From assembly GCA_028408365.1 (NCBI GenBank), contig JAOOLD010000002.1, forward strand, positions 94,780-158,779: a stretch of DNA of 64,000 nt. The letters run 5' to 3'. The position numbers and the translations under genes were made by a program. The stretch is from Bacteroidota bacterium. GTDB taxonomy: Bacteria > Bacteroidota > Bacteroidia > Flavobacteriales > BACL11. Below, in pieces: positions 1-64,000 of this stretch (the stretch's first letter is position 1; every line of letters begins with the position of its first letter). The notes under the pieces are model-generated. The model saw nothing but the letters and a program-made list of their open reading frames with translations. It was not told where the DNA came from and did no database searches.

Positions 1-747
1 TTATGCTTAGGTAAAAGTCTTTATGTTGATGTAGAGGAAAAGCCTGGTTTTATATACGATTGGACTCCTGGCCCAAACACTTCTGATGTTAACTTACAAC
101 CAACAACAACTGGAGTACACAATTATATATTGAGTGTAACTGAACCTGGATGTAATCCCTATGAATTAGAAGTAAATATTAATGTTGAGCAAATAAAATC
201 TGAAATTTCTATCAGAAATAGTGAGATTTATTTTAGAGCAGACGATGTAATTTCACCGGATAAAGCTGTAAATATTTTATCAGTTGTAAGCGATGAAAGT
301 ATAACTGTTTCCTCAAACTCCAACTTAGGAATATCTCATGAATGGGTATGGGACCAAGGAACTAGCACTGAATCTGATATCCAAATTCCTAATATTGATA
401 AAAATAAATGGATATATCTTAAACTTGATTCAAGTGGTTGTTTAGGATATGACTCAGTATATGTTGCGCTTTCAGTTATACCGTTTGATGCAATAAGTCC
501 GAATGGAGACATGAAAAATGATAAATGGAACATTTTGGGAATTACTGCAAATAGATATGATCAGGCGGTAATAACAATTTATAACAGGTGGGGAGAGGAA
601 GTATATAAAACTTATGGAGGTAGTCAGTTTACGCCTTGGGATGGAACAAAAGACGGTAATGAATTACCTGTTGGTACTTATTATTACATAATAGATTTGG
701 CTAATGAAGATGAACCCATTACCGGCCCAGTAACAATTATTAGATAA
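1..747 (+). CDS. T9SS cargo with gliding-motility C-terminal domain (5' partial)
   Basis: The reading frame is open from base 1, so only the C-terminal part of a secreted protein is present; the TTG at 130 used by the ORF track is internal. The last ~90 residues match the type B (CHU_C, gliding motility-associated) C-terminal domain: SPNGDMKNDKW, then IYNRWGEEVY, then WDGTKDGNELPVGTYYYII. This domain is known to direct export through the type IX secretion system in Bacteroidota. The upstream part has short beta-rich segments, probably adhesin or PKD-like, but too little is present to classify. It is followed 11 bases later by a PorP/SprF-family gene, the usual partner of type B cargo. Confidence 0.85.
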   Translation, partial: LCLGKSLYVDVEEKPGFIYDWTPGPNTSDVNLQPTTTGVHNYILSVTEPGCNPYELEVNINVEQIKSEISIRNSEIYFRADDVISPDKAVNILSVVSDESITVSSNSNLGISHEWVWDQGTSTESDIQIPNIDKNKWIYLKLDSSGCLGYDSVYVALSVIPFDAISPNGDMKNDKWNILGITANRYDQAVITIYNRWGEEVYKTYGGSQFTPWDGTKDGNELPVGTYYYIIDLANEDEPITGPVTIIR

Positions 748-758
748 AAAATTTGATT

Positions 759-1694
759 ATGACATTTAAGAAAAGTTTATACCTATTATTTTTAATCGCA
801 ATATTCCCAATTTATGGAAAGGGTCAGCAGTTGCCACAGTTGACACAGTATATGATGAACAATTATGCTATAAATCCAGCTGTTGCAGGCATGCAAGACT
901 ATTACCAAATTAGAACTACAATTAGAAATCAGTGGGTAGGTATTGAAGATGCGCCAACAACAAATATATTAAGTGTTTATGGAAAAAGAGGAGATAATGT
1001 AGGTTTAGGAGGAGTTGTGTTTAATGATCAAGTTGGACCGACAAGTAGAATAGGAGCTAATATGTCTTATACATATCATTTTAATTTGAGTAAAAAGACA
1101 ATGCTAGCATTGTCTTTATCAGGTGGATTCACCCAATTTAAAATTGACAAAATAGGGTGGAATGTTCAACACCCTGATGATCCAGTTACTCAAGGTGATG
1201 TAATTGTTGACGCAATTCCTGATGCAACATTTGGATTTAATTTCTATGGAAAAAATTGGTACTTAGGAGGTTCTATTCCTCAACTAGTAAGTTCTAATTT
1301 AGAATTATTAGACACTGATTTTGCAAGAGATTTTAATACTGAAATGACAGGTAGTTTAAGTCCACACGTTTACATCTTAGGAGCATATCAACATACAATC
1401 AATGACTTTTGGAGTGTAGAGCCGAGTGTTCTTGTTAAATATATGGATCCTGCTCCAACGCAGTTTGATATTGGACTAAAAACAGAATATAATGATAGAT
1501 TATGGGCAGGAATAAATTATAGAAGCAATGGAGATATGGCCGCTTTATTTGGTTATAATATTGGTGAGAGATTTATTGTTGGTTATTCTTATGATATAGT
1601 AAATGCTGACATAAATGATTATTCCTCCTCCTCTCATGAGTTTATGGTTGGAATCAATTTCGTTCCTGTAAAAGAGCAACAACTTATTGATTAA
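759..1694 (+). CDS. PorP/SprF family type IX secretion membrane protein
   Basis: About 311 residues with a signal peptide (LLFLIAIFPIYGKGQ). The mature start QQLPQLTQYMMNNYAINPAVAG is the hallmark of the PorP/SprF family, followed by RNQWVGIEDAP and alternating beta-strand sequence expected for an outer-membrane barrel. SprF-like proteins are known to be needed for secretion of specific type B cargo such as SprB. The ORF track starts at a TTG at 753; I prefer the ATG at 759, which places a lysine pair just before the hydrophobic core. It lies 11 bases after the cargo gene, so the two form an operon. The specific pairing is inferred from adjacency. Confidence 0.9.
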   Translation: MTFKKSLYLLFLIAIFPIYGKGQQLPQLTQYMMNNYAINPAVAGMQDYYQIRTTIRNQWVGIEDAPTTNILSVYGKRGDNVGLGGVVFNDQVGPTSRIGANMSYTYHFNLSKKTMLALSLSGGFTQFKIDKIGWNVQHPDDPVTQGDVIVDAIPDATFGFNFYGKNWYLGGSIPQLVSSNLELLDTDFARDFNTEMTGSLSPHVYILGAYQHTINDFWSVEPSVLVKYMDPAPTQFDIGLKTEYNDRLWAGINYRSNGDMAALFGYNIGERFIVGYSYDIVNADINDYSSSSHEFMVGINFVPVKEQQLID

Positions 1695-1704
1695 ATATAT
1701 AAAA

Positions 1705-1730
1705 AAAAGCCTCAAAAATTTGAGGCTTTT
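1705..1730 (+). terminator. Rho-independent terminator after the porP/sprF-like gene
   Basis: Perfect 12-bp inverted repeat AAAAGCCTCAAA / TTTGAGGCTTTT around a 2-base centre, ending in a T run, 10 bases after the stop codon. It closes the T9SS cargo-partner operon. Confidence 0.85.
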
Positions 1731-1898
1731 AATTGTTGTACTTTAATATAGGGAAAGAATTGTACAACCCAAAACAAGTATTACGACTTGCCCCAAATTT
1801 AGGTTGATTTAAATGGCAAAGGGATCAAGTTGATAATTTTTGTTAACATAAAATTGTTGAATAACTTTTAGGTTAAAAAACTATTCAAAAAATCAGCT

Positions 1899-2993
1899 AT
1901 GAAATTAGCAATTCTAGGAACAAGAGGAATACCAAATAATTACGGAGGATTTGAGCAGTGTGCAGAGGTTTTAGCTGCAGGGTTACAAAAAAAAGGGCAT
2001 GAAGTGACTGTCTATAATCCTTCTTTTCATAACTACAACAAGAAAGTATTTGATGGTGTTACAATAAAAAAAATATACTCACCAAATAAATTAATTGGTA
2101 ATTCTGCATCAAATTTTGTGTTTGATTATTTATGTTTTAAAGATGCTGTAAAATCTGATTATGATATTATTCTGGAGCTTGGACTAATAACATCCTCTCC
2201 GTCTATAATTTTTGTAAGACACAGAGGCAAAATTATTGTTACTAACATTGACGGAATAGAATGGAGAAGAAAAAAATGGAACTTTATAATAAGATTCATA
2301 ACAAGAAATATGGAAAAATTAGGTATAAGGTCTTCTGATTATCTAATTGCTGACAATTTAGGCATTCAAGATTATTTAAAAAAAACATATGATATAAGCG
2401 CAAAATATATTGCTTATGGAGCTGATATTTTAGACACTCCAGATCCCAAAATATTAGATGATTATAATTTGAAAGCTGGAAAATTCATATTATGTATAGG
2501 AAGAATTGAACCTGAAAACAATTATGAAATGATTTTTACATCATATGCAAAAGCTAAATTAAATATTCCATTGATTATAATAGGAAACCATCTAACAAAA
2601 TTTGGTGATTACTTAAAGGATAAATTTAAAAATGAAAACATTTATTTCTTTGGATCAATTTATGAAAAAAAGATTTTAGATAATCTAAGATATTATTCAA
2701 AATTGTATATTCATGGTCACTCAGTTGGAGGCACAAATCCATCGCTAATCGAAGCTATGTCTGCTAGCGCATTAGTTCTTATACATAGAAATAAATTTAA
2801 CCTATCTGTTTTAACAAATAATGAGCTAGCTTTTTCAAACTCCTATGAACTAAAAGAACTTTTGTTAGACAGTAAAATTATTTCAGAAAAAAAGAAACAT
2901 ATTAGTGAAAATCTCAAAATTATAAAAGAGAAGTTTTCTTGGGAAAAAATTATTGATGATTATGAAACTTTTTTTCTTAGTATTTTAAATTAA
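1899..2993 (+). CDS. Glycosyltransferase family 4, DUF1972-type N-terminus
   Basis: 364 residues. The N-terminus KLAILGTRGIPNNYGGFEQ is characteristic of DUF1972 domains found in GT4 (GT-B fold) rhamnosyl- or hexosyltransferases of polysaccharide and lipopolysaccharide synthesis. The C-terminal half carries the donor-binding features: FILCIGRIEPENN, then a GGTNPSLIEAMSASALV segment in place of the usual E-x7-E stretch. No signal peptide; likely cytoplasmic or peripheral on the inner membrane. It stands alone rather than in a visible polysaccharide locus, so substrate is unknown. Its 3' end overlaps the convergent hemW gene by 9 bases. The 170 bases upstream hold no clear promoter; the closest element, TAAAATTG near 1850, is imperfect. 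Confidence 0.8.
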   Translation: MKLAILGTRGIPNNYGGFEQCAEVLAAGLQKKGHEVTVYNPSFHNYNKKVFDGVTIKKIYSPNKLIGNSASNFVFDYLCFKDAVKSDYDIILELGLITSSPSIIFVRHRGKIIVTNIDGIEWRRKKWNFIIRFITRNMEKLGIRSSDYLIADNLGIQDYLKKTYDISAKYIAYGADILDTPDPKILDDYNLKAGKFILCIGRIEPENNYEMIFTSYAKAKLNIPLIIIGNHLTKFGDYLKDKFKNENIYFFGSIYEKKILDNLRYYSKLYIHGHSVGGTNPSLIEAMSASALVLIHRNKFNLSVLTNNELAFSNSYELKELLLDSKIISEKKKHISENLKIIKEKFSWEKIIDDYETFFLSILN

Positions 2994-4103
2994 AAAAAGA
3001 CTTTCTGTTATTTTGTCACATATAATTTTCCCTTTTCTCTCTAAAAAATAATTATTTTTTTTATTTGATACATATCCTTCTTTTTGCCAATGTTGAATAT
3101 TTCTTAGAAAGAAAACTTTGTGAGACTTTTGCTTAATTTCTTTAATATTAATTCCTTTTTTAGTGCGTAGTCTTCTAATTATATATTCATTATAAATATC
3201 TTTCTTACTTAAAGTTTCACTTTCATAATATTTTGTGTTAGTTTTCAAGTATTTCATATAAAGAAAATTGTTTTTTACATTCCACCTTCTTGATAATCCG
3301 TTAAATGAGTGAGCAGAAGGACCAACGCCTAAATATTCGCTGCCAAACCAGTAGTTTTTATTATGATTAGACTCATAATTTTTTTTGCAAAAATTGGATA
3401 TTTCGTAATTAACGAATCCTTTTTTTTCACTTAAATCAGCTATATGGTTATATTGATTTATAAATATTTCATCAGATGGTTTACTAATTTCCTTTTGTAA
3501 AATTCTTTTGTGTAAAACTGTATTAGGTTCGATAGTAAGACCATAAATAGATAAATGATTAATATCATAACCAAAAAAGATATTTAAAGACTCATCCAGT
3601 TTTTTTAAGCCTTGATTGGGCAAATTAAACATAATGTCAACAGAGATATTTTTGATTCGAGAATTAATTGCAATCTCAACAGAATTCTTTGCTTGCATTG
3701 AGTTATGGGATCTATTTAATGATTTTAATATTTCGTCATCAAAAGATTGAACGCCAATACTTAATCTGTTAATACCTATATTAAAATAATCATCTAATTT
3801 TTTTTTATTAATATCATCGGGGTTAGTTTCAATTGTAATTTCAGTATTGTCAGTAATAATAAATACTTCACTTATGTTTTTTAATATTTTCTTTATCAAG
3901 TGAGTGGAGATAATTGATGGGGTTCCTCCTCCAAAGTAAATAGAGCTTAACTTTTTATCTTTTAAATAATCTTTTCTTGTCCGAATTTCTTTAATAATAG
4001 AGTTTATTAATTCTTCTTCTTTTTTTTTAGAAATTACAAAGTGAAAGTCACAGTATATGCACCTTTGTTTGCAGAAGGGAATATGTATATAAATGCTGCT
4101 CAC
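2985..4103 (-). CDS. hemW: HemW, radical SAM haem chaperone (HemN-like)
   Basis: 372 residues, GTG start. The N-terminus YIHIPFCKQRCIYCDF contains the radical SAM cluster motif CxxxCxxC (Cys11, 15, 18), followed by YFGGGTPS and ETNPDD, typical of the HemN/HemW family. The protein lacks the extra N-terminal extension of true coproporphyrinogen dehydrogenase HemN and has the shorter HemW length, so the haem-chaperone role is more likely than porphyrin oxidation. The C-terminal winged-helix-like segment (YIIRRLRTKKGI) is present. Its start is 36 bases from the divergent msrB. Confidence 0.88.
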   Translation of the reverse strand: MSSIYIHIPFCKQRCIYCDFHFVISKKKEEELINSIIKEIRTRKDYLKDKKLSSIYFGGGTPSIISTHLIKKILKNISEVFIITDNTEITIETNPDDINKKKLDDYFNIGINRLSIGVQSFDDEILKSLNRSHNSMQAKNSVEIAINSRIKNISVDIMFNLPNQGLKKLDESLNIFFGYDINHLSIYGLTIEPNTVLHKRILQKEISKPSDEIFINQYNHIADLSEKKGFVNYEISNFCKKNYESNHNKNYWFGSEYLGVGPSAHSFNGLSRRWNVKNNFLYMKYLKTNTKYYESETLSKKDIYNEYIIRRLRTKKGINIKEIKQKSHKVFFLRNIQHWQKEGYVSNKKNNYFLERKGKIICDKITESLFLI

Positions 4104-4127
4104 TGAAATAGATTAAAAAATCATCAT

Positions 4128-4135
4128 TAAATTTG
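4128..4135 (+). promoter_or_regulatory. -7 promoter element of msrB (leaderless)
   Basis: TAAATTTG matches the Bacteroidota -7 consensus TAnnTTTG and ends exactly 4 bases before the msrB ATG, so transcription should begin at the start codon. No clear -33 TTTG was found. Confidence 0.7.
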
Positions 4136-4139
4136 TGAT

Positions 4140-4523
4140 ATGAAACAAAATAAAAATTATTTCTCAACTTTAACAAAGGAAGAACATGAAATAATAGTAA
4201 ATAAAGGTACTGAAAAACCATTCTCAGGAAAATACAATAACTTTTACCTTCAAGGAATTTTTGTTTGTAAAGCCTGTGAAACACCTCTTTACAAATCAAG
4301 TAACAAGTTTGATTCAGGATGTGGTTGGCCTTCATTCGATGATGAAATAGAAGGTGCAATCTCAAGATTTCCTGACTATTCAGGAGGTAGAGTAAGAACT
4401 GAGATTTGTTGCTCTAACTGTGGTGGGCATTTAGGTCATGTTTTTGAAGGTGAGAGATTTACGAAGAAAAATACTCGACATTGTGTTAACTCTTTAAGTA
4501 TAAAGTTTGTTAAACAAAGCTGA
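4140..4523 (+). CDS. msrB: Peptide-methionine (R)-S-oxide reductase MsrB
   Basis: 127 residues, the normal size for a single-domain MsrB. Two zinc-binding pairs are visible (CKAC at 43-46 and CSNC at 91-94), as is the signature CGWPSF and the catalytic cysteine in RHCVNS (Cys115). The enzyme reduces R-methionine sulfoxide in oxidised proteins. No signal peptide, so cytoplasmic. It is transcribed alone, divergent from hemW, with a -7 element placed for a leaderless mRNA. The stop lies 4 bases from the end of the convergent histidine kinase gene. Confidence 0.95.
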   Translation: MKQNKNYFSTLTKEEHEIIVNKGTEKPFSGKYNNFYLQGIFVCKACETPLYKSSNKFDSGCGWPSFDDEIEGAISRFPDYSGGRVRTEICCSNCGGHLGHVFEGERFTKKNTRHCVNSLSIKFVKQS

Positions 4524-4527
4524 TTAA

Positions 4528-5724
4528 CTATACTTTTTTAAGTTTTATACAAAAAATAGTTCCATAATTTTCTTCAGAACTTGACACAAAAATTTTCCCA
4601 TTATGATACTCTTCAATTATTCTTTTTGTTAATGAAAGACCTAATCCCCAGCCACTTTTCTTACTAGTGTAACCGGGTAAAAATATTTGATTAATTTTAT
4701 TTTTAGCAATACCCTGTCCATAATCTTTTATGAAAATATCAACTTCATAATCATTACTTGTGACATCAAACTCTATTTTACCATTACCCTTCATAGCATC
4801 TGTTGCATTTTTACATAAATTCTCGATGGCCCATTCAAACAATGTTTTATTAGCACTTACAATTATGGGATCCTCAGGAAATTTTTTAATTATTTCTATT
4901 TTTTGAGGCAGCCTTTTTTCCAAGTATTCTAAAAAATTGCCTAATAGTTCATGAATCTGATAATTTTTCAGTGCAGGTACAGACCCAATTTTTGAAAACC
5001 TATCAGTGATTGTCTCAAGTCTTTGTAAGTCTTTATTAATCTCATTTAGTGTATCAGTATTAATCTCACTATCCTTTAATAATTCACTCCACGCAATTAG
5101 TGATGATAATGGTGTAGCTAATTGATGAGCAGTTTCTTTTGCCATACCAGCCCATACTTTATTCTGTTCAGATTTTTTAGCCGCACTAAAAATAATATAT
5201 GCGATAATAAAGAATATTAATATAAAGCCTAATTGATAAAAAGGATAGTAACGAAGCATACTCAAAATGTTAGAATCCTTATAGTATATAAATTGTTTAT
5301 CTCCAATAAAATTTATCTCAATTGGAGTACTATTTTCCTCTTTCATTACTTTAAGTTGATGCTTTAAAAAATTATTTGTAATTTTTTTTTCTTCAAATAA
5401 TTTAACTTTAAAAGTTAATAAACTATCTAATTTACTGTATGTTATTAAATTTCTGTACTCTAAAATACTATCACATTCATCAACTAAAATTAAAGGTATT
5501 TTCTTATTCTCTGTGATTACATTAATTGCTAATGAAAAGTCACCGTCAGATGATATATTAACTAAATTTTTGGTTGCCTGAGCCCATAACTCTATCTTCT
5601 TTCTCTCCTCCTTTTTCAGCTCTTTTACTAAGTTATTTGTAAAAATAATTGAAAATGCAGCTATTAATATTGCAAATAATAATAGCCATTTTTTCCATTT
5701 TTGCTCTTTATTATATACTGTCAT
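4528..5724 (-). CDS. Membrane sensor histidine kinase (orphan)
   Basis: 398 residues. A transmembrane segment near residues 12-30, an extracytoplasmic region of ~130 residues and a second membrane segment near 163-180 (LGFILIFFIIAYIIF) form the sensor. The kinase core follows: H box AHQLATPLSSLIAW, N box IENLCKNATDAM, G1 DYGQGIA and G2 GWGLGLSLTKRII. It autophosphorylates on the H-box histidine in response to an unknown signal. No response regulator gene is in the window. It is the last gene of the metG operon, and its start overlaps the end of the AsmA-like gene by 14 bases. Confidence 0.9.
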   Translation of the reverse strand: MTVYNKEQKWKKWLLLFAILIAAFSIIFTNNLVKELKKEERKKIELWAQATKNLVNISSDGDFSLAINVITENKKIPLILVDECDSILEYRNLITYSKLDSLLTFKVKLFEEKKITNNFLKHQLKVMKEENSTPIEINFIGDKQFIYYKDSNILSMLRYYPFYQLGFILIFFIIAYIIFSAAKKSEQNKVWAGMAKETAHQLATPLSSLIAWSELLKDSEINTDTLNEINKDLQRLETITDRFSKIGSVPALKNYQIHELLGNFLEYLEKRLPQKIEIIKKFPEDPIIVSANKTLFEWAIENLCKNATDAMKGNGKIEFDVTSNDYEVDIFIKDYGQGIAKNKINQIFLPGYTSKKSGWGLGLSLTKRIIEEYHNGKIFVSSSEENYGTIFCIKLKKV

Positions 5725-8185
5725 CCTCCCATTCTATTTCTGGAGCAATATCTTTTTTTTCATCTACAGTATCATTAATATTTTTTATAATCTCATTAAT
5801 AATTTTTTTTTCTTTTTCAATTTTGTTATTGATTTTTGCTCTAAATTTTATGTTATCGAATTCAATTTTTGTGTCATCAGTAGTTCCTATCATTTTAAGA
5901 TAAATTGCACTGAGACCTTCATTGTTTGATTTAATCTCACCAATTTCTTTATTTATTTTAGTATTCTTTTTTCTGAATTCGTTTGACATGAGCTCGGATA
6001 GAAGAAGAGTAATATCATAGTTGATCTCATTGTTTAAAGAGTGAGTGCCTGAAACAATTAAACTTAAGGCTGATGATATAATTTGCATTTCAGGTATTGT
6101 TATAAGATTATCTTTAATTTCTATCTTATTTTCAAGCTTGGAAAATTTAACATCTTTTAAGTCTTCAACATTAACGAAATTAGATAAATTTCTTAAAGGT
6201 TTAAAGTTAATTAATTCTCCCCTTTCTATAGTCAGATTAGAATTCATTGTTAATCTTTCTTTTATGAAATTCATTCTATTATCCCAAACAGCTGATAAAT
6301 TAATATTTGCAGTACCAATTCCTTTAATATGTTTTGATTCTATGAAGCTTTGATTGAAGTTATTAAAAGAATTAAATGCTTGTCTAATATTTATTGAACT
6401 GAAGTTAAAACTTGTGGATAGCTTCAATTCATCCTCTATAGTTTTGTATAGCTGCATATCTCCTTCAAACTGACCATTTAGTGCAGAGGTTTTTGTGTTT
6501 CTTAAATTCAAAACTTGGTTGTCAATTAAAAAGTCTGTTGTTAAATTTAATGCGTCAAAACTATTGTATGTAAAGTTTTTGCTTGTCATGTTTATTTGAA
6601 GATTAACCCATTTAGGTATGACAAACTCATCCTCGTTTAATTCTATAGTTTTATTTTTTTTAAATAAATCATCTAAGTTAACATATGTGGAATTTGTAGA
6701 TCCTTGAAGAAAAAAATTTGTTTTCTTCCCCAAAATGTACTCTGGTATATTTAAAATCTTACCACTGAATTCAAAGTCTGATTCTCCGCTTGTAATATAA
6801 CTTTTATAAACATCAAATTTTTTATTATTTAAATTAGCATCTAAAAACTCAAAGTTAAATGTGTTTTTGAAATTATTTAATTTATAGGAAAAGTTTTTAG
6901 CATCTAATTTGAAGTTGTATTTTGATGCTAAAAATTTATTTTTAAACTCATTGTTGAATGAAAATTTTCCAGAATAATTACAAGCTACAAATAAATTACC
7001 AGTAATAGTTTCCACATTATCTTTTTTAAGTAACATTTCCAAATCACTTCCTCCAATTTTTGTTTTCATATCAAGATTTATAAAAAAATCCTGTAGATTT
7101 TCTATAAAAAAATCTCCACTAAACTCGCTGTATTTTGTTTTGGCAAAGAAATTATCAAAAGTAAACTTTGTTGAACTTAAATTAGCATATTCACCATTCG
7201 AAACTTTTCCGCTAAATTTCATGTCTTGGAGATTTAATTTTGATTTGTTAAATTTTAAACTTCCGTCCTGAACAAAATATTTAATATTAACTCTGGGGTT
7301 CTTTAAAGATTCATCTTCTTTAATGATACTTCCATTAAAAGATATTAAAGAGTTCAAGCTTGTACTCTCAAATAAGTAATCAAGATACTCAGGGCAATTC
7401 TTTCTAACATTAACAATTTTCTGGTTCTTAAAATCAAATTCTATGTTAAATGACCTCCACTCATTTATATTTCCAGAGACTGATTCTGATTCTAAATCAT
7501 CAATTTTAAGTTTTTCAAATTTATAATCAATTTGATTTTTTTTAATGTTAACATTTCCATTCAAATAAAGCTGTTTATTATCCAAGTGATTTTTACTAAA
7601 AATTAAATCATCACAATACAAATTACCATTTAAATAAAAATTATTGCTTGATTTGCTTGTAATATCAAGATCTTTGATATTGAAGAAAATTTTATTGTTT
7701 TTTTGTAATTCAGAGTATCTGAAATCAGAATTAAAAATTTTAATTCTGTTAAAGATTTTTTTATTTACATCAACATCGGAGCTAGAACTTTTGAATATAT
7801 TAAAGTTTGTATGTTGGTCTGATTTGTAAAGGTTAATCATGCCATCATTTATTTCAATAGTTGAGAAATAAATATTATTAGTCAAAAGCTTGATTAATGG
7901 TAAATGTAATTGGCATTCTTTTGCAAAAAACAAGGTGTCGTTTTCAAAATTAGATTCTTCTTTAACATAAATGTTTTTTATCGAAATTGAAATATTTGTT
8001 AAATTTTTAAAAGCAGATAAATCAATGTCTTCAAAAGAGCAGTCTGCTGAGATAACCTCATTAATACTATTAGTGATACTTTCTTTTATGAAATCGGATT
8101 TGTATTTAGTAAAAAAAAATACCACTGCTACAAAAAGAAATAATAAGATAGATATTAGTAAGAATATTTTTTTTACTACTCCCAT
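5711..8185 (-). CDS. AsmA-family envelope protein
   Basis: 824 residues with one N-terminal membrane anchor (IFLLISILLFLFVAVVFFF) followed by a long periplasmic region of repeating beta-strands. The C-terminal part (INLSAVWDNR, then MNSNLTIERGELINFKPL) resembles the AsmA C-terminal domain. AsmA-like proteins are now viewed as bridge-like lipid transfer proteins between inner and outer membranes; that role here is inference. It begins directly after the stop of the pseudouridine synthase gene and overlaps the kinase start, so it belongs to the same operon. The lysine-rich tail (KKNTKINKEIGE onward) extends past the usual domain. Confidence 0.8.
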   Translation of the reverse strand: MGVVKKIFLLISILLFLFVAVVFFFTKYKSDFIKESITNSINEVISADCSFEDIDLSAFKNLTNISISIKNIYVKEESNFENDTLFFAKECQLHLPLIKLLTNNIYFSTIEINDGMINLYKSDQHTNFNIFKSSSSDVDVNKKIFNRIKIFNSDFRYSELQKNNKIFFNIKDLDITSKSSNNFYLNGNLYCDDLIFSKNHLDNKQLYLNGNVNIKKNQIDYKFEKLKIDDLESESVSGNINEWRSFNIEFDFKNQKIVNVRKNCPEYLDYLFESTSLNSLISFNGSIIKEDESLKNPRVNIKYFVQDGSLKFNKSKLNLQDMKFSGKVSNGEYANLSSTKFTFDNFFAKTKYSEFSGDFFIENLQDFFINLDMKTKIGGSDLEMLLKKDNVETITGNLFVACNYSGKFSFNNEFKNKFLASKYNFKLDAKNFSYKLNNFKNTFNFEFLDANLNNKKFDVYKSYITSGESDFEFSGKILNIPEYILGKKTNFFLQGSTNSTYVNLDDLFKKNKTIELNEDEFVIPKWVNLQINMTSKNFTYNSFDALNLTTDFLIDNQVLNLRNTKTSALNGQFEGDMQLYKTIEDELKLSTSFNFSSINIRQAFNSFNNFNQSFIESKHIKGIGTANINLSAVWDNRMNFIKERLTMNSNLTIERGELINFKPLRNLSNFVNVEDLKDVKFSKLENKIEIKDNLITIPEMQIISSALSLIVSGTHSLNNEINYDITLLLSELMSNEFRKKNTKINKEIGEIKSNNEGLSAIYLKMIGTTDDTKIEFDNIKFRAKINNKIEKEKKIINEIIKNINDTVDEKKDIAPEIEWEDDSI

Positions 8186-8908
8186 TTATAATCTTTTGAG
8201 AATACTCACTTCTTTTTCAGTCAAGAATCGATACTTACCCCTGACAGTATTTTTTTTTGTTAAACCAGCAAAAGAAGTTCTATCTAATTTAGTTACTATG
8301 TACCCAAGATGCTCGAAAATTCTTCTTACAATTCTATTCTTCCCAATATGAATTTCAATTCCTATATTTTTTTTTGTTTCTAGAAAAGATATTTTGTCGA
8401 CTTTGACAGGGCCATCTTCTAAAATGAGATTCTTTCTGATTTTTTCAAAATCACTTGATTTCAAATTTTTATTTAATTCAACTCGATAGATTTTACTTAT
8501 TTTGTTGCTAGGATGACAAAGTTTTTTTGACAAATCACCATCATTTGTAAACATTAGGACCCCAGTTGTATTTCTGTCAAGCCTTCCGACAGGATATAAC
8601 CTCTCTCTGCAAGCACCACTAATTAAATCTAAAACTGTATTTCTTTTTTGAGGATCTTTCATTGTTGTGATAAAGTTTTTTGGTTTGTTTAGCACCAGAT
8701 ATTTTTGCTTTTCGGCTTTAATTACGGAATCATTAAATTTTACAATATCATTAATATCTACTTTATAGCCCATTGAAGTTATGATTTTGTTATTCACTTT
8801 AACTAAGCCCAAAGAAATAAATTTATCAGCCTCTCTTCTTGAACAAATGCCAGAATTAGAAATGAATTTATTTAATCTAATTTTTTTAATTTCTCCTCTC
8901 AAAATCAA
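8186..8908 (-). CDS. Pseudouridine synthase, RsuA/RluB family
   Basis: 240 residues. An S4 RNA-binding domain occupies ~residues 10-60 (IRLNKFISNSGICSRREADKF), followed by the catalytic domain with GRLDRNTTGVLMFTNDGDL, in which the aspartate of RLD is the conserved nucleophile. The family isomerises uridine to pseudouridine in rRNA, most often position 2605 of 23S (RluB) or 516 of 16S (RsuA); I cannot tell which from the sequence. It lacks the long basic N-terminal extension seen in many Bacteroidota homologues. The start overlaps the upstream esterase stop by 4 bases (ATGA), implying translational coupling. Confidence 0.9.
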   Translation of the reverse strand: MILRGEIKKIRLNKFISNSGICSRREADKFISLGLVKVNNKIITSMGYKVDINDIVKFNDSVIKAEKQKYLVLNKPKNFITTMKDPQKRNTVLDLISGACRERLYPVGRLDRNTTGVLMFTNDGDLSKKLCHPSNKISKIYRVELNKNLKSSDFEKIRKNLILEDGPVKVDKISFLETKKNIGIEIHIGKNRIVRRIFEHLGYIVTKLDRTSFAGLTKKNTVRGKYRFLTEKEVSILKRL

Positions 8909-10107
8909 TACTTTATAAACTTAGCTCCTTTGCTACCTATTGATATTATGTACATTCCAGAAGCAAGCTTATTTAATTTAATATTTTTCGAATTTGAGTT
9001 TTCAGACAGAGTTATCTTCTGAACATAGTTTCCGCTGACATCATATATAAAAGCTGGCTCACCATTAAAAGAACTACTAATATTTATTTTAAGTTCTTGC
9101 ACATTATTATCATAACTTATAACGAATATATCTTTAAAATTATTATCAGTGCCTAGTGATTGGTTGCAGGGTAGTAGATTGTAAATGAAATCTCTTGAAA
9201 ATTCAAGACCTTGAATAAATTTAGGATTTACAACACCAAACTGTGCCCATTCGTGATTTGTAAAATTAAGTTCGAGCAATTGATTATTTAGACCTTGATT
9301 ATTTGCCTTCATATGAATTTCGTTTGAACCACACAAGTTTAATAAGGCAGGATTGTTTAGAGCTGGGCTACAGTTGTAATTAACCACAAGATCTAAATCC
9401 CCATGAACACTAACTATTGGTTCTTCAGCAGAATTGATCCAACCTAAATCATGTATACCACCTGCAAAGTTAATTACGCCGTTGATTTTAGATGAGAACC
9501 CAAAATTACCTGCATCTCCTTCTAGCGTACCTCCAATTGAAGATAATCTGGATAATATATTTTGAGGTAATTCTTGCTCGTTGTCTATGTAGGCGTGGTG
9601 AATAGCAATAACTCCTCCAGCAGAGTAGCCTCCAATAAAAATTGCACTCGTATCTATACCATATGGGTTACCATTAATATAACTCTCTTTGAAAAATCTG
9701 ATTGCTGCTCTGGCATCAGCTAGAGATTTTAGCACTGCATCTATCTGAGCATTTGTTGATAAGAAAAAAGTTAATATGTTGGATAGTCTATAGTTGACTG
9801 ATGCAGTGACATACCCTCTTTTTGAAAAATATTCACAAAAATCAACACAGTCAATTGTTGATTTATCTCCGGCGGTAAACGATCCTCCATGAAAATAAAG
9901 TATAAGTGGTCTATTTTGCAAACTGTCTCCAACAGGCGTGTACACATCCATCTCATGCTCGCTATCAAAAAAAATATCGGAGTAACTAGTAGTGGACACA
10001 TCAACATTTGAGAAAATTTCATTCATGTATCTCCCGTTACATTGACTAGCTGCATTATTTAGAAAAAACAGAAAGCAAATAATTAACAAATATTTATTTT
10101 TTTTCAT
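8905..10107 (-). CDS. Secreted alpha/beta-hydrolase (carboxylesterase-like) with T9SS sorting tail
   Basis: 400 residues. It has a signal peptide ending near AASQC, then an alpha/beta-hydrolase domain with oxyanion loop YFHGGSFTAGD, nucleophile elbow GGYSAGG and candidate acid and histidine in VHGDLDLVV and NHEW. The last ~70 residues look like a type A T9SS sorting domain: YDVSGNYVQKI and GMYIISI, ending in GAKFIKY. It is therefore probably exported or surface-attached as a carboxyl-ester hydrolase; the substrate is unknown. It overlaps metG by 14 bases and the pseudouridine synthase gene by 4, an odd operon position for a secreted enzyme but consistent with tight packing. Confidence 0.85.
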   Translation of the reverse strand: MKKNKYLLIICFLFFLNNAASQCNGRYMNEIFSNVDVSTTSYSDIFFDSEHEMDVYTPVGDSLQNRPLILYFHGGSFTAGDKSTIDCVDFCEYFSKRGYVTASVNYRLSNILTFFLSTNAQIDAVLKSLADARAAIRFFKESYINGNPYGIDTSAIFIGGYSAGGVIAIHHAYIDNEQELPQNILSRLSSIGGTLEGDAGNFGFSSKINGVINFAGGIHDLGWINSAEEPIVSVHGDLDLVVNYNCSPALNNPALLNLCGSNEIHMKANNQGLNNQLLELNFTNHEWAQFGVVNPKFIQGLEFSRDFIYNLLPCNQSLGTDNNFKDIFVISYDNNVQELKINISSSFNGEPAFIYDVSGNYVQKITLSENSNSKNIKLNKLASGMYIISIGSKGAKFIKY

Positions 10108-11797
10108 CTTCCATTTTCATTATGACTTTATCAATTTCCTCATCATTAATTCTACTGAAAAGGTGTTTTGGCGTACCAATTTTATGTCCTTCATTAATTA
10201 TTTTAGATATATTAAAATCCCAAGAACAATTATTTTTCATGTCAATTATTTCTCTTAGTTGAAAAGAGCTAAAAGGTAAAAAAGGCTCTGAAATTACTGA
10301 TAAAGCAGCAACTACTTTGATTGAAATATTCATTATTGTTTTTACTCTTGTTTCATCATTTTTAATCAACTTCCAAGGTTCAGTTTCGGTTAAGTATTTG
10401 TTGCCAAGTCTTGAAATGTTCATAAAACTCGTCAGACTCTTTTTAAACTCAAACTTTTCAATGTAATAACCGACTAATTCAATTGATTTTTCAGTCTCTT
10501 TTAAAATATCTTTATCAATACTCTGTAAATCACTTATTTTTGGTACGATTCCATCATAATATTTATTTGTCAAAACAATAACACGGTTAATAAAATTTGC
10601 GTAGATATCAACAAGTTCATTATTATTTCTATTTTGAAAATCCTTCCATGTAAAGTCAGAATCTTTTTTTTCGGGACTTATAGCACATAAATAGTATCTT
10701 AACGAATCTTGCTTGTCCTTAAAATCTTTCTGAAACTCATGTAACCATATAGCCCAGTTTTTAGAAGTAGAAATTTTTCTTCCCTCTAAATTTAAAAACT
10801 CATTTGAAGGAACATTTTTAGGTAATATATAATTCCCATGAATTTTTAGTAGAATAGGAAAAATTATGCAATGAAAAACAATGTTATCCTTACCTATAAA
10901 ATGAATGAGCTCAGTTTCATCATTCATCCAATAATCTTTCCAGTTTTTATTATTCTCTTTTGCCCAAGCTTTAGTTGAGGAAATATATCCTATGGGAGCA
11001 TCAAGCCATACATAGAGAACTTTTCCATCAGTGTTTTTAATTGGTAATTTTACTCCCCAGTCTAGATCTCTAGTCATTGCACGTTCATTCAACCCATTGT
11101 CAATCCATGAATTACATTGACTAATTACCTGCGATTTCCAGTCTTTTGAGTTATGTTTTTTCTTTTCATTAATAACACCTTCATTAATCCATTCTTTTAA
11201 CCACTTCTCATGCTTTTGCATGTCTAAAAACCAATGTGTTGTATCTCTTAGCACAGGACTATTTCCACTAATTTTTGATTTTGGATTTATGAGTTCGTTT
11301 GGACTAAGTGCGGTCCCACAATTCTCACATTGATCGCCATATGCATGTTCATATCCACATTTTGGACAGGTTCCTTCAATATATCTATCAGCTAAAAATT
11401 GATTTTCTTGTTTGTCAAAATACTGTTTGGTAGTTAAGATTTTGAAAGCATTATTTTCATTAAGTTTTAAAAAAAAATCCTGAGCAGTCTTGTGGTGAGA
11501 TTCTTCAGAAGTTCTATGAAAAAAATCAAAATCTATTCCAAAGTCTGAAAAAGTCTTTTTGTTAAGATTGTGAAATTTATCAATAATTTTTTTCGGAGTA
11601 GTTTTATTTTTTTTTGCTTGCAAAGTTATCGCCGCTCCGTGCTCGTCAGAACCACAAATAAAAGCCACATCATTTCCTTTATTTTTTTGATATCGCACAA
11701 AAATATCGGCAGGTAAATAAGCCCCTGCCAAATGCCCAATATGAAGTGGTCCATTTGCATATGGTAGCGCAGATGTAACAGTAAACCTTTTTTTCAT
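10094..11797 (-). CDS. metG: Methionyl-tRNA synthetase, short form lacking the C-terminal tRNA-binding domain
   Basis: 567 residues. The class I signature HIGH occurs in GPLHIGHLAGAYLPAD, the zinc knuckle is CPKCGYEHAYGDQCENCG, and the KMSKS loop is the variant KISTS (GRKISTSKNW). The helical anticodon-binding domain follows. The protein ends just after that domain (KVIMKMEDEKK). Many Bacteroidota and the E. coli enzyme continue with a ~110-residue Trbp111/EMAPII-like dimerisation and tRNA-binding domain, which is absent here and not found in another frame downstream. It is the first gene of a five-gene operon. The start is a clear ATG with a -7 element 27 bases upstream. Confidence 0.95.
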   Translation of the reverse strand: MKKRFTVTSALPYANGPLHIGHLAGAYLPADIFVRYQKNKGNDVAFICGSDEHGAAITLQAKKNKTTPKKIIDKFHNLNKKTFSDFGIDFDFFHRTSEESHHKTAQDFFLKLNENNAFKILTTKQYFDKQENQFLADRYIEGTCPKCGYEHAYGDQCENCGTALSPNELINPKSKISGNSPVLRDTTHWFLDMQKHEKWLKEWINEGVINEKKKHNSKDWKSQVISQCNSWIDNGLNERAMTRDLDWGVKLPIKNTDGKVLYVWLDAPIGYISSTKAWAKENNKNWKDYWMNDETELIHFIGKDNIVFHCIIFPILLKIHGNYILPKNVPSNEFLNLEGRKISTSKNWAIWLHEFQKDFKDKQDSLRYYLCAISPEKKDSDFTWKDFQNRNNNELVDIYANFINRVIVLTNKYYDGIVPKISDLQSIDKDILKETEKSIELVGYYIEKFEFKKSLTSFMNISRLGNKYLTETEPWKLIKNDETRVKTIMNISIKVVAALSVISEPFLPFSSFQLREIIDMKNNCSWDFNISKIINEGHKIGTPKHLFSRINDEEIDKVIMKMEDEKK

Positions 11798-11824
11798 TTA
11801 TTAATTCAGAAAAAATTATATTAG

Positions 11825-11832
11825 CAAATATA
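11825..11832 (-). promoter_or_regulatory. -7 promoter element of the metG operon
   Basis: TATATTTG on the minus strand, 27 bases before the metG ATG. It would give a short leader of roughly 20 bases. Confidence 0.6.
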
Positions 11833-11854
11833 ACTTTTAGTTTTAGTTTATAAG

Positions 11855-12751
11855 ATGAACAAAGAACCTTCTTTATTAAAAAAAGGAGATGTTGTTTCAA
11901 TCATTTCCACTGCAAGAAAAGTAGTTCAAAAGGATATCCAAAAAAGTATTGATATCTTATCAGGCTGGGGATTGAAAGTTGTATTAGCCAAAAATATATA
12001 CGAATCTCACCATCAGTTTTCAGGTGACGATACAATTAGAAAAGATTCATTTCAAGAATTATTAGATTCCAAAGAAATTAAAGCAATCTTTTGTGCTAGA
12101 GGAGGTTATGGAACAATAAGATTGATTGATGAGCTTGATTTCCAATCATTTATTAAGCATCCAAAATGGATTATTGGATTTAGCGATATTACAATTTTGC
12201 ATTCAAGCTTAAATATTATGAAATATTGTTCAATACATTCTTTTATGCCAATTAATTATGAATCAATTTCAAAAAAAAATCTTAAAAATTTATATCAAAT
12301 TTTATTTAGGGGAAAAAATAATATAGAATGCTCCCCAAATTCTTTAAACAAAACTGGATTTGTTAAATCTGAAATAGTAGGAGGTAACCTATCTATATTA
12401 TACAGTTTGCTAGGTTCAAAATCAGATATTAAAACAGATAATAAAATTCTTTTCATAGAAGATCTCGACGAATATTTATACCACGTTGACAGAATGATAA
12501 TTTCACTAAAAAGAGCTGGAAAATTTAATAATGTAAAGGCAATGATAGTTGGTAGTATGACAAAAATGCATGACAACAAAATTAAATTTGGAATGAATGC
12601 TAAAGAGATAATTAAATATCACACAAGAGAATTTAACTTTCCAGTATGCTTTAATTTTCCTGCTGGACATCAAAAAAATAATAGACCTATAGTTCTTGGA
12701 AAAGTTTCAAAATTAGAAATTAACTCCAATTTAGTATGTTTGTCACAATGA
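11855..12751 (+). CDS. LD-carboxypeptidase (peptidase S66 family)
   Basis: 298 residues. S66 family signatures: FCARGGYGTIRL, the serine nucleophile in WIIGFSDITILH (residue ~110), the glutamate in FIEDLDE and the histidine in FPAGHQ. Members cleave the L,D bond to the terminal D-alanine of muropeptides during murein recycling, or act as microcin C immunity proteins (MccF). No signal peptide, so cytoplasmic murein recycling is the likelier role. It is divergent from metG. Its stop overlaps the next start in ATGA, coupling it to a short ORF that resembles only the tail of a class V aminotransferase. Confidence 0.88.
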   Translation: MNKEPSLLKKGDVVSIISTARKVVQKDIQKSIDILSGWGLKVVLAKNIYESHHQFSGDDTIRKDSFQELLDSKEIKAIFCARGGYGTIRLIDELDFQSFIKHPKWIIGFSDITILHSSLNIMKYCSIHSFMPINYESISKKNLKNLYQILFRGKNNIECSPNSLNKTGFVKSEIVGGNLSILYSLLGSKSDIKTDNKILFIEDLDEYLYHVDRMIISLKRAGKFNNVKAMIVGSMTKMHDNKIKFGMNAKEIIKYHTREFNFPVCFNFPAGHQKNNRPIVLGKVSKLEINSNLVCLSQ

Positions 12752-13062
12752 ATGATTTAGAAAAGCATTTTGATCAGTTCAGAAAAAATATTAACGAGGG
12801 TAATTTAAGCATAAAGCCTGGATGGATTAGGCTATCATTGCATCCAACAATGTTGAATAAAGAAGTGGTGTATGTGATGAATAGTATTTCGGAACTTGCT
12901 CAGAATTTTAAAGAGTGGTCAAAAGATTATAAATATGTATCTAAAACAAATGAACTTGAGTTTATAGCTGAGAACCATTCTTGCAAGAACAAAATAGATC
13001 AGAAAGCTGGTTTGAACTATCTCTTATCTAATTTTTTAATTACTTTTTTTACTTTGAAATAA
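12748..13062 (+). pseudogene. Orphan C-terminal fragment of a class V aminotransferase-like protein
   Basis: An ORF of ~104 residues starting at the ATG that overlaps the LD-carboxypeptidase stop (ATGA). The segment KPGWIRLSLHPTM, followed by an NEWSKDY-like helix and a TNELEF tail, closely resembles the extreme C-terminus of the ~480-residue PLP-dependent class V aminotransferase/cysteine desulfurase-like proteins of Flavobacteriia. That is from memory of the family, not a search. The PLP-binding core is absent: there is no Schiff-base lysine motif, and the upstream DNA is occupied by another gene. It may be a deletion remnant, or a short domain retained for its own sake. The 3' end overlaps gatC by 46 bases, suggesting the last ~15 residues are not native. 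Confidence 0.55.
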
Positions 13063-13319
13063 TCCGAATCTTTTACAGGAGAGTTTCTCATTGCAGATTT
13101 TTTGCATTTATAATCAATTATTAAATCTTCTCTCAAAACATTTATTTCCGTACTAATGTGAGAAAGAGGCTCAACGTCACTGACATCAAGCTTATCAAGT
13201 ACCTTAATAAAGTTTAAGATTTTTTTTAAATCTTTTTTTATTGCAAAAAAATCTCCCTCTTTAAATTCAAGTTTTGCAAGTGTGCTAAGCTGACTTATTA
13301 GTTTGTTAGATATTTTCAT
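13017..13319 (-). CDS. gatC: Asp-tRNA(Asn)/Glu-tRNA(Gln) amidotransferase subunit C
   Basis: 100 residues, the usual GatC length. Recognisable pattern: LAKLEFKE near the start, the central LDKLDVSDVEPLSHIS, then LREDLI. GatC stabilises the GatAB heterodimer that amidates misacylated Glu-tRNA(Gln) or Asp-tRNA(Asn). gatA and gatB are not adjacent, which is common in Bacteroidota. Its start overlaps the end of plsC by 14 bases, so it is expressed from the plsC promoter. A tRNA-Gln gene lies at the far end of the window. Confidence 0.9.
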   Translation of the reverse strand: MKISNKLISQLSTLAKLEFKEGDFFAIKKDLKKILNFIKVLDKLDVSDVEPLSHISTEINVLREDLIIDYKCKKSAMRNSPVKDSDYFKVKKVIKKLDKR

Positions 13320-14046
13320 TTACTTTTAGTTCTTGATCTATCTTATCAAAGACAAAATTATTTAATTTTTTTAAATCATTTTTGTCAAAATTTCTGATTT
13401 GTATTGGATCAAGATATTTAATTCTAGAAATTCCGGGAGAACCTTTGAAATAAGACCACGGAAATCTTTTTTTATTGTCATATATGACAACTGGAAGTAT
13501 ATCAGTACCACTTTCTAATGCTATTTTAAAGGCTCCATTTTTAAATCTTCTCAATCTAACTTCTGGGTTCGGAATTCCTCCTTCAGTAAAAACACAAACA
13601 CTTATTTCCTCATTAACTACTTGCTTGGCTCTGACATAAGCATTATATGAATCTCTTAAATTCTGTCTATCAACGCTTATTGAATTTTTTTTGAAATAAT
13701 ATCCGAAAATTGGAAACTTAGTAATTTCTGATTTTCCAATAAAAATTAGAGGAATATTAGCTGTGGAGTAAATTAAAGCTATGTCCAAGCTAGAAACATG
13801 ATTTGAACAAATAATGTATGTTTTATTTTTCTCAATTTTTTTCGATAGTTCTCCTCTAACTAAAATACCTGAGAAAAAAAGTAAACATTTCGACCATAAT
13901 TTTGATATCTTAAAAATCTGTTTTTTGTTTGGTAATAAGTTCGTGAATAAGAAAAGGGCAGGTAAAAACAATATTTGAGTAAATACAAAAAACAAAAAAA
14001 CCCAACTTCTCCATAAGAGTGAGAGAAGATACTTTCCAAATCTCAT
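13306..14046 (-). CDS. plsC: 1-acyl-sn-glycerol-3-phosphate acyltransferase
   Basis: 246 residues. An N-terminal hydrophobic helix (WVFLFFVFTQILFLPALFLF) anchors it to the inner membrane. The acyltransferase motifs are all visible: NHVSSLD (HX4D catalytic pair), FTEGGIPN (substrate-binding block) and ILPVVIYD. It acylates lysophosphatidate to phosphatidate in phospholipid synthesis. The ATG is 4 bases after a perfect TATATTTG, so the message should be leaderless. It overlaps gatC by 14 bases. Confidence 0.92.
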   Translation of the reverse strand: MRFGKYLLSLLWRSWVFLFFVFTQILFLPALFLFTNLLPNKKQIFKISKLWSKCLLFFSGILVRGELSKKIEKNKTYIICSNHVSSLDIALIYSTANIPLIFIGKSEITKFPIFGYYFKKNSISVDRQNLRDSYNAYVRAKQVVNEEISVCVFTEGGIPNPEVRLRRFKNGAFKIALESGTDILPVVIYDNKKRFPWSYFKGSPGISRIKYLDPIQIRNFDKNDLKKLNNFVFDKIDQELKVNENI

Positions 14047-14050
14047 AGTA

Positions 14051-14058
14051 CAAATATA
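14051..14058 (-). promoter_or_regulatory. -7 promoter element of plsC-gatC (leaderless)
   Basis: TATATTTG on the minus strand, separated by TACT from the plsC ATG. The 4-base gap implies initiation at the start codon. Confidence 0.7.
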
Positions 14059-14067
14059 AAAATCTAC

Positions 14068-14075
14068 TATTTTTG
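14068..14075 (+). promoter_or_regulatory. -7 promoter element of trpS
   Basis: TATTTTTG, 10 bases before the trpS ATG, back to back with the plsC promoter. It would give a leader of only about five bases. Confidence 0.55.
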
Positions 14076-14085
14076 AAGAAAGTCT

Positions 14086-15054
14086 ATGGCAAGAATTTTA
14101 ACAGGTATACAAAGCACAGGAACACCACACTTAGGAAATATATTAGGTGCAATAATACCTGCTATTGAACTTTCTACCGATCCAAAAAATCAAAGTTTAT
14201 TTTTCATTGCAGATTTACATTCTTTTACAACAATAAAAGACAAGCAGTTGTTAAGAAAAAATACATACAATACAGCTGCTTGCTGGCTTGCTTTTGGTTT
14301 TGATACTGATAAAAATATTTTTTATAGGCAATCAGACGTAACCAGAGTATGTGAACTTACTTGGTATTTAAGTTGTTTTACACCATATCCAATGTTGGCA
14401 AATTCTCATTCTTTTAAAGATAAGTCTGATAAACTTTCAGAGGTTAATACAGGACTATTTACTTATCCTGTTCTAATGGCTGCAGATATATTATTGTATG
14501 ATGCGAATATTGTGCCAGTTGGAAAAGATCAAAAGCAACATCTAGAAATAACCAGAGATATTGCTAGCTCATTTAATCATAAATTTCCAAATTCTCTTAC
14601 TGTACCGCAAGAAAAAATTGATAAAAAAGTAATGATAATACCTGGAACTGATGGTCAAAAGATGAGTAAGTCATATAACAATTTTATTGATATTTTTTTA
14701 CCAGAAAAAAAATTAAAGAAGCAAATTATGTCAATTAAAACTGATAGTATTTCTGTTGATGATCCGAAGAATCCAGATAATTGCACAGTTTTTAAACTGT
14801 ATGAAATAATAGCTGATAAAAGTGATGTTTTGGATCTAGAGAAAAAATATAGAAAAGGTGGATATGGATATGGTCATGCAAAGAAAGACCTTTTTGAGGT
14901 TATACTTGAAAAGTATAAATCACAAAGAGAATTATACAATCATTATATCAACAATCAGAGTTTAATTGAGCAGAAGCTAATCAAGGGCGCTGAAAAAGCA
15001 AATGAAATAGCTATAACAGTTATAGACAGAGTTAGAAAAAATATTGGATATTAA
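14086..15054 (+). CDS. trpS: Tryptophanyl-tRNA synthetase
   Basis: 322 residues, normal for bacterial TrpRS. The HIGH-equivalent is GTPHLGNILGAI, and the KMSKS loop is present intact in GTDGQKMSKSYNNFID. Other family blocks are FIADLHSFTT, the tryptophan pocket region YPVLMAADILLYDA and VGKDQKQHLEITRDIA. It charges tRNA-Trp in the cytoplasm. It is transcribed alone, divergent from plsC, and ends one base before the convergent amidohydrolase gene. Confidence 0.96.
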   Translation: MARILTGIQSTGTPHLGNILGAIIPAIELSTDPKNQSLFFIADLHSFTTIKDKQLLRKNTYNTAACWLAFGFDTDKNIFYRQSDVTRVCELTWYLSCFTPYPMLANSHSFKDKSDKLSEVNTGLFTYPVLMAADILLYDANIVPVGKDQKQHLEITRDIASSFNHKFPNSLTVPQEKIDKKVMIIPGTDGQKMSKSYNNFIDIFLPEKKLKKQIMSIKTDSISVDDPKNPDNCTVFKLYEIIADKSDVLDLEKKYRKGGYGYGHAKKDLFEVILEKYKSQRELYNHYINNQSLIEQKLIKGAEKANEIAITVIDRVRKNIGY

Positions 15055-15055
15055 T

Positions 15056-16315
15056 CTATTTAAACTTTTCATAAAGTTCAGTTTGATGGTTGGTTAGCTT
15101 AATAGTCTCTCCTTTAATAAATGCGAGGAACAAATTGTTAGACATTATGTCTAATGCATCACCATCAGAGATAAAAAATGTCGCTTCTTTGCCAGCTTCC
15201 AAAGAGCCTAACTCATTATCAATTCCTAATATTTTTGCAGCATTCAGAGTTAGTGATTTTACTGCGATGTTATAGTCTAGACCATATGCAACAGATGTAC
15301 CTGCAGTAAAAGGAAGATTTCTCGAACCCATTACTTCCATATCTCCCTCATAGCTAAAACAAAATAAAATTTCATTTTCATGCAAAAGTTTTGCTTGAGT
15401 ATATGGTTCATAAATGGATGAGCCAGCTTTACTGGGAAGCCGATGTACACGATTTAAAATTACATTTATATTATTATTTTTTATAGTTTTCTTAGCCATC
15501 AAAGCCTCTTCACCTCCAACCAAAACTATTTTTTTGATTTTTTTCTTTTTAAGTAAATCAATAGCATCAATAATTTCTGTATAGTAGTCAGCGTGTACAT
15601 AAAGGGTTTTATTACCATCAAAAAGACCTTTCATACTTTCCATCTTTATATCAATTTTTTCTCCGTTGTTGTTAAAGTATGATGATGCTTTATCTAAATA
15701 ATGCTCAATTTTTAGAACTTTTTGTTGGTATTCTTTATTTCTTTTACTTTCTCCAGGTTCAGCCCACCAACCACTTTTATTATATGATCTTGGCCAGTTC
15801 AAATGAATACCATCATCAGACTTGCATACTGCATTCTCCCAATTATTTCCGTCAAGATAAAAAACAGATGATTGTCCAGAAAATAGCCCACCAATAGGAG
15901 CCACTTGACTGACTAGAATACCATTAGTTCTAAGAGTTCCTATAATTTTAGAATCAGTGTTGTATGCAATTTTAGTTCTAACGTGAGGGTTAAATGAACC
16001 AACTTCTCTGAAGTCATGAGTTGCACGAACAGCATCAATCTCAGTAATCCCAAGCCTAGAGTTTGGTAAAATAAATGATGGATATATAAATTTACCATGA
16101 AGTCTGATGATTGTATCAAATGCTGTCGGATCAATTTTAATTTCGGAACTATTGGCAATAAAATCAATTTTTTCACCCTCAATGCAAATAACAGAGTTTT
16201 CTATTTTGTCACCATTTCCCACATAAGCTGTTCCTCCAATTAAAAGTGTCCTTTTTTGACTTAGTGTAATCAAAGGTAAAAATATAAGTATGGAAAAAAA
16301 TAAATTTTTATTCAT
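15056..16315 (-). CDS. Secreted amidohydrolase-like protein lacking the HxH motif
   Basis: 419 residues with a signal peptide (FFSILIFLPLITLSQ). The fold is amidohydrolase-like: a short beta domain (TLLIGGTAYVGNGDKI), a barrel start at GKFIYPSFILPNSRLGITEIDA, a conserved QVAPIGGLFSGQSS stretch and the closing AAKILGIDNELGSLEAGKEATF typical of imidazolonepropionase relatives. The usual metal-binding HxH after the first strand is replaced by PNSR, so a binuclear metal site is not evident. Family members of this kind are usually encoded in tandem with a larger paralogue, as here (8-base overlap). Function unknown; periplasmic. Confidence 0.8.
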   Translation of the reverse strand: MNKNLFFSILIFLPLITLSQKRTLLIGGTAYVGNGDKIENSVICIEGEKIDFIANSSEIKIDPTAFDTIIRLHGKFIYPSFILPNSRLGITEIDAVRATHDFREVGSFNPHVRTKIAYNTDSKIIGTLRTNGILVSQVAPIGGLFSGQSSVFYLDGNNWENAVCKSDDGIHLNWPRSYNKSGWWAEPGESKRNKEYQQKVLKIEHYLDKASSYFNNNGEKIDIKMESMKGLFDGNKTLYVHADYYTEIIDAIDLLKKKKIKKIVLVGGEEALMAKKTIKNNNINVILNRVHRLPSKAGSSIYEPYTQAKLLHENEILFCFSYEGDMEVMGSRNLPFTAGTSVAYGLDYNIAVKSLTLNAAKILGIDNELGSLEAGKEATFFISDGDALDIMSNNLFLAFIKGETIKLTNHQTELYEKFK

Positions 16316-19307
16316 AATAGTTTATTGCTCTATGCTTACAACAATGATATAGATCCTCTTTTTCAAATTTAATTTTTTGTTTTTCTCCTCTTGAAGTAGC
16401 CATTTTGGAAATTATTCTTGCTTTTTCTTTTTGGTCTCTGCTCATTAATTTCTCATTATAATTATGATCAAATAAAAGTCTTCCATCTACAAATGTGCTC
16501 TCAACCTTTGCATAAATTGATAATGGCTCATCGGACCATATAACTATATCTGCATCTTTTCCAACTTTTAGACTCCCCATTTTTTTATCAAGTTGCAAAA
16601 GTTTTGCTGGATTAAGAGTTATCATCTTCCAAGCGTCTTCTTTACTTACACCGCCATATTTGATAGCTTTAGCAGCTTCATGATTTAATCTTCTTCCCAT
16701 TTCTGCATCATCAGAATTTATTGCTGTGATAACTCCGGCACTGTTTAATAGTGCAGCATTGTGAGGAATAGCATCATTAACTTCAAACTTGTATGCCCAC
16801 CAATCAGAAAAAGTTGACCCTCCTGCGCCATGTTTTTTCATTTTATCGGCTACTTTGTAGCCTTCTAATATATGAGTAAAAGTATTAACAGTAAAGCCCA
16901 TTGAATCTCCAACATGCATCAGCATGTTAATTTCAGATTGCACATATGAATGACATGTTATAAATCTTTTCTTATCTAATATTTCAGATAGAATATTTAG
17001 TTCTAGATCTTCTCTTGGAGGAGTGGTATTCCTTTTTTTTCTCAATGAAAGTTTGTTGTACTCTTCCCACTCCTTTTTATAGTTTTTAGCTCTAAAAAAT
17101 GCGTCATAGAAAACTTGTTCAACACCCATTCTAGTTTGAGGAAATCTAAATTTATTAAATGCTCCCCAATTACTTTGCTTCACGTTTTCTCCCAAAGCAA
17201 ATTTTATAAAACCCACATCTGATTTTATCTTCATCTCTTCAGCTAAGCTTCCCCATTTCATTTTAACAAGTGCAGACTGACCACCTATAGGATTTGCTGA
17301 CCCGTGTAACAACTGTGCTGCTGTTACCCCACCTGCTAATTGTCTATATATATTAACATCATTTGAATTTATCACATCTCCGATACTAACCTCTGCTGTC
17401 ACAGCTTGGCTACTTTCGTTTACACCTCTCGAGATAGCAATATGTGAGTGTTCATCAATAATTCCAGATGTTATATGCTTTTCTGTAGCATCAATTATTT
17501 GAACGGAAGTAGTGTCGCTAAAAACATCTGAAAGAATAATGTTTTTACCAACAAAAACAATTTTACCATTGCTGAATGCAATATCTGCGCGATTTAAAAC
17601 ACCTGATTTTTCGTTTGTCCAAATTGTCCCATTTGTTAAAACTACATCATTCTTTTTTGGAAGTTTTTCAAAGCCGTAAGATACATTTGGTTTTAGTTGT
17701 TTGGGAGGAACGGTATCTATATTTGAATTATTTGTCTTTTTACTTTTGATAACTATAGATGAGTCTTTAGTGAGCACAAAATCTATTGTTGTTCCTTCTT
17801 TTGTCTGAGCTCTTCCTTCGCCTAAGCCATTATAAATCTTACATACAGCTCTGAACGAAATTTGCTTACTAAAAAAAGTAAGTTTGTTGTATTTAAGATG
17901 AGAGCTCATCCATGAAGAGTCAAGTGATGGTATCTTAATTTTCGGCTTGTCAATGTCACCATTAATTTCAACAAACAAATCCTTAAGGCTTGTTGAATTA
18001 AATGTGTAGTATCCTCTTATATCTTCATTGTTCTTTTCTTTTATCACATTTCTTTCTCCATCAACCCAATTTTCATAAATATCTCCTTCAATAAAAATAT
18101 CATCAGAACAGATAATAAAGTTGGCTTTTTTACCTGCTTCAATGGATCCAATTAAGTGGTACTTATTAATTAATTTTGCTGGAGTTTCAGTTAATGCTTT
18201 AAGTGCATCTTCTCTCTTCAAGCCATGATTTACAGCAATACGAAGATTTTTTAAAAAATCTTTCTTGTTTTTTAAGTCCGATGATGTAATCGCAAATGGA
18301 ATTTTATTTTTTGCTATTATATTTAAATTATATGGAGCTAGCTCCCATTCTTTAAGCTTTTTCAAGCTCAACCAGTCAGTATAAACAGGATTTGAAATAT
18401 CATATGCATTTGGAAAGTTAAGTGGAATAACTAATGGAAAATTAAATTTTTTTAATTGGTCACTGACAGCAAATTCCTTACCATTTCCTTTAACAATAAA
18501 ATCTATTTCAAATTCATCAGCAATTGAAAAAAGTCTATAATAATCTGTCTCATCATTTAGAATAAAAATCTTAGGCAAAAATTTATTTTGATTATAACTC
18601 TCTAGAGAAAGATTTAATTCTTTTTTGTTTGTTTGTTCGTACCATTGAGCATCCAGTAAAGTTTGTTTAAACAATGCAATGCTTCCCATAAGAGAAGTGG
18701 GATACCTTTGACGAGAAACTCCTTTTGAAAAAGAGTAGAATGTAGCTGCTTTATCTTCAATTATTGTTTGGTTTTGTCTTTTGTCAGAAATAATTATTAA
18801 AGTCCCGTTTCCTCTAAAAATACCATCATTTTGATGAGAAAGGACCATTCCAAATCCATTGTTTATATATTTTGTAGCATCATCTCCGTCGTATTTATAT
18901 ATGCTTGACGCATTTACTTCTGGCTTTATACTTTGATTCCAATGATATGGACCAGTTTTTTTACTTTCGTATTGAGGGGTATAACTAAATTCAGTTTTTG
19001 TTGGAGCTTCAATGCCAAAATCTGAAATTAGTTCAATAAAAGAGGGATAAATAAAATCTCCATTTAAATCTTTAATGATAGCATTTTTTGGTATTGTGAT
19101 ACTATCTCCAACACTCAATATTTTATCATCTTGAACTAGCATCATTCCATGCTCAATAACTTTAGATGAACTTTGGTGGATTTTTGCATTAACAAATGCT
19201 ATTGGAGATTTATAATTATTTTCAACTCCATTTGTTGGAAAAGTTTCTTGACATAAGCAAATTGATGTGCTTAATATAAAAATAAGAAGTGAAGAGATTT
19301 TTTTCAT
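16308..19307 (-). CDS. Secreted double amidohydrolase (two fused amidohydrolase domains)
   Basis: 999 residues with a signal peptide (SLLIFILSTSICLCQ). Residues ~30-430 form one amidohydrolase-like domain whose first-strand motif is degenerate (GDFIYPSFIELISDFG, no HxH), ending in LIGSIEAGKKANFII. Residues ~570-980 form a second one with intact ligands: the HSH of GIIDEHSHIA, histidines in TCHSYVQSE and TFTHILEG and the aspartate of NSDDAEMGRR, ending in KKMGSLKVGKDADIVIW. The C-terminal domain is therefore probably the catalytic half. The substrate is not known; peptidase or cyclic-amide hydrolase activity is possible. It is encoded upstream of, and overlaps, the shorter paralogue. Confidence 0.85.
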   Translation of the reverse strand: MKKISSLLIFILSTSICLCQETFPTNGVENNYKSPIAFVNAKIHQSSSKVIEHGMMLVQDDKILSVGDSITIPKNAIIKDLNGDFIYPSFIELISDFGIEAPTKTEFSYTPQYESKKTGPYHWNQSIKPEVNASSIYKYDGDDATKYINNGFGMVLSHQNDGIFRGNGTLIIISDKRQNQTIIEDKAATFYSFSKGVSRQRYPTSLMGSIALFKQTLLDAQWYEQTNKKELNLSLESYNQNKFLPKIFILNDETDYYRLFSIADEFEIDFIVKGNGKEFAVSDQLKKFNFPLVIPLNFPNAYDISNPVYTDWLSLKKLKEWELAPYNLNIIAKNKIPFAITSSDLKNKKDFLKNLRIAVNHGLKREDALKALTETPAKLINKYHLIGSIEAGKKANFIICSDDIFIEGDIYENWVDGERNVIKEKNNEDIRGYYTFNSTSLKDLFVEINGDIDKPKIKIPSLDSSWMSSHLKYNKLTFFSKQISFRAVCKIYNGLGEGRAQTKEGTTIDFVLTKDSSIVIKSKKTNNSNIDTVPPKQLKPNVSYGFEKLPKKNDVVLTNGTIWTNEKSGVLNRADIAFSNGKIVFVGKNIILSDVFSDTTSVQIIDATEKHITSGIIDEHSHIAISRGVNESSQAVTAEVSIGDVINSNDVNIYRQLAGGVTAAQLLHGSANPIGGQSALVKMKWGSLAEEMKIKSDVGFIKFALGENVKQSNWGAFNKFRFPQTRMGVEQVFYDAFFRAKNYKKEWEEYNKLSLRKKRNTTPPREDLELNILSEILDKKRFITCHSYVQSEINMLMHVGDSMGFTVNTFTHILEGYKVADKMKKHGAGGSTFSDWWAYKFEVNDAIPHNAALLNSAGVITAINSDDAEMGRRLNHEAAKAIKYGGVSKEDAWKMITLNPAKLLQLDKKMGSLKVGKDADIVIWSDEPLSIYAKVESTFVDGRLLFDHNYNEKLMSRDQKEKARIISKMATSRGEKQKIKFEKEDLYHCCKHRAINYYE

Positions 19308-19377
19308 AAATAAACAGTTGTGAAATTACCAAATTTTTATTGTTTTTTATTTGTTTCTTTGCACTATAAAAAATAAT

Positions 19378-19743
19378 ATGAAAACACATCAAGCTAACTT
19401 ACTAAACAGTATTACTTTAATAATTATGCCAATTTGGGCATTTCTAGCTTTTGAAGCAACAATAGATAAGCCTAGTCAATCACTTACTGCATTTATCCCA
19501 CTAATTTTTGGTGTGATTTTGCTTTTGTGCAATGGAGGATTAAAAAAAGAAAATAAGACAATTGCTCACATCGCTGTCTTAATTACTTTGATAGCATTAC
19601 TAGGTCTTTCTATGCCTTTAAAAGCAGCAATTGCTGATGATAGAGGTGTATCTGTTATCAGAATATTATTAATGATTATTACAGGCATAATAGCTATGAT
19701 TACATTTGTAAAAAGCTTTATACAGGCAAGAAAAAATAAGTAA
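19378..19743 (+). CDS. Small four-helix membrane protein of unknown function
   Basis: 121 residues from the ATG at 19378; the track start at 19351 adds nine residues with no support. Four hydrophobic segments are visible: SITLIIMPIWAFLAF, AFIPLIFGVILLLC, IAVLITLIALLGLSM and ILLMIITGIIAMITFV, with a short basic C-terminus. I do not recognise a named family. It lies 6 bases upstream of hflX and is probably cotranscribed with it. A one-mismatch promoter-like TTTCTTTG lies about 17 bases upstream. Confidence 0.75.
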   Translation: MKTHQANLLNSITLIIMPIWAFLAFEATIDKPSQSLTAFIPLIFGVILLLCNGGLKKENKTIAHIAVLITLIALLGLSMPLKAAIADDRGVSVIRILLMIITGIIAMITFVKSFIQARKNK

Positions 19744-19749
19744 TTAAAA

Positions 19750-20916
19750 ATGACAGAGAATGCAGTTATTATTGGACTAGTCTTATCCAATGATGATACT
19801 GATACTGTAGACCAAAATCTGTCAGAACTTGAGTTTCTAGCAAAGACTTGTGGCGCAAATGTTGTTAAGCAATTTACTCAAAAACTTCATTCACCTAACC
19901 CAAGCACTTTTTTAGGCAAGGGAAAACTTAAGATTATCTTAGATTATGTTAATTCAAATGAGATCGATTTATTAATATTCGATGACGATTTATCAGCCAC
20001 TCAGCTGAGAAATATTGAAAATTATTTTAAAATTAAAATTTTAGATCGGAGCAATTTAATTCTTGACATTTTTGCAAAGAGAGCACAAACAGCTACCGCA
20101 AAAACACAAGTAGAACTTGCTCAATATGAGTATTTATTACCCAGGCTTACTAGAATGTGGACACATTTAGAGCGTCAGAAAGGAGGTATTGGAATGAGAG
20201 GACCAGGAGAAACTCAAATTGAAACAGACAGAAGAATTATAAAAGATAAAATTTCTTTGCTAAAAAAAAGATTGATTAAAATTGATAAACAAAAAAATAC
20301 ACAGAGGAAGAGAAGAGCTAGATTAGTCAGAGTATCATTAGTTGGTTACACAAATGCTGGTAAATCAACAATAATGAATAAGTTAAGCAAGTCAGATGTT
20401 CTTGCTGAGAACATGCTATTTGCTACTCTAGATACAACAGTTAGAAAGGTTGTTGTAAAAAACCTGCCATTTTTACTTTCAGATACTGTAGGCTTTATTA
20501 GAAAACTACCTCATCAACTCATCGAATCATTTAAGTCAACATTAGATGAGGTGAAAGAATCAGACTTTCTAATACATGTTGTGGATATTTCTAATAAAAA
20601 TTTTGAGGAGCATATGAACACTGTTAATCAAACCTTGGATGAACTTGGAGTAGTAGAAAAGCCTATAATGTTAATATATAACAAAGTTGATCAATACAGT
20701 TTTATTGAAAAAGATATTGATGATTTGACACCTCTAACAAAAGACAATTTATCAATTGACGATTTAAGACAAACATGGATAAGTAAGCTAAACAAAAATG
20801 TTTTTTTTATCTCAGCTCTAAACAAAAATGACATCACAGAGCTCAGAAACTTTTTATATTCTTACATAAAGAGTATACATGCAAAGCGTTGGCCTTATGA
20901 TAATTTACTTTACTGA
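19750..20916 (+). CDS. hflX: Ribosome-associated GTPase HflX
   Basis: 388 residues. The N-terminal HflX domain contains FLGKGKLKII, FDDDLSATQLRN and RSNLILDIFAKRAQTATAKTQVELAQ, followed by the GMRGPGETQIETDRR glycine-rich block. The G domain has G1 GYTNAGKST, G3 DTVGF and G4 NKVD. HflX splits stalled 70S ribosomes and acts on 50S subunits under stress. The ATG is 6 bases after the preceding membrane-protein gene. The 3' end overlaps the convergent exporter gene by 7 bases. Confidence 0.95.
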   Translation: MTENAVIIGLVLSNDDTDTVDQNLSELEFLAKTCGANVVKQFTQKLHSPNPSTFLGKGKLKIILDYVNSNEIDLLIFDDDLSATQLRNIENYFKIKILDRSNLILDIFAKRAQTATAKTQVELAQYEYLLPRLTRMWTHLERQKGGIGMRGPGETQIETDRRIIKDKISLLKKRLIKIDKQKNTQRKRRARLVRVSLVGYTNAGKSTIMNKLSKSDVLAENMLFATLDTTVRKVVVKNLPFLLSDTVGFIRKLPHQLIESFKSTLDEVKESDFLIHVVDISNKNFEEHMNTVNQTLDELGVVEKPIMLIYNKVDQYSFIEKDIDDLTPLTKDNLSIDDLRQTWISKLNKNVFFISALNKNDITELRNFLYSYIKSIHAKRWPYDNLLY

Positions 20917-22730
20917 TGTTTAGTAAACTTTTCAAATAAGTTACTATAAATTTCACTGTTTTTCAAAAGTTTATTATGAGTACCTGAATCAATTATTCTT
21001 CCTTTGTCGAGAATCAAAATTTTATCACAATTTTGGATTGTATTTAAATTATGGGTTATTATTAAGCACGTTCTATCTTTCATAATATTTTGAATAGCCA
21101 TGTTAACGTATTCTGCGGAATCAGCATCAAGGGATGAAGTTGCTTCGTCAAGTATTAAAAATTCAGGATTTTGAATCAAATTTCTAGCTATACATATTCT
21201 TTGCTTTTCTCCTTGAGACAAATTGTTTCCTTTATCACCCACATTAAAATTAAATTTTTTAGGTAGTTTTTCAATGAAATTATATGAGTAAGAATCCTTT
21301 GCAGCTTTAATTATATCACTATTTTTTGCATTTAGATTACCAAGAAAAATATTGTTAAATATTGTGTCGTTGAACAAGAATGGGACTTGATCTACACTTC
21401 CAAAAAATTCCCTAATGGAACTGATGTCATATTTACTTAATTTTTCATTATTAATGTAAATTTCCCCACTATCAAAATTATATAATCTGTTAATTAAGTC
21501 GCAAATAGTTGTTTTGCCTGAACCTGAGTGTCCAACTATAGCAATATTTTCACCTTTATTAATTCTGAAAGAAGTACCGCTTAAAACCTTATTGTTATCA
21601 TGGCTGAAATGAACATCCTTAAACTCCAAATAATCAAAATTTTTAATTTTCTTCTTCGAGTTTTTGATGTTATCTTCATCTTTTAAATTGATGATTTCAA
21701 ATACTCTTTTTGAAGCCGCATTACCTTTTTTTATGCTGTAAAATGAAGATGTGAGAGATTTTGCTGGAGGAATTAGTTGAGAAAAAATCAGAACAAAGCC
21801 AATAAATTCTTGAGCTAGAATTTCAGATTTAGTGTTTAAAACCATAGTTCCGCCAATAAGCAAAACAATTACCAATACAATAGTACTTAAGAACTCACTC
21901 ATTGGAGAGGATAAGTCTTTTTTTCTCAGTAAAGAGTTCATAAGCTGACTATATTTTTTACTTTCAATTGAAAAAATCGAATGTATATGTTTACTTATGT
22001 TTAATGATTTAATGGTTCTAATTCCTGACAAGGTTTCGTCCACCTTACTCATAATTTTACCCATTTGACTTTGAACTTTGTCTGAATCTTTTTGCAATTG
22101 TTTGCCAATGTATCCAATTATAAATCCTACAATTGGAAACATTATTATTACAAGCAATGTTAATTTAAAACTTAATGTTAATAACGCAATTAAAAAAATA
22201 ATGATTGTGATGGGGTCTTTAAATAACATTTCCAAAGTGCTCATGATTGACCATTCTATTTCAATTAAATCATTAGAAATTCTTGAAAGAAGATCTCCCT
22301 TTTTTCTTTTTTCAATCGATTTTATGGGAATTGAAAGTAATTTTTTATTAATTACAACCCGAATATCATTTATAACTCCATTTCTTATTGGAACCATAAA
22401 ATATAGTGCTAAATATCTAAAAAGGTTACGAAACAAAAAGCTTATTAAAATTAATGAGCAAATTAAAATTAGTGCTTTAGCACTTCCACTGGATTCAATG
22501 GTATGACTTATTTGATAATAAAAAAGGTTTTTGACGCTTTCAATGCTATTTATAATTTCAGGCGGGTTAACTACTCTTTCTTGTGTCCCAAATAAAACAC
22601 CTAAAAATGGTATAATCATTGTTAATGATACCAAAGAGAAGATTGATGATAGTGCATTAAAAAACACATTCAACATACAATAAGCTTTGTAAACTTTTAG
22701 ATAGCTTAGAAATTTCAATAAACTTTTCAC
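20910..22730 (-). CDS. ABC exporter, fused permease-ATPase (MsbA-like)
   Basis: 606 residues, GTG start. About six membrane helices fill residues 1-330. The nucleotide-binding domain carries Walker A GHSGSGKTT, Q-loop SVDQVPF, signature LSQGEKQR, Walker B FLILDEATSSLD and the switch histidine in ITHNL. The half-transporter architecture matches lipid A/phospholipid flippase MsbA and related multidrug exporters, which act as homodimers in the inner membrane. The specific cargo cannot be read from sequence. The GTG lies exactly 4 bases from a perfect -7 element, so it is probably translated from a leaderless mRNA. It is divergent from rbfA across 55 bases. Confidence 0.9.
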   Translation of the reverse strand: MKSLLKFLSYLKVYKAYCMLNVFFNALSSIFSLVSLTMIIPFLGVLFGTQERVVNPPEIINSIESVKNLFYYQISHTIESSGSAKALILICSLILISFLFRNLFRYLALYFMVPIRNGVINDIRVVINKKLLSIPIKSIEKRKKGDLLSRISNDLIEIEWSIMSTLEMLFKDPITIIIFLIALLTLSFKLTLLVIIMFPIVGFIIGYIGKQLQKDSDKVQSQMGKIMSKVDETLSGIRTIKSLNISKHIHSIFSIESKKYSQLMNSLLRKKDLSSPMSEFLSTIVLVIVLLIGGTMVLNTKSEILAQEFIGFVLIFSQLIPPAKSLTSSFYSIKKGNAASKRVFEIINLKDEDNIKNSKKKIKNFDYLEFKDVHFSHDNNKVLSGTSFRINKGENIAIVGHSGSGKTTICDLINRLYNFDSGEIYINNEKLSKYDISSIREFFGSVDQVPFLFNDTIFNNIFLGNLNAKNSDIIKAAKDSYSYNFIEKLPKKFNFNVGDKGNNLSQGEKQRICIARNLIQNPEFLILDEATSSLDADSAEYVNMAIQNIMKDRTCLIITHNLNTIQNCDKILILDKGRIIDSGTHNKLLKNSEIYSNLFEKFTKHQ

Positions 22731-22734
22731 TCTA

Positions 22735-22742
22735 CAAAGATA
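22735..22742 (-). promoter_or_regulatory. -7 promoter element of the ABC exporter (leaderless)
   Basis: TATCTTTG on the minus strand, then TAGA, then the GTG start: a 4-base gap. Confidence 0.65.
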
Positions 22743-22773
22743 ATTAATGGTAGGAATAACGTAAACAAATTAT

Positions 22774-22781
22774 TATTATTG
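22774..22781 (+). promoter_or_regulatory. Probable -7 promoter element of rbfA
   Basis: TATTATTG has one mismatch to TAnnTTTG and lies 4 bases from the rbfA ATG, the same spacing as the exact cases elsewhere in the window. Confidence 0.4.
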
Positions 22782-22785
22782 CAAA

Positions 22786-23127
22786 ATGCAATCAAACAAC
22801 AGAGTGAGTAAAGTATCCAGATTAATCCAAAAGGAATTATCAAATGTTTTTAACATTGATTTAATTAATCAATTTTCTGGAATCATAATTAGTGTAACAA
22901 CTGTAAGAATCACACCAGACTTCTCTGAAGCAAGAGTTTTTTTAAGTGTTTTTCCATTGGAGAAACCCAATGAGTTTATTAAACGAATAAATGATAATAA
23001 ACAATTTATAAGAGGTAAATTAGGAAGTAGAATTAAAAATCAATTTAGAAAAGTTCCAAAATTGATATTCTTTTTGGATGATTCAGCTGAATTTTCAGAT
23101 GAAATAGAAGAGCTCATCAAAAAATAA
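22786..23127 (+). CDS. rbfA: 30S ribosome-binding factor RbfA
   Basis: 113 residues. The type II KH-fold pattern of RbfA is visible: RVSKVSRLIQKELSNVF at the N-terminus, VTTVRITPDFSEARVFLSVFP in the middle and FRKVPKLIFFLDDSAE near the end. RbfA assists 16S rRNA 5'-end processing and small-subunit maturation. It is followed one base later by an FtsX-like permease gene, a pairing common in Bacteroidota. Confidence 0.92.
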   Translation: MQSNNRVSKVSRLIQKELSNVFNIDLINQFSGIIISVTTVRITPDFSEARVFLSVFPLEKPNEFIKRINDNKQFIRGKLGSRIKNQFRKVPKLIFFLDDSAEFSDEIEELIKK

Positions 23128-23128
23128 A

Positions 23129-24340
23129 ATGAAACAAGCTTTTTATTTATCAAAATTTTTTTTTAGCTCCAAAAATAAAAGTTCAAGTTCTTATTTTATT
23201 TCTAAAGTTTCAAGCATTTCAATAGCAGCTAGTTCATTTTCGTTAATTGTAATAATGTCAATTTTTACTGGCTTTGAAAATTTACTTTCTCAAATGTATA
23301 GTGATTTTGACCCGGATATTAAAGTAACATCTAAAAATCAAACCTTTTTCTCAAAAAGTGATTTTAATTTCGGAGAGCTTGATTCAAGTCAAATTGATTA
23401 TGCACTAACAATAGAGAACAAAATCTTAGCTAAATATGAGGATAAACAGTTTCTTGCTAATCTAAAAGGAGTTTCAAAAAACTATGAGAATGTAACCAAA
23501 ATAAATGGTTTTGTAAAAGAAATTTTTTCCGAAAAAAACAATTCATATAATAATGTTTATTTAGGATTAGGATTAGCAAATAATATTGGAATACAAAATG
23601 AAAGCTTTAATAAAACTTTAAGTTTTTTTTATCCAAATTTTAAAACAAATACAGCTTTTGGAGTTAAACCATACAATACTGATAAAGCTATTGTTAATAA
23701 AATATTTTCATTTGCATCAGATGTTGACAATGAGTTTGTTATTTCTGAAATTGAATTTGCACAGAACTTATTTTCAAACAATGGATTAATTTCTGCAATA
23801 GAAATAAACTTAAAAAACAAGAAAGATTTAAATACAGTCATAAAATATTTGAATAAGAAAAATGAAAATTCTTTTTTTGTTAAAGATAAGTTTCAGCAAA
23901 GAGATTTTTTGTTTAAAATTCTTAACTCAGAAAAGCTAGCTGTTTTTTTTATTTTAGTGTTGATTATTTTACTTTCGAGTTTTACTCACATTGGTTTTTT
24001 AAATATGTTTTTTATAGAAAAAAAATCAGAACTTCTTACATTAAATAAAATTGGCTTTTCTAATAAGTTAATTCAATATGTACTTTTTTTTGTTAGCATT
24101 AAAAAATTTCTAAGAGGACTCATAATTGGTGTTGGTTTGGCCCATTTATTTATCTTCTTACAATTGAAATTTTCATTAATTAAAATGAAAGATAATTTAG
24201 TAGTAGATTCTTATCCAGTCAGTTACGAGCCGTTAATGGTATTGCAATTAATTGTTGTACTTATTTTAATCTCTATTTTATACTCTTGGTTACCAAGCAA
24301 AACTCTATCATCAAATTTTTTAAGAAAAGCTGAATTCTGA
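23129..24340 (+). CDS. FtsX/LolE-like ABC transporter permease
   Basis: 403 residues. One N-terminal membrane helix (SISIAASSFSLIVIMSIFTGF), a periplasmic domain of ~200 residues and three C-terminal helices (FFILVLIILLSSFTHIGF, LRGLIIGVGLAHLFIF, VLQLIVVLILISILYSWLP) give the MacB/LolE topology. The N-terminal pattern matches LolC/LolE-type lipoprotein release permeases. No ATPase gene is next to it, so its partner must be elsewhere. It is cotranscribed with rbfA (one-base gap). Its last 21 bases overlap convergent dusB. Confidence 0.85.
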   Translation: MKQAFYLSKFFFSSKNKSSSSYFISKVSSISIAASSFSLIVIMSIFTGFENLLSQMYSDFDPDIKVTSKNQTFFSKSDFNFGELDSSQIDYALTIENKILAKYEDKQFLANLKGVSKNYENVTKINGFVKEIFSEKNNSYNNVYLGLGLANNIGIQNESFNKTLSFFYPNFKTNTAFGVKPYNTDKAIVNKIFSFASDVDNEFVISEIEFAQNLFSNNGLISAIEINLKNKKDLNTVIKYLNKKNENSFFVKDKFQQRDFLFKILNSEKLAVFFILVLIILLSSFTHIGFLNMFFIEKKSELLTLNKIGFSNKLIQYVLFFVSIKKFLRGLIIGVGLAHLFIFLQLKFSLIKMKDNLVVDSYPVSYEPLMVLQLIVVLILISILYSWLPSKTLSSNFLRKAEF

Positions 24341-25315
24341 GAATTTATCTTTTATGCTTTCTAATATTTCTATTATTTCACTTGCATTCTCAGATGAAAC
24401 TAATTTAATTCTATGATCTTTAAAATGAGGTATGCCTCTGAAATAGTTTGTGTAGTGCCTTCTTGTTTCGAAAATTCCGAGTCTTTCGCCCTTCCATGCA
24501 ATTGAATGTTTCAAATGTCTTTTACATACCCTTACTCTATCTTCAATAGTTGGCTTAGAAATGGTTTCTTTGTTTTTTAAATAGCTTTTGATTTCATTAA
24601 AAATCCATGGATATCCAATTGCTGCTCTTCCAATCATTACTCCATCAATCCCATATTTTTTTTTCATCTCAAGGGCTTTTTCGCCAGAATTTATATCACC
24701 GTTACCAAATACAGGAATATGCATGCGTGGGTTTTTTTTTACCTCACCAATTAATGTCCAATCGGCTTCACCTTTATACATCTGTTTTCTAGTTCTTCCG
24801 TGTATAGATATTGCTTTAATTCCAACATCTTGTAATCTTTCAGCTACTTCAACAATATATTTACTATTTTCATCCCAGCCTAATCGGGTTTTTACAGTTA
24901 CTGGCAATGAGGTTGATTTAACAATTTCTTTTGTCATTTTAACCATTTTTGGAATGTCTTGTAAAATACCTGCTCCAGCTCCTTTACACGCAACTTTTTT
25001 CACTGGGCATCCGTAATTTATATCAATTATATCAGGATTAGCTTGTTCACAGATTGCAGTGGCTAATTTCATAGATTCTATGTTTCCCCCAAAAATTTGG
25101 ATTCCAATTGGTCTTTCTTCGTCATATATATCCAGCTTCATAGTGCTTTTTTCTGCGTCCCTAATCAATCCCTCTGAGGAAATAAATTCAGTGTACATAA
25201 TGTCAGCACCATTTTCTTTACAAATTGCTCTGAACGGAGGGTCACTAACATCCTCCATTGGAGCTAACATTAAAGGGAAGCTGCCTAAATTAATATTTTC
25301 TATTTTTACACTCAC
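24320..25315 (-). CDS. dusB: tRNA-dihydrouridine synthase DusB
   Basis: 331 residues, GTG start. The TIM-barrel FMN enzyme pattern is clear: LAPMEDVSDPPFR, the catalytic cysteine in DINYGCPVKKV, the KTRLGWD lysine-arginine block, SIHGRTRKQMYKG, then GNGDI and GVMIGRAAIG for FMN phosphate. It reduces uridine to dihydrouridine in the tRNA D-loop using NADPH. The GTG is placed exactly 4 bases after a perfect TAATTTTG, supporting both the start and a leaderless message. It is divergent from the CPBP protease gene. Confidence 0.93.
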   Translation of the reverse strand: MSVKIENINLGSFPLMLAPMEDVSDPPFRAICKENGADIMYTEFISSEGLIRDAEKSTMKLDIYDEERPIGIQIFGGNIESMKLATAICEQANPDIIDINYGCPVKKVACKGAGAGILQDIPKMVKMTKEIVKSTSLPVTVKTRLGWDENSKYIVEVAERLQDVGIKAISIHGRTRKQMYKGEADWTLIGEVKKNPRMHIPVFGNGDINSGEKALEMKKKYGIDGVMIGRAAIGYPWIFNEIKSYLKNKETISKPTIEDRVRVCKRHLKHSIAWKGERLGIFETRRHYTNYFRGIPHFKDHRIKLVSSENASEIIEILESIKDKFSEFSFS

Positions 25316-25319
25316 CTTG

Positions 25320-25327
25320 CAAAATTA
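25320..25327 (-). promoter_or_regulatory. -7 promoter element of dusB (leaderless)
   Basis: TAATTTTG on the minus strand, then CAAG, then GTG. The gap is 4 bases. Confidence 0.65.
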
Positions 25328-25342
25328 ATTTAAATAGAATAA

Positions 25343-26221
25343 ATGTATATGTTCCAGTCTGGATCAATTTTTTTTAAACTGCTTTCATTGCTTATTCTTA
25401 TGCTAATATCAACGTCTTTTTGTTTACTAGTTTCAAATTTTTTTATTACCTCGTACTTTGACGTAAGTATGCAGAATTTGGATTTTTTTTTATCTGATTA
25501 CAGCTCAAAAAAATCTATTCTAGCACTTAAAATTATACAAATAGCATCTGCATTTGGAATTTTTATACTTCCTGTTTTAATTTTTTTTAAAATTTATAAA
25601 ATGAAGCTAATTTATGATTTGCCAAATTTAAAATTAATTTTTCTAAGCATTTTAATTATTTTTCTTGGAAATGGAATGGTTGATTTGCTATTTAAAATTA
25701 ATCAGCTTTTTCCTTTGTCCGACTGGATGATCTCATATGAGGAAAATGCTAAAATAATTACTCAGAAGTTCTTAATAATGAGTTCATTTAATGATTTATT
25801 ACTTAACATTTTTGTTATTGCAATATTGCCAGCAGTTGGTGAGGAAATACTATTTAGAGGTCTCATACAAAATAGTTTAATAGAAAATAAGATTAATTAT
25901 TCGTACTCAATAGTGATTACGGCAATTATTTTTTCTGCTATACATATGCAATTTGCTGGATTTTTACCAAGACTTGGTTTAGGCATATTACTTGGCTATA
26001 TTTATTTTGTAACAAAGAATATTTGGTATCCTATTATATGTCATTTTTTTAATAATTTTTTAATTGTTTTTATAAGCTATTTATCACAGAACAATTTTTT
26101 ACAAGTTCAACTTGATATTGACAACTATCAGCTAAATAATTTTACAGCTGTATTGTTTTTAGCATCTATGATTTATTTAATTTTTTATTTCAAGAAAGAA
26201 ATTCAAAAAAAGGCTATTTAG
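25343..26221 (+). CDS. CPBP family intramembrane metalloprotease
   Basis: 292 residues with about eight hydrophobic helices. The CAAX/CPBP (Abi) motifs are visible in order: VGEEILFRGLIQ with the glutamate pair and arginine, FSAIHMQF with the first histidine, and CHFFNNF with the second. These form the intramembrane glutamate/histidine catalytic site of the Rce1-like family. Bacterial members process membrane peptides or act in bacteriocin immunity; no such context is present here, so substrate is unknown. It converges on the ExbD gene with a 4-base overlap. Confidence 0.88.
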   Translation: MYMFQSGSIFFKLLSLLILMLISTSFCLLVSNFFITSYFDVSMQNLDFFLSDYSSKKSILALKIIQIASAFGIFILPVLIFFKIYKMKLIYDLPNLKLIFLSILIIFLGNGMVDLLFKINQLFPLSDWMISYEENAKIITQKFLIMSSFNDLLLNIFVIAILPAVGEEILFRGLIQNSLIENKINYSYSIVITAIIFSAIHMQFAGFLPRLGLGILLGYIYFVTKNIWYPIICHFFNNFLIVFISYLSQNNFLQVQLDIDNYQLNNFTAVLFLASMIYLIFYFKKEIQKKAI

Positions 26222-26685
26222 TAAGTACCCTTTCTTGTCGAATAATTTATTTTCAAAGAATTAGCTTTACGCAGCTCTTGCTTAATGTCAGTTATAATAC
26301 CCATTTTGACACTTTCATCAGATTTGATTGAAGTAGTCATGTAAGGAATTTCTTTTTCGTCTTTTGCTTCTCTTTCGGATGCAATGAATTCTTGAATTTC
26401 ATTTAATGTTGCAAAAGAATCATTAAGCTGAATTCTTGGTTTTGATCCAAATGACGCCTGCATTCTTTTTACTGGTGGTCCAACGTATATATAACTTACT
26501 AAAGATTTTTTCTCCATTTTCTTTATTTCAGTTGCTTTTGGAATCATTACTTCAACAAAAAGAGTTGTTTCTCTCATCACAGTAGTTACCATAAAGAAAA
26601 AAAGCAACATAAAAACTATGTCCGGTAATGCTGCAGTTGAAATAGCTGGGGTTCCTTTATTATCTTTGTTTCTAAACTTTGACAT
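26218..26685 (-). CDS. ExbD/TolR family biopolymer transport protein (second copy)
   Basis: 155 residues. The single N-terminal membrane helix holds the conserved proton-path aspartate in AALPDIVFMLLFFFMVTTV, followed by a periplasmic domain (VEVMIPKA onward). ExbD forms the rotor of the ExbBD motor that powers TonB-dependent import. The gene lies one base after the longer exbD and three genes after exbB, giving one operon. Two different ExbD proteins with one ExbB is typical in Bacteroidota. Confidence 0.88.
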   Translation of the reverse strand: MSKFRNKDNKGTPAISTAALPDIVFMLLFFFMVTTVMRETTLFVEVMIPKATEIKKMEKKSLVSYIYVGPPVKRMQASFGSKPRIQLNDSFATLNEIQEFIASEREAKDEKEIPYMTTSIKSDESVKMGIITDIKQELRKANSLKINYSTRKGTY

Positions 26686-26686
26686 A

Positions 26687-27229
26687 TCAGCTTCCTATAT
26701 TTTTTGGTTCTGCTTCAGAAATTTTTTGAGGATATTCTTTTCTTATTTCTTTTTGTTTTGATTTGTTTAAATCAATGTATCTATCTCCAAATCTTTCCAA
26801 AGCGACTTCATTTCTAATTTCATTGTAAGCTGCTGCTAATTCATTCTGAACTCTTACATACATTTTGTAAGAGGTCCCTCTGTCATTTTGAAGTGAGATT
26901 ATGGCTTTTTCTGGATTGTCTGATAGAGTAGGATTTGCACCGTTATTATTGATAAATTTTTTAGCTCCTTCTTTAAGTTGATTTATATTCATGGGCTCTC
27001 CTTCAACTAAAAGATTATCTCCAGCATTTACCAACACAACATATATATTTCTTGCATGAATTTCAGGCGGAGTTTCTTGTTCTTCTTCAGGAATTGGAGG
27101 TAGTTTTCTAGCTATTCCAGTGTCAACATCCATTGTGGTTGTTACAAGAAAAAATATTAGTAGTAAAAAAGCAATATCCGCCATTGAACCAGCATTGATT
27201 TCCTGTAATCCTCTTTTTTTTCTAGCCAT
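26687..27229 (-). CDS. ExbD/TolR family biopolymer transport protein (first copy)
   Basis: 180 residues. The membrane helix with the functional aspartate is GSMADIAFLLLIFFLVTTT. The periplasmic part is preceded by a proline/glutamate-rich linker (LPPIPEEEQETPPE), and the tail is basic (NKSKQKEIRKEY). It is longer than the second ExbD and probably forms mixed dimers with it, which is inference. It starts right after the 109-residue membrane protein and is cotranscribed with the ExbB gene. Confidence 0.88.
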   Translation of the reverse strand: MARKKRGLQEINAGSMADIAFLLLIFFLVTTTMDVDTGIARKLPPIPEEEQETPPEIHARNIYVVLVNAGDNLLVEGEPMNINQLKEGAKKFINNNGANPTLSDNPEKAIISLQNDRGTSYKMYVRVQNELAAAYNEIRNEVALERFGDRYIDLNKSKQKEIRKEYPQKISEAEPKNIGS

Positions 27230-27559
27230 TTATTTTTTAAATGCTTTGGTAAATTCTGAGTAGATTACTCCAATTATTGCGATAGTAGTTAAAATATAAA
27301 ATGTGTATAAGCCCATTCCAACTCTTTTTGATGATGAAGAGCTTATTTCATATTTTTCATATGATGGTAAAACAGTATCAGAGGCTAGCACAAATGATAA
27401 AATGACAACAGTAATAAATGCACTTATTCCGATGAGGGTTTTTTTAGAGTTACCGCTTCTGGAAAAAAGTTTTAGAAAACCAAAAGATATAGCAATAAGT
27501 GCACCAATAGCAATTAGAGCGTAAGTTAAAAGAATACCAATATTTACTATGCTGACCAT
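27230..27559 (-). CDS. Small membrane protein in the exbB-exbD operon
   Basis: 109 residues with three hydrophobic segments: ILLTYALIAIGALIAISFGFLKLF, TLIGISAFITVVILSFVLA and LYTFYILTTIAIIGVIYSEF. I do not recognise a functional family, but a protein of this size and layout commonly sits between exbB and exbD in Flavobacteriia. Its location, with 4 bases to exbB and none to exbD, suggests an accessory role in the same energising complex. Confidence 0.75.
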   Translation of the reverse strand: MVSIVNIGILLTYALIAIGALIAISFGFLKLFSRSGNSKKTLIGISAFITVVILSFVLASDTVLPSYEKYEISSSSSKRVGMGLYTFYILTTIAIIGVIYSEFTKAFKK

Positions 27560-27563
27560 TACT

Positions 27564-28364
27564 TTATTTTTTTGACAATAAATCTACTAACTTGATTGAG
27601 GCATCTTCCATGTCATTTACTAGATTGTCAATCTTGGATACTAAATAGTTGTAGAAAATCTGCAAAATGATTGCTACTATAAGTCCAAATACAGTTGTTA
27701 AAAGAGCAACTTTTATTCCTCCAGCAACAAGTGATGGAGAAATATCTCCAGCAGCCTCAATGGCATCAAATGCACCAATCATACCAATAACCGTACCCAT
27801 AAATCCAAGCATAGGTGCAAGTGCAATGAATAAAGAAATCCAAGATAAACCTCTTTCTAATAACCCCATCTGAACAGACCCGTATGAAACAACAGATTTT
27901 TCAACCATTTCAATACCTTCGTTAGATCTTTCAAGACCTTGATAGAATATTGAGGCTACAGGCCCTTTGGTATTTCTACAAATCGTCTTAGCATCTTCAA
28001 CACCGCCGCTTGATAATGCTGATTCAACATCATTAACAAGTTTTTCAGTATTCTGCGATGCGAGATTTAAATATATAATTCTCTCTATTGATAGCGCTAA
28101 GCCTAAGATTAAACACAATAAGACAATCCCCATAAAACCAGGACCCCCTTCTATAAATTTTTCTTTTATAACTTGATGGAAACTTTTACTTTCATCAACT
28201 TCTGGTTCTTGCATAACCTCAACAACTTCTTCTGTTGCTGAATCAGCAGACATTATAGTATCTGTGTTTGCCATATTAGAGTCATAGCTATCTTGAGCAA
28301 ACATGATGCTAGAGAAACATAAAACTGCAAATAGTATTGAAATTAATTTAAATCTTTTTTTCAT
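27564..28364 (-). CDS. MotA/TolQ/ExbB proton channel family protein
   Basis: 266 residues. A signal-like N-terminus (ISILFAVLCFSSIMFA) and an acidic linker precede the ExbB core: helix GFMGIVLLCLILGLALSIE, a cytoplasmic loop, then the conserved GLSWISLFIALAPMLGFMGTVIGMIGAF and VALLTTVFGLIVAIILQIF helices. ExbB forms the pentameric stator of a proton-driven motor energising TonB. It is the first gene of the four-gene operon ending at 26218. A -7 element lies 24 bases upstream. Confidence 0.9.
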   Translation of the reverse strand: MKKRFKLISILFAVLCFSSIMFAQDSYDSNMANTDTIMSADSATEEVVEVMQEPEVDESKSFHQVIKEKFIEGGPGFMGIVLLCLILGLALSIERIIYLNLASQNTEKLVNDVESALSSGGVEDAKTICRNTKGPVASIFYQGLERSNEGIEMVEKSVVSYGSVQMGLLERGLSWISLFIALAPMLGFMGTVIGMIGAFDAIEAAGDISPSLVAGGIKVALLTTVFGLIVAIILQIFYNYLVSKIDNLVNDMEDASIKLVDLLSKK

Positions 28365-28388
28365 TGTGTTGTATTTTTATAGGTGGAA

Positions 28389-28396
28389 CAAATTTA
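28389..28396 (-). promoter_or_regulatory. -7 promoter element of the exbB-exbD operon
   Basis: TAAATTTG on the minus strand, 24 bases before the ExbB ATG. It would give a leader of about 20 bases. Confidence 0.55.
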
Positions 28397-28404
28397 AAAA
28401 AATA

Positions 28405-29097
28405 TTATAATGACACTAAGTATCTTCTATTGACTTCGTCCCAGTTTATAATATTAAAAAATGCGTTTATATAATCAGGTCGTCTGTTTTGATAATTTAA
28501 ATAATATGCATGCTCCCAGACATCGATTCCTAAAATCGGAGTCCCTCCGCAACCATTTTCCATTATAGGATTATCTTGATTTGCAGTAGAGCAGGTATTT
28601 AATTTACCGTTGTTCACACAAAGCCATGCCCAGCCAGAACCAAATTGAGTTGCTGCAGCTTTCGAAAAAGTATCCTTAAAATTATCGAAACTTCCGAAAC
28701 TTTCAACTATTGCATTTCCTACTTCATTATTTGGTATTCCACCTCCATTAGGGGTTATAATTTCCCAAAACAAACAGTGATTGTAAAATCCTCCTCCATT
28801 ATTTCTAACAGCACTTGACAGGTTTTTTGATTTCAGTATTTCTTCAATAGACTTACCTGCAAGTTCAGTGCCTTCTATTGCTGCATTTAGCTTCGTAGTA
28901 TAACCATTGTGATGTTTACTATGGTGAATCTCCATTGTTTTAGCATCAATATGAGGCTCTAATTCGTTGTATGAGTATTTTAGTTGTGGTAATTCAAATG
29001 CCATATTTTTTCTTTTAAAATTAAACAATCTTGGAACAAAAGCTAAAGTTGCAATACCCAAAGTAAAATATGCTAGAAACTTTCTTCTTGTGCTCAC
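28405..29097 (-). CDS. Superoxide dismutase (Mn-type pattern) with a Tat-like signal
   Basis: 230 residues from a GTG start. Metal ligands are the histidine in [10 protein letters not shown] (His58), NHCLFWE, and Asp and His in [14 protein letters not shown] before the second histidine and TANQDNP resemble the manganese subgroup rather than the iron one. The N-terminus [21 protein letters not shown] has a twin arginine followed by a hydrophobic stretch, so it would be Tat-exported. An internal ATG (Met32, MAFELPQL) would give an ordinary cytoplasmic enzyme. The long form is favoured because the GTG lies exactly 4 bases after a -7 element. Confidence 0.93.
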
Positions 29098-29101
29098 TAG
29101 G

Positions 29102-29109
29102 CAAAAGTA
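29102..29109 (-). promoter_or_regulatory. -7 promoter element of the superoxide dismutase gene (leaderless)
   Basis: TACTTTTG on the minus strand, then CCTA, then the GTG start. It lies in the 16 bases between the sulfotransferase stop and this gene. Confidence 0.65.
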
Positions 29110-29113
29110 ATAA

Positions 29114-29914
29114 TTATTTTTCTTGAAAGAAGCCTTCGCTTACTAAAAATTCTTTTTGATTATTCTGTATATTATTCTTTATGTTTTCTTTATTTCTAAG
29201 ATTTTTGTAAACTAACTTACAGCAATTTATTAAGGCTTCTTTGTTATATTTTATTTCTAAAAAATTAAAAGCTTCTGCTAATATTTCTTTTGGGTTAAGA
29301 GTAAGGTTAGAGTAATTTATTAAAAAAAAATCTTTATTGGATTCATTAAAAAATTTATTAATTGCGATATAAGATAATCTCCATTCAAGAAGTCCTTTAT
29401 TAAAATCAGTTTTTAAAAAATCTTTAGTTTCAATGTTATTTCTCTTTGCATATTCAATTAACAACCTTAGCTTGTTGTCATTGATGCCATACCAATTCCC
29501 CTTTCCAATTTTTTCTTCAATTGATGCTGCAACTTCAAGGGGATTTCTTTTAATGACAATAAATTTTGCTTCAGGAAAGGCTTTACTAATAAAATTTAAT
29601 CTAAAACAGTTTACAGGAAGTTTTTCAAGAATATTATTTTTCTTGTTTCTTTCAGCTTCCTTAAAAAAAACACTTCTAATCTTTTCATTTTTTTTTGTGT
29701 TGTATTCACTATTCTTGAAATCAAGAACAGAGTTGATATTGTCCCAAATGTTCAATTCAGGAAAGACCTTATGCCAAAGATCGCGCCTTTCGTTTAAAAC
29801 ATGTGTATTGGAGCATGAGCCAATAAGCCTGGAAAGTAGTGTTGTTCCAGATCTACCACATCCAACAAGAAAAACAATATTTTCTGGTTTTTTTCTGCTA
29901 AATAAATTAATCAT
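29114..29914 (-). CDS. Sulfotransferase family protein
   Basis: 266 residues. The 5'-phosphosulfate loop is [19 protein letters not shown], and the 3'-phosphate motif is [15 protein letters not shown] with the expected arginine and serine. These bind PAPS, the sulfate donor. No signal peptide or membrane helix. The acceptor is unknown; surface polysaccharide, lipid or a phenolic compound are all possible. It overlaps the flavin-reductase gene by 8 bases, so it is the last gene of an operon that begins with the fumarylacetoacetase-like hydrolase, an unexpected companion for aromatic catabolism. Confidence 0.82.
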
Positions 29915-30752
29915 GAATTAAGTATTGCCACGCTAAATCAACTTGATTCATATTTATTAATTTCTTAGCTTTTTCATGCACTAGAAGTGGTGTTTGATTA
30001 CAAACAAAATCAGGATCTTTTTTTGGAATATCTTCATAGCTTGCTAAAATTGCTAATTCATTTCCTGAAAGGACAGAGCTAGTTCTTATTTTTTTTGGAA
30101 GTTTATCAAACCCCATCCCAATTTTTGCTTTCGGCTTTGGGATTTCAAAAATTGAATCTTCAGTTGTCTTGCCATAAAAATTACCACCATGTCTTGAAAC
30201 AGCATCTAATTTTTTTGGATCAATTTCGAAATTGTGATTCACAATTTTCTCATTAACATGAAATTTTAAAACTTCACACAACACAAGATTACCTGAACTG
30301 GATTTTTCCCCTAGGGGAATTACTTTAACTAATCTACATTCCATATTGATATTGGATTCTCCAATAAGACTAGCATTTACTAAGTCAGCTTTAACCTCGG
30401 TTAAGCCTGCTTTTTCAAATTCATTAACACCACTTGGATATTCACAGCTAGCTAAGGAAATTTGTTGTACTATTTTTGTATTAACAATTCCAATAACACA
30501 TTCTTTTGTTTCAATGATATTGCTAAGAGTATCTTTTTGATCTTTGCTTTTTGGCTTTCCCGTTGGAGAGAAAACAACTACTGGGGGATCAACACTAAAT
30601 GCGTTAAAAAAACTGTATGGACTCAAGTTTGATATACCCATTCTATTCTTTGTACTCACAAAAGCAATGGGTCTTGGAGTAATTGCAGCTGCTAAAATTT
30701 TATATATGTCAACATTTTGATTCTTTTTAATGTCTATACTTACTCTTTTCAT
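29907..30752 (-). CDS. Flavin reductase family protein (FMN-binding split barrel)
   Basis: 281 residues. The domain begins with the characteristic AAAITPRPIAFVSTKNRMGISNLSPYSFFNAFS and continues with PPVVVFSP, matching flavin reductase-like split barrels. Such proteins bind FMN and reduce flavin or act as small oxidoreductases. The extra ~100-residue C-terminus is seen in homologues located near homogentisate genes in Bacteroidota. It overlaps both neighbours (4 bases upstream with the FAH-family gene, 8 downstream), so a role in tyrosine or homogentisate breakdown is inferred from context only. Confidence 0.85.
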   Translation of the reverse strand: MKRVSIDIKKNQNVDIYKILAAAITPRPIAFVSTKNRMGISNLSPYSFFNAFSVDPPVVVFSPTGKPKSKDQKDTLSNIIETKECVIGIVNTKIVQQISLASCEYPSGVNEFEKAGLTEVKADLVNASLIGESNINMECRLVKVIPLGEKSSSGNLVLCEVLKFHVNEKIVNHNFEIDPKKLDAVSRHGGNFYGKTTEDSIFEIPKPKAKIGMGFDKLPKKIRTSSVLSGNELAILASYEDIPKKDPDFVCNQTPLLVHEKAKKLINMNQVDLAWQYLIHD

Positions 30753-31663
30753 TTGTGAAGCACAATTTTGTTAGTTAATGTTCCAATTTTTTCAATACTC
30801 ATTTCAACAATATCATTTTCTTTGAGCCAAGTCTCTTTATATTCTGTGTTTTTTCTTTTTTCAGTTCCATTGATTTCTAGCAAACATCCCTTACCTACTG
30901 TACCTGATCCAATTACATCACCAGGAAATATTTTAGTTCCATATGAAACTCGCTCAATAATTTCTTCAAAGGACCAGTGCATAGTCTTAAGATTTCCAAT
31001 TGAATAAAGCTTATTATTAATTTTACATTTCATTTCTAAGTCAATTTTACCATTAGAAATTTCATTTTCATAAATTTCATCTCTTGTTACAACAAAAGGA
31101 CCAAAAATATTAGCAAAGTCTTTTCCCTTAGCAGGACCTAAGTTAAGCTTCATTTCACTTGATTGGATTTTTCTAGCGCTCATATCATTGTAGATTGTAA
31201 ATCCACCAATAAACTCTCTTGCTTTTTCAGCCTTAATATTTTTACCCTCTTTGCATATTATAATTGCAATTTCAAGTTCATAATCAAGTTTATTTAAATG
31301 TTCTGGCATACACTCAACTTCATCTAAGTGACCTAAAATTGAATTGTGATTTGAGAAGTAAAAAACAGGAAATTCATCAAACTCCTTTATCATTTCAGCA
31401 TCCCTGTTTCTTCTACAAGTTTCAACATGTTCTTTGAAAGCATAGGCATCTCTTAAGCTATTTATTTTTGAAAATGGAGCTAATATTTTAACATCTTCTA
31501 ATTTTATAATTTCTTTCTTTTTTTTATCCTCTAAATTATGAGTGTGGCTCTTTTGTAAAAAAGAAATGATATTATCGGATTCGTCACTCAAGTCATAAAT
31601 TCCATCATTAATAACCTGACCAAAAGATATTTGGTTTTTATATAAATAACGTGCAAGCTTCAC
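30749..31663 (-). CDS. Fumarylacetoacetate hydrolase family protein
   Basis: 304 residues, GTG start. Metal-ligand and core motifs of the FAH fold are visible: LDYELEIAIII (acidic ligands), FTIYNDMSARKIQ, GPAKGKDFANIFGPFVV and GDVIGSGTVGKGCLLEI. The length fits the short FAH/HpaG family rather than the ~420-residue classical FAH. Beside hmgA and HPPD it probably cleaves fumarylacetoacetate or maleylacetoacetate at the end of tyrosine catabolism. No separate maleylacetoacetate isomerase is present in the window. The GTG is 5 bases from a -7 element. Confidence 0.88.
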   Translation of the reverse strand: MKLARYLYKNQISFGQVINDGIYDLSDESDNIISFLQKSHTHNLEDKKKKEIIKLEDVKILAPFSKINSLRDAYAFKEHVETCRRNRDAEMIKEFDEFPVFYFSNHNSILGHLDEVECMPEHLNKLDYELEIAIIICKEGKNIKAEKAREFIGGFTIYNDMSARKIQSSEMKLNLGPAKGKDFANIFGPFVVTRDEIYENEISNGKIDLEMKCKINNKLYSIGNLKTMHWSFEEIIERVSYGTKIFPGDVIGSGTVGKGCLLEINGTEKRKNTEYKETWLKENDIVEMSIEKIGTLTNKIVLHK

Positions 31664-31668
31664 TCTTA

Positions 31669-31676
31669 CAAAAGTA
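31669..31676 (-). promoter_or_regulatory. -7 promoter element of the FAH-family operon
   Basis: TACTTTTG on the minus strand, then TAAGA, then GTG. The gap is 5 bases, so the leader should be absent or one base long. Confidence 0.6.
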
Positions 31677-31744
31677 TTAAAACTAGGTTAATAATGACTT
31701 TCATACTATTAAAAAAAATAGTAATTTGCATAAAATATTTTGTA

Positions 31745-32902
31745 ATGCCAAGATATCATAAATTAGGAAAGATTCCTCATAAAAGACATACTACATTTAA
31801 AAAAGAAAGCGGAGGATACCATTACGAAGAGCTTTTTGGAACAATTGGCTTTGATGGTATGTCTACGCTTTTATATCATTTACACAGACCAACACAGGTC
31901 AAAGATATAATTAAGTCTTATTCAGTTAAGCCTAAAGTTGCTATTGAGAAGAATATGAAAGCATATTTGCTCGATGCATTTAAAGCTCCCAAAATTGCAG
32001 ATTTAATTGAAAGTCGACTTTCAATTTTAGTAAATAACGATCTTAATATCATGCTATCTGCGCCCACAAATAAATCAGAAGATTATTTTTATAAAAACAC
32101 AGATGGAGATGAAATCATTTTCGTACACAAAGGAACAGGAACATTAAGAACTTTTATTGGAAACATTCATTTTAAGGAAGGAGATTATTTAGTAATACCT
32201 AGAGGAACAATTTACAAGATAAATTTTGATACAAATGAAAATAGACACTTTATTGTTGAGTCTTATAATCCCGTTTACACCCCAAAAAGATATAGAAATT
32301 ATTTTGGCCAATTGTTAGAGCATTCTCCGTATTGTGAAAGAGACTTAAGATTTCCAGAGGAATTAGAAACACATGATAAAATTGGTGATCATTTAATTAA
32401 ACTAAAGAAAGAGCACATGATTCATGAATATGTTTATGCAGCTCATCCATTTGGTGTTGTTGGATGTGATGGATACAATTTTCCATATGCCTTCTCTATA
32501 CATGATTTTGAGCCCATTACTGGAAGAGTACATCAGCCGCCACCAGTTCATCAAACTTTTGAGACTAGTAGATTTGTCTTGTGTTCCTTTTGCCCTAGAC
32601 TCTATGACTACCATCCCGAGGCTATACCTGCACCATATAATCACTCAAATATTGATTCTGATGAAGTGCTTTATTATGTTGATGGAGATTTTATGAGTAG
32701 AAATCATGTTAATCAAGGATACATTTCACTTCATCCTGCAGGAATACCGCATGGTCCCCATCCAGGAGCAATGGAAAGGAGTATTGGAAAAAAGAAAACA
32801 GATGAGCTTGCTGTAATGGTAGATACTTTTGCCCCTTTACAACTAACACAGCTTGCCATTGATCTTTCAGATGGAAAATATCATAAGTCTTGGGTAGAAT
32901 AA
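31745..32902 (+). CDS. hmgA: Homogentisate 1,2-dioxygenase
   Basis: About 385 residues from ATG 31745 (MPRYHKLGKIPHKRH); the track start at 31694 adds a non-family extension. A cupin domain is seen (GDEIIFVHKGTGTLRT, then GDYLVIPRGTIYKI), and the iron-site region includes HPAGIPHGPHPGAMERS with the histidine and glutamate ligands. The enzyme opens the homogentisate ring to maleylacetoacetate. It is divergent from the FAH-family operon and 10 bases upstream of the HPPD gene. The 81 bases between the divergent genes contain no exact -7 element for hmgA; the nearest are 7-base variants. Confidence 0.93.
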   Translation: MPRYHKLGKIPHKRHTTFKKESGGYHYEELFGTIGFDGMSTLLYHLHRPTQVKDIIKSYSVKPKVAIEKNMKAYLLDAFKAPKIADLIESRLSILVNNDLNIMLSAPTNKSEDYFYKNTDGDEIIFVHKGTGTLRTFIGNIHFKEGDYLVIPRGTIYKINFDTNENRHFIVESYNPVYTPKRYRNYFGQLLEHSPYCERDLRFPEELETHDKIGDHLIKLKKEHMIHEYVYAAHPFGVVGCDGYNFPYAFSIHDFEPITGRVHQPPPVHQTFETSRFVLCSFCPRLYDYHPEAIPAPYNHSNIDSDEVLYYVDGDFMSRNHVNQGYISLHPAGIPHGPHPGAMERSIGKKKTDELAVMVDTFAPLQLTQLAIDLSDGKYHKSWVE

Positions 32903-32912
32903 ATTAATATTT

Positions 32913-34046
32913 ATGAAACTAGAGAAAATATTTAAAGAAGCTAAAGATTTTCTTCCATTGCTTGGAACAGACTATGTTGAGTTTTATGTCGGTAATGCAA
33001 AGCAAGCAGCTCATTTTTATAAATCAGCATTTGGTTTTCAATCTTACGCATATAAAGGGCTTGAGACAAACAGTACGGATTGTGTTTCATACGTTCTCGT
33101 ACAAGATAAGATTAAGATTGTTCTTACATCTCCGCTCAGCTCTAGTTCATCAATCAATGATCATATTGTGAAGCACGGTGATGGAATTAAGATTATTGCT
33201 CTTTGGGTTGAAGATGCTGAAAAATCATGGAAAGAAACAACTTCAAGAGGTGCAAAATCTTATATGCAACCAACATTGGAAAAAGATGAGCACGGCGAAG
33301 TTGTACGATCTGGAATTTATACATACGGCGAAACAGTTCATATTTTCGTTGAGAGAAAAAATTATAAAGGAGTTTTTCTACCTGGATTCCAAAAGTGGTC
33401 ATCATCTTATGAAACTGAACCCACTGGTCTCAAGTACATTGATCACATGGTGGGAAATGTAGGGTGGAACGAAATGAATAAGTGGGTTAAGTTTTATGAA
33501 GATGTCATGGGGTTTGTAAACTTTTTATCTTTTGACGATAAACAAATAAATACCGAGTATTCAGCACTTATGAGCAAAGTAATGAGTAATGGAAACGGAA
33601 GAATTAAATTCCCAATAAATGAGCCTGCGGAAGGTAAGAAGAAGTCACAAATTGAGGAGTATTTAGATTTTTATGAAGGGCCTGGCGTCCAACATATTGC
33701 CGTAGCAACTGATGATATAATATCTACAGTGACTAAGCTAAGATCTCGAGGAATTGAGTTCCTATCTACACCACCAGATGAATACTATAAAGCTGTTCCA
33801 TTCAGGCTTGAAGAGCACAATCATGAACTAAAAGAGGATATAGAAACTCTTAAAGGACTTGGAATACTAATTGATGCAGATGAAGAGGGGTACTTATTAC
33901 AAATCTTCACAAAACCTCTTCAGGACCGCCCAACGTTATTTTTTGAAATAATCCAAAGAGTAGGTGCTAGAGGTTTTGGTGCTGGAAATTTCAAGGCTTT
34001 ATTTGAATCAATTGAAAGAGAACAAGCAAAAAGAGGAACATTATAA
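32913..34046 (+). CDS. 4-hydroxyphenylpyruvate dioxygenase
   Basis: 377 residues with two vicinal-oxygen-chelate domains. The N-terminal one starts YVEFYVGNAKQAAHFYKSAFGF. The C-terminal one carries the iron triad: His in YIDHMVGNV, His in VQHIAVATDD and Glu in LFFEIIQR. It converts 4-hydroxyphenylpyruvate to homogentisate, the substrate of the upstream hmgA product. The tail GARGFGAGNFKALFESIE is the usual gating helix. It is part of the hmgA operon, with Bcp and HMA genes following. Confidence 0.94.
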   Translation: MKLEKIFKEAKDFLPLLGTDYVEFYVGNAKQAAHFYKSAFGFQSYAYKGLETNSTDCVSYVLVQDKIKIVLTSPLSSSSSINDHIVKHGDGIKIIALWVEDAEKSWKETTSRGAKSYMQPTLEKDEHGEVVRSGIYTYGETVHIFVERKNYKGVFLPGFQKWSSSYETEPTGLKYIDHMVGNVGWNEMNKWVKFYEDVMGFVNFLSFDDKQINTEYSALMSKVMSNGNGRIKFPINEPAEGKKKSQIEEYLDFYEGPGVQHIAVATDDIISTVTKLRSRGIEFLSTPPDEYYKAVPFRLEEHNHELKEDIETLKGLGILIDADEEGYLLQIFTKPLQDRPTLFFEIIQRVGARGFGAGNFKALFESIEREQAKRGTL

Positions 34047-34056
34047 ATAATAAATT

Positions 34057-34506
34057 ATGTCAAAATTAAAAATAGGAGATCAAGCTCCAAAAATAAAAGC
34101 TATTGATCAAAATGGGTCTACGATCACACTAGATCAATATAGAGGTAAAAAGGTAGTTTTATATTTTTATCCAAAAGATATGACTTCGGGCTGCACTGCA
34201 CAAGCATGTAATTTGTCTGATAATTATTCTGATTTAATTAGCAAAGGATATGATGTTATAGGAGTTTCATGCGATAGCGTGAAAAGACATCAAAAGTTTA
34301 TTGAAAAATATAATCTTCCATTTAATCTTATTTCTGATGAAGATAAGAAAGTAGTAAATGATTATGGAGTATGGCAATTAAAAAAGTTCATGGGCAGAGA
34401 GTATATGGGGATAGTGAGGACAACATTTATAATTGATGAAAACGGTAAAATCGAAGATGTTATTTCTAAAGTAAATACGAAAGAACATTATTCTCAAATT
34501 TCGTAA
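34057..34506 (+). CDS. bcp: Thioredoxin-dependent thiol peroxidase (Bcp/PrxQ type)
   Basis: 149 residues, a standard size. The peroxidatic cysteine is Cys46 in MTSGCTAQAC, and Cys51, five residues later, is the resolving cysteine as in atypical 2-Cys Bcp/PrxQ. The family usually has TPGCT, so proline is replaced by serine. The enzyme reduces hydrogen and alkyl peroxides with thioredoxin in the cytoplasm. It lies 10 bases after the HPPD gene, possibly protecting against peroxide formed by the ring-cleaving oxygenases; that link is inference. Confidence 0.92.
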   Translation: MSKLKIGDQAPKIKAIDQNGSTITLDQYRGKKVVLYFYPKDMTSGCTAQACNLSDNYSDLISKGYDVIGVSCDSVKRHQKFIEKYNLPFNLISDEDKKVVNDYGVWQLKKFMGREYMGIVRTTFIIDENGKIEDVISKVNTKEHYSQIS

Positions 34507-34515
34507 ATTTTAAAT

Positions 34516-34851
34516 ATGAGAAAATTTAATCTATTTTTAATTTTTGTAAGTATCATCTCAATAGATGCGTTTTCAGCAGAAAAAGTAAAAGAAAAGTTCA
34601 AAATTTATGGCAATTGTGGGATGTGTAATGAAGTCATAACAAAAGCAGCTAAATCAGTTGATGGTGTAATCTATTTAAAATGGAATAGTAAAACCAAAAT
34701 TGCAAAAATCAAATATGATTCTGATAAGACTAGCTTAGATGAGGTTCAGAAAAAAATAGCCTCTGTTGGATATGATACAGAGAAATACAAAGCTGATGAT
34801 GAAGTATACAACAGCTTACATTACTGCTGTAAATATGATCGTGAAAACTAA
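34516..34851 (+). CDS. Periplasmic heavy-metal-associated (HMA) domain protein
   Basis: 111 residues. A signal peptide (FLIFVSIISIDAFS) precedes a single HMA domain with a metal-binding CxxC-type loop GNCGMC (Cys34, Cys37) and the ferredoxin-like fold pattern ending VGYDTEKY. The C-terminal LHYCCKYD adds a second cysteine pair. HMA domains bind copper or other soft metals, so a periplasmic metal shuttle is likely. It is 9 bases from the peroxidase gene. An imperfect TAAATTTT lies 4 bases before the ATG, so it might also have its own start site. Confidence 0.82.
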   Translation: MRKFNLFLIFVSIISIDAFSAEKVKEKFKIYGNCGMCNEVITKAAKSVDGVIYLKWNSKTKIAKIKYDSDKTSLDEVQKKIASVGYDTEKYKADDEVYNSLHYCCKYDREN

Positions 34852-34863
34852 AAAAATTATTAC

Positions 34864-35409
34864 ATGAGAAAACTTTATTTTATTTTATTTCTACTGCCGT
34901 GTACTATCTTTAGTCAAACTCACTATATAGACAACACTAATCTTCAGGCATCAGGACTACCCACGGATTTTGATATTACTAAAAGCACTTTCTATAATGC
35001 TTATGATACTTGTGCAGTAAGCTGGGTAGTGATTAGTGATTCCATGCCGTCTCAATGGGATATTTCATTCTGTTTTCCAGCGTGCTACCCGATTGGAGTT
35101 ACAAGTGCTCAAGATACATTTATGCCAACAGCTAAGGTTTATCTTAATGGTCATTTTTACCCCAATTTAGTATCAGGTGAAGGCTACATGCAAATGCAAA
35201 TTACTACAAACTCAAATATTGTTGATACCATTACTTGGTATGTAGTAGCTTCAGAGATTTCTAATTTAGAAAGCATCTTCCTAAAAAATGATCAAGAATT
35301 TATTGATATATATGATATAAGTGGTAGACGAGTTGAAAATTTTGAAAAAGGAAAAACTTTTGTCGTTAAAACAAAACAAAATACTTTCAAAACTATATAT
35401 GTCTTGTAA
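34864..35409 (+). CDS. Secreted protein with a T9SS-like C-terminal tail, unknown function
   Basis: 181 residues. It has a signal peptide (LYFILFLLPCTIFSQT), a cysteine-containing region (DTCAVSWVVIS, FCFPACYPIGV) resembling small extracellular Bacteroidota domains, and a tail with YDISGRRVENF that resembles the start of type A T9SS sorting domains. The tail ends in KTIYVL rather than the common basic residue. Function unknown. It ends inside the start of the following lipoprotein gene (11-base overlap), suggesting coupled expression. Confidence 0.7.
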   Translation: MRKLYFILFLLPCTIFSQTHYIDNTNLQASGLPTDFDITKSTFYNAYDTCAVSWVVISDSMPSQWDISFCFPACYPIGVTSAQDTFMPTAKVYLNGHFYPNLVSGEGYMQMQITTNSNIVDTITWYVVASEISNLESIFLKNDQEFIDIYDISGRRVENFEKGKTFVVKTKQNTFKTIYVL

Positions 35410-35989
35410 ATATAAATACTTAAAAATATTTCTAATTACAACCATTTTTTTTGCTTGTGATAAAGACGACCTAAGTAATAATAATAGTACTACTAATAAT
35501 GCTACATCACAAAATTGTGGAACAGTAACAGTTAATGTTGATCATACAACCAATGAAACATTCAGCTCTAATGTTTATGAAGTAACTTGCTTAAGTTCCT
35601 TTAATACATTCACTAAATATAATGGAGTAGCTAATAACTTAATGTTAGACTTTGAATTTATATGTATGCCAAATTCAAGTTCAGCAAATCAAACATCTCC
35701 GATAATTGAAATCGGCATAAATTATCAATACTCAGATGGATGGGGTGCAGCAGATTATGACAAAAATCAATGTGGGGGTAATTCATTTTATGCAGTTGAT
35801 TACTGGTTTTCAGATCCAAATGACAGTATCATTATTAATTTGAGTGTAGATGAAATAAATTATACAATCTCTGGCGATTTTACACTTTTTGACCTACCAG
35901 GTTCAAAGCCTACAATAAATGTTACATTAGTTGATTTTCCAATAACTATTGAAGATTATAACCCAATAGCTGTGGAGCATAATAATTAA
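35399..35989 (+). CDS. Putative outer-membrane or surface lipoprotein, unknown function
   Basis: The ATG at 35399 gives 196 residues with a lipoprotein signal, IFLITTIFFAC, followed by DKDD; the earlier track start at 35321 is not supported. Acidic residues right after the lipid-modified cysteine resemble the Bacteroidota surface lipoprotein export signal, so it may be displayed outside. The mature part is asparagine/threonine-rich at first and then beta-rich with a few cysteines. I recognise no family. It overlaps the preceding secreted-protein gene by 11 bases and converges on radA. Confidence 0.7.
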   Translation: MSCKYKYLKIFLITTIFFACDKDDLSNNNSTTNNATSQNCGTVTVNVDHTTNETFSSNVYEVTCLSSFNTFTKYNGVANNLMLDFEFICMPNSSSANQTSPIIEIGINYQYSDGWGAADYDKNQCGGNSFYAVDYWFSDPNDSIIINLSVDEINYTISGDFTLFDLPGSKPTINVTLVDFPITIEDYNPIAVEHNN

Positions 35990-35993
35990 AATT

Positions 35994-37358
35994 TTACCCA
36001 AAAAGAAGTCTAAAAACCTCTTCAATTTTACCAAATTTTGAAATTTTAATTTTAAAATCTTTTGAGTTTAGATTGTTATACTTTGAGATGACAATTTGTT
36101 TGTATCCAAGCTTTTCAGCTTCAGCAATTCTTTGCTCAATTCTGTTCACAGCTCTTATTTCGCCAGAAAGTCCGATTTCTCCCGCAAAACATATTTGAGT
36201 GTCAAGTTCAATATTTTGATCTGAAGATAATATAGAACAAATAACTGCCAAGTCTATCGCAGTATCATCAATTCTAATGCCTCCAGTTATGTTTAAAAAA
36301 ACATCTTTAGCTCCAAGTCTAAAACCACATCTTTTTTCAAGAACTGCTAGTAACATATTCATTCTTCTTGTATCAAATCCAGTTGCAGATCTTTGAGGAG
36401 TACCATATACAGCAGAGCTAACTAGAGATTGAATTTCAACAAGTAGTGGTCTTGCTCCTTCAACTGTACCAGCAATTGCTACACCACTTGTTTTTTCATC
36501 TCTTTCAGAAATTAGAATTTCTGAGGGATTAGCTACTTCTCTGAGGCCATAGCTATTCATCTCATAAACTCCAAGTTCAGATGCGGAACCGAAACGGTTT
36601 TTAACTGTTCTAAGTATACGATATATATAATTTCTATCTCCCTCAAATTGAAGTACTGTGTCTACCATGTGTTCTAAAATTTTTGGACCTGCTATTGCCC
36701 CATCTTTGTTAATGTGACCTATTAAAAACACTGCTGTTCCACTTTCTTTCGCATATTTTAAAAGTTCTGAGGTGCAAGCTTTGACTTGAGAAACGCTTCC
36801 TGGAGATGATTCTATTTGAGATGAATGAAGTGTTTGAATTGAATCAATCACTAAAATTTCTGGCTCCAAGCTTTCAATTTGCTGAAAAATATTTTGTGTG
36901 TTCGTCTCTGTTAAAATGTAGCAGTTTTCAGAGCTTTTATTTATTCTTTCAGCACGCATTTTAATTTGTTTCTCGCTTTCTTCTCCAGAAACATATAAAA
37001 TTCTTTTTGGTATTGAGCTCAATGCAAACTGAAGTAATAATGTAGATTTCCCAATTCCTGGATCACCCCCAAGAAGAATTAGAGAACCAGGAACAATACC
37101 TCCACCTAAAACTCTGTTGAGTTCTGAATCTTTAGTAACTATTCTCTCCTCTTGGCTATAGTCAATATCAGAAACTAATACAGGCTTGTTAACTCTTTTA
37201 CTTTTAAAGGAACTGCTAACATTATTATCATTGTTAATAATCTCTTCAACAAATGTATTCCACTCACCACATTGTGGACACTTTCCTAACCATTTTGGTG
37301 ATTGATGACCACAGCTTTGACAGAAAAATGCAGATCTAACTTTTCTTTTTATTACCAC
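35994..37358 (-). CDS. radA: DNA repair protein RadA
   Basis: 454 residues. N-terminal zinc finger FFCQSCGHQSPKWLGKCPQCG, then a RecA-like ATPase with Walker A GGDPGIGKSTLL, the RadA-specific KNRFG motif (VKNRFGSASELGVYEM) and a C-terminal Lon-like domain (GGIRIDDTAIDLAV). RadA promotes branch migration in recombination and helps process stalled forks. Length and all motifs are normal. It directly follows rfaE2, whose stop it overlaps by a base. Confidence 0.95.
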   Translation of the reverse strand: MVIKRKVRSAFFCQSCGHQSPKWLGKCPQCGEWNTFVEEIINNDNNVSSSFKSKRVNKPVLVSDIDYSQEERIVTKDSELNRVLGGGIVPGSLILLGGDPGIGKSTLLLQFALSSIPKRILYVSGEESEKQIKMRAERINKSSENCYILTETNTQNIFQQIESLEPEILVIDSIQTLHSSQIESSPGSVSQVKACTSELLKYAKESGTAVFLIGHINKDGAIAGPKILEHMVDTVLQFEGDRNYIYRILRTVKNRFGSASELGVYEMNSYGLREVANPSEILISERDEKTSGVAIAGTVEGARPLLVEIQSLVSSAVYGTPQRSATGFDTRRMNMLLAVLEKRCGFRLGAKDVFLNITGGIRIDDTAIDLAVICSILSSDQNIELDTQICFAGEIGLSGEIRAVNRIEQRIAEAEKLGYKQIVISKYNNLNSKDFKIKISKFGKIEEVFRLLFG

Positions 37359-37855
37359 TATTTATTGAGCTTATTTATAGTATTTGTACTTGAAAGACCA
37401 TCAACTAAGGGGATTATGATTGTTTCGCCACCATATGAACTTACAATATCATTTCCCACAATATCCTTTTTTTGATAGTCACCACCTTTAATTAAAAAAT
37501 TAGGCTTAATTTTTTGAATTAATTTTTTTGGAGTATCATCACTAAATTCTACCACATAATCAACAAAAGAGAAAGAAGCTAGCATATGAGATCTGGTTTG
37601 AAAATCATTTACAGGTCTTTCTTTTCCTTTAAGTTTTCTTACTGATTCATCAGAGTTGACAGCTACGATTAGCCTATCTCCAAATTCTTTGGATTTTGTG
37701 AGAATCTCTAGATGACCTAGATGTAGAATATCAAAGCATCCATTCGTAAAGGCTACTTTCATTTTATTTTTTTTCCACTGGCTAACTTTTAAAACTAAGT
37801 TATCAGTGGTAATTATTTTTTCTCTTACTTTACTGATTACTGGCATTCTTTGCAT
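37358..37855 (-). CDS. rfaE2: D-glycero-beta-D-manno-heptose 1-phosphate adenylyltransferase (RfaE2 domain)
   Basis: 165 residues. The cytidylyltransferase fold is clear: VAFTNGCFDILHLGHLEIL with the HxGH nucleotide motif, VNSDESVRKLKGKERPV and the end segment PLVDGLSSTNTI. It corresponds only to the C-terminal half of HldE; the ribokinase-like half is not adjacent. It makes ADP-heptose for the LPS inner core, or related nucleotide sugars. The start overlaps the flippase-like gene by 26 bases, an unusually long overlap, so the true start could be a later codon such as the ATG in NKMKVAFTNG. Confidence 0.88.
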   Translation of the reverse strand: MQRMPVISKVREKIITTDNLVLKVSQWKKNKMKVAFTNGCFDILHLGHLEILTKSKEFGDRLIVAVNSDESVRKLKGKERPVNDFQTRSHMLASFSFVDYVVEFSDDTPKKLIQKIKPNFLIKGGDYQKKDIVGNDIVSSYGGETIIIPLVDGLSSTNTINKLNK

Positions 37856-38825
37856 TGTTTTTTGAAATGAAAAGTAAAGCTAATGAAATTGCTCCAAAAA
37901 CTAGAGCCATTAGAGTTTGTGCAGTGTGAACAGCAAAAGCAAAAATAAGTGCTGAATCAGCACCAATACCTAAACTCATTAGTCCAAGTTTAGTAGCTAG
38001 GTGATATGAACCAATACCTCCTTGAGTTGGAACTACCATACCAATACCGCCTATTACCATTATGTATATTCCGTCAATAAAGTTTAAAGAGTTAGTTTCA
38101 CTAACAGCAAAAAAACAGATGTATGTCATTAAAGCATATAAACTCCAAATTAAAGTGGTATGAGTCCAAAATGCAGTTTTATTTTTAATTTTTTTTACAC
38201 TGATAAATCCTTCTTTGATACCTTCAAAGAAATCTTTAATTTTTATTACAATGGTTGAAGATTGATTTTTCTTTGTGTATAAGAAAAAAATAGATGAAAT
38301 TGCTAATAGGCTGAGAACAAAAATAAGTATTGAATTAACAGGTAATTTTTGAGCTTTACTAAAAACAGAATTAAAAAAAATATTAATTTTTTCTAGATTG
38401 ATAATAAACATTAATATTAGCAGAGAAATAAGAGCTAATAAATCAATAGCCCTTTCGGCAATTATAGTACCAAATAATTTATCAACTGGTATATTTTCCT
38501 TTTTATTTAGTGCTGTGCATCTTGAAATTTCTCCAGCTCTTGGAATTGCTAAATTTGTTAAATAGCCAATCGCAACTGCATTAATACTATTTGAAATTTT
38601 ACAATTATGCCCCAGTGGCTGTATCATGTGAATCCATCTGACACCTCTTAAAACAATAGCTAATGCTCCTAAAACAATCGAGAGATAAATCCAACTCATT
38701 TCCAAGTTAGCTAAACTTTGAAGTAGTTCTCTCGGATTTTGGTTTTTCAGAGCTAAAGCCAATAATAAAAAAGCTAAAAATCCAAAAAGCAGATATTTTA
38801 TTGCGTTAATTAGTTTCTTCCGCAT
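37830..38825 (-). CDS. Lysylphosphatidylglycerol synthase TM region-like flippase
   Basis: 331 residues with about eight membrane helices. Typical family elements: RGVRWIHMIQPLG, AIGYLTNLAIPRAGEISRC, ERAIDLLALISLL and GGIGMVVPTQGGIGSYH. This UPF0104/AglD-like family includes the membrane half of MprF and undefined lipid-linked transporters. It lacks the aminoacyltransferase half, so it does not make lysyl-lipid. It overlaps panC by 20 bases and rfaE2 by 26. In related flavobacteria a protein of this kind also lies downstream of the pan genes. Confidence 0.85.
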   Translation of the reverse strand: MRKKLINAIKYLLFGFLAFLLLALALKNQNPRELLQSLANLEMSWIYLSIVLGALAIVLRGVRWIHMIQPLGHNCKISNSINAVAIGYLTNLAIPRAGEISRCTALNKKENIPVDKLFGTIIAERAIDLLALISLLILMFIINLEKINIFFNSVFSKAQKLPVNSILIFVLSLLAISSIFFLYTKKNQSSTIVIKIKDFFEGIKEGFISVKKIKNKTAFWTHTTLIWSLYALMTYICFFAVSETNSLNFIDGIYIMVIGGIGMVVPTQGGIGSYHLATKLGLMSLGIGADSALIFAFAVHTAQTLMALVFGAISLALLFISKNNAKNASNQ

Positions 38826-39645
38826 TTATAATGATGTTATCAATTAATCTTATATTTTCAATTGTAGCTGCTATACAAATTGCTAAATTATCACAAATGA
38901 CATCAACTGGGTGCATAGTTTTAATACTAACAAATTCCAAATACTCTAAATTAAGTTTACTTCTTTCAAACAATTTTTTTACTTTATTTTTCAAAGTTAC
39001 AATATCATATTTAGTGATATGATCTCTACAATAGCAAAGAGATTCAAAAATTATTGTTGCTGATTTAAAGCTATCTTTTGTTAAATTCTTGTTTCTTGAG
39101 CTGAGAGCAATTCCATTTTTCTCTCTTACTGTAGGAACAGAAACTATTTTTAAAGCTGACTTTTTTGAAATATATTTGATTATTGTAAGTTGCTGTAAAT
39201 CTTTCTCTCCAAAAAATGCAATGTCAGGACTTACTATTTTAAACAATTTAGTAACTACAGTTGCCACGCCTTGAAAATGGCCAGGTCTATATTCTCCTTC
39301 CATAAACTTGTCAAGATTATTTAAATCGAACTCACTACTCTTCAAATTATTCTCATAAAGCTCAAAATCATTTGGTATAAAAAGTATGTCACAGTGATGT
39401 TTCTTCAGCAATTCAATATCATTCTCGCTGTTGGTAGGATAATTTCTTAAGTCTTTTTGAGAATTAAACTGAGTTGGATTTACATATATGCTACATATGG
39501 TTAAATCACATCTAGATTTTGATGCTTTAATTAATGAAATATGGCCAGCGTGCAAGGCTCCCATAGTGGGAACAAATCCAATTTTTTGTTTTGACAAAGA
39601 ATACAATAATTCTTTTAGCTTGGACTTTTTCTTTATTATTTTCAT
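38806..39645 (-). CDS. panC: Pantothenate synthetase
   Basis: 279 residues, normal length. Motifs: PTMGALHAGHISLIKAS with the HxGH nucleotide-binding histidines, IYVNPTQFN, EGEYRPGHFQGVATVVTKLF, FFGEKDLQQL and a late LSSRN serine-arginine. It joins pantoate and beta-alanine in vitamin B5 synthesis. panD, which often follows panC in Flavobacteriia, is not here. A -7 element lies 13 bases upstream, back to back with the GT5 gene promoter. Confidence 0.95.
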   Translation of the reverse strand: MKIIKKKSKLKELLYSLSKQKIGFVPTMGALHAGHISLIKASKSRCDLTICSIYVNPTQFNSQKDLRNYPTNSENDIELLKKHHCDILFIPNDFELYENNLKSSEFDLNNLDKFMEGEYRPGHFQGVATVVTKLFKIVSPDIAFFGEKDLQQLTIIKYISKKSALKIVSVPTVREKNGIALSSRNKNLTKDSFKSATIIFESLCYCRDHITKYDIVTLKNKVKKLFERSKLNLEYLEFVSIKTMHPVDVICDNLAICIAATIENIRLIDNIIINAEETN

Positions 39646-39658
39646 AACAATTACAAAA

Positions 39659-39666
39659 CAAAACTA
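39659..39666 (-). promoter_or_regulatory. -7 promoter element of the panC operon
   Basis: TAGTTTTG on the minus strand, 13 bases before the panC ATG. Confidence 0.5.
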
Positions 39667-39699
39667 CCTTAAATGCTTTATTTAAAGAATTTTTTTCTA

Positions 39700-39707
39700 T
39701 ATTTTTG
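39700..39707 (+). promoter_or_regulatory. -7 promoter element of the GT5 gene
   Basis: TATTTTTG, 22 bases before the ATG of the GT5 protein and 33 bases from the divergent panC element. Confidence 0.5.
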
Positions 39708-39729
39708 CAAGGCGATTTAAATCTTAAAT

Positions 39730-40578
39730 ATGGGAAAGAAAAGAATTTTATACGTATCTCAAGAAATATCACCATACACTAAAGAAAACAAAAGATCAAA
39801 TTTTTGTATGAGCTTACCTCAAGTTGTTCAAGAAAATGACAATGACATTAGAATTTTCATGCCTAAGTTTGGTACAATAAACGAAAGAAGACATCAGCTA
39901 CACGAAGTCATTAGACTCTCAGGAATGAATCTAATAATTGATGATTTTGATCATCAGTTAATTATTAAAGTAGCTTCTGTTCAACAATCAAGAATGCAAG
40001 TGTATTTTATTGATAATGAAGAGTATTTCCCCAAGAGACATTACCTTAACGATCCAGAAGGAAATTTCATGGAAAACAATGATGAAAGAATGATGTTTTT
40101 TTGTAAAGGTGTTATTGAAACAGTAAAAAAACTTGGTTGGGCTCCAGATATCATACATTGCAATGGATGGTTCTCAGCTCTTGTACCCATGTACATAAAA
40201 AAACTGTACAATAAAGACCCTATGTTCGCAAATACAAAAATTTATTATACAGTTTTTGATAATCCCTTTAAAGGGGATTTAAATAATTCACTTTCTGAAA
40301 AATTATTATTTGAAGACTTACAAGATAAAGATGTTGAAATGATTGGGAATCCTACATTTGATAATCTTAATAAATTCGCAATTAGCTACTCAGATGCTGT
40401 TGTTCAAGGGTCAAAAAAGTTAAGTAAAAACTTACTTAATTTTACAAAAAACAATAACATCCCTGTATTGGTAAAAACAGATGATGATAATTTTGAAAAG
40501 CAGTGTCTTTCTTTTTATGACAGCACAAAAAAGGCAAAAAAAACAAAAAAAAATAAGCAGTTAGTTGAGGTTGTATAG
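39730..40578 (+). CDS. Stand-alone starch/glycogen synthase N-terminal (GT5) domain protein
   Basis: 282 residues. It begins KKRILYVSQEISPYTKENKRS and contains DIRIFMPKFGTINER, FCKGVIETVKKLGWAPDIIHCNGWFSALVPMYIK, all from the GT5 N-terminal domain. The C-terminal GT1-like domain with the second half of the active site is missing, as is usual for this short Bacteroidota family, so true glycogen synthase activity is doubtful. The C-terminus is lysine-rich (KKAKKTKKNK). It is followed by DUF4270 and glmS, an order I associate with Flavobacteriales. Confidence 0.85.
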   Translation: MGKKRILYVSQEISPYTKENKRSNFCMSLPQVVQENDNDIRIFMPKFGTINERRHQLHEVIRLSGMNLIIDDFDHQLIIKVASVQQSRMQVYFIDNEEYFPKRHYLNDPEGNFMENNDERMMFFCKGVIETVKKLGWAPDIIHCNGWFSALVPMYIKKLYNKDPMFANTKIYYTVFDNPFKGDLNNSLSEKLLFEDLQDKDVEMIGNPTFDNLNKFAISYSDAVVQGSKKLSKNLLNFTKNNNIPVLVKTDDDNFEKQCLSFYDSTKKAKKTKKNKQLVEVV

Positions 40579-41821
40579 TTATAAATCTTTTATACTTTTT
40601 TGTGTTTTTTCATTTATACTCTTATCTTGCAAGGAACCCTCAGAAATAGGTCTTGACATACATCCTGAAAGTGATAGAATTCTGATAAAAAATAATTCGA
40701 ATTTTTTTAATTTTTCAACGAATACTCTTTCTGAAGATTCTTTAAGGACTGATGAACCTGTTAGATTATTACTAGGTAACCTTACTAGTGATCCTATTTT
40801 CCCAAAATCTAATGCGCACTTTATTTCTAATCTTCTACTTCCATCAAACAATATCAGCTTTGGAGACATAACAAATATTATTGTAGACAGTGTTATATTG
40901 CAATACGTTATTGATGACTATTACGGAAATGAAATCCAAACTTTTCCTAATCTATACGTATCAAAATTAACAGATCCAATTTATAAAGATTCGTCTTACT
41001 ATTCCAACTATCCTGTTGTTTATAGTCAATCTGAATTAGTTTCAGTAAATAACATAGTGGTTCAGGACTCAAATTCTGTATCAATAATCAAAATTTCAAT
41101 AGACAACTCCTTAGGACAAGAAATCATCGATGGTGGAAATGCCTTAAGCTCTAATGAAGATTTTCTTCAGTATTTTTACGGTCTTAAAGTTGCCACTGTC
41201 AATCCATCAGATTTAAACTTAGCTAATGACAATACAATATTGTATTTAAACGCTGATAATCAAAAGTCTAAATTTTCAATTTACTACAGAGATATTTCTG
41301 TAAATGATTCAGTAATGTCTTTCGATTTAATGTTAGGAGGAGAAGCTGCTAGAATTAATCTTTTTAATCAAAAAAATATTCAACAACTTAACGCTTCTAC
41401 CGATAGCTGTTACGTTCAGTCAATGTCAAGTTATTTAACATCTATTCAGTTTAATAACTTAGAAAGTATTAGGGATACTTTAAAGAATAAAGTCATAAAT
41501 AAAGTTAATCTTAAATTCTCATGCAATGAGGATTTACAATTTGGAGCTCATGAAAAACTTTTCCTAGTCAGAAAAAATCCCATGGGAGTTAATGTTTTTT
41601 TAAGTGATTTTGTCATAGAGGGAGAATCACATTTTGGTGGGCAGAATCAGAACAATAATTTTACTTTTAACATAACAAGGTATTTTAGCGATTTGATAAA
41701 TGGAGCTTCAGGCTTCACAGGAGAACTTTTATTGTTACCATCAGGTGCTGTAATAAATGCAAACAGAACAATAATACCAAAATCAAGTTTTGTGATTGAA
41801 GTATTATATTCTGAATTATAA
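40565..41821 (+). CDS. DUF4270 family lipoprotein with a non-ATG start
   Basis: 418 residues from TTG 40565; TTG 40571 is also possible. There is no ATG before the lipobox, and the signal (FILFCVFSFILLSC) needs an upstream start, so a TTG must be used. The mature part begins KEPSEIGLDIHPESD, the standard DUF4270 opening, followed by beta-rich sequence and a closing VIPKSSFVIEVLY. DUF4270 proteins are outer-membrane lipoproteins of Bacteroidota without known function. The gene overlaps the GT5 gene by 14 bases, consistent with translation by coupling rather than by a strong start. Confidence 0.85.
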   Translation: MRLYSYKSFILFCVFSFILLSCKEPSEIGLDIHPESDRILIKNNSNFFNFSTNTLSEDSLRTDEPVRLLLGNLTSDPIFPKSNAHFISNLLLPSNNISFGDITNIIVDSVILQYVIDDYYGNEIQTFPNLYVSKLTDPIYKDSSYYSNYPVVYSQSELVSVNNIVVQDSNSVSIIKISIDNSLGQEIIDGGNALSSNEDFLQYFYGLKVATVNPSDLNLANDNTILYLNADNQKSKFSIYYRDISVNDSVMSFDLMLGGEAARINLFNQKNIQQLNASTDSCYVQSMSSYLTSIQFNNLESIRDTLKNKVINKVNLKFSCNEDLQFGAHEKLFLVRKNPMGVNVFLSDFVIEGESHFGGQNQNNNFTFNITRYFSDLINGASGFTGELLLLPSGAVINANRTIIPKSSFVIEVLYSEL

Positions 41822-41839
41822 TAACTTCGTTTTAATTGT

Positions 41840-41847
41840 TACTTTTG
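41840..41847 (+). promoter_or_regulatory. -7 promoter element of glmS (leaderless)
   Basis: TACTTTTG, then AAAA, then ATG. The 4-base gap implies an mRNA starting at the glmS codon. Confidence 0.7.
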
Positions 41848-41851
41848 AAAA

Positions 41852-43687
41852 ATGTGTGGAATTGTTTCTTACATCGGAAATAAAGATGCGTACCCAATAA
41901 TAATAAAGGGACTTAAAAGATTAGAGTACAGAGGTTATGATAGTGCAGGTATATGTTTGCTTAAAAACAGTTTAATATCATATAAATCCAAGGGAAAAGT
42001 CAAGGATTTAGAAAAAGAGTTTAATAAAAAACCCATTAGTTCATTTGTAGGAATAGGACATACAAGGTGGGCAACTCATGGTGAGCCAAACAAAACAAAT
42101 GCTCACCCTCATTTGTCAAACTCTAAAAATCTAGCTATAGTTCACAACGGAATAATTGAAAACTATGATTCAATAAGAAAACTATTGAAGAAAAAAGGTT
42201 ATAAGTTTTATTCTGACACTGATACTGAAGTTTTAATTAACTTAATTGAATATGAACAAAAAAGTGAAAATCTTAGTTTATTTGAATCAGTAAGGTCGGC
42301 TCTTAAGCAGGTTATTGGAGCATATGCTATTGTTGTAATGGAAAAAGATAATTTTAACGAAATTGTTGTTGCTAGAAAAGGTTCTCCATTAGTTATAGGA
42401 ATTGAAAATGGAGAATATTATGTTGCTTCTGATGCTAGCCCAATAATTGAGTATACAAAAAATGTTGTTTATCTTAATGATGACGAAGTTGCAAGAATAA
42501 ATATTAAATCAGGTTTACAAATTAAGACTGTAAGTAATAAGAAAGTTACTCCTTTTGTACAAGAGTTAGCATTATCAATTGAAGATATAGAAAAAGGAGG
42601 TTTTGATTATTTTATGTTAAAAGAAATTTATGAGCAACCTAAGAGTATAAGATCCACTTTAAGAGGAAGAATCACAGCTCAAAATAAAATTAAATTAGCA
42701 GGTTTTAGAGACTTTGAGAAAAAAATTTTAAAAGCAAACAGATTTACAATCATTGCCTGTGGTACATCATGGCATGCTGGCTTAGTTGCATCATATTATT
42801 TTGAAAGCATAGCTAGAATTAATGTTGATGTTCAGTATGCATCAGAGTTTAGGTATAGAAACCCAGTATTAAACGAAAATGATGTTGTGCTAAGTATTAC
42901 TCAATCTGGTGAAACTGCAGATACTCTTGCCGCTCAAAAACTTGCAAAAAGTAGGGGAGCTATATCACTGGCTATATGCAATGTTGTTGGCTCAAGTATT
43001 GCCAGAGAAAATGATGGTGGAGCATATACTCATGCTGGTCCTGAAATTGGAGTTGCCTCAACAAAAGCTTTCACTACTCAACTTACAATACTACTCTTAA
43101 TCGCACTTAGATTAGGAAAAGAAAATTCTTCCATAAGAGATCGAGATTATCAAAGAATGTTGATTGAAATTCAGATGCTCCCATCAACATTAGAGGAATG
43201 TTTAAAAATTGATAAAAAAATAAAAAAAATTTCTAAGGAGTTTATGAACTCAGAAAACTTCTTATATCTAGGAAGAGGTATGAACTTTCCAGTAGCTTTA
43301 GAAGGAGCTCTTAAGTTGAAAGAAATATCATACATTCACGCTGAAGGGTATCCTGCAGCTGAAATGAAGCATGGCCCTATAGCTCTCATTGACGAAAAGA
43401 TGCCAGTGGTAGTTATAGCAACAGAAGAAGAGCACTACACAAAAATTTTAAGCAATGCTCAAGAGGTGAAGTCAAGAGGAGGAAGAATTATTTCAATAGT
43501 TTTTGATGCTGATGAGTCAATATCTAGTATTTCCGAGCATGTAATCAAAGTCCCTAAAGTAAACAAATACTTGTCTCCAATAATTTCTGTAATATCTCTT
43601 CAACTACTTTCTTATCACATTGCAGTTATGAGAGGATGTGATGTTGATCAACCAAGGAACTTAGCTAAATCAGTTACGGTCGAATAG
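41852..43687 (+). CDS. glmS: Glutamine--fructose-6-phosphate aminotransferase (isomerizing)
   Basis: 611 residues. The N-terminal class II amidotransferase domain starts with the catalytic cysteine directly after Met (MCGIVSYIG) and has RGYDSAG and HTRWATHG. Two SIS domains follow (ACGTSWHAGL, SQSGETADTLAA and the second at LGRGMNFPVALEGALKLKE), with the closing QPRNLAKSVTVE. It makes glucosamine-6-phosphate for peptidoglycan and LPS. The mature enzyme needs the cysteine at position 2, so the start is certain. The mRNA appears leaderless, leaving no 5' room for a glmS ribozyme-type control. Confidence 0.97.
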   Translation: MCGIVSYIGNKDAYPIIIKGLKRLEYRGYDSAGICLLKNSLISYKSKGKVKDLEKEFNKKPISSFVGIGHTRWATHGEPNKTNAHPHLSNSKNLAIVHNGIIENYDSIRKLLKKKGYKFYSDTDTEVLINLIEYEQKSENLSLFESVRSALKQVIGAYAIVVMEKDNFNEIVVARKGSPLVIGIENGEYYVASDASPIIEYTKNVVYLNDDEVARINIKSGLQIKTVSNKKVTPFVQELALSIEDIEKGGFDYFMLKEIYEQPKSIRSTLRGRITAQNKIKLAGFRDFEKKILKANRFTIIACGTSWHAGLVASYYFESIARINVDVQYASEFRYRNPVLNENDVVLSITQSGETADTLAAQKLAKSRGAISLAICNVVGSSIARENDGGAYTHAGPEIGVASTKAFTTQLTILLLIALRLGKENSSIRDRDYQRMLIEIQMLPSTLEECLKIDKKIKKISKEFMNSENFLYLGRGMNFPVALEGALKLKEISYIHAEGYPAAEMKHGPIALIDEKMPVVVIATEEEHYTKILSNAQEVKSRGGRIISIVFDADESISSISEHVIKVPKVNKYLSPIISVISLQLLSYHIAVMRGCDVDQPRNLAKSVTVE

Positions 43688-43838
43688 AATTGAATCCGAT
43701 TTTAGGATTAGAAAAATTCCTTAGTCAAGTTTTAAATTACTGTTATTGATTTTTAAGTGTTACAAGTCACTTTCAATTTTCCATCAAACACTATGAATTG
43801 GTTTCAATGTTGAATGTTAGAATACAACGATTCCAACA

Positions 43839-43861
43839 AGTACTATCTATCTAATAGTACT
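43839..43861. repeat. Inverted repeat AGTACTAT-N7-ATAGTACT
   Basis: Two perfect 8-base arms around a 7-base loop with no T tract afterwards, so not an obvious terminator. It may be a protein-binding site or recombination remnant. Confidence 0.5.
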
Positions 43862-43894
43862 ACATTAATACATGTAATATTTCCATGAGTATAT

Positions 43895-43940
43895 TCGATT
43901 TAATCGACTAAACCCAAACTTATGGGGGAGTTGTCGATTA
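43895..43940. repeat. TCGATT/AATCGA cluster with an 8-bp inverted repeat
   Basis: TAATCGAC (43901-43908) pairs with GTCGATTA (43933-43940) across 24 bases. A third half-site TCGATT (43895-43900) abuts the first arm. The loop holds AAACCC and GGGGGAGTT, which could pair further to form a longer hairpin. Confidence 0.5.
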
Positions 43941-43973
43941 GTAAATCAATACGTTTAAATCTAATTTTAGAAT

Positions 43974-44540
43974 TTAATTTTGAGTTTTTAAAAATTCGGA
44001 GTATTCATTGGAACCCATTGTCATACCTGAAATTAAACTTACACATTCAATTGTGATTTCAATTGATGAGATATTTTTTTTAAATATAAATTTTCTCCCA
44101 TCATATGAGGTTAAACTGTTTTCATCTGAATTAAAACATATATTACAAAATAAGTGATCACCCAATAGTTCTGAACAACTTATTCCAAATTTATCATAAG
44201 AAAAATCAAAATCAGATTTTGATAATGTAGTTTTTAATTCTCTACGATTTTCATGATAATTTTCTGGATGGATATTGTTTTTTGTCATATAATTTTCTTT
44301 TGTACAGTTACCTGTAACTTTATATTTGGTTTCTTCTAACCCATTATGACTACGATGTTTCTTTTTCTGAACATTTTCTATTCTACAATGTTTAACACAA
44401 TATGTGTTAACAGACTCTTTATCTTTTAAATAAAAAATTTTTTCATAGTCTTCTTTTTCATATTTGTGATGTTTAAGTTTTGTATCAACAATATTTCCTC
44501 CAAATATCGAAAATGTTATACCAAATAGAATTTCTAACAT
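43974..44540 (-). CDS. Hypothetical protein with a short hydrophobic N-terminus
   Basis: 188 residues, no family recognised. It starts with a hydrophobic stretch (LEILFGITFSIFGG) and continues as a histidine- and lysine-rich charged protein (KHHKYEKEDYEKIFYL, HRSHNGLEETKYK) with several cysteines (YCVKHCR, HLFCNICF) that might bind metal. The gene lies 19 bases after the DUF2892 gene and is probably cotranscribed. Its content is unlike the surrounding core genes, consistent with an accessory origin. Confidence 0.55.
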   Translation of the reverse strand: MLEILFGITFSIFGGNIVDTKLKHHKYEKEDYEKIFYLKDKESVNTYCVKHCRIENVQKKKHRSHNGLEETKYKVTGNCTKENYMTKNNIHPENYHENRRELKTTLSKSDFDFSYDKFGISCSELLGDHLFCNICFNSDENSLTSYDGRKFIFKKNISSIEITIECVSLISGMTMGSNEYSEFLKTQN

Positions 44541-44559
44541 ATATTAAAATCAAATATTT

Positions 44560-44769
44560 TTATTTAATCGTACATGTATCAACACCAAATAACTTGTAAA
44601 TCATACAAGTACCAACAACAGAATTAAATAATAGAATTCCACCAATTACACATAGGAAAATTGAATAGTTTGATTGACCTAAGAAAATTGGAGTTGGTAA
44701 TAAAAATAGTGAAATGATAAAACGAACAATTCGTTCTGATTTGTTTTGGTTTGTTGTAAAAATCTTCAT
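44560..44769 (-). CDS. DUF2892 (YgaP-like) inner membrane protein
   Basis: 69 residues. It matches the DUF2892 layout: a short basic N-terminus ending ERIVRFI, two membrane helices (IISLFLLPTPIFL and SIFLCVIGGILLFNSVVGTC) and the closing CMIYKLFGVDTC with two cysteines. Similar domains are fused to rhodanese in YgaP or occur alone; their role may be in sulfur handling. A -7 element lies 19 bases upstream. Confidence 0.8.
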   Translation of the reverse strand: MKIFTTNQNKSERIVRFIISLFLLPTPIFLGQSNYSIFLCVIGGILLFNSVVGTCMIYKLFGVDTCTIK

Positions 44770-44788
44770 TTTTAATGTTTTATAATAT

Positions 44789-44796
44789 CAAAGATA
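44789..44796 (-). promoter_or_regulatory. -7 promoter element of the DUF2892 gene
   Basis: TATCTTTG on the minus strand, 19 bases before the ATG. Confidence 0.5.
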
Positions 44797-44840
44797 TGAT
44801 ATTATCATTGAGTTAGACCTTAACCGTGTTTTTGGTCTAT

Positions 44841-45071
44841 CTAATCTACCATTTTTATATAGAACGGATAGGTTCTATTTGTCCCACTTTCACCCATACT
44901 CCAATATATTATTACGTCTTCATTACTGATAGAAGGTTTTGGTAATGGTTCTGTTCTTATTTCTGTATACTCCATTTCTCCAGTTACTTTATTAAATATT
45001 ACCCCTCTTGTGTCACCTAAAGCATGAAACTCAAATTTAGTTGTTGTTTCTGTTTTAGTTGATCCCATCAT
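44841..45071 (-). CDS. Small hypothetical protein, probably N-terminally broken
   Basis: 76 residues from the listed ATG, no family recognised (KFEFHALGDTRGVIFNKVTGEMEY). The same frame stays open upstream without an ATG and encodes FTAEVLSGICGILILVE, a good membrane helix or signal anchor. An ATG at 45138 begins MSLKK in a different frame, separated from it by a run of seven A (45124-45130). Removing one A would join them into a ~98-residue anchored protein. So the gene is either frameshifted in this genome, or the homopolymer is misread. No exact -7 element is visible upstream. Confidence 0.5.
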   Translation of the reverse strand: MMGSTKTETTTKFEFHALGDTRGVIFNKVTGEMEYTEIRTEPLPKPSISNEDVIIYWSMGESGTNRTYPFYIKMVD

Positions 45072-45200
45072 TTCTACTAATATTAGAATCCCACAGATTC
45101 CAGATAGTACTTCTGCTGTAAAGTTTTTTTAGAGACATTTAATTTTAACTGAGATTATTTATATTAGATTTACATATCTTCAATTTCAAAATTTTATAAA

Positions 45201-45692
45201 ATGAACAAATATTTTTAATTTATTTTAATTTTTGTGTTTTTATCGTGTGAGGAAGAAATTAATAATGAAGTTGGCACTAATTGTAACAACATATCTGAAC
45301 CAATTATCGGAACTTGGCAATATTTTTATGATGAATATTACAATCCAGACGATAATGAATGGTTTGGAGAGAGTGATGTACAATGTTGTATTATATTTAA
45401 CTCAGACGGTACTTTTGAAGATTTGAATGGTGGTACTGGTGATGATAGTACTATTGAATCTTGGCAAAATTTAGGAAATGGAACATACAGACTAAATGTA
45501 ACTTTTGGTGCTCTTAATGTTCCTTTTGATGTAGAACATGACATAGAATTCTTTTGCTTTGACAATGTTGTGAGATATTCTACAATAGCTAGTCAAAGCT
45601 CTAATAATGCAGGGTTATCAGGATTTCAATATTTACATAGAGAGAATTATAACTGGCAATCTTGTGATAATATCCCATTTAATTCTTTATAA
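45201..45692 (+). pseudogene. Lipoprotein gene with a nonsense codon inside the signal peptide
   Basis: The ATG at 45201 starts MNKYF, is stopped by TAA at 45216-45218, and continues in the same frame as FILIFVFLSC, a textbook lipobox. Reading the stop as leucine (TTA) would restore an intact lipoprotein signal followed by EEEINNEVGTNC and ~150 residues of lipocalin-like, Bacteroidota lipoprotein sequence (GTWQYFYDEYYN, FNSDGTFEDLNGG). The ORF track instead starts at GTG 45234, which leaves only three residues before the cysteine and could not be exported. One base change, T to A, explains it. The rest of the frame is intact, so the loss is recent or the base is a sequencing error. Confidence 0.6.
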
Positions 45693-45721
45693 ATATTTGA
45701 GATAATTATATTTCAGAATAA

Positions 45722-46075
45722 TTAGTTTACTACAATTCTTGCTTTCATATTTGGCAAATGGGGAGTGCAAACATAATAGTAAGTTTTCAATTCATTGGCT
45801 ACAATATAGCCTGAACTACCAAAATCAAATATAAATCCATTTTCAAGAGGTGTAGAGGAGCTTGAGTTATATGTTTCCTCGCTTACTTCAATAGCATTAT
45901 GAGTACCACCGAGTTCAAAAAAAATTGTATCACCTATATTGCAATTTAAAGTGCTAGGCACAAAATTTAATCCACTTGTTCTGATTATATTTTCAGTGTT
46001 TGAAGGCTCATTACTTTCCTTTGAACAAGAAAAAAACACTAACATTAGTGATGCAATTAGAATTTGATTTTTCAT
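45722..46075 (-). CDS. Cupredoxin-like (blue copper) lipoprotein
   Basis: 117 residues. Lipoprotein signal ILIASLMLVFFSC (Cys17). The mature domain has plastocyanin/pseudoazurin copper ligands: His59 in GGTHNA, then Cys103, His106 and Met110 in YYVCTPHLPNMK. This is the normal type 1 copper spacing, so it is a candidate electron carrier anchored in the periplasm or outer membrane. Its redox partner is unknown. A -7 element lies 16 bases upstream. It converges on the broken lipoprotein gene. Confidence 0.82.
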   Translation of the reverse strand: MKNQILIASLMLVFFSCSKESNEPSNTENIIRTSGLNFVPSTLNCNIGDTIFFELGGTHNAIEVSEETYNSSSSTPLENGFIFDFGSSGYIVANELKTYYYVCTPHLPNMKARIVVN

Positions 46076-46091
46076 TTTTTTATTTTAAGTT

Positions 46092-46099
46092 CAAATTTA
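46092..46099 (-). promoter_or_regulatory. -7 promoter element of the cupredoxin gene
   Basis: TAAATTTG on the minus strand, 16 bases before the ATG. Confidence 0.5.
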
Positions 46100-46130
46100 C
46101 GTTTAATTATTGTCTAATGTAATTATTTCA

Positions 46131-46138
46131 TATTTTTA
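46131..46138 (+). promoter_or_regulatory. Probable -7 element of the GT39 gene
   Basis: TATTTTTA, one mismatch from TAnnTTTG, lies exactly 4 bases before the ATG at 46143. Confidence 0.35.
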
Positions 46139-46142
46139 GTTT

Positions 46143-47801
46143 ATGAGAAAAATAAAAAAGGTAGTATTTGAATACCGTTGGTTTTTATCATTTTGGTTTT
46201 TAATCAATCTCTTACAAGCTAAATTTACAAATTTGCATTACGATGAAGCCTATTATTGGCTTTATTCAAAAGTATTGTCATGGGGGTATTTTGATCATCC
46301 TCCAATGATAGCAATTTCTAGTAAAATAGGTGATATGCTTTCAAATACAACATTAGGACTTAGAATTATACCAGTTATAATTGGTGTTTTTGTAATCTCA
46401 GCTATTATCTTTCTAATTGATGATAATAAAAATAAAAGTAATGTCTTTTTGTATATCATTTCTTTTCCATTAATCACAACACATATTGCTGGGTTTTTAA
46501 GTTTGCCCGATGCGCTATTATGTTTCTTTTTTGTGTTTTTTCTTATTTTCTATAAAAAGTATTTAAGAGATGATAGTGTAACTGTAGTAATCGCTTTATC
46601 AATAACAATAGCATGTATGATATATAGTAAATATCATGCTTTTATTATTTTATTATTTGTTTTTTTGGCAAATTTTAAATTAGTTTTTAAAAAAAGTTTT
46701 TGGATTATTTTCTCACTAACAATTCTTTTATTGACCCCTCATATTATCTGGCAAATAAAGAACGATTATCCAAGTTTTATCTATCACCTAGACACAAGAG
46801 CCTCTGGCTTTAATTTGAACAACTTGTTTGAGTTTATTTTTGGGCAGATTGCTCTAGCAGGACCATTAAGTGGTATAGTTGTTATATACTTGACTATAAA
46901 GTTTAGAGCAAAAGATACTTTTGAGAAAACATTAAAATACATTGCCATTGGTTTTTACCTTTTTTTCATTTTTTACTGCATTAATGGAAGGGTAGAAGCG
47001 CATTGGACTTCTGTTTCTACTATTGCACTAATTATTATATCATATAAACAAGTAAAAAATATATCATTAATTGATAAATTTTTCAAGTATTTAATTTATC
47101 CTTCTATTTTTTTAATTTTTTGTGCAAGAATTGTTTTGGTTGGAAATAATTTTAACGAAAAATTAAGTTTGAAAAGAAATTTTATGAATATGGATAATTG
47201 GTCTAACGAGCTTGATTCCATTGCAAAAGGTAATGACATATTATTTACTAATAAATATCAAAATGTTTCAATTTACTCATACAGCAAAAATAAATTATAC
47301 CCGTCGGCTTCAAAAACTGGCACAAGATTTAGTCAGATTGATTTGTTTAAAATGGATTCAATTTATGATGGTAAAAAAGTATTTGCCTTAGATTTTGGGA
47401 ATGATATTTTTTGGAAATCCAAAAATGGATCGGAGCACTATGGTAGTTTTATTAACGATTATTACTCTTACACTGGAGTAGAAATAGAAAACTCTTCATT
47501 AAGCTACAGTAAATCAACTGTAGATTTGGAGTTTGATTTAGTAAATAAAAGTTCAAAGAGTAGATTTTTAAATTACGATGAAAATCAAAAATTAAAGTTA
47601 ACTTGCTACTTAGGTTCTAAAAAAAATGAATTTTATCTTTTTGAAATTTGTGATAAAAAAGAAATCTTGTCAAAAGAAAGTATAAATATAAATATTAAGT
47701 TAAAAGATTTTAATCCATCCGATAATGATAGAATTAATCTTCAACTTTCATCAAATGGTCTCAGAGTGTTTAATCAAAAAGTTGGTTTTTTTATTGATTG
47801 A
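46143..47801 (+). CDS. GT39-family membrane glycosyltransferase (ArnT/PMT-like)
   Basis: 552 residues. The N-terminal motif LHYDEAYYWLYSKVLSWGYFDHPPM is the acidic first-loop signature of polyprenyl-phosphate-dependent GT-C enzymes (YDEAYYW). About ten membrane helices follow, then a ~150-residue soluble C-terminus with beta character. Relatives transfer a sugar from a lipid carrier to lipid A or protein on the periplasmic side. The acceptor is unknown. It is transcribed alone; an imperfect -7 element is 4 bases upstream. Confidence 0.85.
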   Translation: MRKIKKVVFEYRWFLSFWFLINLLQAKFTNLHYDEAYYWLYSKVLSWGYFDHPPMIAISSKIGDMLSNTTLGLRIIPVIIGVFVISAIIFLIDDNKNKSNVFLYIISFPLITTHIAGFLSLPDALLCFFFVFFLIFYKKYLRDDSVTVVIALSITIACMIYSKYHAFIILLFVFLANFKLVFKKSFWIIFSLTILLLTPHIIWQIKNDYPSFIYHLDTRASGFNLNNLFEFIFGQIALAGPLSGIVVIYLTIKFRAKDTFEKTLKYIAIGFYLFFIFYCINGRVEAHWTSVSTIALIIISYKQVKNISLIDKFFKYLIYPSIFLIFCARIVLVGNNFNEKLSLKRNFMNMDNWSNELDSIAKGNDILFTNKYQNVSIYSYSKNKLYPSASKTGTRFSQIDLFKMDSIYDGKKVFALDFGNDIFWKSKNGSEHYGSFINDYYSYTGVEIENSSLSYSKSTVDLEFDLVNKSSKSRFLNYDENQKLKLTCYLGSKKNEFYLFEICDKKEILSKESININIKLKDFNPSDNDRINLQLSSNGLRVFNQKVGFFID

Positions 47802-47823
47802 TACTATTCAATTTCAATGCAAT

Positions 47824-48270
47824 TTAGTTTAAAGAGTTTTTAATATTATTTCTAAAAATTAAATGTAGAACTATTCCAAGGGGCATTAGTATAACGCTGA
47901 AAAAAATAGAGATTCTTAGTAGTGTCAGATTGTTATTCCTTTTAATACCATCTGCCCAAACCCACCTTGTTGCAAATATATCACCTGCAACCATGTGAGC
48001 CCAAGTTGCAGTAGCTCCTATTTTAGTTGCTAGACCTTTTGACATACCGTTTATTAAACCTTCTGGGTGTGAAACCATATTGAAAAATTCAATTAACCCT
48101 TGTGGGTTTAAAAGCATTAGTAAGAACCATATTATAATCGGACCCGTAAAGAATAAGGGTTTCGACATTAACTCTCTAGTTTTATTTTTATTTGGATTTA
48201 CTAACATAGCAATCCAAAATGGACCAATCCATAGAGTTGAGATCAGAAAGGATATAGTATAAATATCCAT
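47824..48270 (-). CDS. ABA4-like (DUF4281) membrane protein
   Basis: 148 residues, four membrane helices. The conserved core LWIGPFWIAMLVNPN, then ATWAHMVAGDIFATRWVWADG matches the DUF4281/ABA4-like family. Plant ABA4 is required for neoxanthin synthesis; bacterial members are uncharacterised and often occur in carotenoid-making species. No carotenoid gene lies in the window. It is 9 bases after the YceI gene stop and so probably cotranscribed with it. YceI proteins bind isoprenoids, which makes the pairing suggestive. Confidence 0.82.
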   Translation of the reverse strand: MDIYTISFLISTLWIGPFWIAMLVNPNKNKTRELMSKPLFFTGPIIIWFLLMLLNPQGLIEFFNMVSHPEGLINGMSKGLATKIGATATWAHMVAGDIFATRWVWADGIKRNNNLTLLRISIFFSVILMPLGIVLHLIFRNNIKNSLN

Positions 48271-48279
48271 TCTATATTT

Positions 48280-48912
48280 CTAAAGATTGTAGATAAGGTT
48301 AACTTCTAAATCAAATTCGTCATATATCATTTTATCTCCAATATTCTTGATGAAGCTTTTTGATTTATATTTGATACCGTATTTAGTGCGATCAATTTTG
48401 AGTTTAGCATTAGCCTTTCCGTTTGTCATAATTGATTTAAACTTGATTGGATTGGTAATACCTCTTATTGTCATATCACCTTCAATTTCATAACTATTAA
48501 TACCAATTTTTTTTACATTTCCCATCACTAACTTGGATGTAGGATATTCCTCTGAAAAAAAGAAATCTTCGTCTTTCAAATGACCTTCAAGATTTTTCTT
48601 TGAATTTCCGCTAAGATCAGTGCAATTGATTGAATTCATATCTATAATTATTTCACCACCTTCAAATACTTTATCATTGAAGTGTAAATGAGCGCTTAGT
48701 ATATCGATTGTTCCTTCATGAGTTCCGGTCAACTTTGCACCTTTCCAGTAAACAGTGCTTTCTGTTAAGTCTACATTAGCATGAGATTGTGAGTCATTTT
48801 CATGTTTATGTTCACTTTCACTTTTTTTGTCTGCTCTGCAGCCACAGTTTTTACACGCATTCGTTGTTAATGAGGCAAACATAACTGTGAGTATTAAAAT
48901 GTAATTTTTCAT
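48280..48912 (-). CDS. YceI-family lipid-binding protein (secreted)
   Basis: 210 residues. It has a signal sequence (YILILTVMFASLTTNAC) with a possible lipobox cysteine, a cysteine- and histidine-rich linker (CKNCGCRADKKSESEHKHEND) that could bind metal, then a YceI beta-barrel: STVYWKGAKLTGTHEGTI, FEGGEIIIDMNSI, GDMTIRGITNPIKF and a final YDEFDLEVNL. YceI proteins hold polyisoprenoids or fatty amides in a lipocalin-like pocket. It is first in a two-gene unit with the ABA4-like gene. A -7 element lies 19 bases upstream. Confidence 0.9.
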   Translation of the reverse strand: MKNYILILTVMFASLTTNACKNCGCRADKKSESEHKHENDSQSHANVDLTESTVYWKGAKLTGTHEGTIDILSAHLHFNDKVFEGGEIIIDMNSINCTDLSGNSKKNLEGHLKDEDFFFSEEYPTSKLVMGNVKKIGINSYEIEGDMTIRGITNPIKFKSIMTNGKANAKLKIDRTKYGIKYKSKSFIKNIGDKMIYDEFDLEVNLIYNL

Positions 48913-48931
48913 CTGTATAATTATCTTAGTG

Positions 48932-48939
48932 CAAAGTTA
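48932..48939 (-). promoter_or_regulatory. -7 promoter element of the yceI-ABA4-like unit
   Basis: TAACTTTG on the minus strand, 19 bases before the YceI ATG. Confidence 0.55.
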
Positions 48940-48946
48940 TACAAAA

Positions 48947-49159
48947 TTACTTAAATACTAAAAGATAGCAAAGAATTAAAAATCCAAATATTATTATAAC
49001 ACTAAAAAGAAAATGTAAAAATGATTTTTTTGATTTTGCGAAACTTGATTTTGCGTATTTAATTTCATCATCTATCTTCTTTCGTGAAAGATCAATCTTA
49101 GCAACGAAGAATACAGTAGAAAAAATAAAAACTAAAAGTATTAAAATTATATTTCCCAT
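48947..49159 (-). CDS. Small two-helix membrane protein
   Basis: 70 residues: helix NIILILLVFIFSTVFFVA, a basic loop (KIDLSRKKIDDEIKYAKSSFAKSKKS) and helix FLFSVIIIFGFLILCYLLV. No family recognised. Its start overlaps the end of the CtpA-family protease gene by 13 bases, so it is probably cotranslated with it. Confidence 0.6.
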   Translation of the reverse strand: MGNIILILLVFIFSTVFFVAKIDLSRKKIDDEIKYAKSSFAKSKKSFLHFLFSVIIIFGFLILCYLLVFK

Positions 49160-50652
49160 GAACTAAATTTTTTGAGCGCAGCGTCTATAAATTCATCATT
49201 AATTGATAAGGTTTTATGGTAAAAGTAATCACCCATCAAATTTCTACCAATAGAAGCTGTAATTAATAAATCTAGGTATTCCGATTCTATTTTTCCAAGT
49301 TTTGTAATGTATTCTTGTAATTTGTATTTTTTTATAAATTCGTCTCTAGCTTCTTTTATATTAAATTGGGAATAAAAGTTTTCTTCACTTATTTCAACTC
49401 CCTTTGATCTAATTATTGAAGCATAATCAAAGCAAAAATCTCTCAAAGAACCATTTACAAGCGCTAAATTAATCATTGAAAAATTTAAACTTGAATCTAC
49501 AGGCACTATAACATCTGGGGTTATTCCACCGTTAGACAATACTCTTCTTCCTTTTGTAGTTAAAAATTCCTTTTCAGAGTTTAGTGAATCTAGACTCTTG
49601 TAAGGTTTTTGGATGAATCTGCCGGATGGTGTAAAATATCTTTGTGTCGTTAATCTTATAGCTCCACCATCTTTTGTTCTTATTTCTTCTTGAACAAGTC
49701 CTTTGCCAAATGATTTTCTTCCAATTATGATTCCTCTGTCATTATCCTGTATTGCACCAGCTAAAATCTCTGAAGCAGAGGCTGATCCCTCATCAATTAA
49801 AACAATTAAATTAGTTTTCTTTAGCTTTCCAAATGAGTCAGAAAAATAGTTTCTCCTTTTCCTTTTATTGCCTTCTGTGTACACAAGAAGAGTCCCTTCA
49901 TTAAAAAAATGATTACAAATATTTATAGAAGCATTAAGATATCCTCCAGGATTACCTCTTAAATCAAGAACTAGATGACTCATTCCCTTAGAAAGCAAAT
50001 CTTCAACTGATGAGTTAAATTCATCAAAAGTTGTTGCAGAGAAGCGATTAATTTTTATTATGCCAACATTTTCATTGATCATAAATTTTGAGTCAATGCT
50101 AACTAAAGGAATATCGTTTCTCTTTATTCGATAGTCTATTAGTTTGCTAATACTCGGTCTAAATATTTTAACATCAACGAAAGTTCCTTTTTCTCCTCTG
50201 AGCTTTTTAACAACATCAGAATTGGATATTGAAGGATAACAAAAATCAACATTGTCTACTTCAATTATCTTGTCACCGGCTTGTATTCCTAAATTGTAAG
50301 ATGGGCCACCAGAAATCGCAGCTACAACTACTACAGTATCTCTAATAATACTAAATTCAATACCAACACCGCTGAAACTACCTTTCATATTTTCATCAAC
50401 TTGTTGAAATGATTTTTTTGAAATGTATGTGGAGTGCGGGTCAAGCTCTGAAAGTATTTTTTGAAAAATCTGTTCGTTTATTCTTTCAATATTTATGGTA
50501 TCAACATAATTATTTTTTATAAGTTCATTTAAATAATTAAGTTGACTGTAATCATCATTTTTTATTAAATTCTTTCCAAGAAAAATTCCAAAAATTAAGA
50601 TAACAGAATATATAATTGGACGATATGAGGTATAATTATTCACTGAGCTCAT
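49147..50652 (-). CDS. C-terminal processing peptidase (S41 family, CtpA-like)
   Basis: 501 residues. An N-terminal membrane anchor (IIYSVILIFGIFLG) is followed by a PDZ domain (GGPSYNLGIQAGDKIIEVDN) and the tail-specific protease core: LDLRGNPGGYLNASI, the catalytic serine in DEGSASASEILAGAIQDNDRG and the lysine in GRKSFGKGLVQEE. It degrades or trims envelope proteins in the periplasm. The C-terminal ~100 residues are helical. It overlaps the dCMP deaminase gene by 17 bases. Confidence 0.92.
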   Translation of the reverse strand: MSSVNNYTSYRPIIYSVILIFGIFLGKNLIKNDDYSQLNYLNELIKNNYVDTINIERINEQIFQKILSELDPHSTYISKKSFQQVDENMKGSFSGVGIEFSIIRDTVVVVAAISGGPSYNLGIQAGDKIIEVDNVDFCYPSISNSDVVKKLRGEKGTFVDVKIFRPSISKLIDYRIKRNDIPLVSIDSKFMINENVGIIKINRFSATTFDEFNSSVEDLLSKGMSHLVLDLRGNPGGYLNASINICNHFFNEGTLLVYTEGNKRKRRNYFSDSFGKLKKTNLIVLIDEGSASASEILAGAIQDNDRGIIIGRKSFGKGLVQEEIRTKDGGAIRLTTQRYFTPSGRFIQKPYKSLDSLNSEKEFLTTKGRRVLSNGGITPDVIVPVDSSLNFSMINLALVNGSLRDFCFDYASIIRSKGVEISEENFYSQFNIKEARDEFIKKYKLQEYITKLGKIESEYLDLLITASIGRNLMGDYFYHKTLSINDEFIDAALKKFSSWEI

Positions 50653-51079
50653 CTAAAGTGATTTGTTTAATCTCAATACCCATTTGACTTAAAAAATGAA
50701 GAGATGTTTCATCTTTGTACTTGCTGATATAAACTAGTCTTTTGATTTTAGACTGAACAATCAGTTTACTACATTCCTTGCAAGGAGATAGTGTTAAATA
50801 TAAAGTGCTATCTGTACAATCATGGGTTGACGCAGCAGTTTTTAAAATTGCATTGGCCTCAGCATGCAAAACATACCAATTAGTCAATCCATTTTCATCT
50901 TCACAATCATTATCAAAACCTGCTGGTGTTCCGTTATAACCATCAGAGATTATCATATTATTTTTAACAATTAAGGCTCCAACTTTTTTTCTTTTACATT
51001 TAGATAATTTACTCCATTCTATTGCCATTCTTAGATAGGCTTTGTCATATTTTCTCTGTTTATCTAATTTAATACTCAT
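50636..51079 (-). CDS. Deoxycytidylate (dCMP) deaminase
   Basis: 147 residues from ATG 51079 (MSIKLDKQRKYDKAYLRMA). The ORF track start at 51133 runs into the tRNA-Leu gene and is rejected. Zinc-site motifs are HAEANAIL and LSPCKECSKLI, with the preceding SDGYNGTPAGFDNDC characteristic of the ComEB/dCMP deaminase family. It supplies dUMP for thymidylate synthesis. It lies just downstream of tRNA-Leu on the same strand, so it may share that transcript, and is coupled to the CtpA gene. Confidence 0.9.
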   Translation of the reverse strand: MSIKLDKQRKYDKAYLRMAIEWSKLSKCKRKKVGALIVKNNMIISDGYNGTPAGFDNDCEDENGLTNWYVLHAEANAILKTAASTHDCTDSTLYLTLSPCKECSKLIVQSKIKRLVYISKYKDETSLHFLSQMGIEIKQITLDELSE

Positions 51080-51094
51080 TATTTTGAACTTTAG

Positions 51095-51176
51095 TACCCA
51101 GAGCCGGGGTCGAACCGGCACGAGTTTCCTCATTGGTGTTTGAGACCAACGCGTCTACCAATTCCGCCATCTGGGC
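51095..51176 (-). tRNA. tRNA-Leu (anticodon CAA)
   Basis: 82 bases on the minus strand. Acceptor stem GCCCAGA/TCTGGGT with a G-T first pair, class II variable arm (TGAGGAAACTCGT), TTGGT-CTCAAAC-ACCAA anticodon arm giving CAA, and T-arm CCGGTTCGACCCCGG. The CCA end is not encoded. A TACTTTTG element lies 13 bases upstream. Confidence 0.95.
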
Positions 51177-51189
51177 TTAATTTAGCTTA

Positions 51190-51197
51190 CAAAAGTA
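51190..51197 (-). promoter_or_regulatory. -7 promoter element of tRNA-Leu
   Basis: TACTTTTG on the minus strand, 13 bases from the tRNA 5' end. Confidence 0.6.
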
Positions 51198-51253
51198 ATA
51201 TTGTCTTTCAAAATATCAGCATATAAAATTTAAAATTATTATTCTAATTATAG

Positions 51254-51261
51254 TATATTTG
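51254..51261 (+). promoter_or_regulatory. -7 promoter element of the prs operon
   Basis: TATATTTG, 17 bases before the prs ATG. Confidence 0.65.
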
Positions 51262-51278
51262 CTCCCCTTCTTTTAAAT

Positions 51279-52217
51279 ATGGAAAGCAAAGAGCTAATCA
51301 AAATAATTGGATGTCAATCAACACTAGGTTTGGCAAGAAAAATTTCCAAGTCATTAGACATAGAAATTTGCAACACATCAATTGTAGAGTTTAGTGATGG
51401 TGAATTTGAACCATCATTTGACGAAACAATTAGAGGTTCTCATGTGTTTTTAGTTCAATCCACAACTCCTCCTTCTGAAAATTTAATGGAATTGTTGTTA
51501 ATGATTGATGCAGCAAAAAGAGCATCTGCATACAAGATTATAGCTGTTATCCCATATTTTGGTTACGCAAGACAAGACAAAAAAGGTAGACCAAGAGTCC
51601 CAATTGGAGCTAAGTTAGTTGCTAACTTATTAATAGCTGCTGGAGTAGATAGAATTATGACCATGGATTTACATGCAGACCAAATACAAGGTTTTTTTGA
51701 AGTTCCAGTGGATCATCTCTATGCATCTACTTTATTTGTCCCTTACATCCAAGAGTTGAATCTGGATAATCTAATTATAGCATCACCTGACATGGGAGGT
51801 ACCAAAAGAGCTAATACTTATGCTAAGTTTCTAAATTCTCAAGTTGTGGTTTGCTATAAACACCGAGAGAAGGCAAATGAGATAAGTAAAATGATGATTA
51901 TTGGAGATGTTAAAGGAAAAAATGTAATTCTTGTTGATGATATGGTAGATACGGCAGGGACACTAACCAAAGCGGCTGATTTAATGATAGATAATGGAGC
52001 GAAATCAGTAAGGGCAGTATGTACTCATGGGCTGTTTTCATCAAATGCATACGAAAGAATCAATAATTCTAAATTAACAGAAGTGGTAGTAACTGATACT
52101 GTCCTAAAAACACATAGTTCTGAAAAAATAAAAGTGATCACAACTGCAGAAATTTTTGCAAATACTATTGATGCAGTTATGAAAAAGAAGTCGATAACTA
52201 AAAATTTTTTAATCTAA
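51279..52217 (+). CDS. prs: Ribose-phosphate pyrophosphokinase
   Basis: 312 residues, standard class I length. FSDGEFEPSFDETIRG near the N-terminus, YFGYARQDKKGRPRVPI (ATP-binding flexible loop) and the PRPP site VILVDDMVDTAGTLTKAADLM are all intact. It makes PRPP for nucleotide, histidine and tryptophan synthesis. It is the first gene of the prs-rplY-pth operon, an order common in bacteria. Confidence 0.96.
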   Translation: MESKELIKIIGCQSTLGLARKISKSLDIEICNTSIVEFSDGEFEPSFDETIRGSHVFLVQSTTPPSENLMELLLMIDAAKRASAYKIIAVIPYFGYARQDKKGRPRVPIGAKLVANLLIAAGVDRIMTMDLHADQIQGFFEVPVDHLYASTLFVPYIQELNLDNLIIASPDMGGTKRANTYAKFLNSQVVVCYKHREKANEISKMMIIGDVKGKNVILVDDMVDTAGTLTKAADLMIDNGAKSVRAVCTHGLFSSNAYERINNSKLTEVVVTDTVLKTHSSEKIKVITTAEIFANTIDAVMKKKSITKNFLI

Positions 52218-52226
52218 AATTAACAA

Positions 52227-52898
52227 ATGAAAACACTAGCAATTAGCGCAAATATCAGAAAATCTGTCGGTAAGTCAGATTCTAAAGCACTAAGAAATCA
52301 GGGTATGGTTCCATGCGTCCTATACGGGGGAGAAAAGCAGGTGTGTTTCTATGCAGAGACAAATGCATTTAGAAATCTAGTTTATACTCCAGAAGTATAT
52401 TTTGTTGAGCTTAATATTGACAATAATAAATATAAAGCGATAATGCAAGATATTCAGTTTCATCCTGTAACGGACAAAATATTACACATAGATTTTTTAG
52501 AAATTTTTGATAATAAAGAGGTAACAATATCAATACCAGTTACTTTGAAGGGATTGGCAATCGGAGTAAGAAATGGAGGTAATTTATTACATAGAAGAAA
52601 AAAAATAATTGCCAGAGGATTACCTTCTAATTTACCAGATGCAATTGAAGTCAACATTGAAGAACTCAAAATAGGAGATTTTATATATATCAAGGATCTC
52701 ACAAGTGATAATTTTACTTTTCTAGCGCCAGATAGTTCAGTAGTTGTTGGAGTAAAAACTGCAAGAGGAGCAATAGAAGATGAAATTGAAGAAGGTAATG
52801 ATGAAGAAAGTGCAAGTGATACATCACCAGACGTAGCTTCTGAATCTGAAAATAAGACTGACAAAGAGTCTGATAAAAAAGAATCTTCAGAAAAATAA
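52227..52898 (+). CDS. rplY: 50S ribosomal protein L25/CTC family
   Basis: 223 residues. The N-terminal L25 domain starts AISANIRKSVGKSDSKALRNQGMVPCVLYGG, followed by the TL5-type beta domain (IQFHPVTDKILHIDFLEI). The final ~40 residues are an acidic, serine-rich tail (EIEEGNDEESASD onward), common in Bacteroidota CTC proteins. It binds 5S rRNA. It is 9 bases after prs and 13 before pth. Confidence 0.94.
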   Translation: MKTLAISANIRKSVGKSDSKALRNQGMVPCVLYGGEKQVCFYAETNAFRNLVYTPEVYFVELNIDNNKYKAIMQDIQFHPVTDKILHIDFLEIFDNKEVTISIPVTLKGLAIGVRNGGNLLHRRKKIIARGLPSNLPDAIEVNIEELKIGDFIYIKDLTSDNFTFLAPDSSVVVGVKTARGAIEDEIEEGNDEESASDTSPDVASESENKTDKESDKKESSEK

Positions 52899-52911
52899 GA
52901 ATAGTTCATAA

Positions 52912-53469
52912 ATGAAATTCCTAATCATTGGACTTGGAAATGTTGGTTCCGAGTATAATAATACCAGACATAACATTGGATTTTCAATATTGGATCATTT
53001 AGCCTCAGAACTCTCATTTTCCTTTGTTGAGGAGAAATACGGTTTTTATGCATCATCAAGGCATAAATCTAGAGCTCTACATTTTCTTAAGCCTTCTTTG
53101 TTTATGAACAATAGTGGAAAATCAGTCAAGTTTTGGAAGCAGAAGCTTAAAATTAATATTGAGAACGTATTAGTAATAACTGATGATTTAGCTTTGGATT
53201 TTAGTAAAACGAGATTGAAGGCTCGTGGCAGTGATGGAGGTCACAATGGTTTAAAAAGTATTAATGATTATTTGCAATCAAGTAAATACCCTAGATTAAG
53301 AGTAGGCATAGGAAATGATTTTAAAATAGGTAAACAATCAAATTATGTGCTTGAAAAGTTTTCAGATTTTGAAATATCTGAAATTAATTTTATCAAAGAA
53401 AAATGTCAAAAGATTGTTGATTGCTTTGTAACTCAGGGTATTAACTCCGCAATGAATAATTTTAATTAA
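52912..53469 (+). CDS. pth: Peptidyl-tRNA hydrolase
   Basis: 185 residues, normal length. Family blocks: LIIGLGNVGSEYNNTRHNIGF with the catalytic histidine in TRHNIGF, FLKPSLFMNNSGKSV, VITDDLALDF with the catalytic aspartate, and ARGSDGGHNGLKSI. It recycles peptidyl-tRNA that drops off ribosomes. It is the last gene of the prs operon; tRNA-Cys follows 44 bases later. Confidence 0.95.
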   Translation: MKFLIIGLGNVGSEYNNTRHNIGFSILDHLASELSFSFVEEKYGFYASSRHKSRALHFLKPSLFMNNSGKSVKFWKQKLKINIENVLVITDDLALDFSKTRLKARGSDGGHNGLKSINDYLQSSKYPRLRVGIGNDFKIGKQSNYVLEKFSDFEISEINFIKEKCQKIVDCFVTQGINSAMNNFN

Positions 53470-53495
53470 AATAACTGATTTGTATTTCTATTATT

Positions 53496-53503
53496 TAAAT
53501 TTG
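53496..53503 (+). promoter_or_regulatory. -7 promoter element of tRNA-Cys
   Basis: TAAATTTG, 10 bases from the tRNA 5' end. Confidence 0.55.
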
Positions 53504-53513
53504 TGATAGATAT

Positions 53514-53584
53514 GGTATCGTGGCCGAGTGGCTAGGCAGTGGTCTGCAACACCATCTACAGCGGTTCGAATCCGCTCGATACCT
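53514..53584 (+). tRNA. tRNA-Cys (anticodon GCA)
   Basis: 71 bases. Acceptor GGTATCG/CGATACC with discriminator T, the base expected for tRNA-Cys. Anticodon arm GTGGT-CTGCAAC-ACCAT gives GCA; T-arm GCGGTTCGAATCCGC. The CCA end is not encoded. Confidence 0.95.
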
Positions 53585-53588
53585 CAAC

Positions 53589-53611
53589 AAACCCACTTTA
53601 ATAGTGGGTTT
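53589..53611 (+). terminator. Terminator after tRNA-Cys
   Basis: A 9-bp stem AAACCCACT / AGTGGGTTT with a 5-base loop, ending in a short T run, 4 bases after the tRNA. Confidence 0.7.
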
Positions 53612-53613
53612 TG

Positions 53614-53621
53614 TATATTTG
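53614..53621 (+). promoter_or_regulatory. -7 promoter element of the second T9SS cargo gene
   Basis: TATATTTG directly after the tRNA-Cys terminator and 14 bases before the GTG start of the cargo gene. Confidence 0.6.
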
Positions 53622-53635
53622 TAACAAATCATAAA

Positions 53636-54706
53636 GTGATAAAAAATTTAACTCTTGTTTTTATTTTTATTGGCAATATTTGTTTTGCTCAATGTGACTA
53701 TACATTATTAAATATTGAAAATATATATTGTTATGGAACTAATACAGGATCAATTGGTATTTCAGTTAATGACAATAACTCAACTTTTTGGTGGACAGGT
53801 GATAATGGTTATTATTCAAACAATCAGACAATATCAAATTTATACTCAGGGAATTATGCAATTCATATAATGCAAAATCAAGTCCCCGGAGACACATCAA
53901 CAGCATTAATATGCTATCTGATTGATACAATTACAGTCGAGCAAACTCTAGCTATTAAAGCAATATTTGAGATAAGTAATTTGTGCCTAATCACTGATTC
54001 TGCGGATGTTTCAACCAATATAATTGGGGGTACTCCACCATATACCACTCAGTGGAGTAATGGTGACACTAGCAGAAACGCTCAAAATTTAAAACAAAAT
54101 AATACATATACTCTAAACATTGTAGATGCAAATTTTTGTTCAAGTGATCAGTTTTTATATATTCCAATTAAAAATTCAATTGGTTCGTATATGTCCTCAA
54201 CAGGAGCTATATGTAAAGATGATGACAATGGTGATGCAAGAGTTTTTGTCACCAACGGAAGCTCTCCATTTGAATATAAATGGTCAAATGAAATAGTTTT
54301 TTTTGACGAAATTGGTCCTTCCTCAAGTATCGACATGCTTTCACCCGACTGGTATTCAGTTCAAATTACAGATGCTTATGGTTGTAAATTAGTTGATAGT
54401 ATTGAAGTAAAAACTAATCCAAAGAAATGTTTAAAATTTTACAAAGTATTCTCACCCAATGATGATATTTATAATCCTATTTGGAATATTGAAAACATTG
54501 AAATGTATCCCAATGCAGTAATTGAAATCTATTCTAGAACTGGAGAGCAAGTTTTCAGAAGAAGGAACTATCAAAATTCTTTTGAACTAGGATTTTCAGG
54601 AAATGATAAAAATGGTGATCCGTTGCCTTCAGCGACATATTATTACATTATTGATTTGTCTGATGAAGATCAAATATTGAAAGGAGCAATTACAATTGTA
54701 AGATGA
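53636..54706 (+). CDS. T9SS cargo with SprB-like repeats and gliding-motility C-terminal domain
   Basis: The track ORF starts inside tRNA-Cys. The real start is most likely GTG 53636, giving ~356 residues with a signal peptide (LTLVFIFIGNICFAQ). Two short repeats resembling the SprB repeat are visible (GGTPPYTTQWSNGDTS, and NGSSPFEYKWSNEI). The end is a type B C-terminal domain: FSPNDDIYNPIWNIENIE, IYSRTGEQVF, LPSATYYYIIDL and a final AITIVR. It should be exported by T9SS and held at the surface, perhaps as a small adhesin. It is coupled by ATGA to a PorP/SprF-like gene, repeating the arrangement at the window start. Confidence 0.88.
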   Translation: MIKNLTLVFIFIGNICFAQCDYTLLNIENIYCYGTNTGSIGISVNDNNSTFWWTGDNGYYSNNQTISNLYSGNYAIHIMQNQVPGDTSTALICYLIDTITVEQTLAIKAIFEISNLCLITDSADVSTNIIGGTPPYTTQWSNGDTSRNAQNLKQNNTYTLNIVDANFCSSDQFLYIPIKNSIGSYMSSTGAICKDDDNGDARVFVTNGSSPFEYKWSNEIVFFDEIGPSSSIDMLSPDWYSVQITDAYGCKLVDSIEVKTNPKKCLKFYKVFSPNDDIYNPIWNIENIEMYPNAVIEIYSRTGEQVFRRRNYQNSFELGFSGNDKNGDPLPSATYYYIIDLSDEDQILKGAITIVR

Positions 54707-55626
54707 AAAGATATCTCTTGATTTTTTCTATTTTATTTTTAACTGGAAAAGTTTTTTCACAGCAAAGTCCAATATTTAACAATCATTTTGAAAGCCCAGA
54801 TATAAATAATCCTGCTTTTTCTGGGTCTAAAACATATAATCCACTAGTGATTCAAGTTAGAAAGCAGTGGCTGGGATTTCAAGATGCACCATTTTCATCA
54901 AATATTTCTTACAGTGGTGCAGTAAATAATAGATCTGCTCTTGGAATTAATTTTGTTCATGATGTCACTATACCTTCTCAACAATCTGAGATGCAGTTAA
55001 ATTATGCTTATCATATACCATTAAATGATAATAACTATAATCTTGCATTCGGCATAGGGGCAAAACTGCTTTATTACAGATTAAAATTTGATATTTCTGA
55101 TATTCCTCCCGGACAAGATCCTGCATTTAATATTGATTTAGTTGATGAATTCACTGGCGATGCATCAGCAGGAGCCCTATTTTATTCAGAAAATTTTTAT
55201 TTCTCATACTCACAGATAAATATTCTTGAAAGTGCCTTTAATACAGATGATGGTAAAGGCTTTAAATTAAATAATGCTTACAGAAATCATTATTATGACG
55301 TTAGCTATTCTTTTAATATCATTGATAATGATTGGCATTTACAACCTTCCATTATGATTAATAGTAACAAAAATAGAACACTATATAACTTTAATACTAG
55401 ATTACATCATTTGAAAAATAAATGGATTGGAACAAACTATAGGTCTGACAATACTATTTATTTTGCTTTTGGATTTGACTTAAACGATATTTCAATTAGT
55501 TATTGCTATGAACACTCATTTAATGGAAATATTATGATACACAATTATGGTTCTCATCAAATAGGTATAGCTTATAAGTTTGTATCTGAGTTAAGTGAAA
55601 GACACATTAGCTTTTGGGATTACTAA
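54703..55626 (+). CDS. PorP/SprF family type IX secretion membrane protein
   Basis: 307 residues with a signal peptide (LLIFSILFLTGKVFSQ). Family pattern SPIFNNHFESPDINNPAFSG, then VRKQWLGFQDAPF and a run of short beta-strands, as expected for an outer-membrane barrel. It is clearly different from the first PorP/SprF-like protein of this window. The start overlaps the cargo stop by 4 bases, and the two are very likely a dedicated pair. Confidence 0.9.
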   Translation: MKRYLLIFSILFLTGKVFSQQSPIFNNHFESPDINNPAFSGSKTYNPLVIQVRKQWLGFQDAPFSSNISYSGAVNNRSALGINFVHDVTIPSQQSEMQLNYAYHIPLNDNNYNLAFGIGAKLLYYRLKFDISDIPPGQDPAFNIDLVDEFTGDASAGALFYSENFYFSYSQINILESAFNTDDGKGFKLNNAYRNHYYDVSYSFNIIDNDWHLQPSIMINSNKNRTLYNFNTRLHHLKNKWIGTNYRSDNTIYFAFGFDLNDISISYCYEHSFNGNIMIHNYGSHQIGIAYKFVSELSERHISFWDY

Positions 55627-55632
55627 TAATTT

Positions 55633-56034
55633 ATGAAAAAAATTAATCATATTGGAGTGGCAGTCTATTCTTTAGATGATTCCGTAGAAATTTTTAAAAA
55701 AATATTAAATATCAACCCTTCAAAAAAAGAAACTGTTGAAAGTGAAGGAGTAGAAACAATCTTTTTTAATTTGGGAGAGTCAAAAATTGAGTTAATTTCT
55801 TCCCTCTCGAAAGAAAACGCAATTAGTAAATACTTATCAAAAAAAAGTGAAGGTATTCATCATATTTGTATCGAGGTTGATAACATTGAGAGTGAAATAA
55901 AAAGAATAATTAGTAATGGTATTAGAGTCTTGAATGAGAAGCCCAAAATAGGTGCTGATAAAAAAAAAATATGCTTTTTGCATCCTAAAGATACTTGTGG
56001 TGTTCTTATTGAGCTTTCTCAAGAAATAAGTTAA
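55633..56034 (+). CDS. mce: Methylmalonyl-CoA epimerase
   Basis: 133 residues, normal length. A single vicinal-oxygen-chelate fold: INHIGVAVYSLDDSVEIFKKIL with the first histidine ligand, the second in GIHHICIEVDNIE and the C-terminal glutamate in GVLIELSQ. It interconverts the 2R and 2S methylmalonyl-CoA epimers for propionate or odd-chain metabolism. The mutase is not in the window. Its last 29 bases overlap the convergent HAD gene. Confidence 0.9.
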   Translation: MKKINHIGVAVYSLDDSVEIFKKILNINPSKKETVESEGVETIFFNLGESKIELISSLSKENAISKYLSKKSEGIHHICIEVDNIESEIKRIISNGIRVLNEKPKIGADKKKICFLHPKDTCGVLIELSQEIS

Positions 56035-56626
56035 TAATATCTTCTTTATCACTTAAGTGATACGTTTTGAAGCCAATTTTTTTTGCAGTTTTAATATGTT
56101 GAAGAGAATCATCAATAAAAAGAGTTTTGGAAACATCTAATTTATTTTTGTTTATTACATAAAAAAAAATATTCTCATTTGGCTTCCTCATTCCAATTTG
56201 ATTTGAAAAATAAACGTCGTTAAATATGCTAATAAAATTTTTCCATTTTTTTTCACCATATGAACTTATTATTTCTTTTAAGTGAATGGAGTTTGTATTG
56301 CTTATAAGAAAAATTTTATATTTTGAGCTCAGCTTTTTTAGTAAATGAACTCTTTCCTTCGGAATATTTAATAAAATTGAATTCCAAGCTTTTTTTATTA
56401 ATTCTAAATTATTAGTGTTACTTTTTTTCCTAATTTCATTCAAAAAATTTTCATCAGAAATTTGACCGCATTCAAGACTGTCAAACAACTTTGTTTGTTC
56501 TTTCTTTGAATATAGTTTTTTTGAGTCAAAAATTCCTAATTTTTTAAATTCATCTACGGGTTTTCTATAATCCAAATTTATAATTACTCCGCCAAAATCA
56601 AAAATTAATGTGTCAATATTATTCAT
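56006..56626 (-). CDS. HAD-superfamily hydrolase (subfamily IA)
   Basis: 206 residues. Motif I is LIFDFGGVIINLDY, in which the second acidic residue of the usual DxD is replaced by glycine, as in YihX-like sugar phosphatases. Motif II is the threonine in ISNTNSIH, motif III the lysine in GMRKPNENIF, motif IV FIDDSLQHI. Probably a phosphatase for a small sugar phosphate such as glucose-1-phosphate. An imperfect -7-like TACTTTAC precedes the ATG. Confidence 0.85.
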   Translation of the reverse strand: MNNIDTLIFDFGGVIINLDYRKPVDEFKKLGIFDSKKLYSKKEQTKLFDSLECGQISDENFLNEIRKKSNTNNLELIKKAWNSILLNIPKERVHLLKKLSSKYKIFLISNTNSIHLKEIISSYGEKKWKNFISIFNDVYFSNQIGMRKPNENIFFYVINKNKLDVSKTLFIDDSLQHIKTAKKIGFKTYHLSDKEDIINLFLEKAQ

Positions 56627-56659
56627 TTTGTAAAGTACTTAAATATCAAGTTATTTTAA

Positions 56660-56667
56660 TAGTTTTG
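56660..56667 (+). promoter_or_regulatory. -7 promoter element of tRNA-Met
   Basis: TAGTTTTG, 25 bases from the tRNA 5' end. Confidence 0.45.
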
Positions 56668-56692
56668 TCCATCTTTTTTATTTTAAGAAAGA

Positions 56693-56766
56693 GGGCCTAT
56701 AGCTCAGCTGGTTAGAGCACTTGACTCATAATCAAGGGGTCGTTGGTTCAAGCCCAACTAGGCCCA
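56693..56766 (+). tRNA. tRNA-Met (anticodon CAT, elongator type)
   Basis: 74 bases. Acceptor GGGCCTA/TAGGCCC, anticodon arm CTTGA-CTCATAA-TCAAG giving CAT, T-arm GTTGGTTCAAGCCCAAC, discriminator A. A perfect first pair excludes the initiator. It could instead be tRNA-Ile2, whose CAT anticodon is modified to lysidine; the GGGGTC after the anticodon stem resembles elongator Met. Confidence 0.85.
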
Positions 56767-56774
56767 CTAAAATT

Positions 56775-56801
56775 AACCTCACACATGTGAGGTTTTTTTT
56801 T
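56775..56801 (+). terminator. Terminator after tRNA-Met
   Basis: A 9-bp perfect stem AACCTCACA / TGTGAGGTT with a 2-base centre, followed by a run of Ts, 8 bases after the tRNA. Confidence 0.85.
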
Positions 56802-56838
56802 ATTTTTTCAATAATTTTAAGTAACTAAAATTAGTTGT

Positions 56839-56846
56839 TAAATTTG
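56839..56846 (+). promoter_or_regulatory. -7 promoter element of the DUF4197 operon (leaderless)
   Basis: TAAATTTG, then TTTT, then the ATG at 56851. The gap is 4 bases. Confidence 0.65.
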
Positions 56847-56850
56847 TTTT

Positions 56851-57537
56851 ATGATAAGATTTTCACTCACACTAATTCTATCAATATGTTTTCTTAATCA
56901 AAACTTTTCTCAGATTAATTCTTTAAAAAATATAGTAGTTAAATCAAAGAAAAAACTAACTGAAGAAAAAATTAATAAAATATCAATTTCAAAAGAAGCT
57001 TATTTAAATCTTGTTGATATAACTTTTAGTGATATAATGATAAAAGATGGATTTTTAAAAAATGAATCAATTAAAATTAAATTTCCACCTAATGCAAAAA
57101 AAATGAAAGATGTTCTGATTAAATATGATAAAGGAAACTTAACTAATAATCTTGTGTTCAAAATGAATAGAACAGCAGAAAGAGTTTGTGAAATTTCTAA
57201 AGATGAAATTGTTATTGAGTTAACTAAATATGATTTTAGTAACATAAAAATCACTGGAAAAACAAATCTGTCTCAATTAATTTTGCAAAAAGGTAATGTC
57301 AAATTTATTATAAATAAAAATCTTAAATCAGAACTTAGAAAAAACAACTCAGTTGGTTTGCTTTGGAATAATTTAGTAAGGATAAATAATAAAATCCCCA
57401 TCTCTAGATTATCTTGGACAAAAAGTAATAATTTTTCTTTTCAAAAATATCTAGAGGAAGAAATAATTAGAGGGATATTATTTTCTCTTGAACAAAGAAT
57501 AAAAGAATCATCAATCAAACTCAATTACTTACAATGA
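56851..57537 (+). CDS. DUF4197-like secreted protein
   Basis: 228 residues with a signal peptide (LTLILSICFLNQNFSQ). It resembles the DUF4197 layout: a FFxN-like DGFLKNESIKIKFPPNAKKMKDVL, then FKMNRTAERVC (family MNRAAE), a degenerate central region and a closing NLVRINNKIP segment. The central Da-x-x-Il-x-G block of the family has become FSNIKITGKTN, so it is divergent. The function of DUF4197 is unknown; members are envelope proteins. It is coupled by ATGA to a coiled-coil membrane protein. Confidence 0.75.
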   Translation: MIRFSLTLILSICFLNQNFSQINSLKNIVVKSKKKLTEEKINKISISKEAYLNLVDITFSDIMIKDGFLKNESIKIKFPPNAKKMKDVLIKYDKGNLTNNLVFKMNRTAERVCEISKDEIVIELTKYDFSNIKITGKTNLSQLILQKGNVKFIINKNLKSELRKNNSVGLLWNNLVRINNKIPISRLSWTKSNNFSFQKYLEEEIIRGILFSLEQRIKESSIKLNYLQ

Positions 57538-58436
57538 AAATAATTGATGAAATAAAAAACAGTAGCAGATTAAAATGGTTGTTTATTGTATTTGTTTTTA
57601 TCATTCTTTCTCTCGTTTCTAGTCTGTTTTTTCAAAAAGAACAAATGCAAAAACAAATGGATATTAAAATTCAATTTGTTGAGGAAAAAAACCAACTCAG
57701 AGACGAGCTAGATGACTTGATTGATGAGCATGATAATCTATTAGAGGAATATTCAGGCTTAGGAGATCAATTACAAGTTCAAGACTCAATAATTAAACAA
57801 CAAATTTCAGACATCAGAGGTTTACTAAGAAAAGAAAATGATTTAAAGCTAGCCAGAGAAAAAATTGATAGATTAAAAGAGATTGCAAAAAGATACATTG
57901 CAGATATAGACTCACTTCTAGTTTTAAATCAAAAACTAACAAAACAAAAAGATAGTGTAATCAGAGTAAATAAAGATATCAATTGGAAAAATTATAAACT
58001 TAATAAACAAAACATTGAGCTTGAAAAAAAAGTTTCTGAAGGATCTATATTAGAAATTTCTGATTTAAATGTAATAACATTTCGTTACAGAAAAAGTGGA
58101 AGGCTAGTAGAAACAAGTTCGGCAAAAAAAACCCAAATTATACAAGTCTGTTTTCTAGTGTTGCAAAATACAATAGCAAAAAAAGAAATTAAGAACTATT
58201 ATTTACAAATAATAGACCCAAATAGTAATGTTATATCATCAAATGATAGCATCAAATATGGTATTGACTCGACAACTTTCCTTTTTACAAAAAAAGATTC
58301 TTTATTTTACGATAACAGTGAACAGAATATTTGTTTAGATTGGCAAAGAATTAATATTTTACAAGAAGGAATTTACAAAGTTCATCTTTATGTTGATGAG
58401 AGATTGTCAGCAAAAACTGCATTTAGGCTTAAGTAA
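57534..58436 (+). CDS. Membrane-anchored coiled-coil protein with a C-terminal beta domain
   Basis: 300 residues. One N-terminal helix (WLFIVFVFIILSLVSSLFF), a long coiled coil at ~35-165 (heptads in QLRDELDDLIDEHDNLLEE) and a C-terminal domain of ~130 residues with alternating strands (VITFRYRKSGRLVETSS, IYKVHLYVDERL). No named family comes to mind, though similar proteins are common in Bacteroidota. Position between DUF4197 and xth, with 4-base and 1-base overlaps, suggests one operon. A scaffold in the envelope is a guess. Confidence 0.7.
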   Translation: MKIIDEIKNSSRLKWLFIVFVFIILSLVSSLFFQKEQMQKQMDIKIQFVEEKNQLRDELDDLIDEHDNLLEEYSGLGDQLQVQDSIIKQQISDIRGLLRKENDLKLAREKIDRLKEIAKRYIADIDSLLVLNQKLTKQKDSVIRVNKDINWKNYKLNKQNIELEKKVSEGSILEISDLNVITFRYRKSGRLVETSSAKKTQIIQVCFLVLQNTIAKKEIKNYYLQIIDPNSNVISSNDSIKYGIDSTTFLFTKKDSLFYDNSEQNICLDWQRINILQEGIYKVHLYVDERLSAKTAFRLK

Positions 58437-59197
58437 TGACAAAAATAATATCATATAATATTAACGGCATAAGGGCAGCAATCAGAAAAGGTTTAATTGA
58501 TTGGTTAAAAGTTACATCACCTGATATAATTTGTTTTCAAGAGATTAAAGCTTTTGAAACACAATTTGATCTGAACATGTTTAAAAATTTAGGATATCAA
58601 ACATATTGTAATTCAGCTGAAAAACCTGGATACAGTGGAGTTGCAATCTTCAGCAAGATATCTCCCAATAAAATTACAACGGGAATGAATGTCCCAGAAA
58701 TTGATATAGAGGGAAGAGTAATAAAGTTAGATTTTGAAAATTTTTCAGTAATAAATTCATATTTCCCATCAGGAACTAGTGGAGAGGTAAGGCAGGCTTT
58801 TAAAATGAAATTTTTGAAAGAGTTTGAAAATTATGTTCATTCGTTCAAAGATAATCCCATTGTTGTTTGTGGTGATTTTAATATTTGTCATGAACCAATA
58901 GACATCCATAATCCAGTGAGCAATAAAAATTCATCAGGCTTTCTGCCTGAAGAAAGGCAATGGATGACAGAATTTTTGGAAATGGGATTCATAGACTCAT
59001 TTAGAAGGCTTAATAATGAGCCTCACAATTATACCTGGTGGTCATATCGTGCAAATTCTAGAAACAAAAATTTAGGATGGAGGATAGATTACCATATGCT
59101 AAGTAAATCATTGAACTCTAAAATTGTTAGATCCAGTATATTGTCAGAAGTAAAGCACTCTGATCATTGCCCAATACTTTTGGAGTTAAATCTTTAG
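58436..59197 (+). CDS. xth: Exodeoxyribonuclease III (AP endonuclease)
   Basis: 253 residues. Family blocks: ISYNINGIRAAIRKGL, CFQEIKA (metal-binding glutamate), YFPSGTSGE, VVCGDFNICHEPIDIHNP (active Asp and Asn), GFRRLN-like FIDSFRRLN, YTWWSY and the closing KHSDHCPI with the catalytic Asp-His. It cuts at abasic sites and degrades the 3' strand of duplex DNA. The start overlaps the stop of the coiled-coil gene (TAATG). Confidence 0.95.
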   Translation: MTKIISYNINGIRAAIRKGLIDWLKVTSPDIICFQEIKAFETQFDLNMFKNLGYQTYCNSAEKPGYSGVAIFSKISPNKITTGMNVPEIDIEGRVIKLDFENFSVINSYFPSGTSGEVRQAFKMKFLKEFENYVHSFKDNPIVVCGDFNICHEPIDIHNPVSNKNSSGFLPEERQWMTEFLEMGFIDSFRRLNNEPHNYTWWSYRANSRNKNLGWRIDYHMLSKSLNSKIVRSSILSEVKHSDHCPILLELNL

Positions 59198-59200
59198 TGT

Positions 59201-59208
59201 TATATTTG
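59201..59208 (+). promoter_or_regulatory. -7 promoter element of the methyltransferase gene (leaderless)
   Basis: TATATTTG, then AATA, then the ATG at 59213. The gap is 4 bases. It starts 3 bases after the xth stop. Confidence 0.65.
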
Positions 59209-59212
59209 AATA

Positions 59213-59983
59213 ATGTCAATAATACAAACGGCCGAGAGAAGTAGTGGGGAAGATGCCTCAGAAAATGTAATTTTTCAAAGGCATTTGATTGCATATAAAA
59301 AGGCTGCTGAGCTTGTAAAAAAAAATACTTTAGAAATTGGATGTGGTGAGGGCTATGGAATAAAAGAGTTATTGCCAAAAGTTAAAAAATATATATGCAT
59401 AGACAAGTATGAGTCAAATATCAATTTCAAGTCTGAAAAATTAACTTTTATTAAAAGTGAAGTCCCACCGTTAAATAAAATAAAGTCTGATTCATTAGAC
59501 TTTGTCGTAACATTTCAAGTAATTGAGCATATTGAAAATGATAAGTTTTTTGTTGAAGAAATTTTTAGAGTTTTAAAGCCAGGCGGGAAACTGATATTAA
59601 CTACACCCAATAAGGTTATGACACTTTCAAGAAACCCATGGCATGTGAGGGAGTATACAAATTCTGAAATGAAGGAAATTTTATCAGTAGCTTTCACAAA
59701 TATTAAAATTTTTGGGGTCTACGGAAACCAAAAAGTTATGAACTACTATCAAAAAAATAAAGAATCCGTAAACAAAATAATGAAATGGGATATTTTTAAT
59801 TTGCAGTATAGATTACCAAGGAAGCTTTTACAAATTCCTTATGATATTTTAAATCGCTACAATAGAGTTTCTTTAAAAAATAAAAATTCTGAAATTGTGG
59901 ATTCAATTAATTTTACTGACTACTCTATAATACAAAGTCATGATGACAAGTATTTAGATCATTTTTGTGTAGCTACCAAGTAG
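59213..59983 (+). CDS. Class I SAM-dependent methyltransferase
   Basis: 256 residues. SAM-binding motif I LEIGCGEGYGIKELL, acidic end of strand 2 in CIDKYES, motif II DFVVTFQVIEHIEN and motif III LKPGGKLILTTPN place it in the Methyltransf_11/UbiE-like class. No signal peptide. The substrate is unknown; relatives act on quinones, lipids or sugars. It has its own promoter despite lying 15 bases after xth. It converges on the deacetylase with an 11-base overlap. Confidence 0.85.
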   Translation: MSIIQTAERSSGEDASENVIFQRHLIAYKKAAELVKKNTLEIGCGEGYGIKELLPKVKKYICIDKYESNINFKSEKLTFIKSEVPPLNKIKSDSLDFVVTFQVIEHIENDKFFVEEIFRVLKPGGKLILTTPNKVMTLSRNPWHVREYTNSEMKEILSVAFTNIKIFGVYGNQKVMNYYQKNKESVNKIMKWDIFNLQYRLPRKLLQIPYDILNRYNRVSLKNKNSEIVDSINFTDYSIIQSHDDKYLDHFCVATK

Positions 59984-60608
59984 AGCAAAATTCATATTCT
60001 CTTTTTAAAAGCTCCTCAAGAACATCCGGTAAATTCTTACAAACTTTATGATGACTTTTAGAATTACAGTGGAGGACGATTATAGATCCTTTTTTTACAT
60101 TTTTAAGAATGTTATTTTTAAATTCTGAATCACTTATTTTATTTGAAAAATCTAAAGGCATAATACTCCACATAATTATTTTAAAATCTTTAATTAGATT
60201 TTTAATTTGACTTATTTTAATTTTTCCAAATGGCGGTCTAAAAAGAGAGCTTTTTATTACTTTTTGTGCTTCAAAAACATCTTTTAAATATGTATTTGTT
60301 GAAGTTTTCCATCCATTTAAATGTGAATTAGTATGATTGCCAATTGAGTGATTAGTTTTTTTTATTTGCTCAATTAAGTAAGGATATTTGGCTGCCTTTT
60401 CTCCTTCAAGAAAAAAAGTTGCCTTTATTGAGTATTTATCTAAAATATTTAATATTTCTGTAGTGAAAATTGGATCAGGACCATCATCAAATGTCAACCA
60501 AATTTTTTTTTCTTTAGTTGGCATTTCCCATATTAAATTCTTAAAAAAAAATTTAAAAAATCTTGCCGGAGTGACTAAAAAACTATTGTAGCGAAAGAAA
60601 TTCATCAA
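59973..60608 (-). CDS. Polysaccharide deacetylase (NodB domain)
   Basis: 211 residues. NodB motifs: LTFDDGPDPIFT (catalytic base aspartate and metal aspartate), the metal histidines in GNHTNSHLNGW, RPPFGKIK and the late IVLHCNS with the catalytic histidine. It removes N- or O-acetyl groups from a polysaccharide such as peptidoglycan or an exopolysaccharide. A short N-terminus is present without a clear signal peptide, so its location is uncertain. It overlaps the DUF2723 gene by 26 bases. Confidence 0.88.
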   Translation of the reverse strand: MMNFFRYNSFLVTPARFFKFFFKNLIWEMPTKEKKIWLTFDDGPDPIFTTEILNILDKYSIKATFFLEGEKAAKYPYLIEQIKKTNHSIGNHTNSHLNGWKTSTNTYLKDVFEAQKVIKSSLFRPPFGKIKISQIKNLIKDFKIIMWSIMPLDFSNKISDSEFKNNILKNVKKGSIIVLHCNSKSHHKVCKNLPDVLEELLKREYEFCSTW

Positions 60609-63600
60609 CGAAGTTATTAATCACAAATTCAGACTTGGAAACCTCAATTTTTTCGTTGTTTTTTTCTTTGTAAAATAGGTCATTCTCCGTTGTGTAATCG
60701 AAGTCAGATTGGTATAAATTATTAGATTGAATGAGTCTGAATAAACTAGCTAAGATTTGTGTGCTAATCGAAAGATTTTGTTTAATTCCTTGTTTATCGC
60801 TAAAGTTAGAGAAAAACTTATATTCTTTCATAAAATCTTCAGACATCTCTGACAGAACATTCATTCCTTTTTCTTTGGCACCAGCTTTAAAATAGACATC
60901 AGCAATCGGAATTGCAAAAAAACTATAGTTGACAGTTTCTCTTGGAAATTCGCTCATACATTTATCTAAAGTTTTAATTGCTCTTACATTGTCACCATCT
61001 AGATGTAGTGCTTCAGCTAGTCTTGAATAGTTATTTCTAAAGTTCATAACCATTCTAGTGTTTGTTTCATCAAAATATAAATCACTGTTGTTAAATCCGC
61101 CCCAATTAAATTTATTTACAAGACGATCATACATTTTCTCCACTTCAACAGTTCCTGTTTGCCCATCAAATGATTTACTTTCATATGGAACTAATCTATA
61201 TGCTAACCCCTCAAGTTGAAAATAATTTTCAAGCCCCATAAAGTTGTCACGCCCTACAGTAATAGCAAAATAAATAGGTCTCTCCCAATTAAAATTTGCT
61301 AGTATATCTAGTACCATAAGTTTGTTTTTGTAGATGCCATTTCCTTTAATGTTCCATTTTAATTCATCAACAATTTTGTTATGATATTTTTCAGGAACAA
61401 AATTTAAAACCTTGGATCTATCTACTTTTAACTTAAGTTTTTTCGTTGGACAATAGTTTTTCATTCCAGCTGATGTCCTTATCTTAGCTTTAGCACTGTT
61501 ACTTCTGATAAACTTAATAACATCTTGTATATCAACATGCTCTTTAAATCTTTCTTGTATTAGTGTGTAGTCTCTTGTTCCTGTCCTATATTCCTTTTCA
61601 GTTAAAGATGATGGAATTGGTTTGGCATCATATGTAGCTCTTTTCATCTGATCGATGTACCAAGAGGTATTAAAAAGTGATAAGTTAACAACTTTAACAT
61701 CAGTTCTATAATTTTCAACTTCCTGCGCATACCAAAGAGGAAAAGTGTCATTATCTCCGTTAGTAAAAATGATTGCATCCTTATCACATGAGTCTAAATA
61801 GTTTTTTGCTACTTCAAGAGCAGTAAATCTACCTGATCTGTCATGGTCATCCCAATTTTCAAAAGCCAGAAGTGCTGGAGAGATAAGCAGAGCAATTACA
61901 AAAGAAAAAATAGATGCTTTCTTTGCATCAATAAATTTATTTATGTAATCAAAAAGAGCGATTGTCCCTAATCCAATCCAAATACTAAATGCATAAAATG
62001 AACCAACGTAGGCATAATCTCTTTCTCTTGGCTGAAATGGAGTTACGTTCAAGTAAACAATGATTAAAATACCAGTAAAGAGAAAGAAAAGCAAATTAGC
62101 TATGGCATCTTGTTGATTTCTTTTGAAGTGAAAGTACATACCTAAAATACCAAGCAGAAGAGGTAAAAAGTAATAATGATTTTTTCCTTTATTGTTTCTT
62201 AAGTGGTTTGGTAAAAAATCATCACTTGGTGTTCCTAGTCTAGCTTGATCAATAAACCCTATGCCACTCTCCCAATTCCCATATACTGGGTTACCATCCA
62301 TATTCATATAGTCATTTTGTCTACCTGCAAAATTCCACATGAAATATCTTAAATAAGACCATCCAATTTGATACTTAAAGAAAAAAGTAAGATTTTGACC
62401 AAATGATGGTACCTTATTATCATTTTTACTGAGTCCTGCCCATGATCTGTATCCATTTGCATGCCTGGACTGAGTATTGCTCCACATCCTAGGAAAAATT
62501 GTCTTATATTTTTTGCTGTAATTCGGTAGAGAATTTTTTCTCTTATCAATTACAATATACTTTCCCTTTTTTTTGTCTTTTTCATAAATGGGTTTACCAT
62601 CAATGTAAGGTTCTTTATTGTCAAGCTTTGCATTGAAATATTGTCCGTAGACAATTGGCCATGAGCCATATTGTTCTCTTTTGAGATAAGATAGAAGCCC
62701 AACAGCATCCTCTGGGTTATTCTCGTCTATAGGGGGGTTGGAGTTAGATCGAACAACTAAAATTGCAAATGAAGAGTATCCAATTAAAAGTACTAGTAGA
62801 CTTAAAATACCAGTGTTGTATAGTGGTTTATTTTTTTTCTTTGTGTAAATTAAGCTAAATGTTATAAATATAATTATTGCGATGAAATAAATTATTGTTC
62901 CTGAATTAAATGGAAGTCCGACTGTATTGGTGAAAAATAATTCAAATGAATAAATCAGGCTGACTGCTCCAGGAATGATTATCCCCTGAATAAAAATAAG
63001 AACTCCTAATGAAACAAGAAAAGCTTTAACTGCCCCAGTTTTGGTATACTTGTATTTTTTGTTATAATATATCATTCCCATTGCAGGAATAGTAAGTAAA
63101 CTTAGTAAGTGAACACCTATAGATAGACCAATAAGATATGATATAAGAATTAACCATCTTGATGAGCTAGCAGTTTCAGATTCTCTTTCCCATTTCATTA
63201 TACACCAAAAGGTTATGGCAGTAAAAAAAGAGGACATTGCATAAACTTCACCTTCCACAGCAGAAAACCAAAAAGAATCTGTAAATGTGTATGTTAATGA
63301 ACCAACTGCTCCAGAAAATAGAATTAGAAAATCTCTTATTTGCGCAGAACAGCTTAGAGTGAGTTTTTGAGCAAAGCCAGTAATTGTCCAAAAAAGAAAA
63401 AGTATTGTAAATGAGCTACACAGTGCCGATAAAATATTAATTGATATTGCAACTTGACTAGTAGCCGGTTCAGCAAACAATGAAAAAATCCTTCCTAAAA
63501 GCTGAAACAAAGGTGCTCCTGGTGGATGGCCAACTTCTAGCTTGTAAGCTGTTGAAATATATTCTCCACAGTCCCAAAAACTTACAGTTTGCTCAATAGT

Positions 63601-63675
63601 TGATAAGTAAACAAAACTTGCAATTGAAAAAATAGTCCAACCCAAAATATTATTGATTTTATTGAAATTGCTCAT
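60583..63675 (-). CDS. DUF2723 membrane protein (O-mannosyltransferase-like)
   Basis: 1030 residues. The N-terminal DUF2723 region has the loop SFWDCGEYISTAYKLEVGHPPGAPLFQLLGR, resembling the acidic first loop of GT-C glycosyltransferases, and around ten membrane helices to ~residue 600. The soluble part holds DAIIFTNGDNDTFPLWYAQE, NFNWERPIYFAITVG and TPR-like helices near the end (AEALHLDGDNVRAIKTLDKC). In Bacteroidota such proteins are candidates for protein O-glycosylation in the periplasm. It is the first gene of a unit with the deacetylase. No exact -7 element precedes the ATG. Confidence 0.88.
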   Translation of the reverse strand: MSNFNKINNILGWTIFSIASFVYLSTIEQTVSFWDCGEYISTAYKLEVGHPPGAPLFQLLGRIFSLFAEPATSQVAISINILSALCSSFTILFLFWTITGFAQKLTLSCSAQIRDFLILFSGAVGSLTYTFTDSFWFSAVEGEVYAMSSFFTAITFWCIMKWERESETASSSRWLILISYLIGLSIGVHLLSLLTIPAMGMIYYNKKYKYTKTGAVKAFLVSLGVLIFIQGIIIPGAVSLIYSFELFFTNTVGLPFNSGTIIYFIAIIIFITFSLIYTKKKNKPLYNTGILSLLVLLIGYSSFAILVVRSNSNPPIDENNPEDAVGLLSYLKREQYGSWPIVYGQYFNAKLDNKEPYIDGKPIYEKDKKKGKYIVIDKRKNSLPNYSKKYKTIFPRMWSNTQSRHANGYRSWAGLSKNDNKVPSFGQNLTFFFKYQIGWSYLRYFMWNFAGRQNDYMNMDGNPVYGNWESGIGFIDQARLGTPSDDFLPNHLRNNKGKNHYYFLPLLLGILGMYFHFKRNQQDAIANLLFFLFTGILIIVYLNVTPFQPRERDYAYVGSFYAFSIWIGLGTIALFDYINKFIDAKKASIFSFVIALLISPALLAFENWDDHDRSGRFTALEVAKNYLDSCDKDAIIFTNGDNDTFPLWYAQEVENYRTDVKVVNLSLFNTSWYIDQMKRATYDAKPIPSSLTEKEYRTGTRDYTLIQERFKEHVDIQDVIKFIRSNSAKAKIRTSAGMKNYCPTKKLKLKVDRSKVLNFVPEKYHNKIVDELKWNIKGNGIYKNKLMVLDILANFNWERPIYFAITVGRDNFMGLENYFQLEGLAYRLVPYESKSFDGQTGTVEVEKMYDRLVNKFNWGGFNNSDLYFDETNTRMVMNFRNNYSRLAEALHLDGDNVRAIKTLDKCMSEFPRETVNYSFFAIPIADVYFKAGAKEKGMNVLSEMSEDFMKEYKFFSNFSDKQGIKQNLSISTQILASLFRLIQSNNLYQSDFDYTTENDLFYKEKNNEKIEVSKSEFVINNFVDEFLSLQ

Positions 63676-63756
63676 TAAATTGTTATTTCTGCGAATTTAT
63701 GAAAATTAATTTCTCTATTTCTTTCAAAATAAAAGTTCTTTATTTGTAATTATTCC

Positions 63757-63764
63757 TATTTTTG
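63757..63764 (+). promoter_or_regulatory. -7 promoter element of tRNA-Gln
   Basis: TATTTTTG, 15 bases from the tRNA 5' end. Confidence 0.55.
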
Positions 63765-63779
63765 CGATCTCAAATATAT

Positions 63780-63852
63780 TGCCCGATGGTGTAACTGGCA
63801 ACACGTCTGGTTTTGGTCCAGAAGAGTCTAGGTTCGATCCCTAGTCGGGCAA
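63780..63852 (+). tRNA. tRNA-Gln (anticodon TTG)
   Basis: 73 bases. Acceptor TGCCCGA/TCGGGCA, anticodon arm TCTGG-TTTTGGT-CCAGA giving TTG, T-arm CTAGGTTCGATCCCTAG, discriminator A. The CCA end is not encoded. The presence of gatC suggests Gln-tRNA(Gln) may be made by transamidation. Confidence 0.95.
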
Positions 63853-63923
63853 CTTACTTTTTACTATAATTTTGTTTTTTTTTACTGGATGGTTAAAATC
63901 TTGCAAAAACTACTATTTTTTCT

Positions 63924-63931
63924 TAGATTTG
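63924..63931 (+). promoter_or_regulatory. -7 promoter element of the gene at the window end
   Basis: TAGATTTG, 7 bases before the ATG at 63939. Confidence 0.5.
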
Positions 63932-63938
63932 TATAGGG

Positions 63939-64000
63939 ATGGAAGAAGCAATCAAAAACTCATATATGATAAACTCATTACAAAAATTTTCTAAAGTTAT
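63939..64000 (+). CDS. Start of an unidentified protein (3' partial)
   Basis: An open frame from ATG 63939 to the window edge (MEEAIKNSYMINSLQKFSKV). About 20 residues only, so no family can be assigned. The start is supported by a -7 element 7 bases upstream. Confidence 0.5.
   Translation, partial: MEEAIKNSYMINSLQKFSKV

Follow-up and report, generated by a model that had tools for sequence, protein, structure and literature searches.

Promoter elements set four nucleotides before start codons point to frequent leaderless mRNAs in a family of Flavobacteriales

In Flavobacterium and Bacteroides, the sequence TAnnTTTG is well established as part of the promoter (PMC6847099, PMC9723704, PMC7366714). 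In F. johnsoniae, this −7 element lies 4 or 5 nt from the mapped transcription start, and the −33 element is weak (PMC6847099). Leaderless mRNAs make up 5.5% in F. psychrophilum (PMC9723704), 3.7% of the 5′ UTRs of B. thetaiotaomicron are shorter than 10 nt (PMC7366714), and 13% in F. johnsoniae have leaders of at most 10 nt (PMC6847099). An earlier survey reported leaderless genes in only one of 37 Bacteroidetes/Chlorobi genomes (2.4%) (PMC3160421). Work continues on how Bacteroidota find their start codons without Shine-Dalgarno (SD) pairing, and from the transcriptomes of cultured species leaderless messages were judged too few to account for this choice.

Here, we analyze a stretch of 64,000 nt (the window), which lies on contig 12 of a genome of 1.47 Mb (G000; 86% complete, ∼30% G+C). 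By glmS, its closest named relatives are the single-cell genomes AG-913-I23, AG-453-C03, and AG-898-D03, labelled uncultured Bacteroidetes. An earlier note on this DNA had pointed to eight genes with an exact TAnnTTTG followed by four bases and the start codon. We consider it probable (about 0.86) that such sites are promoters of leaderless mRNAs, a class used severalfold more here than in the experimentally studied Bacteroidota.

Elements ahead of genes in the window

All eight sites are exact, with the coordinates and strands claimed for them (Table 1), and Pfam supports the assignment of the window genes to SelR/MsrB, acyltransferase, ABC exporter, Dus, Fe/Mn-SOD, GlmS, DUF4197, methyltransferase, and HMA. 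The pattern TANNTTTGNNNNRTG (TAnnTTTG-N4-[AG]TG) has 13 matches in the window, compared to a mean of 3.43 and a maximum of 9 in shuffled sequences, none of the 100 shuffles reaching 13. Eight matches are the listed gene starts, and the other five lie off gene starts (692+, 31893−, 32569+, 46498+, 47278−), which is about the number expected by chance. The gene starting at 31663 on the minus strand, read as a FAH-family gene, carries an exact element at spacing 5, as had been described. One-mismatch elements at spacing 4 had also been listed for three genes and are present ahead of 22786+, 46143+, and the HMA gene at 34516+, but the last match is probably due to chance, as this gene is operon-internal (gap of 9), where matches sit at the background level.

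At 22728–22788, the elements of the divergent ABC exporter (minus) and of the gene at 22786 (plus) lie back to back. The superoxide dismutase, glmS, and methyltransferase genes, 15–30 bp behind a co-directional gene, may also be transcribed by upstream read-through as leadered messages.

Table 1. Coordinates of −7 elements in the window and of features of the Shine-Dalgarno machinery in G000 and its relatives
Feature	Sequence	Position	Strand	Spacing and start codon	Gene	Remarks
msrB	TAAATTTG	4128..4135	+	N4 to ATG 4140	4140-4523	kept in G001
plsC-like acyltransferase	TATATTTG	14051..14058	-	N4 to ATG 14046	13306-14046	kept in G001; same spacing also in G013
ABC exporter	TATCTTTG	22735..22742	-	N4 to GTG 22730	20910-22730	kept in G001; G013 counterpart is TACTTTTG-N4-ATG
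rbfA (earlier note's name)	TATTATTG	22774..22781	+	N4 to ATG 22786		one mismatch; divergent head
dusB	TAATTTTG	25320..25327	-	N4 to GTG 25315	24320-25315	kept in G001 with GTG; leadered in G013
Fe/Mn superoxide dismutase	TACTTTTG	29102..29109	-	N4 to GTG 29097	28405-29097	kept in G001 with GTG; co-directional gene only 16 bp upstream
FAH-family gene (earlier note's name)	TACTTTTG	31669..31676	-	spacing 5, GTG 31663	30749-31663	exact
glmS	TACTTTTG	41840..41847	+	N4 to ATG 41852	41852-43687	
GT39 (earlier note's name)	TATTTTTA	46131..46138	+	N4 to ATG 46143		one mismatch; divergent head
DUF4197 gene	TAAATTTG	56839..56846	+	N4 to ATG 56851	56851-57537	
methyltransferase	TATATTTG	59201..59208	+	N4 to ATG 59213	59213-59983	leadered in G013; co-directional gene 15 bp upstream
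16S 3′ end, G001	GGCTGGAATATCTCTTTT	L189 (G001:C13:28535-30058), ∼3010-3027				UCUCU
16S 3′ end, G003	GGCTGGAATATCTCTTTT	G003:C18:9635-9657				UCUCU
16S 3′ end, G019	GGCTGGAATATCTCTTTT	G019:C23				UCUCU
16S 3′ end, G031	GGCTGGAATATCTCTTTT	G031:C19				UCUCU
prfB, G000		G000:C2, ∼5692-6770	-			
prfB, G001		G001:C1, ∼41450-42528				

Spacing across the genome and promoter identity

Gene-level analysis covered 834 kb of G000, 540 kb each of G001 and G013 (72 kb of the latter masked), 400 kb of G041, and small samples of G037 and G038. G001 is a sister genome (median protein identity to G000 of 95%), G013 represents another genus of the same family (median amino-acid identity of ∼57%), and G041 belongs to family f6. 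Genes were predicted ab initio with an iterated caller that used no upstream motifs, and the distance was measured from an exact TAnnTTTG to the predicted start codon. Transcription-unit heads were defined as genes that are divergent or have a co-directional upstream neighbour at a distance of 60 bp or more (n=284 in the 834 kb of G000), and operon-internal genes as those with such a neighbour less than 15 bp away (n=340). As background, we used the reversed pattern, which understates the background for TAnnTTTG, and, more strictly, spacings 60–83.

In G000, 28 of the 284 heads have the exact element at spacing 4 against a background of ∼0.5 per position; the counts at spacings 0–10 are 0, 0, 0, 3, 28, 6, 0, 4, 6, 2, and 5. 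Genome-wide, the spacing distribution is thus not flat, but spikes at exactly 4, and the earlier estimate of about one chance match per thousand starts was of the right order, as we found 0.33–0.48 sites per position in 263–284 upstream regions. The spacing-4 element precedes one of the 340 operon-internal genes and 10 of the 82 genes with gaps of 15–59 bp, and no spike at spacing 4 was found at ATGs internal to genes. One-mismatch sites likewise have their peak at spacing 4 (21 vs. 5.2 expected), and those with two mismatches show no peak there among the G000 heads. Across the genome, TAnnTTTG-N4-ATG has 97 matches compared to 18 for the reversed pattern; relative to the density at spacings 60–83 (957/24 = 40 per spacing), the excess is ∼57. 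For GTG, the respective numbers are just 19 and 15, and therefore the GTG cases depend mainly on conservation. In E. coli, GUG is generally a poor start on leaderless mRNAs, which counts against a leaderless reading of these cases.

No G000 head has the element at spacing 6, and in G013 and G041 the counts are low up to spacings of 10–14. It looks as if very short leaders (2–10 nt) were disfavoured and leaderless and leadered messages were two separate modes.

With the excess of one-mismatch sites added, the spike corresponds to ∼43 of the 284 heads plus about ten of the 82 genes with intermediate gaps. Of the exact elements at most 45 nt from the start of a G000 head, 36–41% lie at spacings 3–6; the majority of G000 promoters are still leadered, with spacings 7–30. 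Hence, the earlier claim that a large share of first genes is leaderless is too strong: such genes account for ∼15% of unit heads and 7–8% of all genes, and a share of about a third is reached just for recognisable promoters near starts.

Leaderless-spaced and leadered sites look alike. In G000 and G013 combined, C or T directly follows TTTG in 84% of the 55 leaderless-spaced and in 84% of the 135 leadered sites, and both sets share a T-rich stretch immediately upstream of the element. The same flanking signature suggests that both are one sigma-A promoter. As to the −33 TTTG, TTG is not enriched at any position ahead of the 55 leaderless-spaced sites, a point against this reading, though not a decisive one, as this element is hard to see in F. 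johnsoniae too. The 4-or-5-nt distance in F. johnsoniae is reflected in the spacings found here, with a large peak at 4 and a small one at 5, and by this distance an element ending 4 nt before ATG predicts a message with 5′-AUG. The −7 element of the housekeeping sigma factor (sigma-A/sigma-ABfr) would then be placed so that transcription starts on the first base of the start codon, +1 being positioned by analogy with the mapped F. johnsoniae starts. The resulting mRNAs would be leaderless and form a discrete class beside the larger leadered one, with 5′ UTRs of a few to ∼25 nt, and their 5′-terminal AUG or GUG would presumably be bound directly by the ribosome without SD contact.

Conservation of the sites and validity of the start codons

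The sister genome G001 retains the element and the spacing at 23 of 24 spacing-4 sites; in the one exception, 6 nt separate the element from the start. Between G001 and G000, changes affect 3 of 144 fixed motif bases, all at the exception site, compared to 15 of 96 spacer bases and 89 of 792 upstream bases. All five window genes covered in G001 (msrB, plsC, ABC exporter, dusB, and SOD) keep the arrangement, GTG starts included. In G013, 3 of 12 strict sites are kept, which suggests that across genera the class is stable while its member genes turn over, the trait being conserved more than individual sites. In the case of glmS, TACTTTTG-N4-ATG is shared by the window and three single-cell genomes of the same genus (L001, L002, and L003); in other Bacteroidota the element lies further upstream or is absent, the nearest other flavobacterial records having TATCTTTG well upstream.

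A fixed distance to the start codon could also be that of a translation-initiation signal, such as a motif for ribosome binding in Bacteroidota at −12 to −5, especially as Bacteroidota lack SD and make use of A-rich features upstream (PMC6847099). However, operon-internal genes need starts as well, and the element is nearly absent from the 340 of them; the same extended signature also occurs at spacings 7–30, and TAnnTTTG was already known as a promoter in Flavobacterium and Bacteroides. We have rejected this idea because of the operon-internal genes and regard it as highly improbable. Slightly less improbable, though still very doubtful, is that the starts are mis-assigned and the true ones are downstream in-frame ATGs, which would make the messages leadered; all starts were predicted ab initio, with the caller opting for a downstream start at a few sites. 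Against this, the start codon is kept in 24 of 24 G001 orthologues, and the next in-frame ATG is mostly 6–56 codons off or lacking within ∼65 codons. Moreover, 44 of the substitutions after the starts fall at the third codon position vs. 12 at each of the other two, a bias which implies that translation begins at the start codon or earlier. GlmS requires a cysteine directly after the N-terminal methionine, as Cys2 is catalytic; the protein begins with MCGI, and hence its start is fixed. The leaderless reading proposed in the earlier note is thus backed by the spike, its restriction to unit heads, the conservation, the promoter signature, and the glmS start; the position of +1 we still infer.

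Lineages, Shine-Dalgarno machinery, and known systems

In 37 genomes of the family, there are 3118 spacing-4 hits compared to 1566 expected from spacings 60–83, an excess of 28 per Mb. One might suppose that leaderless transcription is here at the ordinary low level of any Flavobacterium and that the lineage is not special: the shares in the three cultured species are 3.7–13%, and counts in some other Bacteroidia families are comparable or higher. However, other families of the order have an excess from below zero to 19 per Mb, mostly below 10, and the leaderless share of exact promoters is 36–41% in G000, 41–51% in G001, and 34–42% in G013, compared to 17–18% in G041 of family f6 and at most 9% in small samples of f2 and f3. 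We therefore consider the ordinary-level explanation unlikely and prefer a leaderless class of elevated frequency.

Among 237 genomes sampled across the class, the family of the window is exceeded by two distant ones, f56 and f52. Genomes of f56 (G099, G137, G168, G197, G223, G247, G270, and G291) have 133–223 matches of TAnnTTTG-N4-ATG vs. 6–23 reversed ones (e.g., 192 vs. 8), and those of f52 (G095, G134, and G165) have 269–356 vs. 75–89 (e.g., 356 vs. 75). Both are possible leaderless-rich lineages of Bacteroidia. Judging from these genome counts, the trait is lineage-specific and recurrent, not unique; it is family-wide and weak in most neighbouring families. A literature search, with most subscription journals outside its reach, found no published leaderless-rich lineage of Bacteroidota.

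The 16S 3′ end was found as GGCTGGAATATCTCTTTT, with the core UCUCU and not CCUCC, in four genomes from three genera of the family (G001, G003, G019, and G031); 16S is missing from the G000 assembly, so that UCUCU is known from its relatives, and G030 of the same family retains CCUCC. In the order, CCUCC genomes carry AAAGGAGGTGT in the rpsU leader and UCUCA-type genomes carry AAAATGAGATGT, in agreement with PMC9976891. Most Flavobacteriales have an rpsU SD, canonical and covarying ones being present in f3 and f6, and no SD of rpsU (bS21) was found in the readable leaders of the family (∼20 genomes and G000:C51:54184-54232). In G000 and G001, prfB (RF2) is open from a normal ATG, with no internal stop in the region read. 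Many Bacteroidia use a programmed frameshift in prfB; in these two genomes, such an SD-assisted frameshift is apparently absent. Together, UCUCU, rpsU without SD, and prfB without the frameshift point to a loss of SD pairing.

A simple link from the loss of the anti-SD to the leaderless excess could not be established, as the counts are 96 vs. 32 in G030 (CCUCC) and 39 vs. 20 in G019 (UCUCU), and a causal tie between the two is a conjecture. That the lineage has dropped SD pairing wholly and expanded leaderless initiation, with 5′-AUG recognition as a main route of translation for promoter-proximal genes, is a tentative idea, more doubtful than not.

A streamlined marine family with severalfold the usual leaderless use is a natural contrast to the cultured species. 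For such genomes, TAnnTTTG-N4-ATG marking a start could serve as an annotation rule, and the lineages named here, including the two distant ones with an even stronger signal, are candidates for 5′-end work.

The leaderless class itself is known; what is new is how frequent it is here and that it stands next to a lost anti-SD. Like this genome, F. psychrophilum, F. johnsoniae, and B. thetaiotaomicron combine the sigma-A −7 TAnnTTTG with a class of messages having little or no 5′ UTR; their shares are 3.7–13% depending on the definition, while here it is about a third of the recognisable promoters near starts, RNA-based and sequence-based shares being not strictly comparable. The TA-led leaderless genes of Actinobacteria and Deinococcus-Thermus likewise have a box ∼10–12 bp before the start, recognised through positional statistics of the same type, but that box is the TANNNT of ordinary sigma-70 and not TAnnTTTG (PMC3160421). 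Similar to SD-scarce Flavobacteriia such as Chryseobacterium (UCUCA), the family has an altered 16S anti-SD and almost no SD use (PMC9976891, PMC10783764). Unlike UCUCA genomes, which keep a covarying SD at rpsU, the family of the window has UCUCU in three genera and rpsU without a complementary SD.
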